A stretch of 64,000 bases of DNA from Artemia franciscana (Eukaryota; Arthropoda; Branchiopoda; Anostraca; Artemiidae). The notes beneath the pieces are model-generated. The model had not been told where the DNA came from and did not search any database. It saw only the letters and a list, made by a program, of their open reading frames with translations. Location: contig NC_088865.1 in assembly GCF_032884065.1 (NCBI RefSeq), positions 46,857,583 to 46,921,582 of the forward strand, given 5' to 3'. The position numbers were made by a program, and so were the translations under genes. This document shows positions 1 through 64,000 of the stretch, piece after piece. Each line of letters opens with the position of its first letter. The stretch's first letter is position 1.

Positions 1-433
1 GGAGGTATGGGGGGCACTAATCAAGATCTGAGCCGCATTGAAGAAAGGCCAGAACCGAAATTGAAGACCCTGCATCACTAACTAACGATATTACAAATTT
101 AGTTTTGTGGAAAAATTTTATTTGCCCAAAACACGAATTTGGAATCGGTTTTCTTAGCCAACAAATTGATGACTGTTAATTAGAATTTGTTATTAGAACT
201 GTTATTTGCAAGCCAAAAGTTGTGATATTCACGTTATTTTAATAGGCTTAATCTGATAGTGAATGGTAAAAAATAAGACTATTTCGCAAAAAAAAAAAAA
301 AAAAAAAATGAAAACACAGCCTTGATGGACTTGCTGAGGTTTTTAAAAGCAGTACTCGTCATATTTTGTTGAAAAAATCTAACGGGTTGGCTAAGTTTTC
401 TTTTAGAAAATGTTATCGATTATAAATGCTTGA

Positions 434-897
434 CTAATAAATTATCGAAACGTATTTAATTATTATAATCTGTAAACTATTAAATACATTAATACTTCTG
501 TATATATTTTGTCTCAAATTGTCGAATTGTTCCGGATTACTAATTTGTCGCAAAGCCTCCATTTTAAACATTTTTTCGACTTTATGTAGTAATAAGCAGT
601 CAGATCCTTTATTTTTTGGGGTTTGCAAGATGGTATTCTTCATCCCAAAAACTTTCTTGATTGCCAGGTCTAAGAGACAGGGATAATGTTGCAGCTTACT
701 GGAACCTCTTTAGCAAGACCTAGTTTTAAATTTTTTAAATTGTACTTATTTTGAAATACATTTTCAATACAAAAGCCAGCTTCGAAGTATTTGTTTCTAT
801 TGTATTCGTATATTCTGCGTTGAAAAATATACTCCAAGTTATTACGAATTACTTTCGATTCTCCTAACAGAAATGTATATCGGAGAATAGTGTTCAA
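434..897 (-). pseudogene. possible broken coding remnant, unrecognised
   Basis: Two adjacent - strand reading frames (897 to 670, then 643 to 434) follow one another and have a fairly normal amino-acid composition, with charged and aromatic residues and phrases such as NLEYIFQRRIYEYNR and KVEKMFKMEALRQISNPEQF. They are separated by a stop and a frame change. No family is recognised and no splice sites clearly bound them. They may be the remains of a transposon gene, or chance frames in AT-rich DNA. A poly-A run at about 290-308 lies just downstream on the + strand. Confidence 0.2.
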
Positions 898-1045
898 AAC
901 GGGGTCTCGTAGTTGACAATGTTAAACGAAATTTCCCATTAGATTAATAGGGAGATGATATGGTTACTCCTAACAAAACACTATTGAAGAATAGTTTGTT
1001 GAAAAGGTGGCCTTGTGATTGACTGTGTAATTGACAACTAAATTC

Positions 1046-1139
1046 ATGCAAGCACAAATGAGCACTTTCCTAGAGGACCGCATTTCAAGCTTAGGGTCCA
1101 AATTCATCAAACTGACAAAAATAGGCAAACTAAAAGAAA
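1046..1139 (+). CDS. candidate upstream exon of the five-exon gene
   Basis: An ATG at 1046 opens a frame of 31 codons (second ATG at 1058). An in-frame stop lies upstream at 1028. The frame runs to AAA|GTAAGA, a good donor, leaving one base of a split codon. The next exon, at 2020, needs exactly one base, so the two join in phase. The translated piece is basic (GSKFIKLTKIGKLKE) and has no signal peptide. It could be the first coding exon or a chance frame; transcript data would decide. Confidence 0.3.
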
Positions 1140-2019
1140 GTAAGAGGGATAAATGAACAAAATTGTAAAATCAATAGGATTCCTGAGTTTCAATTCCCAG
1201 AACCCCACTTTTCTTCATGTGTAGTGATTGGGGTTCTGAAATTTCCCGAGTTCCTTTCGTATGAAGTAGACACCGCTTTTGAAAAAAATATAAGTACGGA
1301 ATTGTACACTAAGTCTGAATAATACTAAATTGTGGAAACTAATTTGAAATTTTCTCTATAACCTTTCTAGGTGTCGAAAACACCACGAAACTTGAAACCC
1401 CTGTGGCAACCATTTTGTTGGCATTGGTTGGCTTTCCCAATTACCAACCTAATTTATAAATTAACATTAGCTTTAAAACGTGACGGACTTTAAACAGAAT
1501 AAAGGAATCCGTGTTTTCGTTGGGAATTTAACGAAAATAAAGTTTGATAAAGTATAATTTTCTATACTCTCGAGCTTCCTGGAAGAATTATTTTCAATAT
1601 GAGTTTTTTTTAATCAATATTTAGCTTGATAAGCCATGAAAATGCAAGCACAAGTGACTTTCGAATTAATTCCTTTGAATTGCATGAAAAGAGTTGGCTA
1701 AAAATTGTTTTATTTAAGCAATCTAATGGGTCTTCAGTACAGTCCCCATGGCAGTCTAGTATTTTGGGACCTTTAAAGGGCAGCAATATTAAAATCATTT
1801 GTGATAATTACTGTAAATTTTAAGCTTGGTTTCATTGTTTTTATTATTTATGGTCATTTTAAGTTTCATTCCCTTAGTGTAAATCCTTATACGACTGATT
1901 TTATCAAGGTTTGACACAAAAAAACTGCTAAAAAGGTTGGTATTAAGGGAGTTTTCCTTTTCGATAATGTCAGGTAAAACAGCCTTTTTGGTACAGTTAA
2001 ATAATATATATTTTATCAG

Positions 2020-2176
2020 CTCCAGGCCCTGTAAAGCCAACACTCAGAAACAATGAAATAACAATGAGCTCATTGGAAGACGCAAGGGAACTGGATAAAA
2101 TCTTCGATGAAAAATTATTGATGCTGAGTGAAGCGTTCCGAAGCAATGAGATGGATCCACTGAAAATCAAAATAGG
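2020..2176 (+). CDS. exon 1 of five-exon host gene (unrecognised, possibly TULIP/JHBP-like)
   Basis: The acceptor TTTTATCAG precedes 2020 and the donor GG|GTAAGC follows 2176. The exon is open in one frame for 51 codons and ends in phase 2. It is rich in acidic and hydrophobic residues and closes with NEMDPLKIKIG. Together with exons at 8192, 12393, 21928 and 24349 it forms one uninterrupted frame of about 288 residues ending in a stop; phases at the four junctions are 2, 2, 2 and 0. The string MDPLKI resembles the 'DPL' signature of juvenile-hormone-binding/takeout proteins (TULIP fold), but the resemblance is faint and no signal peptide is seen. A LINE remnant starts within about 30 bp of the donor, in intron 1. 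Confidence 0.6.
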
Positions 2177-2204
2177 GTAAGCCATCTATTTTACATGGAA
2201 TAAT

Positions 2205-2384
2205 TACAGGAAAATAATTTGCGAAATTGCTGACAATGTCTTAGGAAAGAAAGGTAGGAACGCATCAAGATTATGAGTGAAAAAGCTTTATGTTTAATAG
2301 AGAGGAGAAGGGGCTTGTATAATAATTATCTGAGTGATATACCATATGACAACAAGAGAAATGTAAAGACAGTGGAGAAATTAT
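2205..2384 (+). mobile_element. LINE family 1, copy a, 5' part (interrupted)
   Basis: Frame-broken remains of a non-LTR retrotransposon in the linker between endonuclease and reverse transcriptase. The segment (ICEIADNVLGKKGRNASRL) matches the second copy at 33900-34070 in order and wording. It is cut at 2384 by the hairpin-tailed element and resumes at 4141. With the insert and one TTAT removed, the frame runs through the junction. Confidence 0.6.
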
Positions 2385-2387
2385 CAA

Positions 2388-2409
2388 ACAGTTCGTGGTA
2401 ACGAACTGT
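2388..2409. repeat. head palindrome of the hairpin-tailed family
   Basis: CAGTTCGT-GGTA-ACGAACTG is an 8-bp perfect stem (9 bp with the flanking A/T pair) around a 4-base loop. It is placed 3 bases from the element's left end. The same palindrome heads the copies at 14508, 33191 (-), 36206, 40403 (-), 49313 and 54294 (-). Confidence 0.9.
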
Positions 2410-3843
2410 AGTAAGGAGCGATCCGGCTCAATAGGAACCAAAACTCTAAAAAATTGAATTTTGATATCAATAGCTACATCAAAAGAATCGCATTTTAATG
2501 CTGATTTTAAATATATAAGTTTCATCAAGTTTAGTCTTAGCCATCAAAAGTTACGAGCCTGAGAAAATTTGCCTTATTTAGGAAAATAGGGGGAAACACC
2601 CCCTAAAAGTCGTAGGATCTTAACGAAAATGACACCATCAGATTTAGCGTATCAGAGAACCCTACTGTAGAGGTTTCAAGCTCCTATCTACAAAAATGTG
2701 GAATTTTGCATTTTTTGCCAGAAGACAAATCACGGGTGCGTGTTTATTTGTTTGTTTTTTTTTTGGTTTTTTTTTTTTTTTTTTTCCCAGGGGTCATCGT
2801 ATCGACCAAGTGGTCCTAGAATGTCGCAAGAGGGCTCATTCTAACGGAAATGAAAAGTTCTAGTGCCCTTTTTAAGTGACCAAAAAAATTGGAGGGCATC
2901 TAGGCCCCCTCCCACGCTCATTTTTTTCCCAAAGTCAACGGATCAAAATTTTGAGATAGCCATTTTGTTTAGCATAGTCGAAAATCATAATAACTATGTT
3001 TTTGGGGATGACTTACTCCCCCACAGTCCCTGGGGGAGGGGTTGTAAGTTACAAACTTCAACCAGTGTTTACATATAATAATGGTTATTGGGAAGTGTAC
3101 AGACGTTTTCATGGGGATTTTTTGGTTTGGGGGGTGGGGTTGATGGGAGAGGGCTTTTTGGGAGGATCTTTCCTTTGAGGAATATGTCATGGGGGAAGAA
3201 AAATTCAATGAAAAGGGAGCAGGATTTTCTAGCATTACTATAAAAAAACAATGAAAAAATAAACATGAAAACGTTTTTTCAAATGAAAGTAGGGAATAGC
3301 ATTGAAATTTAAAACGAACAGAGATTATTACGCATATGAGGGGTTCTAAAAATACTTTAGCATAAAGAGCGAGGTACTTAGGAGGAGATAAATACCTCGC
3401 CCTTTATACTAAAATATTTTTAGTGATTTCAACTATTTATTCTACGGCCTTTTTGATTCAGGGGTCATTCTTAAAGAGTTGGGACAAAACTTAAGATTTA
3501 GTGTAAAGAGCGAGGTATTAACGAGGGTACAAACCCCCTCGTACACATAATAAAAATATAAGAATATAAAAGTTTGTTACGTAAGTTAATTCTTAAGTTA
3601 CGTATATTTTTTACTAATAAAAACGTTCGTTGAATATTAAAAGTTCTAGTAGCCTTTTTAAGTAACCGAAAAATTGGAGGGCAGCTAGGCCTCCTTCCCC
3701 ACCCCTTATTTCTCAAAATCGTCTGATCAAAACTAAGAGAAAGCCATTTAGCCAAAAAAAAAATTAATATACTAATTTCATTTCAATAATTTATGTGCGG
3801 AGAGCCAAAATCAAACATGCATTAATTCAAAAACGTTCAGAAA

Positions 3844-4140
3844 TTAAATAAAAAAAACTAGTTTTTTTAACTGAAAGTAAGGAGCGACATTAAAACTTAA
3901 AACGAACAGAAATTACTCCGTATATGAAATGGGTTGTCCCCTCCGCAGTCCCACGCTCTTTACGCTAAAGTTTGACTCTTTGCCACAATTCTACTTTTTA
4001 AAACAATTAAAAACTTTAGCGTAAAGAGCGTGGGACGCGGAGGGGACAACCCATTTCATATACGGAGTAATTTCTGTTCGTTTTAAGTTTTAATGTCGCT
4101 CCTTACTTTCAGTTAAAAAAACTAGTTTTTTTTTATTTAA
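3844..4140. repeat. tail hairpin of copy A, loop orientation type 1
   Basis: Two arms of about 130 bp are near-perfect reverse complements. Each contains the CTTTACGCTAAAG/CTTTAGCGTAAAG apex and the TAAGGAGCGACATT block. A 37-base asymmetric loop (3974-4010), reading GACTCTTTGCCACAATTCTA at its left, separates them. The hairpin reaches the element's last base. Confidence 0.9.
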
Positions 4141-5815
4141 TTATAATATAGACTAATGAGTTGGAAAGTAGAGATCATGGATAAAATTTCCGAGGATCTG
4201 GAAGATACAGCTAGACGGTATAATAGTAAAATATTGTACTGACATGTTAACAAATTAAGAGAGAATAGCCAATCCCGACGTGTCCCAGTCAAAGATAGAA
4301 ACGGGGCCACTATTATTGATAACCAAAGAGTTAAAGAGAGATGAGTAGAATATTTTGAGAATGTGCTTAACTGGGATAGAGCTGCAGAAAAAGATATAGA
4401 GGAAAAGGAAAAAGTTTTAAATACCTTGGACGTGAAAGAAGATTTGTTTTGTGAGGAAGAAATAGCAACAGTACTAAACGGGTTAAAAAAACAAAAACAA
4501 CAAAGCCCCAGGTGCTGATAGTGTCATAAAATAGTTTCTTAAATATGATGGCTTTGAGGTTACAAATAAGCTACCGATAATTGTGGATATGATTTTTGAA
4601 AGAGAGGAAGTACCTAGCGATTATAGAAAAACCCTTAATAAACCTGTGTATAACAAGGGTGATAAGAGTGAGTGTGGTAACTATAGTGGCAATAGCTTGG
4701 TATCTTTAGGTAGCAAATTTCTGAGTAATATGATACTTTCTAGACTGAGACATGCGGTTGTCAAAGTTATCTGAGAAGAACAGTACGGTTTTAGAAAGGA
4801 TAGAGGATGTGACGACCAAATTTTCACTTATAAGTTATTAATTGAAAAGTGCCTGAGTTATCAAACACATTTGGTCCTCAGTTTTATAGATTATGAGCAT
4901 GCATTTGATCCTGTTAAGAGAAGAGCTATAGCAAAGGCCTTCTCCTTGTATGGTATACCAGAAAAATTTAATAAAGTGATTAATGATATGTACGAGCATA
5001 AAACTGCTGCGGTTTAGGTATGGAATGAGTTTAGCAGCTGGTTTCATATTAGTTCAGGAGTTCAGGGTTGTGTTTTATCCCCTTTATATGGATTATTTTG
5101 GTAGACTTTTTCTTAAAGAGCACAGGAAAGACGATGAGAGATCACGGAATGAGATGGGGACGAAAATTTTCCTGGACTTTAGATTATGCTGATAATGTGA
5201 GCATCCTAGATGAAAGTATGAGGAAAATAAATGGGTTTTTTGGGGTTCTGCGAGCTCAGGGCGTTAGAATAGGTCTAAAATTAGTGATAAGAATCCTAAG
5301 TCGCCAATGCTAGGAATAAGTGAAAATGAAAAGGTGACAGCGGTTAACAAAAAGATTGATTAAGTGAACAGCTTCACTTACCTTGATAGTATTATTAGTA
5401 AAGACAATGGGAATCGTGAAGATGTTAAAAGTATGTCAAGACTCAGGGTGTGTTTGGACAGTTGTAAAAAGTTTGAAAGAATAGGAAGATAAGTATGCGA
5501 ACCAAGATTAGAATATTGGAAGCCATAGTGATGATAGTGGTCATATTTGGTTTTGAAGTATCGGCGTCCCGAAAAATGGACCAAAATTTCAAAGAACAGT
5601 CTCTGCGAAAAGTGTAGTTCAATCTCGCTTCTTAGGGATATAAAAAAAGAAAGGTTAAGGTGGCTAGGACACGTTCTGCCGATGAAGGACAAAAGATTGT
5701 TTTTTTAGGGCCAAACGTCTCTGGCTAAACGGAAAGCAGGTCGTCCTCTGTTAGGGTGGGAGGATGTTGTAAAGAAAGACTTAAGGAAAATGAAAACTTC
5801 CTGATTTCAGGAATT
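4141..5815 (+). mobile_element. LINE family 1, copy a, reverse transcriptase part (pseudogene)
   Basis: Degenerate RT of a non-LTR retrotransposon. Recognisable in order are KISEDLEDTARRYNSK (from 4180), the finger motif with GNYSGNSLVSL (about 4672), YGFRKDRGCDDQIFTYKLL (about 4787), the palm strand LVLSFIDYEHAFD (about 4872), SGVQGCVLSP (about 5058), LDYADN (about 5180) and the thumb/tail region GIRVGLK-like then TYLDSI. Stops and frameshifts are frequent. The catalytic YADD box reads YADN, so the second aspartate is lost. Later C-terminal blocks (RLRWLGHVL-like, RKAGRPLLGWEDVVKKD) run to about 5815. This is a dead copy, in intron 1 of the host gene, in the same orientation. Confidence 0.8.
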
Positions 5816-6520
5816 ATAACCAATAATTAAATTACAACCAATACTTATGAGCATTTATAACTATATTCTTTGCTAGATTGCAGTTATCACTGAAACAGTG
5901 GTATAGAAAAACAAGATTATAACTTGGAATGTTACTTTATTCACGGAAAAACCTCTCGGGATCAGTTTGTAGCTTATAATTTGACATCTATTTTGAAATC
6001 TGTATAATTACTACATGTTCTTGCATATATAAATAATTGGAAGTAAAAGGATGAGTGTTTAATTTTTGAATTTTTATTAATTTCTGGGAACGGGAAATCA
6101 ATTACTTCAAAATAGAAAATTCTCAGAAAATCCCCTGGATTGATATTACTACTTTAGTGCATAGAAACAAATGTCTCGGTTTTTTTTATCCTTAGCCATA
6201 TACTTGGGAGGTGTAATAAATAAATAAAACGTTACGCGAAGATCAGGTTAACCTTGTTGTCATTTTAGCATGAGGGTAATACAGTCAACTTTCGTGTCAG
6301 GTAGACATGCAATAATGCATCTTATGTAAATCTTAATTTTTATTTCAAAGTTCGTTTGAAAATTATATTAACAAATGTTGCTCTTCAAATCAGCGTAAAA
6401 AAGGTAGTTTTCATTTGTAAATAAAGCTCTCATAAACATATATACATTTAGAAGTACTTGTATTATTTTTGCACTAAGGATCTTAGGTCAGTATACACGG
6501 AAAAGAGTCCATATTTGATC
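5816..6520. other. AT-rich intronic DNA, no feature seen
   Basis: No open frame, repeat family or RNA signature was recognised between the LINE end and the C-rich block at 6540. Confidence 0.4.
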
Positions 6521-6539
6521 TGTTCTAGGTGTTCATCCC

Positions 6540-7560
6540 CCATCGATTACCCTACTCCCCTAAAATAGCCCCCCTGAAAATACATCTACGGAAAATGAGC
6601 TCCCGGAAAATACGTCCCCTTCCCCCTCCCGAGAAAAATACCGCACTCCCCCCGAAAATACCCCCGTGGAAAATACGGCTTTCAAAATTCGAGAATTTAT
6701 TAGTTTTTTCAGCTTACCGCAAGACAAGACAAAGGCAAATATATATATATATATATATAATTTGGGCTATATATTTGCACATAAAGGGGGAGGGTGTAAA
6801 ATATTTGGATATTTTGAATTCAGAAAACAATTCCTACTTCATAATATGCAGAATAATTGTATCTAACACATTTTGCATTCAGAACCGCTATACTTTACCC
6901 CCCCCCCTCATAGTATGCAAATCTATAGCCCAAACTTGTTTCTAAAGCAACGAAGAGACTAACGAAAAAAACGATTTGTTCTCGAGTTTTAAGCAGCGTA
7001 AACCTGAGTGAGTGGCGCATAATACACAAGTACCTAAATTCTTTCCCCCTACAGAAAAAAGAACTCAAATAAAATTCTCAAATTTGAAAAATCTTATTTT
7101 CCATGGGGGAGGGGGTACATTCCTGGAGGGTATTTACCAGGAGGTATTTTTCGCGTGAGTGGGGGTATTTTCATGGGATTTTCCGTGCGGGGTATTTTTC
7201 GGCGGAACAAGCTGGTTTTTTCGCTAGTTTCTGTCAGCTCAGCGCGAGACAAGATAATAACAAGTGACAAAATATGTGGGAAATATATAATTCGGGCTAT
7301 TTATTTGCACATACGGGAGGGGGGAGGAAGGTGTAAAGTATTTGGACCGTTTGAGGTCATTAATCAATACTTACTTCATAATATGCAGATTAATTGCATC
7401 TAACACATTTCGCATGCAGGCCCAGTATACTTTATCTCCCCCTCTCCCTACTGTGCCAATATATAGCACAAATTTATTTCTAAAATAACGAAAAAACTAA
7501 TGAATCTTCCGCAGGAGGGTCGTTTTCCGGGGTAGGGGGTGTGTAATCGCTGGGCGGTGG
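6540..7560. repeat. duplicated 220-bp unit flanked by mirrored GGGGTATTTTC blocks
   Basis: Two diverged direct copies lie at about 6724-6950 and 7247-7490. They share GCTATATATTTGCACATA-like text, a GGGGGAGGG block, ACTTCATAATATGCAGA, GCATCTAACACATTT and a pyrimidine-rich end. Left of copy 1 is a C-rich run of repeated GAAAATACCCCC words (6540-6690). Between the copies lies the reverse complement of that block, GGGGTATTTTCC words (7080-7205), and a further G-rich block follows copy 2 (7505-7545). It could be an old composite or TIR-bearing element; no coding is seen. Confidence 0.6.
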
Positions 7561-7811
7561 GTAAGCGCCACCCACCATTTGATCTCACCCCTTGAAATTT
7601 AAAATTACCTAGTAAAATAAATTTTTTGGCTATTCATTTGGAATGTCATTTACAAAGATGCTCCCCTTTCAACTCTTTCGATGAAACACCTGACTATTGA
7701 TCTGATCGTTCATATTTAAAAATAAGCTACACAAGGCGATATATTATGGTAACGTCAGTTTTAGAGTGTTTTCAGCTTGTTTCTTAGAAAAAATAATTTC
7801 TGAAATGGGCT

Positions 7812-8100
7812 GACAGAGATAAGATAAGATATTTATTTCAAAAAAATATCTATTACAAGCCCACAAAATGCCGAATTCGGATTTCAGAATCAACAAATCA
7901 TATAGCTACGCTAAAACTGGCAAAAATGCAAAAACAAAACCCAGAAAAATGAATAATCGCTTACGAGTCAATAATTAAATTGTAAAAAGCTAACTAAAAA
8001 TTTAAAAAGATAAAAACTGGTCAAACTAAACTTAAACAAATACAAGTCAGAAAAACAATTAACAGGGACACTAAAAAGGAGGGGGGGAGTAAGCGAATAA
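7812..8100 (-). mobile_element. CR1-like LINE 3' UTR-type fragment
   Basis: Read on the - strand the piece ends AATAAATATCTTATCTTATCT. The same ending and the adjoining text (TTACAAGCCCA...GCCGAATTC on +) recur at 47521-47800, and a similar end is at 33262. Short tandem 3' ends of this kind are usual for CR1/L2-type LINEs. No RT coding is left here. Confidence 0.45.
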
Positions 8101-8191
8101 GTACAAAAAAGAACGATATGTTGTCAAGAAAATTTGACATATCGAAAAAATTGGAATTTGACAGCTTTGCATTTATCTTTTTTATTTACAG

Positions 8192-8368
8192 GCCGGTACC
8201 AAAAAAGCTTGCTATAAATCGCTTTGCTGTGCAGAATGCTCGACACAAGTCTGAAGCTTTCAAATATATTGGTGAACGAGAGAAGGCCGCCGTGTTACAA
8301 AAACTGTCAAATTCTGCAGCTGACCTAGCTGTTACTTCTCCAGAGGATGGACCAGAATTGGAACATGC
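8192..8368 (+). CDS. exon 2 of five-exon host gene
   Basis: The acceptor TTTATTTACAG precedes 8192. The exon completes a Gly codon begun in exon 1 and then reads 58 codons, ending in phase 2 at a GTTAGT donor (8369). The segment is mixed charged and probably helical (for example HKSEAFKYIGEREKAAVLQK) and ends with an acidic stretch, TSPEDGPELEH. No domain is recognised. If the gene is TULIP-like this exon would be an insertion after the DPL motif, which argues for caution. The exon reality itself is well supported, because both borders fit their neighbours' phases. Confidence 0.6.
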
Positions 8369-11326
8369 GTTAGTATCTCTTAAATCATATTTTTTCACAG
8401 AACCTACCATTAGAGAGACAGGGGAGGGCATCGAAATGTGAAAAGTGTTCATTTTTGGCACCCTATTTTTGAATTGTTTCTTGGTAGGGGATATTTGCTG
8501 TACTAAATAAAAAAAAATGTACATGGTTCAAACCTTCGGATTTATGCAATTGTTTTCACCTATGAAATAGCAAAAAATTAGCAACTAAAAATTATCTTGG
8601 CATTGGGCTAACGTTTCTAGATATAAATATTGCCAAATGTGTATTTATTTTCCAAGAATAAAGCTCACCCAAATCAACCATAAATAGAGTTATTCTTTTA
8701 TTTTTACTGAATAAATTACTACCAAAACTGCTAAGTGAAAATATACAAATCATTGCATACTCCTGTGTCGAGTGTACTGAAACCTTTCCGTATGGCCTTT
8801 AAGCTAGTAGGCCAGTTAATATCTATAAATAATCGCGGCATAGAACCTCTAATTTTAGTCACCAGCCAGCCACTGGTCGCCCTGCTAGTGTTTGGCCAAG
8901 AGATAAGGTATTTGAGGTAGAGTATCTTGCCGAGATTGGATGGACTGAAGTCAGTAATGGTGGCAAAATTTATAGATGGAGGGAGGATTTTATTCCGCTT
9001 GGCATACAAAGTGCCTTCCGTGACACAAGAACTTGACAAGAAATTGAGAAGTTCTGATATGGAAGAAGAAAGTTTTTTTTTTTTTAGATCCAGTCGTAAG
9101 AATCAAGTGTATCTAGCTATCGTTGGCTCAAGACCCTCACCTCTTCCTTGAAGGATGAGTACTGCCTAACCAAGTTAATCTAAGGCTGGTAAGTGAGGTC
9201 CTCGGGATAGGCGATAACTATGGTAGATAACTTGAAAATAGAAAAGAATGCTCTTTTATAAAAAAAAGGAAACACACAAGCCCTGTTGCAAAACACCATA
9301 CTTTAAGGGGTGCTAATAGCCTACCAGACTAGGCTTCACGGGGAATCTAAAAATTAGTACATTCCATTGTAGATTAGTTTTTTTTGTGCAGATGCATTGG
9401 GCCTCTGTTGCTTGAGCCTCAATCCAGTTTTATGAGCCTGGCCATAATAGTAATAAAAATATACTCTAACTATCTATTTTATATCTAACTCTATATTCGG
9501 TTCTATACTATATATTTTATTCAAGTTCACATTCCTTTTCTAATCTAACAACTAATTTGAAAATATATGTTTGCCAGGACTTGCGTCATATTGTCAATTC
9601 GTAGTGCCTTGCCACCTTGCTCCAAAACCATTTTTTAATGATTGCAAAAAGTAGAATATAGCCAAAGATTCAAGCATACTTTGCATTCGTATTACGCACG
9701 CCCATATAAACATTTTATTCATTTGATTTCGAGAAATCGCGCAGAACAACTGTAGGGTGCATGAAGTTTTTTTTTCAATATTTTTAGCAGGAGAACGAAA
9801 ATACAAGCTTTTTGTGGGAATAGTTTTCGTCGAGGTTTAAAATAATGTATGGTTGCTGCAATGTGCAGCTGAATAGTTTTCTTTCACCTTTTTATAGTAT
9901 TTAAAATTATAAAAATATATTTTGTATAAACTAAGAAGTTTATACTAGGTTTTAAGTTAGATATAAATGCAACCAGTCGTTAAAGATTTACTGGAGAAAA
10001 ATTCCTTTTTTCTAACTTGTTTTGAAAAAAGTGTAAAATTTACCTTTTGGTTTTTGCCTCAAATATATAAATCTTATTTCTTTTTTTCATGAATCAAATG
10101 GTGATTCAACAGCGAAAACTAATGATAATGAGATTTAAGTTTTTTTCCTTAATTGAGAATGGTGTCAAAATTTAAAGGATGTGAATTGTTACTCCAAAAT
10201 GCTTATAAATTAAAATTTTTTACTCTCTGCCTTGACATCATCTAAAAAAATTGAAACCCGTTTCTTCAACCGTTAAATATTTAGGATGGTTTATATTTTT
10301 TCACATATGAAAAACAGAACTGAACTGTTTTGTATGTGTATCACCCGGCTAAGACTGAATGCCAGAAAATTTTACAATGTTTATTTCAACAAATCTAAAT
10401 CAAAATTCTTATCCTCAGGAAAGACTATTTTCAATTGTATATTCGGTAGAATGTATTTTGACGGTTATTAAAAACGAAAAAAGAAATGTATTTTTGTGTC
10501 ATCTACAAGTAATATAACAATGCATTCAATCTATGCTAAGAATTTTAAGAAATTTTATGCTAAGAATTCAATAATGAAATTTGTTTTACCCCTAAAGTGC
10601 AGTAGATAAAGAATATCAAATAGAATAACATGCATGAATTAAAAAAGAGCAAAAATTTAATGTAAAATAATGGCATGTTCAAAGGATTGTGTGTATTATC
10701 TTAGAAGATTCGACTAAGCCCAACTGCCTCGAACTTCGATATCTCTGAATAATACTTAGAAATGTCACTCTTTTTTATATTTTTAAATGTCACACTTTAA
10801 AATACTAATTTGTTGATTTTATATATTTTTAAATCTTTCACCTATACAGTAAGGCAAGGTGTTCACGATGATAGGTTCTAAGATGGATAAAGGTGCTCAA
10901 AGGTGTGAATATATTGCGTATTCAACGGTTAAAAACGATTAAAATCTGAGTTTTCCGCATTTTATCCACCTAAAAAATCCTACATGCATTTTCCTTATGG
11001 ACCTGGCACAGTTTGGCTACCGAATACTCTCAATTGTTACATGGTATAGGCCAGATAGTGACTTTATTAGATGGTCTTTTTATTTTAATCACGACCCTAA
11101 GCTCCAAGAAGCAGAAGGAAGTACAGGGAGCCATAAGTAACTGAGACCGACAAAAGAAGGCCTTTAGGAATTTTACATAATCTAAGCCTATTTCCATTAA
11201 TGAGAATTTAATGGAATTGAGTTATGCTCAAGATAAAGAATCCTGGCCCTTTATGGGAAAAAGTACCATTTTCCATTGAGGCATGAAGCAAGGGAAAAAT
11301 TTGTTAAGCAGTCTCATATTATTTTG
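8369..11326. other. intron 2 DNA: no supported gene
   Basis: AT-rich sequence. Frames at 8731-9039 (-) and 8735-9151 (+) overlap each other and show no family. A poly-T run lies near 9075-9086. No repeat shared with the rest of the window was found between 8370 and 11320. Confidence 0.4.
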
Positions 11327-11655
11327 AAGCCGTTCTGGCTTAGTGGGTTGGTGCACTGGGCTCGGGATCCTTTGTCTGAGAGGGCGATGGCTCGAATCCT
11401 AGTGTACCCAATTATTTAGTTTGGGACAGGGGTCAGTGGCGTGATTCTGTAAGCTCAGCCAGAGTCGACCCAGCTCTAAATGGGTACCAGGAGGAATCTG
11501 GGGAAGGTAAATAGGAAGTGTGTCTGAAAGCACAGAATGGTTGTTTTCCAACCCCCTATTGCACTTCCTGGCTGAAGGGCCAAGAAATGGAGATTAGCCA
11601 CGCCGGTAGGGACTGTAAAGTCTAATGCCGTATTCTTTACCCTTTTTATAACTCA
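11327..11655 (+). mobile_element. tRNA-derived SINE
   Basis: The head carries an RNA polymerase III type-2 promoter. Box A is TGGCTTAGTGGG (11337-11348) and box B is GGCTCGAATCC (11389-11399), about 50 bp apart as in a tRNA. A roughly 250-bp non-tRNA body follows, ending in TTTTT (about 11642), a pol III stop. The head does not fold into a whole tRNA, so this is a SINE and not a tRNA gene. It is a single copy in this window, in intron 2 in the gene's orientation. Confidence 0.75.
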
Positions 11656-12392
11656 AATTATTCACTGAGGTTTATTTTTGACACCTCAGCCGTGCCTGAA
11701 AACTCTGGGGGCTGCAAAGCAATGCCGCCAGTTGCAAGGATTTTTTTTTTCTTGAAAATGTCGACCATCGGTGTATTTCTAGTCAAGAAACGGACGTGGC
11801 TGTGTCGTGTAGGCCTTGGGTTTTTGATTTGTTTGATTGCTGTATGTTATTAGCCTTTCATATATGGTAAATAACGTTCAAGTACATTCTTTATCCTCAT
11901 ACTACTTTCCATATGCTTCCTGCATAGATTTTTAAGCTGGACCAAAAAATTCTAAGATAATTATTTTACCAAAATGTTTTACCATGGCAAATTTTATATT
12001 TAATTTAAAAGGAATTAAGTTTAAAAAACAACTATAAATGATCGAAAAAGCAATTTAAAAATATTATTTCATATTCTCTTGCAACCAATTCTTGGTATTT
12101 AAAGCGTTACTCTTGGGTCTTTAAAACAGACAAAAAGTTTAAAAAAAAATATTATTTCCAGAAAAATTGTACCATTGCAAAATCTTACTATGCTTTGAGT
12201 TAGTGTAAAAATCTCTAAGACAACAATCAAGTTTACTCCTTGGTTTAACTAACGTGAACTTGTTATCTCTAAAGCCAAAATTTTGCATTGTCTTTCCACC
12301 TTTTGTTTTTCCAATGACAACTACTGATGACAAGAGTGTGATAATACCATATGAAAAAAATATACGTACAGATAACTATCAATTTCTTTCAG

Positions 12393-12470
12393 GGAGGATG
12401 ATTCTCAAAAGATAACCATTGAAATGGAAGCTGATCACTCAGACCTTGACCCAGAAAACCCAGAAGCAAG
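12393..12470 (+). CDS. exon 3 of five-exon host gene
   Basis: A short exon of 78 bp. The acceptor TTTCTTTCAG precedes it and the donor AG|GTAATA follows. It completes an Ala codon from exon 2 and encodes a strongly acidic piece of 25 codons (EDDSQKITIEMEADHSDLDP and so on), again leaving phase 2. It lies about 90 bp left of the start of the hAT element that fills much of intron 3. Confidence 0.6.
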
Positions 12471-12704
12471 GTAATATAATATAAAACCAAACACACTTTT
12501 AAAATAATTTTATGCTTTACTCTAATGCACACTCTAATGCAGCACTTCGTTCTTTACTCTAACAGTTTCCAAACTGTATGTTTCTACGCCTCCTTTAAAA
12601 ATATCTAATTATTTCGTGCCCTCCCCCCTGAAGTTTTCATAAAACACAAATATTTTCACTCTTATAAAATTTATTCATACAAACTAGAGGCAAATAATAT
12701 TTTA

Positions 12705-14440
12705 TTATTGTTTGTAATGAGATGGATGTCATTGTCTATTAGCAAAGTTTATAAAATCTTTGGTGTTTTTGACGATATAGCTACTCGTAGCTTTTTTCTA
12801 GAACTAAGTGGGTTCAATATTTGCATTTCATTGCAGCCCAGTCAGAAAATCCCATTTTGCATAAATATGATGTTGCGAGTGGCAGCAGTACTTTCAAGGC
12901 TTTGTTTGACAAAGTGTTGTATTCTGTGTGAAGATTCAACCGGAATAAAACCAGAGATACAGTCTAAAAGTTATGTTTTAATGTAGTATCACAGAATAAT
13001 ACAATCAAATCTTCTTTTTCAATACTTGTCAATCAAAATTCATTTTCTTCTTAGTCAATAAATGGATTCTGTATCAACTCAAATTTTGTAAAACCAACAT
13101 CTCCGAAAATTGAATCACCGAATTCAAAAATTGATGCTTCAAACCATTCAAGTCTTTCACAGAGATTTTGTTTGTTTCTATGTTATCTTGGGCGGATAAA
13201 TTTAAACGCGGAAATTTGTCAATCTTATTTATTTTATTTTTTTGCAGAGTCGATTTTCATGACTCCACAAATTTAATAAATTCTTTTACTTTGTCTTTTT
13301 GTATTAGCAAATGCATTTGCGGTCCTTACAATGATTTATTAAGAACACTCAATTTTTCAAAAATGTCAACCAAATATATAAATTTAACAACAAAATTATC
13401 ATCCCTAAGCATATTGCCGTCTTCATTATTATCTCCCTCGAGAAACAATGTAATTACTTCTTTGAGTCAAGTACACTTTGAATCACTTTTGGACAAGATA
13501 GCCAGCGCACTTCACAATAGTACAGAAGAGAAGTGTAATTAGCTGGCAATGCGAGCTATGCGATATAAGAATAAGTCAAGCGAGCCTCGCATATCTTCAC
13601 ACAGTTTTGCAAACAACCGTGTTTTTAATGGACTGTTTTTAATGTAATTTCTAATTTTCGTCACATTTGCAAAACATTGTGAAGGTGCTCGCTTATAGTT
13701 TTCGAAGCGAGAGTTCCTGTGTGTATCATGCAGTTCGTTCAGAGAACCTCGGTTGCTCTCATTTTAAATAGTGTTTGAAGATCAGTCTTGTGTCCCGCCA
13801 TTGATTGGGCATCATCAGTACAGAGCCCAATGCAATTATTCCACATTGTGTCGTTCTCATTGAAAAATCTCTCAGTTAGCTGGAAAATTTCATTGGATGA
13901 TGCTGCGTCAGGAATTGGTTTTCAAAATAAAATATCTTTAATTATACTAGTATCGCCAACATATCAATCATATGCAATGTAATTTTTGTCTTTAGCTTAA
14001 TCAGTAGCTTCATCTACTTCTATGGAGAATATTGAAGAACGCAACTGAGAAACTAATTGGTCAAAAAGATTTTCAGACGCATCATCAATTCTTCTGCCAA
14101 TTGTATAAACAGCGAGCGGTATTGTTTTGAACATATGAATAGCTGCTGGAAAAACGAAGGTTTCCGCTAATGTGTGGGGCATTTTACATTAAGTGATTCT
14201 GTACAACACTAGGCATGATGCAAGCAAAGCATTTGATGGCACAGGAACAGGTTTTTTTTTAATTTTGCTTGTTTTTAGATATCTCATCCAATTTTCTTTA
14301 AAAAAAAACTCTTGAAGCTTACCAACATATTCAGAATGAATAGTGTCAAGGTGCCGTTTCAATTTACCGGGTCTCATACTATCAGCAGCAAAAACTTTGG
14401 AACACACCAAACACAAAGTTTTTTCACATTATCGTCAATA
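12705..14440 (-). pseudogene. hAT transposase (ZBED/SCAND3-like), broken
   Basis: Read leftward from 14440. A BED-type zinc finger half appears first (CxxC then GKLKRHLDTIHSEY with the H...H pair). Next come KMPHTLAETFVFPAA, NTIGRRIDD-like text and FSIEVDEATD (about 14000), the region of the RNase-H-like core. Then come LCTDDAQSMAGHK (about 13800), YYCEVRWLSCPKV (about 13500), LNKSLQGPQMHL-like text (about 13330) and a C-terminal hATC dimerisation stretch with LRVAISSKTPKI (about 12750). This order is that of domesticated or transposon ZBED5/SCAND3-type hAT proteins. Many stops and frame changes show it is inactive. Its 5' side is cut by hairpin-tailed copy B at 14508. Confidence 0.8.
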
Positions 14441-14507
14441 ATATTAGTAATTCCTATAGCTAGGGTAGCTAGTATAAGTCGTATTTTCTTGCCTTGAGAA
14501 ATGTAAT

Positions 14508-15345
14508 CAAACAGTTCGTGGTAACGAACTATAGTAAGGAGCGATCCGGCTCAATAGTAACCAAAACTCTAAAAAATTGAATTTTGATATCAATAGCTAC
14601 ATCAAAAGAATCGCATTTTAATGCTGATTTTAAATATATAAGTTTCATCAAGTTTAGTCTTACCCATCAAAAGTTACGAGCCTGGGAAAATTTGCCTTAT
14701 TTAGGAAAATAGGGGGAAACACCCCCTAAAAGTCGTAGGATCTTAACGAAAATGACACCATCAGATTCAGCGTATCAGAGATCCCTACTGTAGAAGTTTC
14801 AAGCTCCTATCTACAAAAATGTGGAATTTTGCATTTTTTGCCAGAAGACAAATCACGGGTGCGTGTTTATTTGTTTGTTTGTTTTTTTTTTTGTTTTTTT
14901 TTCCCCAGGGGTCATCGTATCGACCAAGTGGTCCTAGAATGTCGCAAGAGGGCTCATTCTAACAGAAATGAAAAGTTCTAGTGCCCTTTTTAAGTGACCA
15001 AAAAAATTGGAGGGCATCTAGGCCCCCTCCCACGCTAATTTTTTTCCCAAAGTCAACCGATCAAAATTTTGAGATAGCCATTTTGTTCAGCATAGTCGAA
15101 AATCATAATAACTATGTATTTGGGGGTGACTTACTCCCCCACAGTTCCTGGGGGAGGGGCTGCAAGTTACAAACTTCAACCAGTTTTTACATATAATAAT
15201 GGTTATTGGGAAGTGTACAGATGTTTTCAGGGGGATTTTTTGGTTTTGGGGGTAGGGTTGAGGGAGGGGCTATGTGGGAGGATCTTTCCTTGGAGAAATA
15301 TGCCATGGGGGAAAAAATTCAATGAAAAGGGCGCAGGACAAATCT
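14508..15345 (+). mobile_element. hairpin-tailed repeat, copy B (tail missing)
   Basis: Close to copy A from its head palindrome (14511-14532) through the poly-T tract, the GTGACCAAAAAAATTGGAGG block and the GGTTATTGGGAAGTGTACAG block, then stops at about 15345. The distal half and the terminal hairpin are absent. Confidence 0.8.
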
Positions 15346-15672
15346 GGTCACGTTAGAAAAAACGTCAAATTCAGAGCTTAATATACAATGCTGGGTGTTC
15401 GGAGCCTCTCTATTATGGAGTATAATTTGAAAATAACACAACTATATGAGCGATAAAACATATATACCACAACCATAACTCAACTAACGAAAGAACTGCT
15501 AAGAGATAACACAACTATAAAGCGAAAACAGGTGAAAACTAACGGGAAAATAAACGAACTAAGAGGTGGAAGGGGCCCAGAGAAAAAATATAATCAATTT
15601 TCAATTTTGTGCCTAACTTCCGCAAAGGAGTAATAATGTCAGAAGCCCCAAAATACCGAATTATTTTCTTTT

Positions 15673-16774
15673 CAAACAGTTCGTGGTAAAGAACTCTAGT
15701 AAGGGGCGACCCGGCTCAATAGTAAACGGAACTCTAAAAAACGGAATTTTGATGCTAAAAGATACATCAAAAGAATCGAATTTTCACGCTGATTCTAAAT
15801 ATATAAGTTCCAATTAATTTAGTCTTTGTCATCAAAAGTTACGAGCCTGAGAAAATTTGCCATATTTTGGAAAAAAGGGGGAAACATCCCCTAAAAGTCA
15901 TAGAATCTTAACGAAAATCACACTATCGCATTCTGCATATCAGAGAACTCTATAGCAAAAATTTCAAGCTCCTATCTAAAAAAATGTGGAATTTCATATT
16001 TTTTGCCAGAAGACAAATCACGGGTGCGTGTTTATTTGTTTGTTTGTTGTTGTTTTTTTCTTTTCCCCAGGGGTCATCGTATCGACCAGGTGGTCTTAGA
16101 GTGTCGCAAGAGGGCTCATTCTTACGGAAATGAAAAGTTCTAGTGCCCTTTTAAATGATAAAAAAATTGGAGGGCAAATAGGCCCCCTCCCACGCTAATT
16201 TTTTTCCAAAAGTCAACAGATTAAATTTTAAGATAGCCATTTTGTTCCGCATAGTCGAAAACCATAATAAGTATGTCTTTGGGAATGACTTACTCCCCCA
16301 CAATTCCTGGGGGAGGGGCTGCAAGTTACAAACTTTGACCAGTGTTTACATATAGTAATGGTTATTGGGAAGTGTACAGACGTTTTAGCCAAAAAAAATT
16401 AATATACTAATTTCATTTCAATAATTTATGTGCGGAGAGCCAAAATCAAACATGCATTAATTCAAAAACGTTCAGAAATTAAATAAAAAAAACTAGTTTT
16501 TTTAACTGAAAGTAAGGAGCGACATTAAAACTTAAAACGAACAGAAATTACTCCGTATATGAAATGGGTTGTCCCCCCCTCAGTCCCTCGCTCTTTACGC
16601 TAAAGTTTGACTCTTTGCCACAATTCTACTTTTTAAAACAATTAAAAATTTAGCGTAAAGAGCGTGGGACTGCGGAGGGGACAACCCATTTCATATACGG
16701 AGTAATTTCTGTTCGTTTTAAGTTTTAATGTCGCTCCTTACTTTCAGTTAAAAAAACTAGTTTTTTTTATTTAA
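15673..16774 (+). mobile_element. hairpin-tailed repeat, copy C (internally deleted)
   Basis: Head palindrome at 15676-15697 (slightly mutated). Shared body to about 16385, then a jump of about 650 bp relative to copy A straight into the tail (AGCCAAAAAAAATTAATA). The tail hairpin is complete at about 16478-16774; its loop (16609-16648) has the same orientation as in copy A (type 1). Confidence 0.8.
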
Positions 16775-17705
16775 TGAAAGAAAGGGGTGATATCGAACTC
16801 CTAGATACCATTTTTGGGAGATGTCCAATAGTTAATAAGTGACTTTGACTTTATTGAATATAAACACACAAATAAAACACAACTCCAGGGACTGGTCAAT
16901 GATCCCTAGGGCCTAAATGTAGCCCCTGGAGAATGTGGATTATTCATATAAACATCACTGATTATTGACAGAAAAACGAAGTGTTAAACTTTGAAACGGA
17001 AAGAAGACTGAAAAAGGCACTGTGCACTACAGAAAAAAAGAAAGAACCCTCCTAAGCATTATTTATTAGTATTGGTAGAAAGAAGAATTTTTTTATAATT
17101 GTATCAAAATGATGGAACTGAAACAGAATATTTTACTCCCAGCGGAATACTCTTCAATAATATCACTCAAACGTATTCTAAGGTCAGAATTTCTAAGATC
17201 ATCAAAGGTTAGTGCCATTTGGATATGGACAGGGTGGATGTATATAGTTGTCAAGAGCCACTAATCTCCTTTTACATATCAAAGTCCCGAATTTCCGTCA
17301 TAGGAGTATATTTATTATTTATATAGTTGCCATAAATTATTGTATAGGTTTTATTACCTTTCAAAGTATAGTTGAAAGATCACTGTAAATAATTTTTTCC
17401 AGACACCACAAACCCAATGAACGGCTATATGTGCAGTTAGAGTTAAACTAAATTGCCTTATCTTAATTTCTGTCTGACTGCAAGATCCTTCTTCTTGATT
17501 GAATTTTTCGAACTAATAAAATTCACCCTGTCTGCTTGGCTACTTTCGTTGTGATTCTATAACATAAGTGAAGTTTCATTATATTTTTTTTAACTTTTTT
17601 CAATCTGAGCTTGTAATAAGGATGCGATATCCTGCATCTAGATTTTAGAAGCCGGAAGGGGATGCTCACAAAAAAGGTTTCAGAATATTGTCTGTATATA
17701 TTATC

Positions 17706-18154
17706 CATTATCATTATTTGGGCGGTAAACTTTATTTTGAAGGGATACAACTTATATCCCTTAGGATATAAGGGACACACCAGAACAATTGTCACTCTGA
17801 TACGTATACCCAGATGGTATCAAGTTGGCAAACCCTCCCATTTTTCTGATACTGATAGGACGTCAAGACCATCAGATAACAACAAACAAGTGTGTTTTGT
17901 TACCATCGGCTTGCAAAGAAGGCATTTTTGTTTATCTGAATTTGACAGTAGCATAAAGCATTTGTGACGAAAGGGCTAAATATCTCTAATTTGGGACTAT
18001 CCACCACAAACCCAACCCAAACCCAATGAACACTTATCATTATTTGGGTGGTAAAGTTTATTTTGAAGGGATACGAACTTATATCCCTTAGGATATAAGG
18101 GACACACCAGAACAATTGTCACTCTGATACGTATACCCAGATGGTATCAAGTTA
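17706..18154. repeat. direct duplication of a 118-bp unit with inner hairpin
   Basis: Units at 17706-17826 and 18037-18155 are about 95% alike, 331 bp apart. Each contains the inverted pair TCCCTTA-GGATA-TAAGGGA and ends at ATGGTATCAAGTT. Nearby CCACAAACCCA words at 17405 and 18003 suggest that the duplication is larger and older on its left side. Probably part of the internal hAT sequence. Confidence 0.75.
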
Positions 18155-18947
18155 TCATAGATGGTACCAAAAAGCATAAAATTAGTAATCTAACCGTGTG
18201 TCTCATTTTGCTCTAGAATGTCTCCTTCTGAAAACCTACTATTCTGGACCTTTAAGGCCTAGTGCACCTCTTTCTTCTTTGTGTTGTGTCTGCTGGACTT
18301 GCTTTCAAAAAAAATATATTGCCTAACATTCAAAGAGAGCTGCTCTTCTGGAAGAAACCCCAAGGTAAAAAGAGTAGGCTAGGCTATTACCAGTTAACCT
18401 AGTTATAGTCCCAACCCCCAGTTATTGCGTATTTCCTTTACGGTTATCCGACCGCTTGTAGAATATGCTTGTCCCTTGTTTAATTATGACCTGACTTCAG
18501 ATCGGAAGGACCACGTGGAAGGAATTCATTACCGAGCTCTCATGGTAGTTTCTGACTTCCCCAAAGTCCCTCATTACTCCCCTTAAATGTGTGTCATTAC
18601 TCCCCTTAAATTTTTGCTCTGAAATGTGGGTGCTTCTTAAGGTTGAGGAAGATAATGCTAGATGTTTTACAGAGGAATTCAGTTGTGATAATAAAAGTGT
18701 GACGCACGCCATTTTTGTAACTTTTTATTTTGAAGGGATGATGATGAGGATACGGGGCGGGTTTCTAAGTTGTGAAATGTTTAGTTGCACTACGCAAGCA
18801 CGATGTTTTTTTTCTCCTCTCATTTTTTTGCGTATATTTGAACCAGCAATTATTTGAAAATTGTTCACTGGAACTAATTTTTGCGGCTCCCCTTAGACTA
18901 GTCCGTGCCTCCCTAGGGAGGCGCACCTCCCAGTTTAGAAAACATTG

Positions 18948-19440
18948 CTCTAATATATAAACTATTCAGGTATAAATGGGCAGAGTTAATAATTGGTCGA
19001 TTTTGATAATTTGTCACTTAGCCAGAACATCTTTATTACCAGTTTTTTTCTTTGTTTTTGACCTTAGAAGGTTAAAGAAACCAGATCCAAAATTTTTACT
19101 CCAAATAGAACTCTCTTTTTGAAGAAAACTTTCAAACGGGACTAAAGATTGGAAAACGCCTAATTAACTATTTTCTAAAATTGGTACAAATAGATTGAAC
19201 TCTTCAGAAAAATCCCAGAAAATAATGGAAATATTTTTGCCTAGAACTTTGCCTAGAACCTAGAACCAGACCTTGCCTGTGTATTTATCCTTTCTTTTAT
19301 GGATCTCCAGCCAGTCTTGGCTCAGAACTTATTTAGAAAGTAATTTCTAAGACAAAGTTTCAAATCTTTCATTCAACTGTATGCTTACATACAGTTAGTA
19401 CTAGACTATTCATCTGACAAGACAAAACTGAAAGGGCAGA
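18948..19440. other. AT-rich intronic DNA, no feature seen
   Basis: Nothing recognised between the hAT right end and the LINE fragment. Confidence 0.4.
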
Positions 19441-19444
19441 TTTT

Positions 19445-20030
19445 ATTTATTTATTTTTATTTACCTATTTTGCTAATAATTACAAAATATGTTGTACATA
19501 CACATAACCACCCGGAGAAGGCTCAAAAGCCTGAGGATGGACGGCTGCAATCCTCCAATTCTAAAATTTTATTAAAAAAGGGACAAAAAAACTCTCTCAT
19601 CTAACATTTAATACAAAAAAACTAACAAAAGGAAAAACAAATAACTACCCTCTCCCAATTAATGTTTCTTAAACTTTACTTTAAATGACCCAATGTATTC
19701 AGCGTTCCAAATGCCAGGTGGGATATCATTCCAAATAGGCAGGGCTAGATACCTAATCCTGAAACCTGGTTATATGGTGTCTCGATATAAAACAGCAAAA
19801 TTATCCGCAGACCTAGTCGCATACAAGTGGAGCAAATGATTAACGCGAAAAAAAAAAAAAAACAGTAAAAACCGTAGGACATATATCATTCCAACATCGA
19901 TAAGCAAAAACGGCAGCTTGATAATCGCGAATCTGACCATATTAAGCACTCTTAATGTTTAAAAATACTACACGGTATCCTTCACATTTTCTTCATAATT
20001 ACCAAGAAGATGTCCTGTTGTCAAGCATTA
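19445..20030 (-). mobile_element. CR1/L2-type LINE 3' end (C-terminus of ORF2 and 3' UTR)
   Basis: On - the segment reads AYRCWNDI..., RIRYLALPIWNDIPPGIWNA then SFKVKFKKH, the usual closing block of CR1/L2-like ORF2 proteins (a 'WN.IP...FK..LK' pattern). The 3' UTR runs to a T/A-rich end at about 19445. A poly-A run on + at 19849-19863 interrupts the frame. Stops are present. It likely belongs with the endonuclease piece just upstream on - (20180-20760), with the RT deleted. Confidence 0.6.
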
Positions 20031-20033
20031 GGT

Positions 20034-20092
20034 AACAAACTATAATTAAGGAGCGACCAGGCTCATTAGTAACCAAAACTCTAAAAAGCGGA
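20034..20092 (+). repeat. head fragment of the hairpin-tailed family
   Basis: AAGGAGCGACCAGGCTCATT followed by AGTAACCAAAACTCTAAAAA matches bases just inside the head of copy A. About 60 bp survive, wedged between the two pieces of a CR1-like LINE. Confidence 0.6.
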
Positions 20093-20179
20093 ATCCATCG
20101 CGTTCACTTTAATTTGAGTTATTTTGAATTCTTACAGTTTTTTGGCACCCTCAATATTTAAATAATCCATTTTACAATT

Positions 20180-20760
20180 GATTCTTTTTTTTTAATCTGA
20201 TGCTTCAAGAATTTCCGTAGTTATCCAGGGCTTCCTGGGCTCATCCTTATATGGTTTCAAACATTTCACTGGGTAAGTTTTATCATATATTGGCTGTACG
20301 ATCCCCATCATGCGATCAAATGAACCAGAAGTCATCTTTCATATATAAAATTTCACTAAAATTGATGCTGCTTAACTGTTCATCAAATCTCTGTAAATTC
20401 TCTTTTTTTTAACGACAGAGTTTTCCCTTTATTTAATCGACTTCTTTTTATTCGGCCACACGGTACCGTTTTGACAACTGGTAAATGGTCCGAACAAGGG
20501 TATAGAACCATATCAAGATAATTACGGTCCAGATACTTAGAACCAACAAAAATACTATCTATAAGAGTGGCTGAATGACTCGTGCCACGTGTTGGAATAT
20601 TCACAAATTAAAATAATCCGTCCTTTGTACGTGACTTTTAAGGATAAGCTCTGTAACCATTTCACAACATCAAGGAGAATTTGCCCTTCACCCAACTTTG
20701 TCATTATTTTACAGCATATCAAGCCGTAATTAAGAAGCTCCAACCTAGAGGAAGTATTAA
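20180..20760 (-). mobile_element. CR1/jockey-type LINE endonuclease remnant
   Basis: On - the frame reads FNIPTRGTSHSATLIDSIFV-like text and SDHLPVV, the typical 'TR...S.TLID...SDH.P' end of an apurinic-type endonuclease with its catalytic SDH (about 20490). It is followed by DEPRKPWITTEILEAS (about 20220), the conserved 'PWIT..I' linker before the RT. Frames are broken. Confidence 0.65.
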
Positions 20761-21927
20761 ATGATAAAACTGCCGTCCCTGAATAGTTTAAAATGTCACA
20801 AAAAGGTACAACGTATAATATTTGTTTATCTGGAAGTTGTGATAACTTGGTCTCAAATAGACTTTCATATTTAGCCTAGTTGTTTTGATAAATCGATCCG
20901 ACTTTCATAGGAGTCCCCAGCAGAAGGTTTCTATATGCTTTCATATGTAGCAGAGATTCCTTCCATTACTACCAAATCTAAATGATAAAGATACTAAATT
21001 TTATGTTAAAACTTTAAGAAGAACGGTGTATGGGTGCCCTGATGTTTAAAATTATCTGCACATTGGAAATGATTTAAAACACGATAAATTATGATTGTTT
21101 ATAAATTATTTCTCAGAACTTACTTTGATTTCTTTCTTAAGAAAAATAAAAGTATAATTATTCACAGAAGCACAAAAATATCCTTAAGAAAAAAACAAAA
21201 CAAAAAACAATGAGATATTCAAAAGAATCAAAGTGGGGATTAACTCGGAATATTTATAGTTATTTTTAGCATTCTTTTTTATTATATTTCATTTATCTAA
21301 ACTGGTTACCTTTAAAAATAAACCAAAACTAAAAGAGACATAAAATTTACTTCAGTGCGACACAACCTCCATGCATAGTTTGTCCTCTAAAACTAGTTTA
21401 ACCTCCCTTTCCAGAAGGTTGATCCTGGTTGGTGATGCCTCATGCCTGTCCCACTTATGATCAGACGCCAATGTTTAAATCCTTACCCCCTCCTCTTTAC
21501 AATTTTGTGATTTGAAATCAAAGTTTCAAACATAGGTTAGATTAAAATAAGTGTTATGTTATTTTTATTTTACATTATTTCTAAAAATAAGTAATGAAAC
21601 ACAAGCTAATTTATCAGTATTATTAAGTTTAAAACATGCAAGCAAATTTGAAACAATAAAACGATTTTATGACTGATGAAATTGTTTAGCACCTTTTGTT
21701 GTTAAAGGCATGGGGGTGGGGCTTATCGTCAAGCTCATTCGAATCTAAATCTTCTGCTACGCATTGAACAGAGGCTTTACTACTTTCAAGAGGTCCCGAC
21801 AAATTTCTTCATATCTCGTAAAAGTTGATTTGGTTTGCAACAGTTGTACCTTCATAAGTGTCATTTAACCATTTTCTTCCAAAAAAAAGTGTGTAGAAAT
21901 AATAGTACTTTCTAATTGTTTTTATAG
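20761..21927. other. AT-rich intronic DNA, no feature seen
   Basis: No repeat or coding signal was recognised before the exon 4 acceptor at 21926-21927. Confidence 0.4.
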
Positions 21928-22153
21928 GTATATTGTCCCAAAAGGCTACAATGCAGAACTTTATGGCTTATCAGACTTTACTCGGAATCAATCTGTAATA
22001 TCAAGAAACTCTAAAAGCCCCACACGGGGTACTATAGACGTGCCATTCCTTGTTGGTCCAATTCGCCTAATTATGCTGTCACCTGATTCAGATGATGAGA
22101 TTTATGCAACACATGCCATCGCTGAAAGTATCCCCGCTAAAATGAGATTTAGG
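21928..22153 (+). CDS. exon 4 of five-exon host gene
   Basis: The acceptor TTTTTATAG precedes 21928 and the strong donor AGG|GTGAGT follows 22153. The exon completes an Arg codon and reads 75 further codons without a stop, ending in phase 0. It includes GYNAELYGLSDFTRNQ and FLVGPIRLIMLSPDSDDE. The 'YGLSDF' phrase recalls the 'GLSxF' strand of takeout/JHBP proteins, the second weak hint of a TULIP fold. A 21-bp minisatellite begins right after the donor. The intron to exon 3 is about 9.5 kb and is full of mobile elements. Confidence 0.65.
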
Positions 22154-22164
22154 GTGAGTAACAG

Positions 22165-22262
22165 GAATTACTTATTTCAGTTTCAAAATCACTTGTTTCA
22201 AAGCTACGATTACTTTTTTCAAAGCCACAATTACTTGCTTCAAAGCTACAATTAATATTTTC
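22165..22262. repeat. 21-bp minisatellite beside the exon 4 donor
   Basis: About four units of the type GCTACAATTACTTGCTTCAAA lie in tandem with point differences, 10 bp inside intron 4. Confidence 0.7.
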
Positions 22263-22468
22263 TAACCTAATATTATTTGTTTTGCAGCAGTTGCTTTAAA
22301 GGAGGCCCTAGATCGTCAATTTTTTGATCAAAAGCTTCCGTCAGTCGATTGACTCAAGCATGATTGACCTTCAAGGAACCTGTTTGATGCTTGAGTCAAG
22401 AGTTGATGGTAATTGATAGAAAACTTGAATGACTCAGAGGTTGATTGACCATTTAGGCCAGTTTTGTT

Positions 22469-23265
22469 CAAGCATATTAGATGAAAGTGTGACCAAAATG
22501 AACGAATTCTTAGAATTTTTGTGGGTTCAGGGCTCTAGAATAGGTTTGAAAATTAATGTTAAGAAGACTAAGTTACTAAGGCTAGGAATAAGTGAATATG
22601 AAAAGTTGACGTTGGGTAACGGAAAGATTGATCAGGTGGACAGCTTCACTTACCTTGGTAGTCTTAATAGTAAAGACGGTGGGAGCAGTGAAGATGTTAA
22701 GAGTAGAATAGCTAAGGCTCAGGGTTTTTTTCTCACAGTTAAAAAAAGTGTGGAAGAATAGGAAGATAAGTCTGCAAACCAAGATTAGAATATTGGAAGC
22801 TACAGTGATTACAGTGGTCAAATATAGTTCTAAAACATGGACGCTCCGAAAAACGGATGAAAATTTACTAGTTGTTTTATAGAGAAATCGCCTATGAATT
22901 GCACTGGGTACCTGGCTGCCTGACCGTATTTCAAGCAGTAGGTTGTGCAAAAAATGTGGTTCAATCCCGCTTTCTAGGGCTATAATGAAAGAAAGGTTGA
23001 GATGGCTAGGACACTTTCTGCGGATGAAGAATGACAGATTGCCTAAGATTGTTTTTTTTTGCCGACCGTCTGGCGCTACATGGAAAGCAGGTCGTCTTCG
23101 TCTGGGGTGGGAGGATGTCATAAATAAAGATTTAAAGGAAATAGGAAATTCCTGGGAGGGTGTAAAGAGAGAGGCCCTGAATAGATTAGGATGGAGAAGG
23201 AGCGTGTGTAGCTGTATTGGCCTTAGGCGGCTCGGTGCTGCAGCGAATTATTATTATTAGTAGTA
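22469..23265 (+). mobile_element. LINE family 1, copy b (3' part)
   Basis: 5'-truncated copy that starts within the RT after the active site (SILDESVTKMNEFLEFLW). It reads well through INVKKTKLLRLGIS, GKIDQVDSFTYLGSL and SSEDVKSRIAKAQGF. After a frameshift near 22740 it continues with TKIRILEATVITVVK-like text, LCKKCGSIPLSRAIMKERLR, WLGHFLRMKNDRLPK and GRLRLGWEDVINKD. It ends GLRRLGAAANYYY, where the run is a short TTA-repeat tail (23248-23259). This is the least decayed C-terminus of the family in the window. Confidence 0.8.
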
Positions 23266-23339
23266 GTAGCAGTAATGGGTCGTTCATATGCCAACAACCA
23301 TGGAGGACACATTACTTCCCCAAAACTCAGAAAGCAGAA

Positions 23340-23437
23340 ATACAAACTCAATTTTATTATTTTTTACTAGAGCTATACCGGGATCACCCGGAGGTATGGA
23401 GTGTTGAATATAAAGACTATAATAACCCAAATAAGAA
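23340..23437 (+). pseudogene. MADF-domain fragment
   Basis: One open stretch reads FYYFLLELYRDHPEVWSVEY then KDYNNPNKK. This fits the opening of a MADF (Myb/SANT-like, ADF-1) domain: 'LI.LYR.HPE.W...H.DY.N..KK'. MADF domains occur in insect transcription factors and beside PIF/Harbinger transposases. Only about 30 residues are preserved and the frame decays after KK, so this is a pseudogene or transposon scrap in intron 4. Confidence 0.6.
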
Positions 23438-24348
23438 ATGTTGTTCTTCTTTTATATATTTATGTTTTCTGAGGACGGCCCTTGGACATAGGGCTGAAAT
23501 ATTTATTCAAATTAGGATTCTACTGTCTTACGAAAAGAATTCCATATTATTCTTCTTGTTTTTCATGTTTGTGATGGAAAGGTAGTGTGGTCTTCATCGC
23601 TATTTAAATCTCTCGTTACCGTCGTAAAGGCAACCAGAGGTCCAGATTGCCATATATATCTGGATAAATTTATTGGTTACAAAGATGAATGCTGAGGGTG
23701 AAGATGAATGTCAAACATGAAGTGTCATGGTCCTTAGGCGTTCTCTGAGATGCTTTCATCCAGCTCTTGCTGGGCAAAAATTGACGATGGTAAGGGTAAA
23801 CTCATGGATTATTTTCAAAGAGGATATTCTCTGAGCAGTATTGCGTTGGCAGGAGATTGACAATGACATACCCAAGGTTGAAGTTCTGGCTTGATTCACA
23901 GCAATATAGATTCAACTACGTAGAGACCCTCCATTATGCAAAATGAGAATTCACTCGGGACGAGTATAACCACCTCCAAATTCCCGAAAGCGTGGTACAA
24001 TGTGTAAAATTCACAAAGAGCCTGGAAAAGGTTTCACATGGGTTTAGACTTGCAAATATAACCTCACATATATAGTCCCGCGACTTTTTAATCTTTATCA
24101 GTTGCTCTCATAAAGTTGTTTTTTATCTTCACAAGCTTTGTTTCGATTTCAGCCAAATTTTGTTGTAATTCGCTCATACTCCTGATATTGTTTTTCACTG
24201 TCGGTTTTAAAAGATTTTGATGCATTGATTAATTCTTATAAAACACAATAAGAGTTAAATTTTTTTAATAAGAGTTAAATTTTTTAAATTTAATTTTAAT
24301 ATTTTGACTTTTTTCATAAAATATTTCTTTTTCTTTTTTTTTATGCAG
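23438..24348. other. rest of intron 4, no feature seen
   Basis: No coding or shared repeat was recognised. A pyrimidine tract before 24348 serves the exon 5 acceptor. Confidence 0.4.
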
Positions 24349-24579
24349 AGAACCAATGGATCCCTGAAGCTCATCAAGGTAGAGATGTCAAAGATCAATG
24401 CCAAAACCGCAAGCGTATTCCTGAGTCAAACAGACAAATTCGCAACACGAAAGGAAGAGGCAGATGCCGGAAGACTAGCTACTCATGTGACCGCCGAGCT
24501 GGGGCGTCTCTTGAGAGGAAAAAGGTCTCCTCTGTTTAGGCAAATGTCCTACACATATAGCAAGTTCTTCAATGCATAG
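24349..24579 (+). CDS. exon 5 (last) of five-exon host gene, with stop
   Basis: A long pyrimidine tract and TTATGCAG precede 24349. The exon reads 76 codons in phase 0 and ends at TAG 24577-24579. The C-terminus is amphipathic and probably helical (TRKEEADAGRLATHVTAELG, then LFRQMSYTYSKFFNA). JHBP/takeout proteins also end in a long helix closing on a hydrophobic '...FN' type tail, but the match is loose. No canonical AATAAA lies within 150 bp downstream; the AT-rich stretch after 24620 may carry a variant signal. The exon call is firm, the family is not. Confidence 0.65.
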   Translation, partial: RTNGSLKLIKVEMSKINAKTASVFLSQTDKFATRKEEADAGRLATHVTAELGRLLRGKRSPLFRQMSYTYSKFFNA

Positions 24580-25955
24580 ACGGGAAACAATGAAAAAGAA
24601 ACTTTACAAATGTTTTTTCCTTTAATGCTATATTTATAATATTTTAATCATAAATTATACAAAAGTTTAAAATTATCACGATTAGTATTTGAATTCTTCA
24701 GTCCGTTAGTTCAGGGATATCAAAGTTTGTTAGTACCATGGGCTGCATATTACATTGATAATAATACTAGTGCGGATGACTTGGTTCCATTTCATTCTGT
24801 AAGTTATACGATGTAAATCAAGATTGTCGAAAGGGCGTTTGAGAAAGATCTAAGAAACACCCAAAGGTATTGAGTTGAAACTTTCATGGAATGTTATTGG
24901 ACGAAACAACCTTAATAAAAAAATTGTATGAATCCAGCTTCTCAAAATAATGTCTTAATCACACCACAATGAGCATGTGCCAACTTCAAAGTGACAAGTA
25001 AGACTTTAAAGAGTCAGAAATAAAGAGAGCTGAGCCGTGCTGTTAATCGGGGCCATATGTGGGAATTTTTTTCAGGACGAGGAGGGAACTAAATATTCTT
25101 TTTGTAGGGTGGGGGTTACAAAAGTGAACTCCTAAAAACTCATTACAAACGTGCTTGTTATGACCTAAACGAACAAAGTTTGTTAGACCTAAACCTAACA
25201 AATTTTGTTACGTTATTACGAGCCGGCCACACATTTTCGAGGGTGGTAGGGAGGTTCAAACTCCCTAGCCCTCTGGATGTAGCCTGGCATGTCGTATGTA
25301 TTCAATTTTTACTCCCTTTTTATTCATACACAATATTTCAGACGTTCTCAATGGTGATTTATCTCGAGTGCACAATCTAGAAAATCTTTTGAATCGAAAG
25401 TATAGTCCAAGAACTTGACTTCAAACAGAACGAAGTTTACACTAGTCATTTTTAATATAATTCAAGGTAAACTCGTATTACCTTATACAACTTAAGAATT
25501 TAAACTTCAACCTGACATTTTTAAATTATTATGCAGAAAATGTGAAAAACTGGAATAAGAATTGCAGAACCTATACTTTAGATACCGAAAACGAAGAATT
25601 TTTTTTTAGACATATTACTGAAAAGATATTTTTCAAAGTAAAGAATATCCATGTTATCACATAAGATGAGCAGAAAGAAAGTCCCATAATAATTCGAACA
25701 ACCCTAGGAAAGGGTTCATTTTAGTTTTTGATTGCAAGTTCTGACCGTTTAGAGTCTTATAAAACATAATTTTTAATAAGGTTCTTAACTTTTCTTTAAT
25801 AAAAAAAATTCGGTAAGTTTTTTTTATATATTCATAATGGTGACTTATAATGAATTGCGAAGAACAGATTTTTGTCCGTCCAATTTAATGCATAAGTATA
25901 TTAAAATAGAAATTCCCGTTCTTACCCTTATTAGTATGTTATACTTCTTATTAGA
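24580..25955. other. 3' flank of the host gene, no second gene seen
   Basis: AT-rich sequence holding the presumed 3' UTR. No clear poly-A signal and no repeat family was recognised. Confidence 0.35.
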
Positions 25956-25959
25956 GACT

Positions 25960-26960
25960 AAAAAAAGATTATTTTCAACTGATAGTAAGTTAAAATATTA
26001 AAACACGAAAAGAACAAAAGTATTCCGTATATGAGGGGGTTGCTTAATCCTTCAGTTGGTACACTAAAGTTTTTTAGAGTATGGAAATACCATGCTTACT
26101 CTAATTAAATAGGTATTGTCTTTCAGGATTCGTTCTTGCTAAATTAGGTCAATAAGTCAAACTTAAGCGTAATAGTGGAGGGGAAAACCTTTTATATACT
26201 GAGTAATTTCTTGTCTTTTAAAGATTTATGTTGTTCATTATCTCTGGCTGATGAAAACAATTTTTCATTTCATTTTGTATTATTTTCAAATAATGCCACA
26301 AAAACCTCCTCCACCAGTGAGGAATTCAAAATTCCTCCCTGGCAAAGTCTCTTCACGGTAAATTTTCCTGAACAATACTCTCCTTGCTGAAATTATCTCC
26401 TGAAATAGCTCTCCCCAAAAATTTCCTCAAGGAAAATTTTTCTTACTTTCATTTGAAAAACACTTGTTTTTTCGTTTCTGATCCTCTTTCAAATCCTGCC
26501 AGATATCCCCAACCCCCATGAAAAGTTTTCCCTGGAAAAATATCCTCAAAAGAATTTTTTTCCCATGGAAAATTTCTCCCGCAACAATTCCGACACAAAA
26601 AATCCCTCATCCAACTCTCTCCCCATTGAAAATTTGCCCTAGGCACTTACTTCGAAACAATCTCTCCATCTGTAAAATTAAGTCACCAAAGCGATTGTAA
26701 GATAACAAAATAATTCCAAATATGAATTCTGGTCAATTCACCCCTCGTGGAAAATCCCGTGCACTAAACTCCACCCTCCCTGCATGAAAGATGTTTAGAT
26801 ATATGTCAATCAAATACAATATGTAACCAACAGTGGCGTCGTTGAGGGAGGGACAAGGGGCTTAGTGGCCTCTCAATAATTCAAAAGAAAAATTTATTAA
26901 GTAACTTAAAAACTGTTGCGTTTTAAGTTTCAACTTCGTTCTTTACTTTGAGCAGATATT
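25960..26960 (-). repeat. old, divergent fragments of the hairpin-tailed family
   Basis: Tail-like words recur in a worn inverted arrangement: AACTGATAGTAAGTTAAAAT, TCCGTATATGAGGGGGTTG (26025), then GAGTAATTTCTTGTCTTTTAA (26202) as the opposite arm. The C-rich 'CCTGGAAAAATATCCTC' middle region follows (26470-26650) and another arm piece lies at 26908-26960. Identity is low and borders are uncertain. Confidence 0.4.
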
Positions 26961-29900
26961 TTTTTTATTAATCCATCATTGTTCTTAATATAAGAAAAAA
27001 CGCGAAAACATGAGTTATACCTCCTAATGTGTTCTACATCACTATTTATACAAATATGCCGCCTTCGAAACCTTATCATCAAGTAAATAGGTGAGCCTAA
27101 TTAATGGCAGAATTACGAAAAGGTACTATACTTCCTGTTTCGCCACGAGTGTCTAAATCAAATGGTTCCCCTGAGAACTTGATAGGTAAGTGTATTCTAC
27201 TTCTTTAAAGTCTATCAGTTCAATACACAATTTACATGTTTCAAAACTTTCAAAATGGATATAAATACACTCTAAATCTGCAAATAAAACAGCACTGAAA
27301 AACATGAAATTGTTGAAAACCAGAATATTTTTCATTGAAAAACATGAAAAGAAATCATCAAAAAAGAAAATAAGACTTAGTACTCTTTACAATAATGTTT
27401 AAACTGTAGCTAGATAGGTCAAATCGGTTGCAGCTTAGTCATAAAAGTTAGTGGAGGGGTGGGATTAGCTCAAGAAATCATTTAATTTTTTTAATTGTCT
27501 GCGTCCAGTATTTAAATCATAATTCCAATATACCTCAAATACTCTTAATTGTAATATAAACACCTGGTGAGTACTAATAACAACCTATTCCTCGCGACTG
27601 GGATTTTATACAGTAACCCATAAATATAGAACTGCGTCTATATGCAATCCCACGTTTAATTCTTGCTGTTTTTTCCTTTTATAAACATTTCTTTTAAACT
27701 GCTTCATAAAAGTATGGACATACATTTCCTGAGGATTATTACTGTGATTAGTCGCACCTCGGATAACCTCAGCGTTACTTGTGTGACATTTATCTCTGAA
27801 TCAGCATGCTGTATGAAATGTCTGCTGCAAGCAGGATAAATTGAACCAAAACATTATATGTATGATTTTCTAAGATTTTAGAATTTTTATGCCCACAAAT
27901 AGGCGGTAGCAATCCATACTCTTTATCTATTGTTATCAATTTTAGTATGCAGCACTAGGAGACCAAGCTTTACTTTGTGAAGGGAATTTTATGCATGAAA
28001 AAATATTCGACCCCTCCCCCTTCTGGATATGTTTACTTCCCGTACACTGGTTTACAAAAAAGAAACTTGTTTCTTATTTTATTAGATTTTGTTGTTATAA
28101 CATAAAATACAAGGGGGGAGGTAATTTTCACACCCAGGGTGTCAATTTCCCCATCCGATTGGCATCCCTGATAAGTTTCATTTAATTAAGGTTTCTACCC
28201 CAATGCTACCAAGAATTGTTCAGATTTTCTGGATATTTTCAATCAAATATCTAGAAAATTGATTTTGTTCAGATTTAAATAAAATCGAGTTAGTGAATAA
28301 TTCAGTGAATAACGAGTAAGTGAATAATTCAGACATTTTTTAGAATACTTTAAATTAAGAATACTGTCGCTATTTCAAATAAAGAAAATTTCCAAGTGGA
28401 TTTCCCATAGGAGAGAATTTGCTTAGGGGTGAGGGGGAATTTGTATGCATAGTTTTTTCATTGGACAATACCCTTTTTTGTTATTTTTTAATTGTAAGAA
28501 ATGGAAAAACAGCCCAAAGCACACTTTGTGTGCCAAGTGGCACTTTATGATTGCCTGATGAAGTCGAATTTATAAGAAAAAACAATTAAATATAGACATT
28601 GGTTTATAAATGTGCGCATAATTAGCTTTCTATGATGTCCATGTGTCAAACTCAGCCTTTATATCCCAAAAATATCACCGAAATTGCACTTTTAGTCTAC
28701 CATACTTTACTTTATGACGGCTATATCAAGTTCGGGCACATAACAAAACAACTTGATATAAGATTCATCTTTTGTGAGTCTTTGAACAGCTCTTTATGAT
28801 GTTCCAGTGCCTCAGTAGTGACGAAGAAAAGTAAAAGGACATATCACTGCTACCCACATAAAAAAGTGATGTTTTCTTGTTGTTCAATCAGAGGGGGTGC
28901 AATTTTCCTGAAAAAGATTTCAAAAATATTCTTATTTGCAAAGACGTCTTTTTCAAATCACATGCAGCTGAATGACGTGATGCACGGGGCTGCTGGAATA
29001 GTGCGTAGTGCAACTGCAAGATTTTGTCTTCTATGATAAGTGCGGGACAGGAAGGAAGTGGAAGAGGGATATGCAACATTAATATTAATGGCAAAGAATC
29101 TAAGCTTACTAAACTCAATATCCCCCATCCAAAAATGTTTACAGTACACTATCGTAAGCACGAGCTTATTACTGACACTCTTAGCAAAAGCTGACTCCAC
29201 TACTTAATTGATGGTTGTTTGGTGCGTATGCATTGTCTAATTTACGTATTCTATAATATTTTTGAATTAAATAGAGTTGCTAAACAGTAACTAAGTAACT
29301 GCTAAGCTGTTGCTAAACAGTAACTTTTCTTTGTTATTGTTCGAAGAAAAATGTCCTATTCAAGACTTAGGGTAGGAGCGGGCTACCTTTAATTTTTAAC
29401 CACTTGGTAAATCCCCCCCCCCCCATCAGGTGTAAGAGTAAACATGTGGTCCTAGGATCAGAAAAGCTGGGCTGCCAAGTATTGTGTAAATTATTAATTC
29501 GGAATAACCATGTCCTTAGGCTCTGCAGTGTAAGGTGGCCAAACTTTTGGTTTCTTAACCCGTTCTATTAAAACAAGATAGGTCCAGGTCTTAACTTTGA
29601 TTGTTTTAATAACATTAATAAAAATATTATTTTATCAATTTTAATTGGTTCTACTAGGCTAATAAAAAAATAAAAGGGCAAAACCCTTTTATTGGCCAAA
29701 AATTAACTTTGTAAAGCAGAGGTAAGTAGAACAAGAAGAAAAAGGTATTGAAAAGGGATTTTATTCCCATCCACGTCTTCTTATAGTAGCACAGAGAGAA
29801 AAAACAATCTTAACAGTGAAAGCAGCTCAACTTTGACCGCATTAATGAGCAAACGTGATCAAATCAATGATGTAACCTCAGCTTTGGCTCATATTTGAGA

Positions 29901-30239
29901 AGGCCTCTTTCAACAAACAGACTTGTTTTTCCCTTAGACTAATGGGAGGAAATTCCAAACAGAATCATCAGAATTCTTAGACATCTTTAAAGCCCGTTTA
30001 GTCTTGTGTTTTTTGCTTTTTTTAGCACCCTTTTCCCCAGAAGGGAATTCAGAAAATAGGGTTGGGGGGGGGGGCACTCGCCCCAGATTCAGATATTTTA
30101 GGGGTATAAATTTGAAATAAATAATGTAAAACATATAATCGTTTTGTATTTTTTTTTTTTAAATTTCATCCTTATTAAAATAAAATAGAGGTCGTAGTTG
30201 ACAGTAAGTTACTTACTTCTACCACTAATACTAACAACT
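26961..30239. other. AT-rich intergenic DNA, no supported gene
   Basis: Frames around 28818-29200 overlap on both strands and show no family. Homopolymer runs lie at 29408-29424 (C) and 30063-30074 (G). Nothing else was recognised. Confidence 0.35.
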
Positions 30240-30600
30240 TACCGTAGCACCAAGCTTCCAGAGGCCAACACAATTACGGACGTTCCTCCTCCATACCAGT
30301 CTATTCAAAGCATCATTTTTTACACCCTCCCAGGAACTTCCCATTTCTTTTAGATCTTTCTTTATGACTCCCACCCAAGACGAGGATGACCTGCTCTCCG
30401 TTTAGCATAAGATACTTGATCAAAAACGGAAATCTTCGACAATCTGTCATCCTTCATCCGCACAACTTGCCCTAGCCATTTCAACCTTTCTTTCATTATA
30501 GCCCGCGAAAGCAGAATTGAACCACATTTCTCGTACAAACAACTGTTTGAAATACGGTCAGTCAGCCGGGTACCCAGAACCACCCCAATGTAATTTCTTT
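30240..30600 (-). mobile_element. LINE family 1, copy c (C-terminal fragment)
   Basis: On - the segment reads VVLGTRLTDRISNSCLYEKC, GSILLSRAIMKERLKWLGQV, VRMKDDRLSKI and AGHPRLGWES, then after a frameshift KEMGSSWEGVKK-like text to about 30240. It matches copy b's C-terminus block for block. Confidence 0.75.
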
Positions 30601-31472
30601 GAAAAACATAGTACTTATAATAAGATTTAGTTTTTATTGCAAACATAAGCAAATTGAAGCGGCCAAAACTGCTACTGCTTTCCATTGAAGGATATCCATG
30701 CCCATTGACATTGACTATTGAACTTTCCAACGATGCCGAATGAATTTGTTTTAGACCGGATGTTTCTGAAGAAAAAAGAGCTTGGGAGGGGGAAGGATAG
30801 CTGCAATCCAGTCTGTTTGGTCATTTAAAAGGGCTCTAGAATTTCAAATTACTGATTGAATGAGTACTCCTTTCGATCTTCTAACATACACCATATCTAA
30901 CAAATAGCAATAGGGCAAGAAAAAGTAAATATAGATAATAATAGTGGGCTTTTTGAAACGAATCGAATGACACTCCAAGTCAGTCAAGTTGTTTTGGCAA
31001 AAGTAAACTGAAATTCGTAAATCTGCTACACTGACAAACTGATACCCTAATGGTAAAACTGAAAACTAATATAAAATAAGGCCTATATTTGTTTAACCAT
31101 TTTAATTAGCATCAAACCGCTAGATTTATTTTCTTTTTATTAATGAGCCAGCCAAACTTGGGTGAATAACCCAATCAAGTTATAACTGCAAATACCTTAG
31201 AATATTCTTAAGCTGCTAGACCAGTTTGGGAACTAGCCTACCTTAAAAACACACACTGGTAGCATAACTAAGGGTTGAACAGTTATTGATTAGACTGAAG
31301 ATTGTATACGGAGACAGTGAAGTATCTTATTTTCGTAGTGGGCTTTCCGATAATTTTGAAGGAAATATTTTCAATCCTTATGATCTCTAGATTTTCTTTA
31401 TTTTCCCCTAGTTTTTATGAATAAATTGTAATTTACTATGTGTCTACAAGTCGCAGTCCTTTTCTCTAAGAA
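30601..31472. other. intergenic DNA, no feature seen
   Basis: AT-rich with no recognised coding or repeat. Confidence 0.35.
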
Positions 31473-33191
31473 AATAAAAAAAACAAGTTTTTTTTAACTG
31501 AAAGTAAGGAGCAGAATTAAAACTTAAAACGAACAGAAATTACTTCGTATATGAAAGGGGCTGCTTCCTCACCAACATCCCGCTCTTGACGCTAAAGTTT
31601 GACTCTTTCTCTCAACTCTTCTTTTTAAAACAGTAAAAAACTTTAGCGTAAAGAGCGGGATGTTGGTGAGGAAGCAGCCCCTTTCATATACGAAGTAATT
31701 TCTGTTCGTTTTAAGCTTTAATTCTGCTCCTTACTTTCAGTTAAAAAAAACTTGTTTTTTTTAATTTAATTTCTGAACGTTTTTCAATCAATGCATGTTT
31801 TGATTTTGGCTCTCCGCAGAGGAATAATTAAAACGAAATTTGTATATTTATTATTTTTTTTTGCTAAATGACTTTCTCATAATTTTGATTGAATGATTTT
31901 GAGAAAAAAGAGCGGGAGAGGAAGCCTAGCTGCTCTCCGATTTTTTGGTTAATTAAGATAAAGGCAACTAGAACTTTTAATTTTTTACGAATCTTTTTTT
32001 TAGTAAAAGATATACGTAACTTATAAATTAGCTTACCTAAAGAAGTTTTGTATTCTCATGTTTTTATTACATATATGAGGGGGTTCGCCCCCTCGTCAGT
32101 ACCTCGCTCTTTACACTAAAGCTTAGATTTTGTCCCAATTCATTAAGAATGACCCCTGAATCACCAAAGCCGTAAAATAAATGGTTGAAATTACTAAAAA
32201 TACTTTAGCGTAAAGATCGGGGTATTAGGAGGAGGTGAGCTCCTCATATGGGTAATAATTTCCATTCATTTTAAGTTTTAATGCTGCTCTTTACCTCCAG
32301 CTGAAAAAAACTTTTTCATGTTTCTTTTTTCATTGTTTTTTTTTTTTAATAATGCTAGTAAATCCTGCGCTCCCTTCATGGAAATTTTCTTCTACCATGA
32401 CAAATTCCTCGATTGAAAGCTCCCCCAGCCTATCCCCCTATTCTCAATCCCTCCCCCCAACCAAAAAATCCTACTGAAAACGCCTACACACTTCCCAATA
32501 ACCATTACTATATGTAAGCACTGGTCAAATTTTGTAACTTGTAGCCCCTCCCCCAGGGACTGTGGGGGAGTAAGTCATCCCAAAGACATAGTTTTTATGG
32601 TTTTTGACTATGTTGAACAAAATGGCTATCTCAAAATTTTGATCCGTTGACTTTTGGAAAAAAGTGAGCGTGGGAGGGGGCCTAGATGCCCTCCAATTTT
32701 TTTGGTCACTTAAAAAGGGCACTAGAACTTTTAATTTCCGTTAGAATGAGCCCTCTTGCGACATTCTAGGACCACTTGGTCGATACAATCACCCCTGGGG
32801 AAAAGAAAAAAACAGAACAAAAAAAACAAATAAACACGCACCCGTGATTTGTCTTCTGGCAAAAAATACAAAATTCCACATTTTTGTAGATAGGAGCTTG
32901 AAGCTTCTACAGTAGGGTTCTCTGAGACGCTGAATCTGATGGTGTCATTTTCGTTAAGATCCTACGGTTTTTAGGGGGTGTTTCCCCTATTTTCCTAAAT
33001 AAGGCAAATTTTCTCAGGCTCGTAACTTTTGATGGGTAAGACTAAACTTGATGAAACTTATATATTTAAAATCAGCATTAAAATGCGATTCTTTTGATGT
33101 AGCTATTGATATCAAAATTCAAATTTTTAGAGTTTTGGTTACTATTGAGCCGGATCGCTCCTTACTACAGTTCGTTACCACGAACTGTTTG
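31473..33191 (-). mobile_element. hairpin-tailed repeat, copy D (near complete)
   Basis: Reverse-oriented full-length copy. The tail hairpin comes first (about 31473-31770), then the body (GGTCACTTAAAAAGGGCACT at about 32703, poly-A at 32808-32830 matching the poly-T tract) and the head palindrome at 33167-33188. In element orientation the loop (31601-31639) is inverted relative to copy A (type 2). The right flank is ATAA; no matching duplication is clear on the other side. Confidence 0.8.
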
Positions 33192-33261
33192 ATAAAGTCA
33201 AGCATCACTGTCATTTCACAATATTTCCTGATGTGAATTAGACGGTCTATGTTAATAAAAA

Positions 33262-33670
33262 TGAAATATTTAAAAGATAAGATTTATTCATTATGAAATA
33301 CACATACAATAGTACGTTTAACTATTCTTCCAAAGGCTTATTGGCATGTAATGATGGGGGAAGATAAACAAGTCACTTACTCCGAGAAAAAAAAATTATA
33401 AAACAATCACTTACTCATAGAGTGAAAAGCAGAACGGACAAGAAAAGAAAACTCGAATAAAGTGAGCAATTTTTCCCTGAATAAAAAAACCCGAATAGGC
33501 TAAATCAATTAAGTAGATCAAATAGACTCCAATATAATAATAATAAATATATAAGAAAAATAACTTCTATAAAGTCAAAGAATTTTTATCTATTTTTTGA
33601 ACAAAATGAATAAGTTGCACCTTCGAGCTGAATCAGGCAACTTATTCCATACAATATTAATCGTCATTCA
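33262..33670 (-). mobile_element. CR1-like LINE 3' end
   Basis: On - the piece reads RSNFNL, then NIVWNKLPDSARRCNLFILF, the closing 'VWN.LP...F' block of CR1/L2-type ORF2, followed by an A/T-rich 3' UTR ending AATAAATCTTATCTTTTA at 33262. Its end matches those at 7812 and 47521. Confidence 0.6.
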
Positions 33671-33864
33671 AAGATTGAAATTTGACCTTACTCGAGGAGT
33701 AAAAGGACCTTGATTTTTTTAATTTTTTGCATCTCAAAGATTATAATTATTCTGATCAGAGGTAAAATATGGTGAATAACATAGAAGCCAAGGGGGGGGG
33801 GGTAGGAGTCATCATGAAGCTGAGTTAAAGTAAATATGCACACGAAAGATAATAACCGTAAGAG

Positions 33865-35310
33865 CTTAAAATTTGATAACGTAGAAGATGGATGGAATGA
33901 CTTAAAAAAAATAGTTTGTGAAGCCAATGCAGCGTCTCAGGGAAAGATAATTTGGAAACACAGTTAGGAATAGCAATAAAGTACTTTATGCCTGCTGGAG
34001 AGGAGAAGGGAATTGTACAAGAATTATTTGAGTGATATATCATGCGAGAACAAAAGAATGTAAAGCAGGCGAAGAAAGCCTTAAAACTTGGAGTAAGGAG
34101 GTGCAAAGCAGAGGTTACGTATAGAATTATTGACGATCTATTCAGTACTGCCAGCGGTATAATAGCAAAAAATTGTACTGGCATGTTAATAAATTGAGAT
34201 GGAAATAGTCAATCTAGGCTTGTCCCAGTTAAACAGAGGAACGGGGTCAAGATTAGTGAGAAGGAAACAGTTTAAGAGTGATGGCAGAGTACTTCAAGAA
34301 TGTGCTAAACAGTGATAGAGTCACAGGAGAAGGTGTAGAAGAGAAAATAAAAGTTCTTGACGCCTTAGATGTGAAGGAAGAATTTTTTTATGAAGAAGAA
34401 TTTGCGACAGTACTTAAAAGATTTAAAAATAATAAAGGCCCTGGGTGCTGATGGTGTGGTTGATGCGCTTTTTAAATATAGTGGTTTTATGTTAGAGACA
34501 AGTTACCGAAGATTGTGAATATAATTTTTGTAAAGAAAGTATCGAGTGATTGTAGAAAATCTCCAATTAAGCCCCTCGATAAAAAAAGTGATAAGAGTGA
34601 GTTTGGTAATTATAGAGGCATTAGCCTTGTTTCTATAAAAAGGAAACTACTTAGCATGATGAAAGTCTTAAGACTTAAAGATCCTGTGGATAAAGTTTCA
34701 AGAGAAGAGAAGTGTGGTTTTACGAAGTGAAAATGATGTATAAATCAAATTTTTAACTCAAACTGATAACTGAGAAGTGCTTTGGTAATCGAACCCCTTT
34801 AGTCCTCAGTTTTATTGGTTATGCGCAAGTCTTTGCTTCAGCGGATAGAGGAGCTTTAGCAAGGGTCCAATCGTCGTGTGGCATACAAGATAAATTCATA
34901 ATATTGCTTTGTATTATTTATGAAAATAGCATTGTTTTGGTTAAGGTAGGAAATGAGGTTACTTACTGGTTTCGTATTAAATCAAGAATAAAAGGAGTTA
35001 AGCAGAGTCGCCTTTTATCCCTATTTACATGGAGTGTTCCGATGGACTTTGTCCTAGGGAGTACAGCAAAAGCAATTGGGGAACGGAGTCAAATGGAGTC
35101 GACAGAAGACGGAGTCAAATGGGGAAGTAAAACTCTCCAACACTTAGACTATGCTGATGATTTAAAAAGTGTAAAGGAAAATTTTAGGAAAAGGAATGGT
35201 TCTTTAGAGGTTTTATGACTTCAGGCTGCAAGAATATGTTTGAAAATAAATGTCAAGAAGACTAAGTCGCTAAGACTAGGGATAAGTAAAGGTGAAAAAT
35301 ATATTTATAC
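33865..35310 (+). mobile_element. LINE family 1, copy d (RT pseudogene)
   Basis: Begins in the endonuclease-RT linker (DNVEDGWNDLKKIVCEANA). It continues through [10 protein letters not shown] (34605), a broken fingers region, RIKGVKQSRLLSLF (about 34982) and the active-site box LDYADDL at about 35143-35163, here intact. It then reads RICLKINVKKTKSLRLGIS and ends near 35310. Several stops and frame changes make it non-functional. It aligns with copy a over nearly the whole length, which fixes where copy a was interrupted. Confidence 0.75.
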
Positions 35311-35368
35311 AATATATAAATAATATACAAAATATATTCCGTATCTCTTCTGGGTCTTTTTGTGATGT

Positions 35369-35530
35369 TTATGAATCTGAATTAGTTTAAAATGATAAAT
35401 ATAGTTATAATAGTCATCTGTGTTGTCCTACTGTCTATTTAGATGAAAGAATAGAAAGGAAACAATATTGTATCACTAATAAGAAAATTTTATGTTGCCC
35501 ATCTTAAGCATATCTCCATATCCCACCATA
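35369..35530 (+). repeat. inverted repeat arm, left copy
   Basis: About 160 bp are the reverse complement, with some 85-90% identity, of 42295-42467. The arm holds the last codons of an unrecognised Cys-containing frame (YESELV, then HLCCPTVYLDER), followed by CACTAATAAGAAAATTTTATGT and CATATCTCCATATCCC. It adjoins the (TA)n tract. Confidence 0.75.
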
Positions 35531-35537
35531 ACCATGT

Positions 35538-35734
<197 letters not shown>

Positions 35735-36205
35735 TTTATTCACACGAAAGCCTTATTGGGCCACGATGACATACACAAAACAAGCGAAAAAATACTGAAA
35801 CAAAACATAGACTGAAAAGACACTCAAACTAATTATGTAAGAAAATCATCACGATACCTCATACCTCCCAGGACGAACTTTCCAATATTATCTATACTTA
35901 AGTAACACCTACTTCTAAAATTTCTGAAATCCAATCTCTCCCCCGACCTCCCTACCAAATGTTTCTAAGCGTAACTTCCTTAACTCCCTACAATCCCCTA
36001 AAAAATGATTAAAAGACTCTTCCATCTCTCCACCCATAGAGCAACTGTAAGGACCGTCCCTCATTCTGTTTCTCCCTAAATGTTTTCTACGTTCTACAAG
36101 AGGTATAAAATTCCCCCTTACATACATTACCCATTTCAAATCTTCCGGAGCCAACCCATTTTTAGGTAAATTTCTTCGCCCCAGTTCTCCTGAACCTCCG
36201 CATAT
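35735..36205 (-). mobile_element. LINE family 2, 3' part
   Basis: Third surviving block of the - strand retrotransposon. It reads CGGSGELGRRNLP, LVERRKHLGRNRMRDGPYS and EESFNHFLGDCRELRKLRLE: a Cys/His cluster with a 'E..FNHFL..C...R..R' ending seen in many non-LTR ORF2 C-termini. It ends in a short 3' UTR and AATAAA beside the (TA)n tract. It is separated from the preceding block by copy E. Confidence 0.7.
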
Positions 36206-37970
36206 CAAGCAGTTCGTGGTAACGAACTGTAGTAAGGAGCGACCCGACTCAATAGTAAATGAAACTCTAAAAAACGGAATTTTGATGCTAAAAGATACAT
36301 CAATAGAATCGAATTTTCATGCTGATTCTAAATATATTAGTTTCATCAATATGAAAATATAAATATATAAGTTTCATCAAATTTAATCTTTGTCATCAAA
36401 AGTTACGAGCCTGAGAAAATTTGCCTTATTTTGGAAAATAGGGGGGAACACCCCCTAAATGTCAAAGAGTCTTAACGAAAATCACACCATCGCATTCAAC
36501 GTATCAGAGAACTCTACAGCAAAAATTTCAAGCTCCTATCTACAAAAATGTGGAATTTCGTATTTTTTGCCAGAAGACAGATCACGGGTGCGTGTTTATT
36601 TGTTTTTTTTTGTTTTTTTTTTCTCAGGGGTCATCGTATCGACCAAGTGGTCCTAGAGTGTTGCAAGAGGGCTCATTCTAACGGAAATGAAAAGTTCTAG
36701 CGCCCTTTTTAAGTGACCAAAAAATTAGAGGGCACCTAGGCCCCCTCCCACGCTCATTTTTTCCCAAAATCAATGAATCAAAATTTTCAGATAGCCATTT
36801 TGTTCCGCATAGTCGAAAACCATAATAACTATGTCTTTGGAATGACTCACTCCCCTACAGTCCCTGGGGGAGGGGTGCAAGTTACAAACTTTGTCCAGTG
36901 TTTACATACAGTAATGGTTATTGGGAAGTGTACAGACGTTTTCAGGGGGATTTTTTTTGGTTTGCGGGTGGGGTTGAGGAGAGTGGACTATGTGGGAGGA
37001 TCTTACCTTGGAGGAATATGTCATGGGAAAAGAGAAATTCAATGAAAAGGGTTCGGGATTTTCAAGCATTAATATAAAAAAACAATGAAAAAATAAACAT
37101 GAAAAAGTTTTTTCAGCTGAAAGTAAGGAGTAGCATTAAAACTTAAAACGAACAGAGATTATTACGCATATGAGGGATTCTAAAAATACTTTAGCATAAA
37201 GAGCGAGGTATTTAGGAAGAGATAAATGCCTTGCTCTTTATGCTAAAGTATTTTTAGAAATTTCAACTATTTATTCTCCGGCCTTTCTGATTCAGAGTCA
37301 TTCTTAAAGAATTGGGACAAAACTTAAGATTTAGTGTAAGGAGCGAGGTATTAACGAAGGGACAAACCCCCTCATATACATAATAAAAAATATAAGAATA
37401 TATAAGTTTGTTACGTAAGTTAATTCTTAAGTTACGTATATTTTTTTACTAATAAAAACGTTCGTTAAAAAGTAAAAGTTCTAGTTGCCTTTTTAAGTAA
37501 CCGAAAATTTGGAGGGCAACTAGGCCTCCTTCCCCACCCCTTATTTCTCAAAATCGTCTGATCAAAACTAAGAGAAAGCCATTTAGCCAAAAAAGAATTA
37601 ATACGAAAATTTCATTTAATAATTTATGTGCGGAGAGCCAAAATCAAAAATGCATTAATTCAAAAACGTTCAGAAATTAAATAAAAAAACAGGTTTTTTA
37701 AACTGAAAGTAAGGAGCGACATTAAAACTTAAAAAAAAACAGAAATTACTCCGCATATGAAATGGGTTGTCCCCTCCGCAATCACTCGCTCTTTAAGCTA
37801 AAGCTTTTAATTGTTTTAAAAAGCAGAATTGTGGCAAAGAGTCAAACTTTAGCGTAAAGAGCGAGGGATTGCGGAGGGGACAACCCATTTCATATACGGA
37901 GTAATTTCTGTTCGTTTTAAGTTTTAACGTCGCTCCTTACTTTCAGTTTAAAAAACTAGTTTTTTATTTA
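36206..37970 (+). mobile_element. hairpin-tailed repeat, copy E (complete, ATAT duplication)
   Basis: 1765 bp from CAAGCAGTTCGTGG (head palindrome 36209-36230) to TTTATTTA. It lies in the LINE on the opposite strand, with ATAT at 36202-36205 and 37971-37974. Counting one ATAT, the LINE frame is continuous across the site. The body has a small local duplication of ATATAAGTTTCATCAA (36345-36380). The tail loop (37804-37844) is the reverse complement of copy A's loop (type 2). Confidence 0.9.
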
Positions 37971-37974
37971 ATAT

Positions 37975-38658
37975 CCCAAGGGACGGTGAGGTGGCCTTCT
38001 CAGCTTGCCAAACCTGAACTTCCTTAGACTCTAGCCTAGTAGCAACTAACATAGATACAGTCCCTACAACTATCCTACCCCCTTTCCCTCATTACAGAAA
38101 TCACCTAGCCCTGCACGGTCTAATATATTCTTCACCTGATTTGGCCACGAATCCTTCCTCCTATCTTGAAGCATCATTAAAAATGCTTGTCTAACTAGCC
38201 TATTATCTTCTATCAATGACACCCTTTCCCAATATTTAACCATACTATTTAACCTACTCTGTGTCATACACTTTATTTCTATATCCCCTCTCTGTACTAA
38301 CCAGTTAAACTTATTATAATGACCTAACATACGCTTAAAAGACCTCAACTGCTAAACCCCCAAAGCTCCGCCCCGTATTGCAAAGCCGATCTAACCCTAG
38401 CGTTTAAAATATACTCTAGCAGTCCTAAATCCCTAATTTCCTTAATACTACTTTTACTTAACAATCCTAGTGGTCTATTTCTCTTACTTTCTACCATCTT
38501 GAGATGCTTCTTCTATTTCCCATCTGACGAAAGCCTACAACAGAAGTACTGAAATTCTTCAACATAGTCTAGTGTCCTATCTTCATACATAAATTGACAC
38601 TGCGAATCTATCTGTTCTCCACTTTTCCTAAGAACCATTATCACCAAGTTATTTTTTT
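37975..38658 (-). mobile_element. LINE family 2, middle part
   Basis: On - it reads MVLRKSGEQIDSQCQFMYE then LDYVEEFQYF, the thumb region after the RT active site. It continues with LLEYILNARVRSALQYGAEL, MRSFKRMLGHYNKFNWLVQR and DRRKDSWPNQVKNILDRAGL. The order is correct for the ORF2 C-terminal half. It lies between hairpin-tailed copies E and F. Confidence 0.75.
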
Positions 38659-38660
38659 AA

Positions 38661-40403
38661 TTAAATAAAAAAAACAAGTTTTTTAAATGAAAGTAAGGAG
38701 CGACATTAAAACTTAAAACGAACAGAAATTACTCTGTATATGAAAGGGGCTTTTCCTCCTCGACACCCCGCTCCTTACGCTAAAGTTTTTTATTGTTTTA
38801 AAAAGTAGAGTTGCGAAAAAGAATCAAACTTTAGCGCAAGGAGCGGGGTGTCGAGGAGGAAAAGCCCCTTTCATATACGGAGTAATTTCTGTTCGTTTTA
38901 AGTTTTAATGTCGCTCCTTTCTTTCATTTCAAAAACTTGTTTTTTTTATTTAATTTCTGAAAGTTTTTTAATTAATGCATGACTGATTTTGGCTCTCCGT
39001 ACATAAATTATTAAAATGAAATTTGCATATTAATTCTTGTTTTGGCTAAATGGCTTTCTCTTAGTTTTGATCAGACGATTTTGAGAAATAAGGGGTGGGG
39101 AAGGAGGTCTTGTTGCCCTGCAATTTTTCGGTTACTTAAAAAGGCAACTAGATCTTTTATTTTTAACGAACGTTTTTATTAGTAAAAAAATACGTAACTT
39201 AAGAATTAACTTACGTAACAAACTTTTATATTCTTATATTTTTGATTATATATATGAGGGGGTTGGTCCCCTCGTTAATACCTCGCTCTTCACACTAAAT
39301 CTTGTTTTATCCCAATTCTTTAAGAATGACCCCTGAATCAGAAAGGCCGTAGAATAAATAGTTGAAATTATTTTAAAAAATTTTAGCATAAAGAGTGAAG
39401 TGTTTATCTCCTCCTAAATACCTCGCTCTTTATGCTAAAGTATTTTTAGAACCCCTCATATGCGTAATAATCTCTGTTCTTTTTTAAGTTTTAGTGCTTC
39501 TCCTTACTTTCAATTGAAAAAACTTTTTCATGTTTATATTTTCATTGTTTTTTTTTTTAGTAATGCTAGAAAGTCCTGCACCCTTTTCATTGAATTTCTC
39601 TTCCCCCTTGAAATATTCCTCCAAGGAAAGATCCTCCCATATAGCCCCCTCCCCTGAACCCCACACCCAAACCAAAAAAATCCCCCTGATAACGTCGGTA
39701 TACATCCCAGTAACCATTACTGTATGTAAACATTGGTCAAAGTTTGTAACTTGCAGCCCCTCCCCCAGGAACTGTGGGGGGTAAGTCATCCACAAAGACA
39801 TAGTTATTATGGTTTTCGACTATGCGGAACAAAATGGCTATCTCAAAATTTTGATCCGTTGACTTTGGGAAAAAAATGAGCGTGGGAGGGGGCCTAGGTG
39901 CCCTCCAATTTTTTTGGTCACTTAAAAAGGGCACTAGAACTTTTCATTTCCGTTAGAATGAGCCCTCTTGCAACACTCTAGGACCACTTGGTCGATACGA
40001 TGACCCCTGGGAAAAAAAAAAAAAAAAAAAAACAAAACAAATAAACACGCACCCGTGATTTGTCTTCTGGCAAAAAATACGAAATTCCACATTTTTGTAG
40101 ATTAGACCTTGAAATCTTTTCTATAGGGTTCTCTGATGCGCTGAATGCGATGGTGTAATTTTCGTTAAGATCCTATGACTTTTAGGGGGTGTTACCCCCT
40201 ATTTTCCAAAATAAGGCAATTTTTCTCAGGCTCGTAACTTTTGATGACAATAACTAAACTTGATGAAACTTATATATTTGAAATCAGTATAAAAATCCAA
40301 TTCTTTTGATATATCCTTTAGCATCGAAATTCCGTTTTTTAGAGTTTCGTTTACTATTGAGCCGGGTCGCTCCTTACTACAGTTCGTTACCACGAACTGT
40401 TTG
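38661..40403 (-). mobile_element. hairpin-tailed repeat, copy F (complete)
   Basis: Reverse-oriented copy of about 1743 bp inserted in the same LINE as copy E. The tail hairpin (38661-38953), secondary hairpin (39365-39447) and poly-A tract (40012-40031) come before the head palindrome (40379-40400). In element orientation the loop (38788-38826) is type 1, as in copy A. No clear target duplication was found. Confidence 0.85.
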
Positions 40404-40404
40404 A

Positions 40405-41570
40405 TACTAGTTTCTCATTCTTAAAGTAACAAGATGCTAGATCTAGCAGTTGTTGCAAATGTTATTTACTTTCCACTACTAGTGCTATGTCATCCGCAAA
40501 AAATAATGCTATAACGCTTGCACTTGAAAGCTTAATTATTGGGGTGCCTCTGCATATCAAATATTCTTCAAAATTATTTATATACAATGAAAATAGTCTT
40601 GGGGAAATTGTACATCCCTACTTAACACCAAGTCTACTCCTAGAAACCCTAGAGAAATCCTTTCCTACCCGTACTACAATCTTGACTATATTATACATAG
40701 ATGCTATAGTCTTAACAAATACCCTAGGTAGCCCTAGTGCTAACAATGACTCTATCATTAAACATATATCCACTCCATCAAACGCCCCTTTTGAAGCCAA
40801 AAATGCAGCAAGTAGCCTTTCTCTTTTCTCCTAACCTGTTTCCCAATCATCCCTAATAAAAATAAGAATCTGATCTATAGGATTCTAGCATTTTCTGAAC
40901 CCTGCTTGCGAATCTGATAAAATTCTATTTTGGTCTATCCAACTATCTATCCTACAACATAATATCTTAGCAAAAACCTTACTAAGCACATTACTTAGGC
41001 TTATACCTCTATAATTCCCATGGTCTAATCTACCCCCCATTTTAAATAACGGTACTAGAATAGACGTAGCCCAAGACAAAGGCCATTCTGCACTGTTCAA
41101 TATACCGGAAAACATTCCTGCTATAACAGGCAGTAGCCATACCCGTCCCAACTTCCAAAGTGCGGCTGGTATTCCATATATACCTGGAGAACACCCAGCT
41201 CTCATTGCTTTCATTGTCTCCCAAACTTCACTTACTTGGATGGGAGCAACCAAATCGTAATTAAATTCTTTCATTGGCCTATCAACTACATCACGTACTG
41301 CAGATACCAGAACTACAGTCAAACTAGTTCCCGTTTGGTTCCTAATCATTTCATTTTCTCTCTCCTCTAAATATGTAGGCCAAGAATCTACTGCTAGAAT
41401 ACCATCATAAGCCTTTATTCCTCCTGTAGAATTTTTAAATCTACGCCAAAAGGTCCTAATATCTTCTTCTCTATAATCTTTCTTCAGTTGCTCTCCTCTC
41501 CTAATTTCATGCTCTTTTTTCTTAATCTCTAACATTTTCTTATACTTATTTCGAATCAACTTATAATCTA
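40405..41570 (-). mobile_element. LINE family 2, RT part
   Basis: The first 224 codons are open (41559 to 40888). They hold [20 protein letters not shown], then [20 protein letters not shown] and [15 protein letters not shown], the RT fingers. After a frameshift near 40885 the frame reads LAAFLASKGAFDGVDICLMI (palm A region), GCTISPRLFSLYINNF and the catalytic FFADDIALVV (about 40485-40515), with both aspartates kept. It stops in LASCYFKNEKL where copy F is inserted. Its 5' side adjoins a (TA)n tract, so the element is 5'-truncated. The family differs from family 1 in wording. Confidence 0.8.
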
Positions 41571-41588
41571 TATAAAATCTAGTATTTT

Positions 41589-41716
<128 letters not shown>

Positions 41717-41879
41717 TAGGTTTTATCCTCCCCCCCGTCAATTTGGAGTAACTCTGTTTACTCGCTCCATTGGGTTTAGGCCTAATGGAGTTTCTTAGAA
41801 TTCCTAGAAGGCTTATTGAAACTTTTCATATTCCTTTACTTGTTTAATTTTCTCGTGGTGGTCTAGGAGCTGCGTAAAG

Positions 41880-42012
41880 TTACATTAAATGGGGGTTAGG
41901 TTAAATGGGATTGAGTTAAACGGGGATTGAATTGAACGACGTTGAAATTAATTAGAGTTGAACTAACCGAAATGGTTCTAATGGGATTGAGTTAAACTGG
42001 ATTGGAGTAGAC
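41880..42012. repeat. degenerate minisatellite, 15-16 bp period
   Basis: About eight tandem variants of AAATGGGATTGAGTT, each followed by the next with one to four changes. Confidence 0.7.
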
Positions 42013-42294
42013 ATTAATGTCTGTTGAGGAAAAGACAAATAAATGTCTGCAATTAGGGGCCTGCCGCGTAGCTACAGAGTTTATGATAATCCTGAAAAAT
42101 TCAAGAGGCTTTAAAACAAGCCATTTTTGAAACTTAGCTTGGCATTTTTATTTCGAACCCTGCATAGCTTAACTAAAGATTCTTAGAACATTTTCAGGAA
42201 TTCAACCAAGATTCAGAATGCGGGAATGACTAGGACTTTCGAAGTGAAATCTTCAGGGGGCTATGGATGGTGAAAGGAAAAATGGAAAATATGA

Positions 42295-42467
42295 GTTGGG
42301 GGATATGGAGATATGCTTAAGAGGGGGCTACATAAAATTTTCTTATTAGTGATAAATACTGTTTCCTTTTATGCATTCTATTTTCTTTCATCTAAATAGA
42401 CAGTAGGACAACATAGATGACAATTATAATTATATTTATCATTTGAAACTAATTCAGATTCATAAGC
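42295..42467 (-). repeat. inverted repeat arm, right copy
   Basis: Partner of 35369-35530. Here the arm overlaps the 3' end of an open - strand frame, whose last codons (SNDKYNYNCHLCCPTVYLDE) are shared with the left arm. Confidence 0.75.
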
Positions 42468-43400
42468 ACCGATTTCTTCTTCTACGTATAGGTAGCTTTC
42501 GATAACCATTAACTGCGGTAGATCATCTGAATTCATTGCGTATTGATCTTGATGTGTAAAGTCAGGGTCACATTTTCTACAATTTAATGTACCTTCACTC
42601 TTATTGTAACTATTTGTGAAGTCAATGATACTAGTTAAATATATATTGTAAAATTCCTGTGTTTGAATATGCTTGTCTGAAGCAGTATCAAATACAGTGT
42701 TTTCAAATGCAGAATCACTTTCTGTAACAGCCAAATAAAAAAAAACAGTTGGCTTATAATAATAGTAGCCATTTTTTCACAGCGATGACATGAAAACCAA
42801 GTTCTCTTGTTATTCCAAAAGTCGAAGCGTAGACGTGATTCTTCCTCCCAAAACCAATTAAAACCACGACGATACCACTCTCTTAGGGATAAACTAGAGT
42901 CTCGTTTAAGATTCTTTCGAATGACACCAGGATAGGTATTTTCCCACAAATCACATCTATCTATCACAATATATCTATATCACATATCACATGTCACAAT
43001 CACAATATCTATCTAATCACATGTCACAAAATCTATCATGGTGCCAACTGGAGCATAGGAATTCCCTAGTATGAGAGCCCCAAATCTTTTCGAGACAGGA
43101 ATTACAGTCTTTAATTTGTACTACATATCCTATATGCAATTTACACGGATTGCATAATCTTTACTCTTCATCATACTCGTCAACAATTATATAATTCTCA
43201 CTTGATTAACAGCTGCCCAGAGTATGCATGCACAATGGACATGCATAGAACATTTTTCCAGGTATTGACTCTCTTTTCCCCAAAATGAAATTAACTAAAG
43301 AGAGTGTTTTTTTTTTAGAGAGAGAGAGGAGTCTTTGAGTTCTACTTCGGTAATATCCATTTAGAGAGAGAAACGGTGACCTACTAAAAATATCTAACAA
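42378..43400 (-). pseudogene. Cys-rich unrecognised coding remnant
   Basis: Read from 43400 leftward. It holds MFYACPLCMHTLGSC (about 43245), LCNPCKLHIGYVVQIKDCNS then CLEKIWGSHTREFL (about 43160-43050). A tandem run of ATCACATGTCACA words (42965-43035) breaks the frame. It resumes as CDLWENTYPGVIRKNLKRDS, GFNWFWEEESRLRFDFWNNK and WFSCHRCEKMA, then after a T-run frameshift SAFENTVFDTASDKHIQTQE, LNCRKCDPDFTHQD and a stop at 42378. The pairs CPLC, CNPC, CNSC, CHRC and CRKC look like metal-binding knuckles. No family is recognised. The 3' end is repeated at 35369, so it is probably part of a mobile element. Confidence 0.45.
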
Positions 43401-43439
43401 GGAAAAACATTTTTGATTTAGAAAATTCGTTTATTTCAT

Positions 43440-43746
43440 AATTACAATAATATATATCGCTTGTTTTTCACTAACTGATTCAAATTATTGGTCTCAATAT
43501 ATTTCACTATTGCATTTCAAGCAGATTGCAGTCTATGTATGTGCATTATTTTCGCTGCTAAACATAACCTCTCCTTCAATTTGAATTTAATCAATGAAAT
43601 CTCTTATATTACATACATATCATACCATTCAGGACTTAGTCGAGATGCTCTAATCATTTCTATTGCTACATTTGGTACTCTTGTCTTTGTATCATTGCTA
43701 CTACCAGCTCCACTATCAAGTTCTAATAGCGTAAGCAAACCACTCA
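43440..43746 (-). pseudogene. unrecognised coding remnant upstream of the Cys-rich frame
   Basis: On - a Met at about 43746 opens MSGLLTLLELDSGAGSSNDT, then VPNVAIEMIRASRLSPEWYD. A stop follows, then readable text (LKERLCLAAKIMHIHRLQSA). The composition is protein-like and the strand matches the Cys-rich frame, so both may be pieces of one element. Function unknown. Confidence 0.35.
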
Positions 43747-43869
43747 TTTTTGCTTTTATGCAAAAGCTTGATGATAAAGAGTATATTCAAACTGTTCTCT
43801 CTCTGAATTCTTCTGTCCTACTAATATGAAAATCATTAAAAATTCATCTTTATATTGGACCTGGTGGCT

Positions 43870-44328
43870 ATGGGCCTCATAGATACATTGCGACATTCTA
43901 AGAGCACTGGGTGGATGCGATAACTCCTGGGAAAAAGAAAAACAAAAAACAAATAAACCACGTATCTGTGATCTTTCTTCTGGCAAAAAATTGAAAATTC
44001 CACATTTTTGCATATAGATTCTTGAAACCTCTACAATAGGGTTCTCTGATACGCTGAATCTGATGTTGTGATTTCCATTAAGATTCTATGACTTTTAGGT
44101 GGTTTTCTCCCTTTTTTGAAAATAAGACAAATTTTCTCAGGCTCTTAACTTCAATTAAACTTTAATTAACTTTATTTAGATTAAAGTTAATTAAATTTAT
44201 ATATTTAAAATCAGCATAAAACTTTGATTTTTGATGTATCTATTGGTACCAATATTCTGTTTTTTAGCGTTTTGGTTATTATTGAGCCGGGTTACTACTT
44301 ACTTACAGTTCTCACCACGAACTGTTTT
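43870..44328 (-). mobile_element. hairpin-tailed repeat, copy G (head half)
   Basis: Reverse-oriented head part with a mutated palindrome at about 44306-44327. It runs through the TCAGGCTC and TTCTTCTGGCAAAAAA blocks to about 43870. The rest is missing. Confidence 0.7.
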
Positions 44329-44335
44329 ATACTAA

Positions 44336-45720
44336 ACGCAAACATTATGGGCAAATTTCATAATTTATAGGCCTTGTGGTATATAACACCTCGTTCACCT
44401 CGACACATAAACATCTCATTCTTCACGCTAAACTGTTTCTTAGTACTAATGTACTTAAACCAATGTTACCTATTGTAATTATACTTAAGGGCCTTAATGC
44501 AACATGTAAACGATATTGGTGAATTTTGCAACTTATAGCCCTTTCTACTATATGAATGTTGTTATCCCCTCCTAGAAACCTCCCTCTTCATGGTAAATTA
44601 TTATTTATTACTTTAATAATCATCTTAATGGTCTAAATAAGTGACCCTTGTGTTTTAGGGGCCGTTATTAATGAATTGGGACAAAATCCAAGCATTAGCG
44701 CAAAGAGCGTGATTTTGAGGAGCGGAAATTATTCCGTTTGTGAAGGATTGCCCTATCCTCAATACCTTTCTCTTTACGCTCTAGCTGCATTCAAGAGGAG
44801 AAAGCCCTTTATGTACAGAATAATTTCTGTTTGGTTTGACTTTTAGTGTTGCTCCTTACCCTCAGTTAAAAAATCTTGTTTATTTATTTAATTTCTGATC
44901 GTCTTTCAAATAATACCGGTAAATCTGCCTCACTCTCCATGAAATATACCACCCCCTCCACCTTCACAGGAAAATCCTCCGGGGAATTTCATCTAACGTA
45001 TAGTGCACCCCTCCGTCAAATTCTTTCGAGACAGTTACCTCCTCTCTGATAATTCTCCCCCCCCAGGTAAAAATTTCTCGCAGACGATTCAGCATGAAAA
45101 ATTCTTCTTATCATACTTCCATTTGAATAAAAGGCTTTAATTTCTAATTGGTCTCTCAATCACTCTGGATATACTGCCTTCCGTTGAAACTTTTCCGGAA
45201 ACCCAAACATGCTGGAAATAACCCCCGGACACTTCCCGCGGAACATCTCCTCATGCAGACTTGATTTGGCAAAGGGAATATTAGACAGACAAAAAGTATT
45301 TTGTATAGGAATTTGCCAAATTCCCCCTGTGAAAAATTTCCCTTGGAAAATTCACCCCCAGAAAGTTCCCTCCCCAAAGGAAATCCTCCCTATTGAAATC
45401 CACCCCAAGCACCAAATTCCCCCCCCCCCCGAAAATGCCTGTATAAATCCCAATAGCTAATACTATGCGTAAACAATTAGAAAATTTTCATAACTTACAG
45501 GCCTCTCCCCATGGACTCTGGGGGGTCATTTTACCCTAAAGACTTAAATATTTGACCTTTCAACTATACTGAACAGAGTGACTATCTCAAAATTTTAATC
45601 AGATAAACTAGGGGATAAAAAGGGAATGGAGAAGGGTCAGTTGCCCACCAATCTTTTTAGTCACTTAAGAAGGGCATTTCGATTCATTCAACCCTGAAAA
45701 AAAAAATTAAGGCAGGACGG
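44336..45720 (-). repeat. old divergent hairpin-tailed copy (tail and middle)
   Basis: A worn tail hairpin (GCGCAAAGAGCGTGA... to CTCTTTACGCTC, 44690-44890) precedes C-rich middle-region text (GGCCTCTCCCCATGGACTCT at about 45501, GTCACTTAAGAAGGGCATTT at 45660). Many indels. The head is lost. Confidence 0.5.
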
Positions 45721-46600
45721 ACTCGCAAAGAATCTTCCTATACCTCCCATGTTAAACATTTGGAGTTTGCCTGACGTTCCTGAATTAGTGATTTTGGCGG
45801 TTTTTATGTCAATAGAAGTAAAAAAATCTGGTGAATATTTTGGCATAATCAAATCTTAAAGCCGACAATTATTTTTTTTATAATTCCAAAATAATTATAA
45901 AACCTGTTTCGGGTTTGCATTCTAGATTGCTATGCTTGACATTGTTGTTGTGGGGTATCAAAAAATAGAGCAAAAAATTTTCTATTCATCAATAAGAAAC
46001 TTTTTTCTATAATATATACCTCCTGGCTGCAGTCCCTTCAAATACTTTACATATTTATGTTCCGAAATCAAAATTTCCCCTCAAAAGGTTAGATTGAGCT
46101 GTAATCGGAGCATCTAAGAATGCAAAAATTACACCAAGGGGCTAACCACTCGGATTGTTCAGGAGCGATTCAGTCAAGCATTATTTAGTTCTAACCTGTT
46201 TAAACAGAGTCTAGAGAAGAAGTAAGGTGCAGACACCAAACTGCCGGTTAATGAATATATAAGAAAATTGTATTGTATAAATAATTAAGGATAAGCTGCG
46301 TCTAATCCTAGAGATAAATTGAACACAGCACAAGGGCCGAATAAGAAGCAATGGTTTTATTTTAAAAAAATTGATCTATCGTTTTGGTTTAATTAAAATA
46401 AATTCAGGACAAATTTATGTATTGTAGTATAAGTACAATTTTGCATAATCTTCGTACTGAAATAAGAATTAAAAATATATAAAACAAGCTAATTAATAAC
46501 TAATGAATGAAACAAAATAACTAATGAACGAAACAAAATGTCTCCAGAATATTTAAATTTGTTATAGCAAGACCCGAGTCTTGCTGTAGAACTACCAAAG
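45721..46600. other. AT-rich intergenic DNA, no feature seen
   Basis: Nothing recognised. Confidence 0.35.
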
Positions 46601-46610
46601 CAAACAACAG

Positions 46611-46786
46611 AAGCAGTCAATGACCAGTCTCAAGTCCAAGGCCTTTCCAAGAAACAATCCAACCCCTTGGTAAATAAACCCCAATAAAAATTACCCATAC
46701 TAAAGCTGTCAAATGACCAGTCTCGAGTCCAAGGCCTTTCCAAGAAACAATTCAACCCCTTAGTAAGTGAACCCCGATAAAAATGG
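46611..46786. repeat. tandem duplication of a 76-bp unit
   Basis: Units at about 46615-46690 and 46708-46783 share GACCAGTCTC, AGTCCAAGGCCTTTCCAAGA and CAACCCCTT with a few changes. They end 50 bp before an exon acceptor. Confidence 0.75.
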
Positions 46787-46833
46787 TCAAAACCCTAATA
46801 AAGTTCTTATATAGTTCTTTTTATTGACCACAG

Positions 46834-47140
46834 TAGCATGGGAAAAAAGAAATATGCGAGGGCTCCATTTGCCAAATGTGCAGGCCCATCGTGAAAAGTT
46901 GAAATTAAATTATCGGGCTAGAGGCAGACCGCGTTTACCAAAATATATGCTAGAAGACTTAACGGATGCTTCGGTTCACGACGAATCAAGTTCCGAAGGA
47001 ATTGGAACAAATTCCCCTTTTGTGTTGAAAGTTATCACTTCTGGAAGAAATTTGGGGTCAGACCTTCTAAAAGGCTCACGCTGGATTGTGGATCTGCCTT
47101 ACCTTTTTGAGTATTATGAAAAGCCAGTGATTCGCCACAT
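46834..47140 (+). CDS. internal exon of an unrecognised host gene
   Basis: The acceptor TTGACCACAG precedes 46834 and the strong donor CAT|GTAAGTTT follows 47140. The exon is 307 bp, enters in phase 1 and leaves in phase 2. It is open throughout for 101 codons with normal codon use: NMRGLHLPNVQAHREKLKLN, a basic RARGRPRLPKY, an acidic serine-rich piece (HDESSSEG), then SPFVLKVITSGRNLGSDLLK and GSRWIVDLPYLFEYYEKPVI. The last part is compact and hydrophobic, probably folded. No family is recognised and no partner exons were found within 300 bp, so its gene must have long introns. It is unlike any of the mobile families here. Confidence 0.55.
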
Positions 47141-47517
47141 GTAAGTTTTTCCTTTGTCTTTCATTTTACGTCATTGATTTACTGCTATCAAAATTATTAG
47201 GATGGGGAATTATTCTGGGTTGCAAATAATACAACTTGTACCTTATTAATTCTTGATAATTGTCTTTTCTGCTATAGAGAAAGAATGTTCGATAACTTTT
47301 AAAGATATTTTCATCCCAAAACAACAGAACGCTCCGACGGTATCTACTTAGGTTGGTTTAATTTCACTATTGTTGGTTTTACCAACAATTTAAAGCTTAT
47401 ATAGAATAATCGGCAGTTGTTTCGCTATTTCTTTAGCGATCTCATCTTCGTACTCAAGTTCTGGCTCTTCTCTTGTAATATTTCACGGGTTATCTATCAC
47501 ATTATTTTCAAATTACG
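47141..47517. other. intron start, no feature seen
   Basis: AT-rich sequence after the donor at 47141. Nothing recognised. Confidence 0.35.
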
Positions 47518-47520
47518 GTT

Positions 47521-47800
47521 TAGACAAGACAAGATTTATTTCTACAAAACGGCTATCACAAGCCCAAAAGGGCCAAATTCACATTTTAGTGTCAATAAAA
47601 AAATTTAAAAAAATGGTGAATGCCAATCAGTAATAAATATCAAACCAGTTTAAACTCATAAAATTGCAATCAGTAAAAAAGTCAAACCATAAAAAGTCGT
47701 AAATTAAAACCGGGAAAACAAATTTAAACAAAATGACAATTTAGATTACCTTGCAAGAATTGTAAAGTTTGCAGTTGCAAAATAAGCATTAAAACTACAA
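47521..47800 (-). mobile_element. CR1-like LINE 3' UTR-type fragment
   Basis: On - it ends AATAAATCTTGTCTTGTCT, with adjoining text matching 7812-7880 (CTATCACAAGCCCAAAAGGG on +). No coding part is left. Confidence 0.45.
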
Positions 47801-47939
47801 GTTAAAAGTGGAGCGATAAGAGCGAAGGGTTAGTAATTTAAAATTTCAAATATGTGAAGGATGAACGTTCTTCTATATCTTTCAGTGGAAACTCTTATTT
47901 GGGCAAGAAGGGGGATTTTTGTTGAATTAGAACGTGGGG

Positions 47940-48700
47940 CAGTGGCGAATGCAGGGGGCACCCTCCCCCTGACATAGTAGTAGATTTGTGGTTGGGACCG
48001 CTTGCTCTGGTTCTTTTAGGGACGAATTTTTTTTTTTATTTGGTTTTTAATAGTCGAGTTAAGTTTTTAGTTATTAAGGCTGTTTCTTTTTGCAAACAAG
48101 TTTGAAACAAGGTTTCAGTTACTTTTTGCAGTCTCTATTAGATTTTTATTAATGACACATGTCCCCAAAAAGTATTTAATTAAATTTAAGTTTATCAAGG
48201 GGATCTGTCCGTATTACCACAAATGCCAACTGGGAGGCGAAAATCTTCATTCGTAAGAAGGGGAGATTTAAAATTCTGACTTAATCCGCTGCTAATAGCA
48301 ACAATAAGAAAGCATTATATTTCTATTTCTTTGTTCTATTTTTCCTATACAAAGTTTAAGTAACTCGCTATAGTCGCCAGAAGTGCAAATGCTAAAAATT
48401 ATGCAGAAAAGATTAAATATATTATTTTTTTGTAGAGGGTGAACAACCTTTTAATTGTGTTTTATGGCGAGGTGGTTCTTATAAACTTACTTTTTTTTGT
48501 ATCAATATTTCTAATTGACTTTAATTTCAATAGAACTCACCAGATTTTATATTAAATTAAAGTCCATGTCCACTACCTACCCACGACTTAGAAATTGTTG
48601 CAGTTCCCTTTAAATTGATGGTATTTCTTTGTCCACAAGTTTATCGGAGTAACCTTTCATGTACACCCCCCCCCAAAAAAAAATCCTAGATCCGCCCCTG
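47940..48700. mobile_element. hAT-type MITE, 761 bp
   Basis: Terminal inverted repeats CAGTGGCGAATGCAGGGGG (47940 on) and, read on -, CAGGGGCGGATCTAGG (48700 back). Flanks ACGTGGGG (47932-47939) and ACGTGGCG (48701-48708) are an 8-bp target duplication with one change. The interior has no transposase, so it is non-autonomous. TIR wording and 8-bp duplication are typical of hAT. Confidence 0.85.
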
Positions 48701-48955
48701 ACGTGGCGGGTGGGTAAATATTCACTAGGGAAAAGAGAAGTAGTACAAGGGTTATGCATGATATTGTTGGCAAAATAATAAGGAAATTTGTACTCTCATT
48801 TCCTTAAGGGTGACTAGATTTGCTCTCCGGAAATGTAAGGCCCTTTACCCTGTTTGAAAGTAATTCTTAGACACGTTTTTTGAACTGCCTCTATTCTGTC
48901 CCACAATTCATTGGACATGCCAGAATGGCAAACAGAGAAACAGAAAAAAAAACAA

Positions 48956-49275
48956 AAAAAATGTATTAATCCAAAAACGTTCAGAAATAAAATGAAAAAA
49001 AACAAGTTTTTTAACTGAAAGTAAGGAGCGACATTAAAACTTAAAACAAGCAGAAATTACTGTGTATATTAAAAGGTTTTCTCCCTTCTCAACGCTCTGC
49101 TCCTTACGCTAAGGTTTTTTACTGTTTTAAAAAGTAAACTTGAGAAAAAGAGTCAAACTTTAGCGTAAAGAGCAAGGTGTTGAGGGAGGAAAAGCCCCTT
49201 TGATATACGGAGTAATTACTGTTCGTTAATTTTGCTCCTTACTTTCAGTTAAACAACTTCTTTTTATCATTTTAT
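48956..49275 (+). repeat. solo tail hairpin of the hairpin-tailed family (copy H)
   Basis: Only the last 320 bp of the family are present: GTATTAATCCAAAAACGTTC, then both hairpin arms around a loop at 49117-49156 of type 2. Copy I begins only about 40 bp further on. Confidence 0.8.
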
Positions 49276-49312
49276 TTCCAACATAAAGCGAACTTACCAG
49301 TAGAGGTAATTT

Positions 49313-51002
49313 CGAACAGTTCGTGGTAACGAACTGTAGTAAGAAGTGACCCGGCTCAATAGTAACCAAAGCTCTAAAAACAGAATTTTGATATCAAGAG
49401 TTACATCTCAAGAATCGCACTTTTATGCCGATTTTAAATATGTGAGTTTCATCATCAAGTTTAGTCTTACCCATCAAAAGTTACGCCCCTGAGAAAATTT
49501 ACCTTATTTTCGAAAATGGGGGAACCCCCCTAAAAGTCATTTAATCTTAAAGAAAGTAACACCATCAGATTCAGCGTATCACAGAACCTTATTGTACAAG
49601 TTTCAAGCTCCTATCTACAAGAATGTAGAATTTTGTATATTTTGCCAAAACACAAATCCCAGGTGCGTGTTTATTTATTTAATTCTTTTTTCCAAGGGTG
49701 ATTGTACCGACCCAGTGGTCTTAAAATTTTGCGAGAGGGCTCATTCAAATGGAAATGAAAAGTTCTAGCGCCCTTTCTAAGTGACCAAACAAATTGGAGG
49801 GCAACTAGGCCCCCTCCCACGCTCATTTTTTCCAAACGTCGTCCGATCAAAACCCTGATATAGCCATTTTATTCAGCATAGTTGAAAAACCTTATAACTA
49901 TGTCTTTCAGGACGACTTACTCCCCCAAAGTCCCCATGGGAGAAGCTGCAAGTTAAAAACTTTGACCAGTGTTTGCACATAGTAATGATTATTGGGAAGT
50001 GTACAGACGTTTTCAGTGGGATTTTTTGGTTGGAAGGAGGGGTTGAGAAGAGGAGGTTATGTTGGGGAAACTTTCCATGGAGGAATTTGTCATGGGGAGG
50101 AAAATTTTCCATGAATGGCAGGGGGCCGGATTTTCTAGCATGATTTAAAAAAACAATGAAAAAATAAATATGAAAAAGTGTTTTCAACTGAAAGTAAGGA
50201 CCAGCGGTAAAACTTAAAACAAACAAAAAATATTACACATATAAGGGGTTCATTTCCTCTTAATCTCTCACTCTTTACGCTAAAGTATTTTTTAGTAATT
50301 TCAATTATTTATTCTACGGCCTTTGTGATTCAGGGGTCATTCTTAAGGATTTAGGACAAAATTTAAGCTTTAGTGTAATGAGCGAGGTATTGACAAGTAG
50401 GCGAGCCCCCCTTATATACGTAATAGATACCTGCGAATATAGAAGTTCGTTAGGTAAGCTAATTCGTAAGTTACGTATATTTTTACTAATGAAAATCATC
50501 GTAAAAAACTAAAAGCTCTAGTTGCCTTTTTAAGTAGCAAAAAATTGGAGAGCAGCTGGGCCTCCTTCCCCGCTCATTTTTCTCAAAATCGTTCGATCAA
50601 AATTATGAGAAAGCCGTTTAGCCAAAAAATAAAAATTCAAATTTCGTTTTAATTATTCATCTGCACAGAGCCGAAATCAAAACATGGATTAACTAAAAAA
50701 CGTTCAGAAATTAAATAAAAAACGAATTTTTTCAAATGAAAGGAAGGAGTAACATTAAAACTTAAAACGGACAGAAATTACCCAGTATATGAAAGGGGCT
50801 GTTCCCTCCTCAACGCCCCGCTCCTTACGCTAAGGTTTTTACAGTATTAAACAGTAGAGTTGAGAGAAAGAGTCAAACTTTAGGGTAAAGAGTGGGGCGT
50901 TGAGGAGGAAACAGCCTCTTTCATATACGGGATAATTTCTGTTCGTTCTAAGTTTTAATGTTGCTCCTTACTTTCATTTAAAATACTTGTTTTTTTATCT
51001 AA
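49313..51002 (+). mobile_element. hairpin-tailed repeat, copy I (near complete)
   Basis: Head palindrome at 49316-49337. The body has more substitutions than copies A-F. The tail hairpin lies at about 50707-51002 with loop 50837-50877 in type 2 orientation. No clear target duplication. Confidence 0.8.
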
Positions 51003-51459
51003 TCATTAAAAAGTACAATTACTCGAATAAAAATTTAAATGATAGTTGAGATGCAACTGAATTTGGGGCACGGATTTTTACTTTGAATTTGATTTTAGGG
51101 AGTCAAGTGAGACTTAATTTTTCTTGGAATTTGGTTAGTAATTTCCGTTGGAATTTGGTAAATCGACACGGGTCTGTTTAGAGGGCATTTTCTGTCATGC
51201 CCCAAAGGATTTTGTAAAGTTTTGAAATACTTGGCTTTCCTGATTGGTAGTTCCAGGACAGTTTTTGGCTTGGTTACATACATAAATAAAATTGGGTGGT
51301 TTAATCTGACAATGAAATACAACAAACTTTCGGTTAGATCGTATAATTTCCACTTCTCACCCATTTCTAGCTATATTTTATATTTTATTTCATATTTTAA
51401 TTACCCTACATCGCTCACTACTCTACATATTAGTTGACGCATTCCGAATAGCAACATCC
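51003..51459. other. leader of the Mutator/YqaJ-type remnant, no clear coding
   Basis: AT-rich stretch between copy I and the coding remnant. No terminal repeat was recognised. Confidence 0.35.
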
Positions 51460-52734
51460 ATGCACAATCTAAGATATACTCGATTTGTTGCCGACGGCGA
51501 TTCGATTACCCATTCTGAAATTATAGCAAGGGTACCATATGGCAGAAATATAGAAAAAATTGAGTGTGCTAATCATGCGTGCAAATGCTTGGAAAACAGA
51601 CTATATAAGAATCAGCATGAAAATGCCGAATGCAGAAGATTTCTTAGTGCTGCAATAATAAAGAAATTGTGTGATTTTGCCAGAAATGCAATTGCATGTG
51701 CCACCACAGAGAAGAAAAGCGTGAAGGACCTCATCATTGCGCTGAAGACAATTCCTCTCCTTTTTTCCCGTGGCGACCATAGATTTTGTCCTACACGCTG
51801 CTCGTTTTCCGGGAAAGTTCTACAGGTCAATCCTGAAGACACCCCTAGCATACGACGTAAAAACTGTCTGCTAGAAAGCGCCTTTTCACTAATGCTTCCA
51901 CAAAACTCCCTTCAAAAGAAATCAGGGAGCCAACCGGAGCAGACAAAAACTACGGCTCGAACGCAACTGCTCCGGATCTTGATTGCAGTGCGCTCGAAAT
52001 TGCAAAAACAGATTTTTTTACTCGTCTCCAATGTACTGCAACAGAAATCCTCAGTATTGAAAAAGCCACTAGGCTTCAGAGAAATCCTATCGATAATAAC
52101 TGGATAGAATACAGAAAAAACAGAATCACAGCTTCCGTAGCTGGTGCTGTTTGTAAAAGGCGGTTGAAGACTGTGGGTTCATTAGTTCGGCAGCTGCTGT
52201 ATCCCAGAAACCACCAAACAAAGGCAATGGAGCATGGTCAGATGTATGAGCCTGTATGTAGCTATTGCAGCTTTTGTAAAGAAAATGGGTTGCATTGTGA
52301 ACTCTGCTGGGATTTTCATTCAAAAGGAATATGGGTTTCTAGGGGCCAGTCCGGGCGGGATAGCAATTTTTCCTTCGGGTGAGAAGGCTCTTTTGGAGGT
52401 GAAGTGCCCTTTGACAGCAAAAGGGCTTACATTGGAAGAGTGGATAGCGCTTAAAAATATATGTCTTGAAAAGAAAGTTAATAGTGAAATAAAGCTGAAA
52501 AGAACACATGACCAAGTTCAAATGCAATTGGAATGTTGTGACATTGATTTTGTATACTTTGTAATATTTTTAGGGGAAGAGGAATTATATTATGAAAAGA
52601 TTGGTCGTGAACGTGAATTCTGGTCTAACAAAATGCTGCCAAATCTACAAAAATTTTATTTTGAGGCACTGTTACCAGAAATTGTCGACGGAAGGTTGCC
52701 AAGAAGTATGGAGATACGAGAACCGTTTATATAA
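51460..52734 (+). pseudogene. Mutator-like transposase/YqaJ recombinase-type element remnant
   Basis: The first part reads LRYTRFVADGDSITHSEIIA, VPYGRNIEKIECANHACKCL and a Cys/His-bearing FSRGDHRFCPTRC, matching the C-terminal end of Mutator-like transposase-domain proteins. After a frameshift around 51880-51950 it reads NNWIEYRKNRITASVAGAVC and EHGQMYEP, then after another near 52235 AIAAFVKK, FLGASPGGIAIFPSG, ALLEVKCPLTAKGL and HDQVQMQLECCDIDFVYFVI. This is the YqaJ PD-(D/E)xK nuclease fold, closing at a TAA (52732-52734). The EVK pair is kept, but the Asp expected in 'SPDG' is Gly. With two frameshifts the copy is dead. Copy J is inserted about 120 bp downstream. Confidence 0.75.
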
Positions 52735-52859
52735 ATCCAACTGTGCTAGGTATGGGTAGTTATCATGTGTCATTACAGTCTTATCCGAATACAAATTCAG
52801 ATATACAAACACTCAAGCATCGAACTTTAGAATATTTTTTAATGAACCCGTATGGATAA

Positions 52860-54294
52860 GCTAAACAAAAAAAAAAACAAGTTTTTTTTTAACTGAAAGT
52901 AAGGAGCGACATTAAAACTTAAACGATCAGAAATCACTTTGTATATGAAAGGGGCTGCTCCCTCCTCAACGCCCCGCTCTTTACGCTAAATTTTTTTACT
53001 GTTTTAAAAAGCAGAATTGAGAGAAAGAGTAAAACTTTAGCGTAAAGAGCGGGGCGTTGAGGAGGGAGCAGCCCCTTTCACATACGAAGTAATTTATATT
53101 CGTTTTAAGTTTTAATGTTGCTCCTTGCTTTCAGTTAAAAACATGTCTTTTTTTATTTAATATCTGAACGTTTTTGAACTAACGCATGTTTTGATTTTGG
53201 CTCTCCACAGATGAATAATTAAAACGAAATTTCATATTTATATGGCTTTCTCATAATTTTGATAGAATCACTTTGAGAAAAAAGGAGCAGGGGAGGAGGC
53301 TTAGTTGCCCTCCAATGTTTTGGTTACTTAAAAAGGCAACTAGAACTTTTAATATTTTACAAACGTTTTTGCTAGTAAAAGATCTATGTAACTTACGAGT
53401 TAGTTTACGTAACGAACTTCTGTATTCTGTTAGTGTTAAATTTTAATGCTGCTCCTTACTTTCAGTTGAAAAAACTGTTTCATATTTGTTTTTGTATTGT
53501 TCTATTTTGAAATAAGGCTAGAAAATCCTGCGCTCCCTTCATGGAAATTTTCTTCCCCATGACAAATTCCTCCATGGAAAGTTCCCCCAACATAACCCCC
53601 TGTTCTCAACCCCCCCCCCAACCAAAAATCCTCCTGAAAACCTCTGTACATTTCCCAATAACCATTACTATATAAACACTGATCAAAGTTTGTAACTTGT
53701 AGCCCCTTCCACGGGGATTCTGGTGGAATAAGTCGTCCCCAAAGACACAGTTATAAGGTTTTTCGACTATGCTGAATAAAATGGCTATCTGACAATTTTA
53801 ATCGGGTGACTGTGGGAAAATAATTAGCGTGGTTGGAGGCCTAGGTGCCCTCCAATTTTTTAGATCACTTAAAAAGGGTGCTATATACTTCATTTTTTAT
53901 ATATAATTCACTTGTATATAACTTCATTTCCGTTGGAATGAGCCCGCTCGCAACATTCTATGACAACTGGTTCGATATAATCACCCCTGGAAAAAAAATC
54001 CATATTTTTGCTGATAGAAGCTTAACACTTCCACGGTAGGGTTCCCTGATAGGCTGATTTTGATGGGTGTAATTTTGGTTTTATTACTTTTATCGGGTGT
54101 TTCCCTCTATTTTCTAAAATAAGGCAATTTTTCTTAGACTCGTAATTTTAGATAGGTATCTCATATATTTAAAGTCAGCATTAAAATGCGATTTTGTTTA
54201 TGTAGCTATTGGTATCAAAAATCCGTTTTTTAGAGTTTTGGTTACTATTGAGCCGGGTCGCTCCTTAGTACAGTTCGTTACCACGAACTTTTTG
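52860..54294 (-). mobile_element. hairpin-tailed repeat, copy J (TTAT duplication)
   Basis: Reverse-oriented. The tail hairpin (about 52864-53160, loop 52991-53033, type 1 in element orientation) is followed by the body and the head palindrome (54271-54292). ATAA at 52856-52859 and 54295-54298 is a 4-bp duplication (TTAT in element sense). The body is shortened around 53430 by about 250 bp relative to copy A. Confidence 0.8.
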
Positions 54295-54298
54295 ATAA

Positions 54299-54829
54299 AA
54301 TGAAATAAATTTGTCACTTCGCTGCGAGCAATTATTTAAATTATATTTTTCTAAATAGGTCTGCATGAAGTGAAAACCCGAAAATATGTACTTTTTATTT
54401 GTAATTTTCACAATTTTATACCGCGTCTCCTGGCAAATAATGATGACCAGACCACAGGCACACACGCAGGCGAGGGATTCACCCACCTTAAATTTTTATA
54501 ATGCTTAATTTTCTCAGCGAAATGTTTAATTTTCCTGTGTTTTCCTGGTATTTCTTTCGTAAGAGTTGAACCCCCCCTCCTCCAAAAAAAATCTCGAATA
54601 ATAATTTCCCTAATTTTCTCCTCAAATAATAGTTCTTTTCCAAATAAATATTCCTATTTACTTGTCGAATTACGAAGAATGAATATACATTAATCGTAAT
54701 TTTCAGTGAGAAACCCCTTGAGTTTAATGACGGCAGTGAAATCTGATAACCTTGAGTATTTGTGTGATTTGCCGCGATTGAAAAAGAACTGAACAGGCAG
54801 TATAATTTCTGGAGGAGCGTCCGGCCTTA
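54299..54829. other. intergenic DNA, no feature seen
   Basis: Nothing recognised. Confidence 0.35.
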
Positions 54830-56600
54830 ATAAACAAGCATCCATGATCTGTCTTCTGGCAAAAATAGCAAGATTCCACATTTTTATAGATAGGAGCTTG
54901 AAACCTTAAGAGTAAGGTTTTCTGGTAAGCTGAATCTGGTTATAGGATTTTCAGTATGGTTCCTTGAATTTTAGGGGTTGTTTCCCCCTGTTTCAAAAAT
55001 CAGGCGAATTTTCCTCAGGCTAGTAACTTTTGATGGGTAACGCTAAATGGGATAAATTTTAACTATTTTGATCAAATATTTAAAATTTAATATTAATATC
55101 AAAATTTTCTTTTTATAGTTTCGGTAACTATTGAGCCGAGTCACTCCTTTGTTACAGTTTGTTACCACAAACTGTTTGATTTACCCCGGACTATACCCAT
55201 AACATCTCCACTCATAAAATTGAGCTGGCGAAAAGAAAGCAGGACATAAGACGACTTTCGTAAAGAACTCTGGCAAATTTTCCCAGTGTAGAATTTCCCC
55301 TTTGATATTCACTCCCGGAAAACTTCCCTCCCTAGGGAAAATTATCCCCTTGAATTTCCCACCTGTAGAAAATTTGCCCTCTCCCTTTACCCAAAAATAT
55401 ATGCATATTTCCCAATAACAAACACTATATGTAGACAATGAGCAAATTTTCTATCTCAAACAACTTTGCCCAAGGGCTTTGGGGGGTCATGATATTTCCA
55501 AAGGCATAGTTACCCGGCCTTCATGCTGAACAAATTGGATATCTAAAGATTTTGATCAGACATTTCTGAAAGGGGGGGGGGGAGAAGACTTAACCAGCCA
55601 TTTTTTTGTCATTTAAAAAGGGCATTGGACCTTATAATTTTATTTAAGAATATTTTGTTGGTAATAAATATATGTAACTTATGAAATTAACTTACGTAGC
55701 GAACTTCTATATTCGTATATTCTTATCATATATGTGAGGGGATTTGCCCCCTCGTCAATACCTCACTATTCATGCTAAAATTTGATTTTTTTTTACAATT
55801 CCTTAAGATTGACTCCTGAATCACAAAGGGTTTAGTTAGAATATATAGCTCTTCTGAGAATACTAAAAGTTCTGAAAGTACTAGGGATTCCGGTGCGCCC
55901 TTCATGGAAAATTTCCCTCTTCCTTGAAAAATTCCTCCATGGAAGGATCCTTCCAGGTAATCTTCTCCTCCTAACACCCCCCACCAGAAGAAAACTCCCT
56001 GAAAACGTCTGTTAACTTCCCAATAAGAGTGCTATATGTAAACAATGGGCAAAGTTCACGACTTGAAGCCCTTACCCCGGTGACTGCGGGGAATTCAGTT
56101 ATCCTTAAAGACATGGTTCTTAGGTTTTTCGACTATGCTGAACAAAATTGTTATCTGAAAATTTTGATCGGATGGCTTTGGGGAAAAAGGAGCTTGGAAG
56201 GGGACCTAGTTTGCCTTCAATTGTTTTGGTCACTTAAATAGGGCACTAAAACTTTTAATTTCCATTATAATGAGCCCTCTAACGATATTTTAGGATCACT
56301 GATTTGATAAGGTCACCCCTTGGAAGAAGAAGAAGAAAAAATAAGATAAACACGCATCTGTGATCTTTTTTCTGGCAAAAATACAAAATTCCACATTTTT
56401 GCAGATAGCAACTTATAACCTCTACAGTAGGGTTCTCTGAAACATTGAATAGATGGTGTGATTCTCATTAAGATTCTATGACTTTTAGGGGTTGTTTCCG
56501 CCTTTTTTGGAATATAAGGCAAATTTTCTCAGGCTCATAGCTTTTGATGCATAAGATTGAACTTGATGAAACTGAACTTTAATATTTCTGTGATTTTCCT
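54830..56600 (-). repeat. two or three divergent hairpin-tailed fragments
   Basis: A head piece ends at a mutated palindrome (about 55156-55177). It is followed by middle-region text (55310-55640), a join at about 55641 into a tail-proximal piece (GTGAGGGGATTTGCCCCCTC at 55734), and body again to about 56590 (GGCAAATTTTCTCAGGCTC at 56518). All are reverse-oriented and none has the terminal hairpin. They are old nested or truncated copies. Confidence 0.55.
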
Positions 56601-57215
56601 GGATCTGATATCCGTCCGTGAGTCGTTTTGCGTTAATAAAAAATAGCATCAGCGGGAACCAAAGGCAAAAGGTAACGTCGTAAGTAGGATGTAAAAAATT
56701 CATAAGTTTTGGTGAAAATCTGCTGGTTGAGCCTGAAGACCTAAAATCTTTGGCAAAACAGTGAATTGGAGAACTAAAGAAGTTTTTGCCTTTAAAAGTT
56801 GGTAGTTTTGGCTATTAAGGAAAATGATTGTTGCTGCGTCTTAATAAAGGCATGTGGGCTCTTCCCCGTGAACTATACGATTAAAGTTTCATAAAATTTA
56901 TTATACACACATAGATTTCGAGATGAATGATATTGAGAAGTGAAATTTCAGTACCACTTTTCCCAGAGATACAAAATATTAGAAAAAGTTGTTATTTATT
57001 TTGGACGTACCTACACAAATAATATATTCTAGTTCTTTTAGGAGAAGAAGAGAACTTTGTGGGTCGAAGAAGGATAATTAGATTTTAATGGGTTGTTAGT
57101 CGTTTTAATGGGAACTTTGCTTCCTTCATTACTAACAAAAGATAAAGTCACTGCAGACTGACATATAAAAAAACCTTTAACTAGCTTTAAGAATGCGTTA
57201 CCGGTTGAAAAAACC

Positions 57216-57889
57216 ACTATTTATTCTACGGCCTTTGTGATTCAGAGGTCATTCTTAAGGAATTGGGACAAAATCTAAGCTTTAGTGTTAAAGAGCGACG
57301 AAGGTTGAACCCCCTCATATACGCAATAAGAACATACGAATATAGAAATTCGTTACGTAAGTTAATTTGTAAGTTACGTATATTTTTTACCAATGAAAGC
57401 GTTTGTAAAAAATTAAAAGTTCTAGTTGCTTTTTTAAGTAGTCAAAAACTTGGAGGGCAACTAGGCCTCCTCCCTCACTCCTTTTTCTCAAAATCTTCCG
57501 ATTAATTGCAATTAATTAATATGAAAATTTCGTTTTAATTATTTATGTGCGGAGAGTCAAGATCAAAACATGCATTAATTCAAAAACATCCAGAAATTAA
57601 ATAAAAAAACTAGTTTTTTAAATGAAAGTAAGGAGCAGCTCTAAAACTTAAAACGAGTAGAAATTATTCCGTATATGAAAAGGGGCTTTTCCTCTTCAAC
57701 GCCCCGCTCTTTACGCTAAGGTTTCTTACTGTTTTAAAAATAGAGTTAATAGAAATAGTCAAACTTTAGCGTAAAGAGCGAGGCCTTGAGGAGGAAAAGC
57801 CCCTTTCATATACGGAGTAATTTCTGTTCGTTTTAACTTTTAATGTTGCTCCTTACTTTCATTTAAAAAAACTTGTTTTTTTTATTTAA
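57216..57889 (+). mobile_element. hairpin-tailed repeat, copy M (tail third)
   Basis: 5'-truncated at ACTATTTATTCTACGGCC. The complete tail hairpin lies at about 57597-57889 with loop 57722-57762 in type 2 orientation. Confidence 0.8.
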
Positions 57890-57909
57890 TATATATATAC
57901 AAATTAGCT

Positions 57910-58200
57910 ATAACCAAGAGAAGGAGAAAAGGTAATACTGGATAACGAGAAAATCTATCAAGTGAATATCCTCACCTAACCAGTTGGTACTATCAGCAAA
58001 TATTGTGGATGCAGTGTAAACTGTAAAAGTAGAAAAGCAACGGCCAGGATGTTTTCAACAGTTGAATAAAAATTGGAAGAATAGTAAAACAAGTCCGGAG
58101 ATCAACATAAGAATATTAGAGGCAATTATGAAGTAAGTCGTCAAGTATGGTTTTGAAACTTCAGTGCCCCGAAGGACAGATAATCAAAGTCACTCACTCC
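57910..58200 (+). mobile_element. LINE family 1, copy e (short remnant)
   Basis: Reads EKVILDNEKIYQVNILT, then weakly the TKIRILEA.M..VKYG region and APKDR, the thumb-to-C-terminal part of family 1, with many breaks. Confidence 0.5.
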
Positions 58201-58454
58201 CAAAATTCTATTAAATATTTTTTTACCCGCCCCTCCTAACTAATTGAAACTTTTAGCTGTATCCTGAAAAGTGTTTCTTTTATATTACAAAATCCGTTTT
58301 GAAAGTCTAAATATTCATATTTTCCTTTATTTACTTTTTTCCCTCTTTAGGCTTAAATTTGAAGTTAATTTGATATCATAATACCTCCGAAAATTTAAAC
58401 TTAGCTTAAGCATTGAAAAAATATTTTTATCCAGTAACCATTGTCCTCATTTTA

Positions 58455-58790
58455 GAGCATTTATAATCGTTTCATTGGGTTAATTATCCAAATTTTAAAA
58501 TATACAATATAATAGTGATGAAAGGAAAAGGATGGGGGTGGCATTCTTTTTTATCCACATCATATCTCTTATCCAATAATTGTTTAATTGGGTTAATTAT
58601 CCAAATTTTAAAATATACAATATAATAGTGAAGAAAGGAAAAGGATGGGGGTGGCATTCTTTTTTATCCACATCATATCTCTTATCCAATAATCGTTTAA
58701 TTGGGTTAATTATCCAAATTTTAAAAACATACAATAGAATAGTGATGAAAGGAAAGGGACAGAGCTGGCATTCGTTCTATCTACAAAATA
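58455..58790. repeat. tandem repeat, 113-bp period, three copies
   Basis: The word TTGGGTTAATTATCCAAATT starts at 58475, 58588 and 58701, exactly 113 bp apart. Units 1 and 2 are nearly identical; unit 3 has more changes. Satellite-like. Confidence 0.9.
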
Positions 58791-58794
58791 TCTT

Positions 58795-58890
58795 ATTCTA
58801 ATATCTTATTCTGATATCTTATTCTTATATTATTCTTATATTTATTCTTATATCTTTTTCTTATACTTATTCTATCTACAAAATATCTCC
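58795..58890. repeat. degenerate TATTCTTATATC microsatellite
   Basis: Repeated ATATCTTATTCT-type words of about 11-13 bp directly after the 113-bp repeat. Confidence 0.7.
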
Positions 58891-60340
58891 TATTCAATTC
58901 ATCTTTAAACATTTATATTGTTTTTCAATTGCGGTAAAACTGCTTTTGTATCTCTAAAACCGGGTCAGTTTTGGAGGTTAATTCCCCACATTATTACATT
59001 ATACGAGCTTAAAACCAATCCCGTCACATATCTAGGTATATTGTAATATGTCTAGCCGTTCGGCCAGTTTTGCAAGCCAAATTCATGTAAAAAATGATAT
59101 ATTCTTTGCCTTCTAATAATTATTTTTAGTTTTCTGAAGTCCTTTAGGAGTAAAGAATTAAGCATGACTGATAGATTTTATAGTAAAAAACTTATTTTGG
59201 TGATATTTTGTCTTTTAGTTAAAGTTTCCACAGGGACAATGAATGGCAAGTCTATATTATCATTTTTCTCTGTATAATCAGTAAAAATCTCAAATCGAAT
59301 GGATATACTAAAGTCTAAATATTTTTTTCAATGTTAATTAAAATAATTCTTAAAATAAGCTAGTTAAAGAGAATTAAATATCCCTATCAAACTGAAGTCG
59401 ATTCCAAATGAATAAAATTTGTTACGTTTAATGCAAGTCATAAAAATGTTAGAGGCTCAAACATTTGTTAAATCTTTAAAAACGAGAGAATACCACCAAA
59501 AATTCAGCCGAGCTAAATTAAAACCACACCAGAAGGTTCAACATATCAAAGAGCCAAAATTTAGATGTATCGAACTCCTGTTTACAAAAAAATGGACTTT
59601 GTATTTTTTTTTATTAAAAATTTTGTAATCCATACTGTGGATGTTTTCAAATTTTTGTTTTAGTTTTTTGATAGCCACAGTCACAAAAATGTTGAAAAGT
59701 CCAAAAATTCTGTCCTTAAGGATGACATGATCCCTCCGACAGCCAATGGGGATAGAGATGTTGGTTGTACAATTTTCAAATTGTTTAAATACAGTATCTG
59801 TTATTTGGAAACACATAGAATATTTTGGAGAGGGAAATGCATATTCTGCAAACAGATTTTCTATGAAAAAAAATTTTTGTAAGGAGGAAAGTTTTCAGAG
59901 GAAATTTTCCTGCGAGAATTTTAGATTGAAAGGGGGGAAGAACTCTTCTTGCTATGAATTGAAAAATGGTCAGAAATCAAATTAAAAACAAAGGATTTAT
60001 TTCCGCTGAAATTTAAGAGACCAAAGTCCCTGGGGCAAAGGCTGCAAATTTTGAAAAGTGCCAATTGTTAACGGTTTGATTTATTTCGAGATTTACTTTG
60101 ACGATCAAGTTAAGACTTTCTGAAAACTTCATAGAGTCATATTTATCTAAAAATTCTGACTTAGACGAAAAATCAGAAGTAAATCAATAAATCCAAGATG
60201 TAATCAAGAGAAAATAAACGATTACATATGAAATCTCATGGGAGTGGCAGTGTGGTTTCAAGTTAAAATTATCAAAAGTATTTTGAGGGGATGAAATGAA
60301 GATTAAATTATCACTAGAGACTTGAATATATTCCTAAAGA
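58891..60340. other. AT-rich intergenic DNA, no supported gene
   Basis: Frames at 59419-59985 lie on both strands and lack any family. Purine-rich text at 59820-60030 faintly recalls the hairpin-tailed body but is too diverged to call. Confidence 0.3.
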
Positions 60341-60349
60341 TATGGTAAT

Positions 60350-60634
60350 GTGGATCGAAGTAAACTGTGTGTGGGTATATCACCCGCTGTGAAAATAGCG
60401 CATCTGTATCATCACAAAATACGTTTTGGGTCTAAATTGAAATTTTCCAGGTATCTTAAAGATGAATTGCACACTTCGATTAGGGATAGGAACAGAGGGA
60501 TATCAAAAGAAATTATATTTGTGGGGTATCACATGCATAAAATGTCAGGAATAACGGAAAGGATTCAGGCTGATACTATAGTTCTTAATGGTGAGGTAGG
60601 CCAAGAGACTTCATATTTATATTTATTAATTTAA
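60350..60634 (+). other. 94-codon open frame, unrecognised
   Basis: The frame starts after a GTG/ATG-rich lead and includes KIRFGSKLKFSRYLKDELHT and GYHMHKMSGITERIQADTIV. The composition is protein-like and readable text continues briefly past the stop. It may be a transposon relic or a chance frame; no splice borders are convincing. Confidence 0.2.
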
Positions 60635-60756
60635 AAAAAGCTTTTCGAAAAGGAGCTTTTCAAAGAAAAATAAATGACATATTAAAATTAAGATCTGAAG
60701 ACAAAAATACTTACAATAACTCAAACTAAAAAGGACACAAAATTACTATTAATAAC

Positions 60757-61055
60757 AAATGAAACCCAGCACGAATAAAAATTAAATAAATATTTATAGC
60801 AAAAACACAAACAACAGGTACTACTGTAAATGAATTAAACAATCTTGAAATGAGTAAAGCTTAAATTGAATATGCAAATCATGCTTAAAACAAACAAAAA
60901 CATTTTGCTCTTGAAACATAAATGAAACCCAGAGCAAACAGAAATTAAATAAACAATCATAGCAAACAAACGTACAATAGTAGTAATATAAATGAGTAAA
61001 CAAATCTTAAAACAAGTAAAACCTAAATTGAATATGCAAATCTCGCTTGAAACGA
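60757..61055. repeat. tandem duplication, about 161 bp unit
   Basis: AATGAAACCCAG...AATTAAATAAA...CATAGCAAA...AATTGAATATGCAAATC occurs twice, at 60759 and 60921, with moderate divergence. Confidence 0.7.
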
Positions 61056-61669
61056 ATTGAAAACTCTACAAACAAGAGTTTGGCTTCCTCTCCTAACTGT
61101 AAAAGTATATAGCCTTCTCCTTCCGCCACACGCATCCTATCAAAATTTTGAGATTGTCAGTTTATTTGAATTAGTCCAACAATCATATAAAAAACTTCAG
61201 GGTTCAGAATAACCCACCCCCAATCCCAGGGTAAGGGATGTAACTGAAGCCTTTGGGGTATGTAAAGCCTTTATGGGAAGACGTTGTCGTATTAACCTTG
61301 GAGGAGATTTGAAAGATCAGAATTTGAAAGTTCTCATTACCTTTTTAAGATTCAAAAGTGATCCAGTGGCAAATAACCCCCACTCTTGACTCTCTCTTTT
61401 TCCCAAATGCGTCCAATTGAATTTTCTATATAGCTCTAATTTTCAACAAATACCTAACATATAACAAAGACTCCTGGGATAACACAGCCCATCTGAACCT
61501 GGGGGCCAGTAGTGTAAATTATGCCCCTGGGTCATATTAGGTTCTTATGGAAGAGATTGCAGTATAAACGTTGGACGGGACTCATTGAACTGTTAATCAG
61601 AATTTCCAATACCTTTTAAAGAGTCAATAGTGATTGTAGGTAACTAGCTCTACAATGTCATTCCGAAGG

Positions 61670-62128
61670 CATTTTTAAGATATTTTCTTGTTAAAAGTCA
61701 TGCATCAAATCCATTGGTTAATGCCAATCCAAACGTGATGCACCATCTCAACTCCCGCAACCATAGCACACTATGACTGACCCTCTGGTACCTTGTCATA
61801 TTTTTAAAGACATTTCCAGATATTTTCTTGTTAAAAAATCAGGCTTTAAATCCAATGATTCATGCTTTATCGCAACGAAAGCCCCCTTGATACATCATAT
61901 CAATTCAAACCACCGTGTAGCGCTATTACTGGCCCTCTGGCACTCGCTAGCATCCCCTCTTCATTCCTAACTCATTTTTCGGCTATTTTCATGCTATAAA
62001 TCATGCGTTAAATCCATTGGTTCATGTTTTTGCAATCCAACTACAACGTGATACACATTGTCAATTCGCAACGCCGTGCAAAATGACTGGCCCTCTGGCA
62101 CCCTCTAGTATCCCCTCATTAAAAAAGT
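61670..62128. repeat. three diverged tandem units of 140-163 bp
   Basis: TATTTTCTTGTTAAAA-type starts at 61681, 61821 and 61984. Each is followed by TTAAATCCATTGGTTCATG-like text, a GATGCACCAT/GATACATCAT word and TGACTGGCCCTCTGGCACC. AT-rich with C-rich ends. Confidence 0.75.
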
Positions 62129-62495
62129 GGTAACCAATTTTCCTTCCCTCACTTTTGATCCCAGTTTAAAACGGTCCCATCCCCGATTCTGCTGGCTTCC
62201 GCCCGGTTCAAATGATTCCAGTTCTCCTTATACCCGCTCCGATCTCAACTCCAAATCTGCCCCCAGTTGCGTTAGTTTCGGTTCCCCCACTTCTGTCACA
62301 AATTCCACAATACTGATTTCACCAATTCAGCTCCAAGTACCGCCAATTCCAAGATTTCCTTTACGGCTGCTTCCGTGGTAATCGATGGCTGGTCATCAAC
62401 AATAGACACTTTATAATACGTTTGCAATCATTTTTACATCTAAAAAAAACAATCACATCCTTTTTTTAAACGCGAAGAGAAAATATTCCTAGAAA

Positions 62496-62960
62496 ATGTG
62501 TACATATGATAAAGCTAACGTTGAGTTAGATGCTGACAATGAGAATTATTTCAACTATGAAACAATTTTTAATGGGGATCTTATTGGAAATCTTTGTGTG
62601 CGTTATCATCAAAGTGAGGCGCTAGATTCCTTTGGAATATCGAAAAAAATCAATATTTTTAGTGGTAGATATGCGAGAGTAAAATATTCAGAGACTATAG
62701 TTCTCAAAGATACTGCAACTCTAAACATTTTAGCTGATGAAGAGGGTCAGCTACTTGCTAATAGTTCTGGTAACAAGTTACCCATTGACAGATCCTATTG
62801 CCATATTTCTGGTATCAGTATTCAAAAGAAGACTAAAAGGAGACGGGTATACTTTTGCAACAGTATCATAAGCCATATCTTTTCCTGGTGCTGGAATTGA
62901 GATCAACATGAAATAATGTCGTAATACAGTGTGAACCCGCAAATAAAATAAAAAGACCAC
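62496..62960 (+). pseudogene. tandem unrecognised coding unit, copy 1
   Basis: A frame of 134 codons from the ATG at 62496: NENYFNYETIFNGDLIGNLC, ALDSFGISKKINIFSGRYAR, YSETIVLKDTATLNILADEE, SSGNKLPIDRSYCHISGISI and a basic KKTKRRR stretch, then a stop at about 62898. Out-of-frame text (KIKRPLADI, NANVTSTIMEK) continues and matches the end of copy 2, so the unit is frameshifted. Family unknown. The two copies agree best at GDLIGN, the SGRYARV/NGEYARV block and the KK-RRR stretch. Confidence 0.45.
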
Positions 62961-63089
62961 TAGCAGACATCATTATCAAGGAGAATAAAGATGAATTGAC
63001 GAAAAACAAAACCAATGCAAACGTTACTAGTACAATCATGGAAAAGATAAAGATGAATTATTTGAAAGAAAGCAAGTGTTCATGAAAAA

Positions 63090-63682
63090 CTTATCATAGC
63101 ATTGAATGCTCGCAAAGAGAAATATATGAGTTATGGAACAAGTATTATTGGGGATCTGATTGGAAATGTATACCTTTGTTGTCATGAAAGTGAGGGGGGA
63201 AATTTTCTTGGAGCGTCCAAGAATTTCCACCATCAAAATGGTGAATATGCGAGAGTAACATTTCCAGAGTTGATAATGCTAAAAGAGAATGCAAGTACAA
63301 AGCTTTTTGTTGATACTGTTGCTTCTTGCTACTGTTGCTGGTAATACATTACCCGTCCTATCACCACCTTTTTGGCATTACAATTCATAAGAAAAGAAGA
63401 AGACAAGCCTACTATAGCACCAATGTCATAATGCATATCTTATTCCGGTGCCAAAACTGCAGCATAAGTGAAAATGATTTCGTAATAGACGATGAAACCG
63501 CAATCAAAATAAAAAGGGTATTGACAGGCAATATCACCATGAAATATAAAGATAAATTGATGAAAAACAAAGTACCGGCTAACGTTACTAGTACCATTAT
63601 GGGTTTACAAGCAGATATAGTCCATGAACATGGCAATATCTGTGAAGAAATGTACGGCGAGGTTGTTAAAAGTTATCTATGA
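63090..63682 (+). pseudogene. tandem unrecognised coding unit, copy 2
   Basis: About 576 bp after copy 1. It reads SIIGDLIGNVYLCCHESEGG, NGEYARVTFPELIMLKENAS, a frameshift near 63335, then HHLFGITIHKKRRRQAYYST, HILFRCQNCSISENDFVIDD, AIKIKRVLTGNITMKYKDKL, NVTSTIMGLQADIVHEHGNI and a stop at 63682. It retains the C-terminal 70 codons that are decayed in copy 1. The RCQNC and CCHES cysteines might bind metal. It could be a transposon ORF or a decayed gene pair; function not known. Confidence 0.45.
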
Positions 63683-64000
63683 CCCAAAAATAGAATATGT
63701 AACATCTCAAGATAAAATATAATGAAGGATTTTCCGAGATAGATTCAAAGCATTATGATATTCTGATTCCAAGATAGGTCATTTCATAATGATATTCCAC
63801 ATACCATTATTTCAATAAAAATATTTATCCCATTACTTTGTTTTGCTCCCGTTATTTGTATGGTGTGCTGACAACTCCAACGTTTAGAATGTTTATTCAA
63901 TAGTCGGAAACGAAAGAAAAGGAAATTTCAGAGACATAAGTACTACTAAAGGGCTCATAGGGAGTCTACTAAAGTCTGAAAAAGGTTAGCAGGTTTTTTT
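63683..64000. other. window end, no feature seen
   Basis: AT-rich sequence. AATAAA at 63815-63820 could be a poly-A signal for the unit before it. Confidence 0.3.

Follow-up and report, generated by a model that had tools for sequence, protein, structure and literature searches.

The window, as we call the whole 64-kb stretch analysed here, is part of the Artemia franciscana genome that we searched (1.27 Gb in 6,468 contigs), and it holds multiple copies of a mobile element that looks like a non-coding rolling-circle transposon of the Helitron2/Helentron type. The 3' end of this element is a palindrome, with a module of ~130 bp present twice, in inverted orientation, around a loop of ~40 nt. 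Copy A (2384-4140, plus strand) is a full element that starts with TCAAACAG and ends in TTTAA; its tail palindrome (3842-4142) has arms that are 97.7% identical, and its loop at 3974-4010 lies in the orientation that we call F, the opposite one being R. Also on the plus strand is a composite element at 14507-16773, made up of head module B (14507-15338), a 330-bp spacer (15339-15668), a second head at 15672, an internally deleted body, and the tail of copy C (palindrome 16478-16775, loop 16609-16648, F). The other plus-strand copies all have loop R, and are E (36203-37972; palindrome 37673-37975, loop 37804-37844), the 5'-truncated H (48957-49277; loop 49117-49156), I (49298-51006; palindrome 50710-51003, loop 50837-50877), and the 5'-truncated M (57216-57907; palindrome 57596-57890, loop 57722-57762). 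On the minus strand are copy D (31472-33195; palindrome 31471-31767, loop 31601-31639), which is R in element orientation, copies F (38655-40406; palindrome 38659-38955, loop 38788-38826) and J (52869-54298; palindrome 52869-53154, loop 52991-53033), both with loop F, and the degenerate copy G (43888-45676), which was left out of the loop-orientation calls.

The first-pass annotation of this DNA had placed nine asymmetric loops at these coordinates, with copies A, C, F, and J in one orientation and D, E, H, I, and M in the reverse complement, and had claimed that the flanks keep their direction while only the palindrome is inverted. When the nine tails are aligned in element orientation, the positions, the relative orientations, and the constant direction of the flanks are all borne out. 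The nine palindromes are 286-303 bp long with arm identities of 71-98%, and the strand of the body was obtained independently by BLAST with the body of copy A, which gives minus for D, F, and J and plus for A, C, E, I, and M; the call for copy H uses ~30-40 bp of body flank. Copies A and E, which are 87.5% identical over an alignment of 1,798 positions, have loops that are reverse complements with one mismatch, as had been noted. The loop is clearly directional: aligned with its reverse complement, it matches at no more than 16 of 37 positions.

The sample was extended from the window to loci fetched from the rest of the genome, and together these gave 93 body-oriented palindromes (duplicates counted), every one of which could be scored as F or R with none ambiguous; a further seven palindromes without a body to orient them were left unscored. 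Duplicate removal leaves 83 distinct copies (the tree table has 84 rows, of which L005_1070 duplicates L042_1184), and these comprise 54 F and 29 R, a split that is no estimate of the genome ratio because 30 of the loci came from a search with an F-only pattern. That first genome pattern, whose gap was too short, had 128 matches and missed copy A; it was the source of the 30 loci and never of ratios. Anchored exact patterns matched 3,066 F and 7,556 R tails genome-wide, and the reversed-pattern controls had no matches anywhere in the genome. The more than 10,000 anchored copies make this family, within a single genome, a readable binary record of how frequently the centre of a palindrome inverts and of how the identity of its arms is kept up.

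The termini of the element begin with a 5' TC, within the starting TCAAACAG, and a head hairpin, CAGTTCGT-GGTA-ACGAACTG, with a 9-bp stem (-12.9 kcal/mol); heads were detected in 64 of the 83 copies. There is a 12-bp subterminal inverted repeat, which in copy A reads AGTAAGGAGCGA in the head, ~20 nt in, where it adjoins the hairpin rather than lying inside it, and which recurs as its reverse complement TCGCTCCTTACT in the right arm near the 3' end. The repeat is exact in 30 of the 64 heads and in 64 of the 83 tails. Beside the 3' end, 59 of the 83 copies have, by pattern, a AAAAAAACTAGTTTTTTT-like A/T stem with a central CTAG, and the 300-bp palindrome around it is extra. The 3' end is TTTAA, followed by T in all 72 readable ends, and the base before the 5' end, in 41 non-composite heads, is A in 26, G in eight, and T in seven. 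Integration is helitron-like: where one family member has inserted into another (L067, L014 at 1688, and L052 at 3124), the three sites, read by eye against the family body, have no target-site duplication and the host sequence is restored, and comparison with the RT-like relative at 33960-34200 shows no long duplication adjoining copy A.

These features recall the HINE and DINE-1 elements, which, in the excerpts of PMC4067079 and PMC7492417 available to us, are likewise non-coding, with a 5' repeat that has a complementary hairpin partner, a T-rich stretch, a 3' subterminal inverted repeat, and a short palindrome near the 3' end; they too lack target duplications and insert beside T. The 3' subterminal repeat of HINEs and non-autonomous Helentrons, inverted relative to the 5' one, has a length of 11-15 bp. 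However, the 3' palindrome of mite HINEs is described there as a 5-10 bp stem, whereas here the whole 3' module is duplicated and inverted, and HINEs insert at TT or T-rich sites, whereas here T follows the 3' end but the base before the 5' end is most often A. In this the host-base pattern is nearer to the A|T of canonical Helitrons, whose 5' TC and A|T insertion are seen here in part, the 5' side not always being A; the canonical 3' CTRR is absent, the 3' end being ...TTTAA. The Helitron2-type elements FoHeli1/2 of Fusarium, in the part of PMC5148889 available to us, share with the present family the 5' TC, the starting hairpin, a 12-bp inverted repeat (38-51 bp from the 3' end), an AT-rich, non-CTRR 3' terminus, and the occurrence of elements with multiple 5' termini. 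FoHeli1/2 encode Rep/Hel and have the 3' terminus ATTTT, in contrast to TTTAA here, and that part of PMC5148889 describes no 300-bp terminal palindrome. Rolling-circle elements make up 8.81% of the A. franciscana assembly according to the excerpt of PMC11492255 available to us, and our search of the literature found no account of a non-autonomous Helitron in Artemia. The present family shows that a rolling-circle transposon can bear a 300-bp palindromic 3' end, with its loop in either orientation, and still amplify.

Whole subfamilies share an inherited loop orientation, and flips are rare. The flank next to the palindrome occurs in two variants. Genome-wide, tails with flank type 2 (ACATGCATTGATT) have loop R in 4,534 of 4,759 cases (95.3%) and loop F in 225, whereas among the 3,541 tails with flank type 1 (CATGCATTAATTC) R accounts for 1,233 (34.8%) and F for 2,308, a 38-fold difference in odds (chi-square 3,496). 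The first-pass annotation had asked if orientation follows body subfamily; it is indeed clade-linked, but the tracking is not perfect, and each flank type has a minority orientation. As type 1 is 35% R, flips, or exchanges between flank and palindrome, have not been very rare in the history of the family. Copy D (R) also groups with three F copies on a supported branch (two of the three obtained with the F-only pattern), and flips have thus happened repeatedly.

Two young subfamilies, with near-identical tails of the copy A kind, are fixed for opposite loops. The first, A-F, has 11 rows with loop F and a whole body close to A, and all 10 young A-tail copies with a readable simple head have loop F. 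The second, A-R, has 21 rows with loop R (two of them, L053 and L054, have common flanks), and in all 20 of the A-R loci searched loop R goes with the composite spacer; because an R loop and a flank identity of 97% or more were the criteria by which the A-R rows were selected, the association is stated fairly as head type against orientation (10/10 and 20/20). The 330-bp spacer precedes the second head in these 20 loci, so that elsewhere in the genome the composite is mobile as one unit; it is also found in L043, L051, and L012. The A-F and A-R consensus sequences differ by five substitutions in ~725 bp of 3' body (a 3' module 99.3% identical) and at none of 112 arm positions, and the loop of one is the exact inversion of the other; in the 5' halves identity falls to 89.9%, and the switch, near position 735, is abrupt. 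Loop F and different inner arms occur in three other composites (L043, L051, and copy C of the window). L043 resembles A-R more than A-F in either half (94.4 versus 88.1% in one, 97.8 versus 97.4% in the other), which makes F the probable ancestral state and R a derived one in A-R.

On a tree of the bodies with 84 rows, one of them the duplicate, orientation changes 11 times, against a mean of 24.4 when orientations are shuffled, and none of 500 shuffles gave a count as low; the well-supported branches force at least three changes. A reduced tree of 77 rows, which leaves out long or partial rows and the duplicate, has 10 changes over a length of 2.45 substitutions per site, or roughly four flips for each substitution per site; this value is approximate, and the sample behind it is biased towards F. 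There are no flips among the 32 young rows (11 A-F and 21 A-R), which sets an upper 95% bound of ~9% per copy. A different picture is given by the 3' flank alone (370 bp), where 41% of 81 pairs with less than 0.5% divergence are discordant and flipping looks random; the 5' module resolves this discordance, and clade statistics based on the 3' flank only would mislead because A-F and A-R have that flank in common.

The arms of the palindrome evolve in concert. In the 77 of 83 copies whose arms could be cut (the other six were left out), the left and right arms of the same copy diverge by a median of 2.7% (mean 5.5%), compared with a mean of 8.9-9.5% for the same arm between copies. Left and right match at all 112 positions in the consensus arms of A-F, A-R, and the D clade (three copies), and the 12 arm positions that differ between the A-F and D consensus sequences have changed in both arms in every case. 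For all pairs of 11 groups, 379 positions are double changes, and the remaining 662, which are single changes or of another kind, come mostly from comparisons that involve a group of one or two copies. The single-copy clades and one two-copy clade (L029/L033) have 7-15 arm mismatches, and homogenisation is therefore very incomplete. One inner C/T mismatch, with C at the third arm base, identifies the extent of the inversion: it is on the same side of the loop in all 14 carriers when the loop is read in one direction, that is, on the right in 12 F copies and on the left in two R copies. The mismatch moves with the loop, and the inverted segment therefore reaches into the arms; its inheritance by 12 F copies also means that the arms are not remade at each transposition.

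We lean towards template switching between the inverted-repeat arms as the mechanism. With the 3' end taken as an inverted duplication, two ~130-bp arms around a ~40-nt loop, a nascent strand would occasionally, at replication of a copy, switch template from one arm to the other, via the sister strand or by fold-back, and then return. The switch would make the arms identical again and, when it spans the centre, would invert the loop together with the innermost arm bases; we suppose that this takes place in replication outside transposition. A flipped copy would stay transposition-competent, and because it could still transpose its new orientation would be inherited by its descendants. Our preference is based on the combination of arm homogenisation and spacer inversion, which is the signature of template switching between inverted-repeat arms in the available excerpts of PMC8604942 and PMC8794818. 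The template-switch mutations described there, in yeast coding inverted repeats (PMC8604942) and RNA hairpins (PMC8794818), resemble ours in having homogenised arms, a precise inversion of the spacer, and otherwise unchanged arms, and in being repeated and reversible, with the flipped form inherited. In those excerpts, though, the arms are ~7-16 bp, the spacers are very short, and the events concern single loci or rRNA, the yeast spacer inversions having much shorter spacers and arms than the present ones (PMC8604942), whereas the present family has arms of ~130 bp and a loop of ~40 nt, and is mobile, with more than 10,000 copies counted. Unusual here are the length of the terminal palindrome and a record of such events in more than 10,000 copies, from which the rate at which templates switch in long inverted repeats becomes measurable against the body phylogeny. 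No parent-daughter pair was seen among the copies examined. As counterpoints to template switching we note the incomplete homogenisation, the 35% R in type 1, and the 41% discordance on the 3' flank alone.

The first-pass annotation had named recombination between the arms as the simpler alternative to flipping at replication. This reading, with rare copying from arm to arm also allowed for, agrees with the clade-linked orientation, the repeated changes on the tree, and the co-changing arms. It includes a reciprocal homologous crossover between the inverted arms, which would invert the loop in place while a separate gene conversion homogenised the arms. Arms of ~130 bp can pair, and a crossover would place its breakpoints within the arms, invert the loop just as precisely, and be passed on along clades in the same way; we nevertheless think it unlikely, since it requires a second process for homogenisation where template switching yields both, and a loop of ~40 nt leaves scant room for two arms to recombine inside one duplex.

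Ectopic conversion or recombination between copies, in which one palindrome replaces another in inverted register, is a less probable source of the flips in our judgement. Such a replacement is feasible, since either arm of one copy matches the two arms of any other, and the family is rich in module exchange, A-R with its composite head being ~10% off A-F over the 5' half, next to a 3' module that is 99.3% identical. The arms and the adjacent 3' body are, however, unchanged between A-F and A-R, so a donor would need to be nearly identical, and an event within the element is simpler.

We are equally doubtful of a low-frequency flip made by the transposition machinery itself. As the left arm repeats the 3' terminus of the element in inverted form, Rep could occasionally cut the other strand at the outer boundary of this arm, and the fold-back end would then be released and rejoined or recopied the other way round. 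If true, rolling-circle elements would undergo a rare terminal isomerisation that founds new subfamilies.

Parvovirus and AAV ends have an asymmetric terminal palindrome in two orientations, both of which arise at each replication, and the first-pass annotation had likened this family to hairpin-ended replicons that flip/flop when their ends are nicked and recopied. On this proposal a hairpin-ended replication intermediate would flip at every round of transposition. Both orientations are indeed abundant and transposition-competent, and the end of the element is itself a palindrome. We reject this proposal as highly improbable on the genome counts, the body tree, and the two young subfamilies fixed for opposite loops: the ratio of 3,066:7,556 is not 1:1, R accounts for 95% or 35% depending on flank type (the 38-fold difference in odds), the 11 A-F and 21 A-R rows contain no flip, and the inner arm mismatch inherited by 12 F copies shows that the arms are not remade each round. 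Unlike in parvoviruses and AAV, orientation here is inherited by subfamily, and a clean negative on flip/flop at each round is also useful. Mis-resolution of the palindromes by short reads, which are exceeded in length by a palindrome of ~300 bp, is scarcely credible: errors would be random, yet in all 30 of the young copies the orientation fits the type of a head ~1.6 kb distant, and thousands of copies show such a fit with flank type.

A search with Pfam found no Helitron domain in the nine window ORFs of at least 120 aa. A non-autonomous Helentron would have an autonomous partner that encodes Rep/Helicase, in some cases with an endonuclease, and has the same ends. The genome does contain many Helitron Rep domains (Helitron_like_N, PF14214), with 150 of 7,435 first-look candidates scored; the matches listed lie above the cut-off and include open frames of up to 2,091 aa, and a candidate for the mobilising protein may be among them.

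The composite form of this non-coding Helitron2/Helentron-type family consists of two heads (the 5′ end, TC plus a hairpin), a 330-bp spacer and one tail, the palindromic 3′ end, and is found at 14507-16773 in the window and also at the genomic loci L043 and L048-L076. All 20 of the 20 examined loci of the young A-R subfamily, which has a tail like that of copy A with an R-orientation loop, carry the two-headed composite. An abrupt module switch lies at about position 735, near the internal-deletion point of window copy C. Heads also adjoin other copies elsewhere in the genome: at L041, L046 and L051, a head begins immediately after the 3′ end of another copy (TTTAA then TC), and at L051 26 bp separate two heads; these adjoining heads are tandem or nested insertions.

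The left palindrome arm is matched further inside the element by a direct repeat that is older and degenerate (3232-3339 versus 3819-3927), and a small palindrome at 3346-3423 belongs to this repeat. This arrangement suggests that former 3′ ends are retained within the element.

Copy A (2384-4140) itself lies in a putative host, a decayed reverse-transcriptase-like element flanking it at 2000-2380 and 4150-5000, with the frame judged by eye; a stretch related to this host, lacking the insertion, lies at 33960-34200. Between copies I and J, a Mutator-like transposase domain (PF20700; 51460-52107, E = 2.6e-14) is followed on the same (+) strand by a YqaJ-like nuclease domain (PF09588; 52234-52734, E = 7.3e-5). 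Long AT-dinucleotide runs occupy 35528-35739 and 41562-41726.
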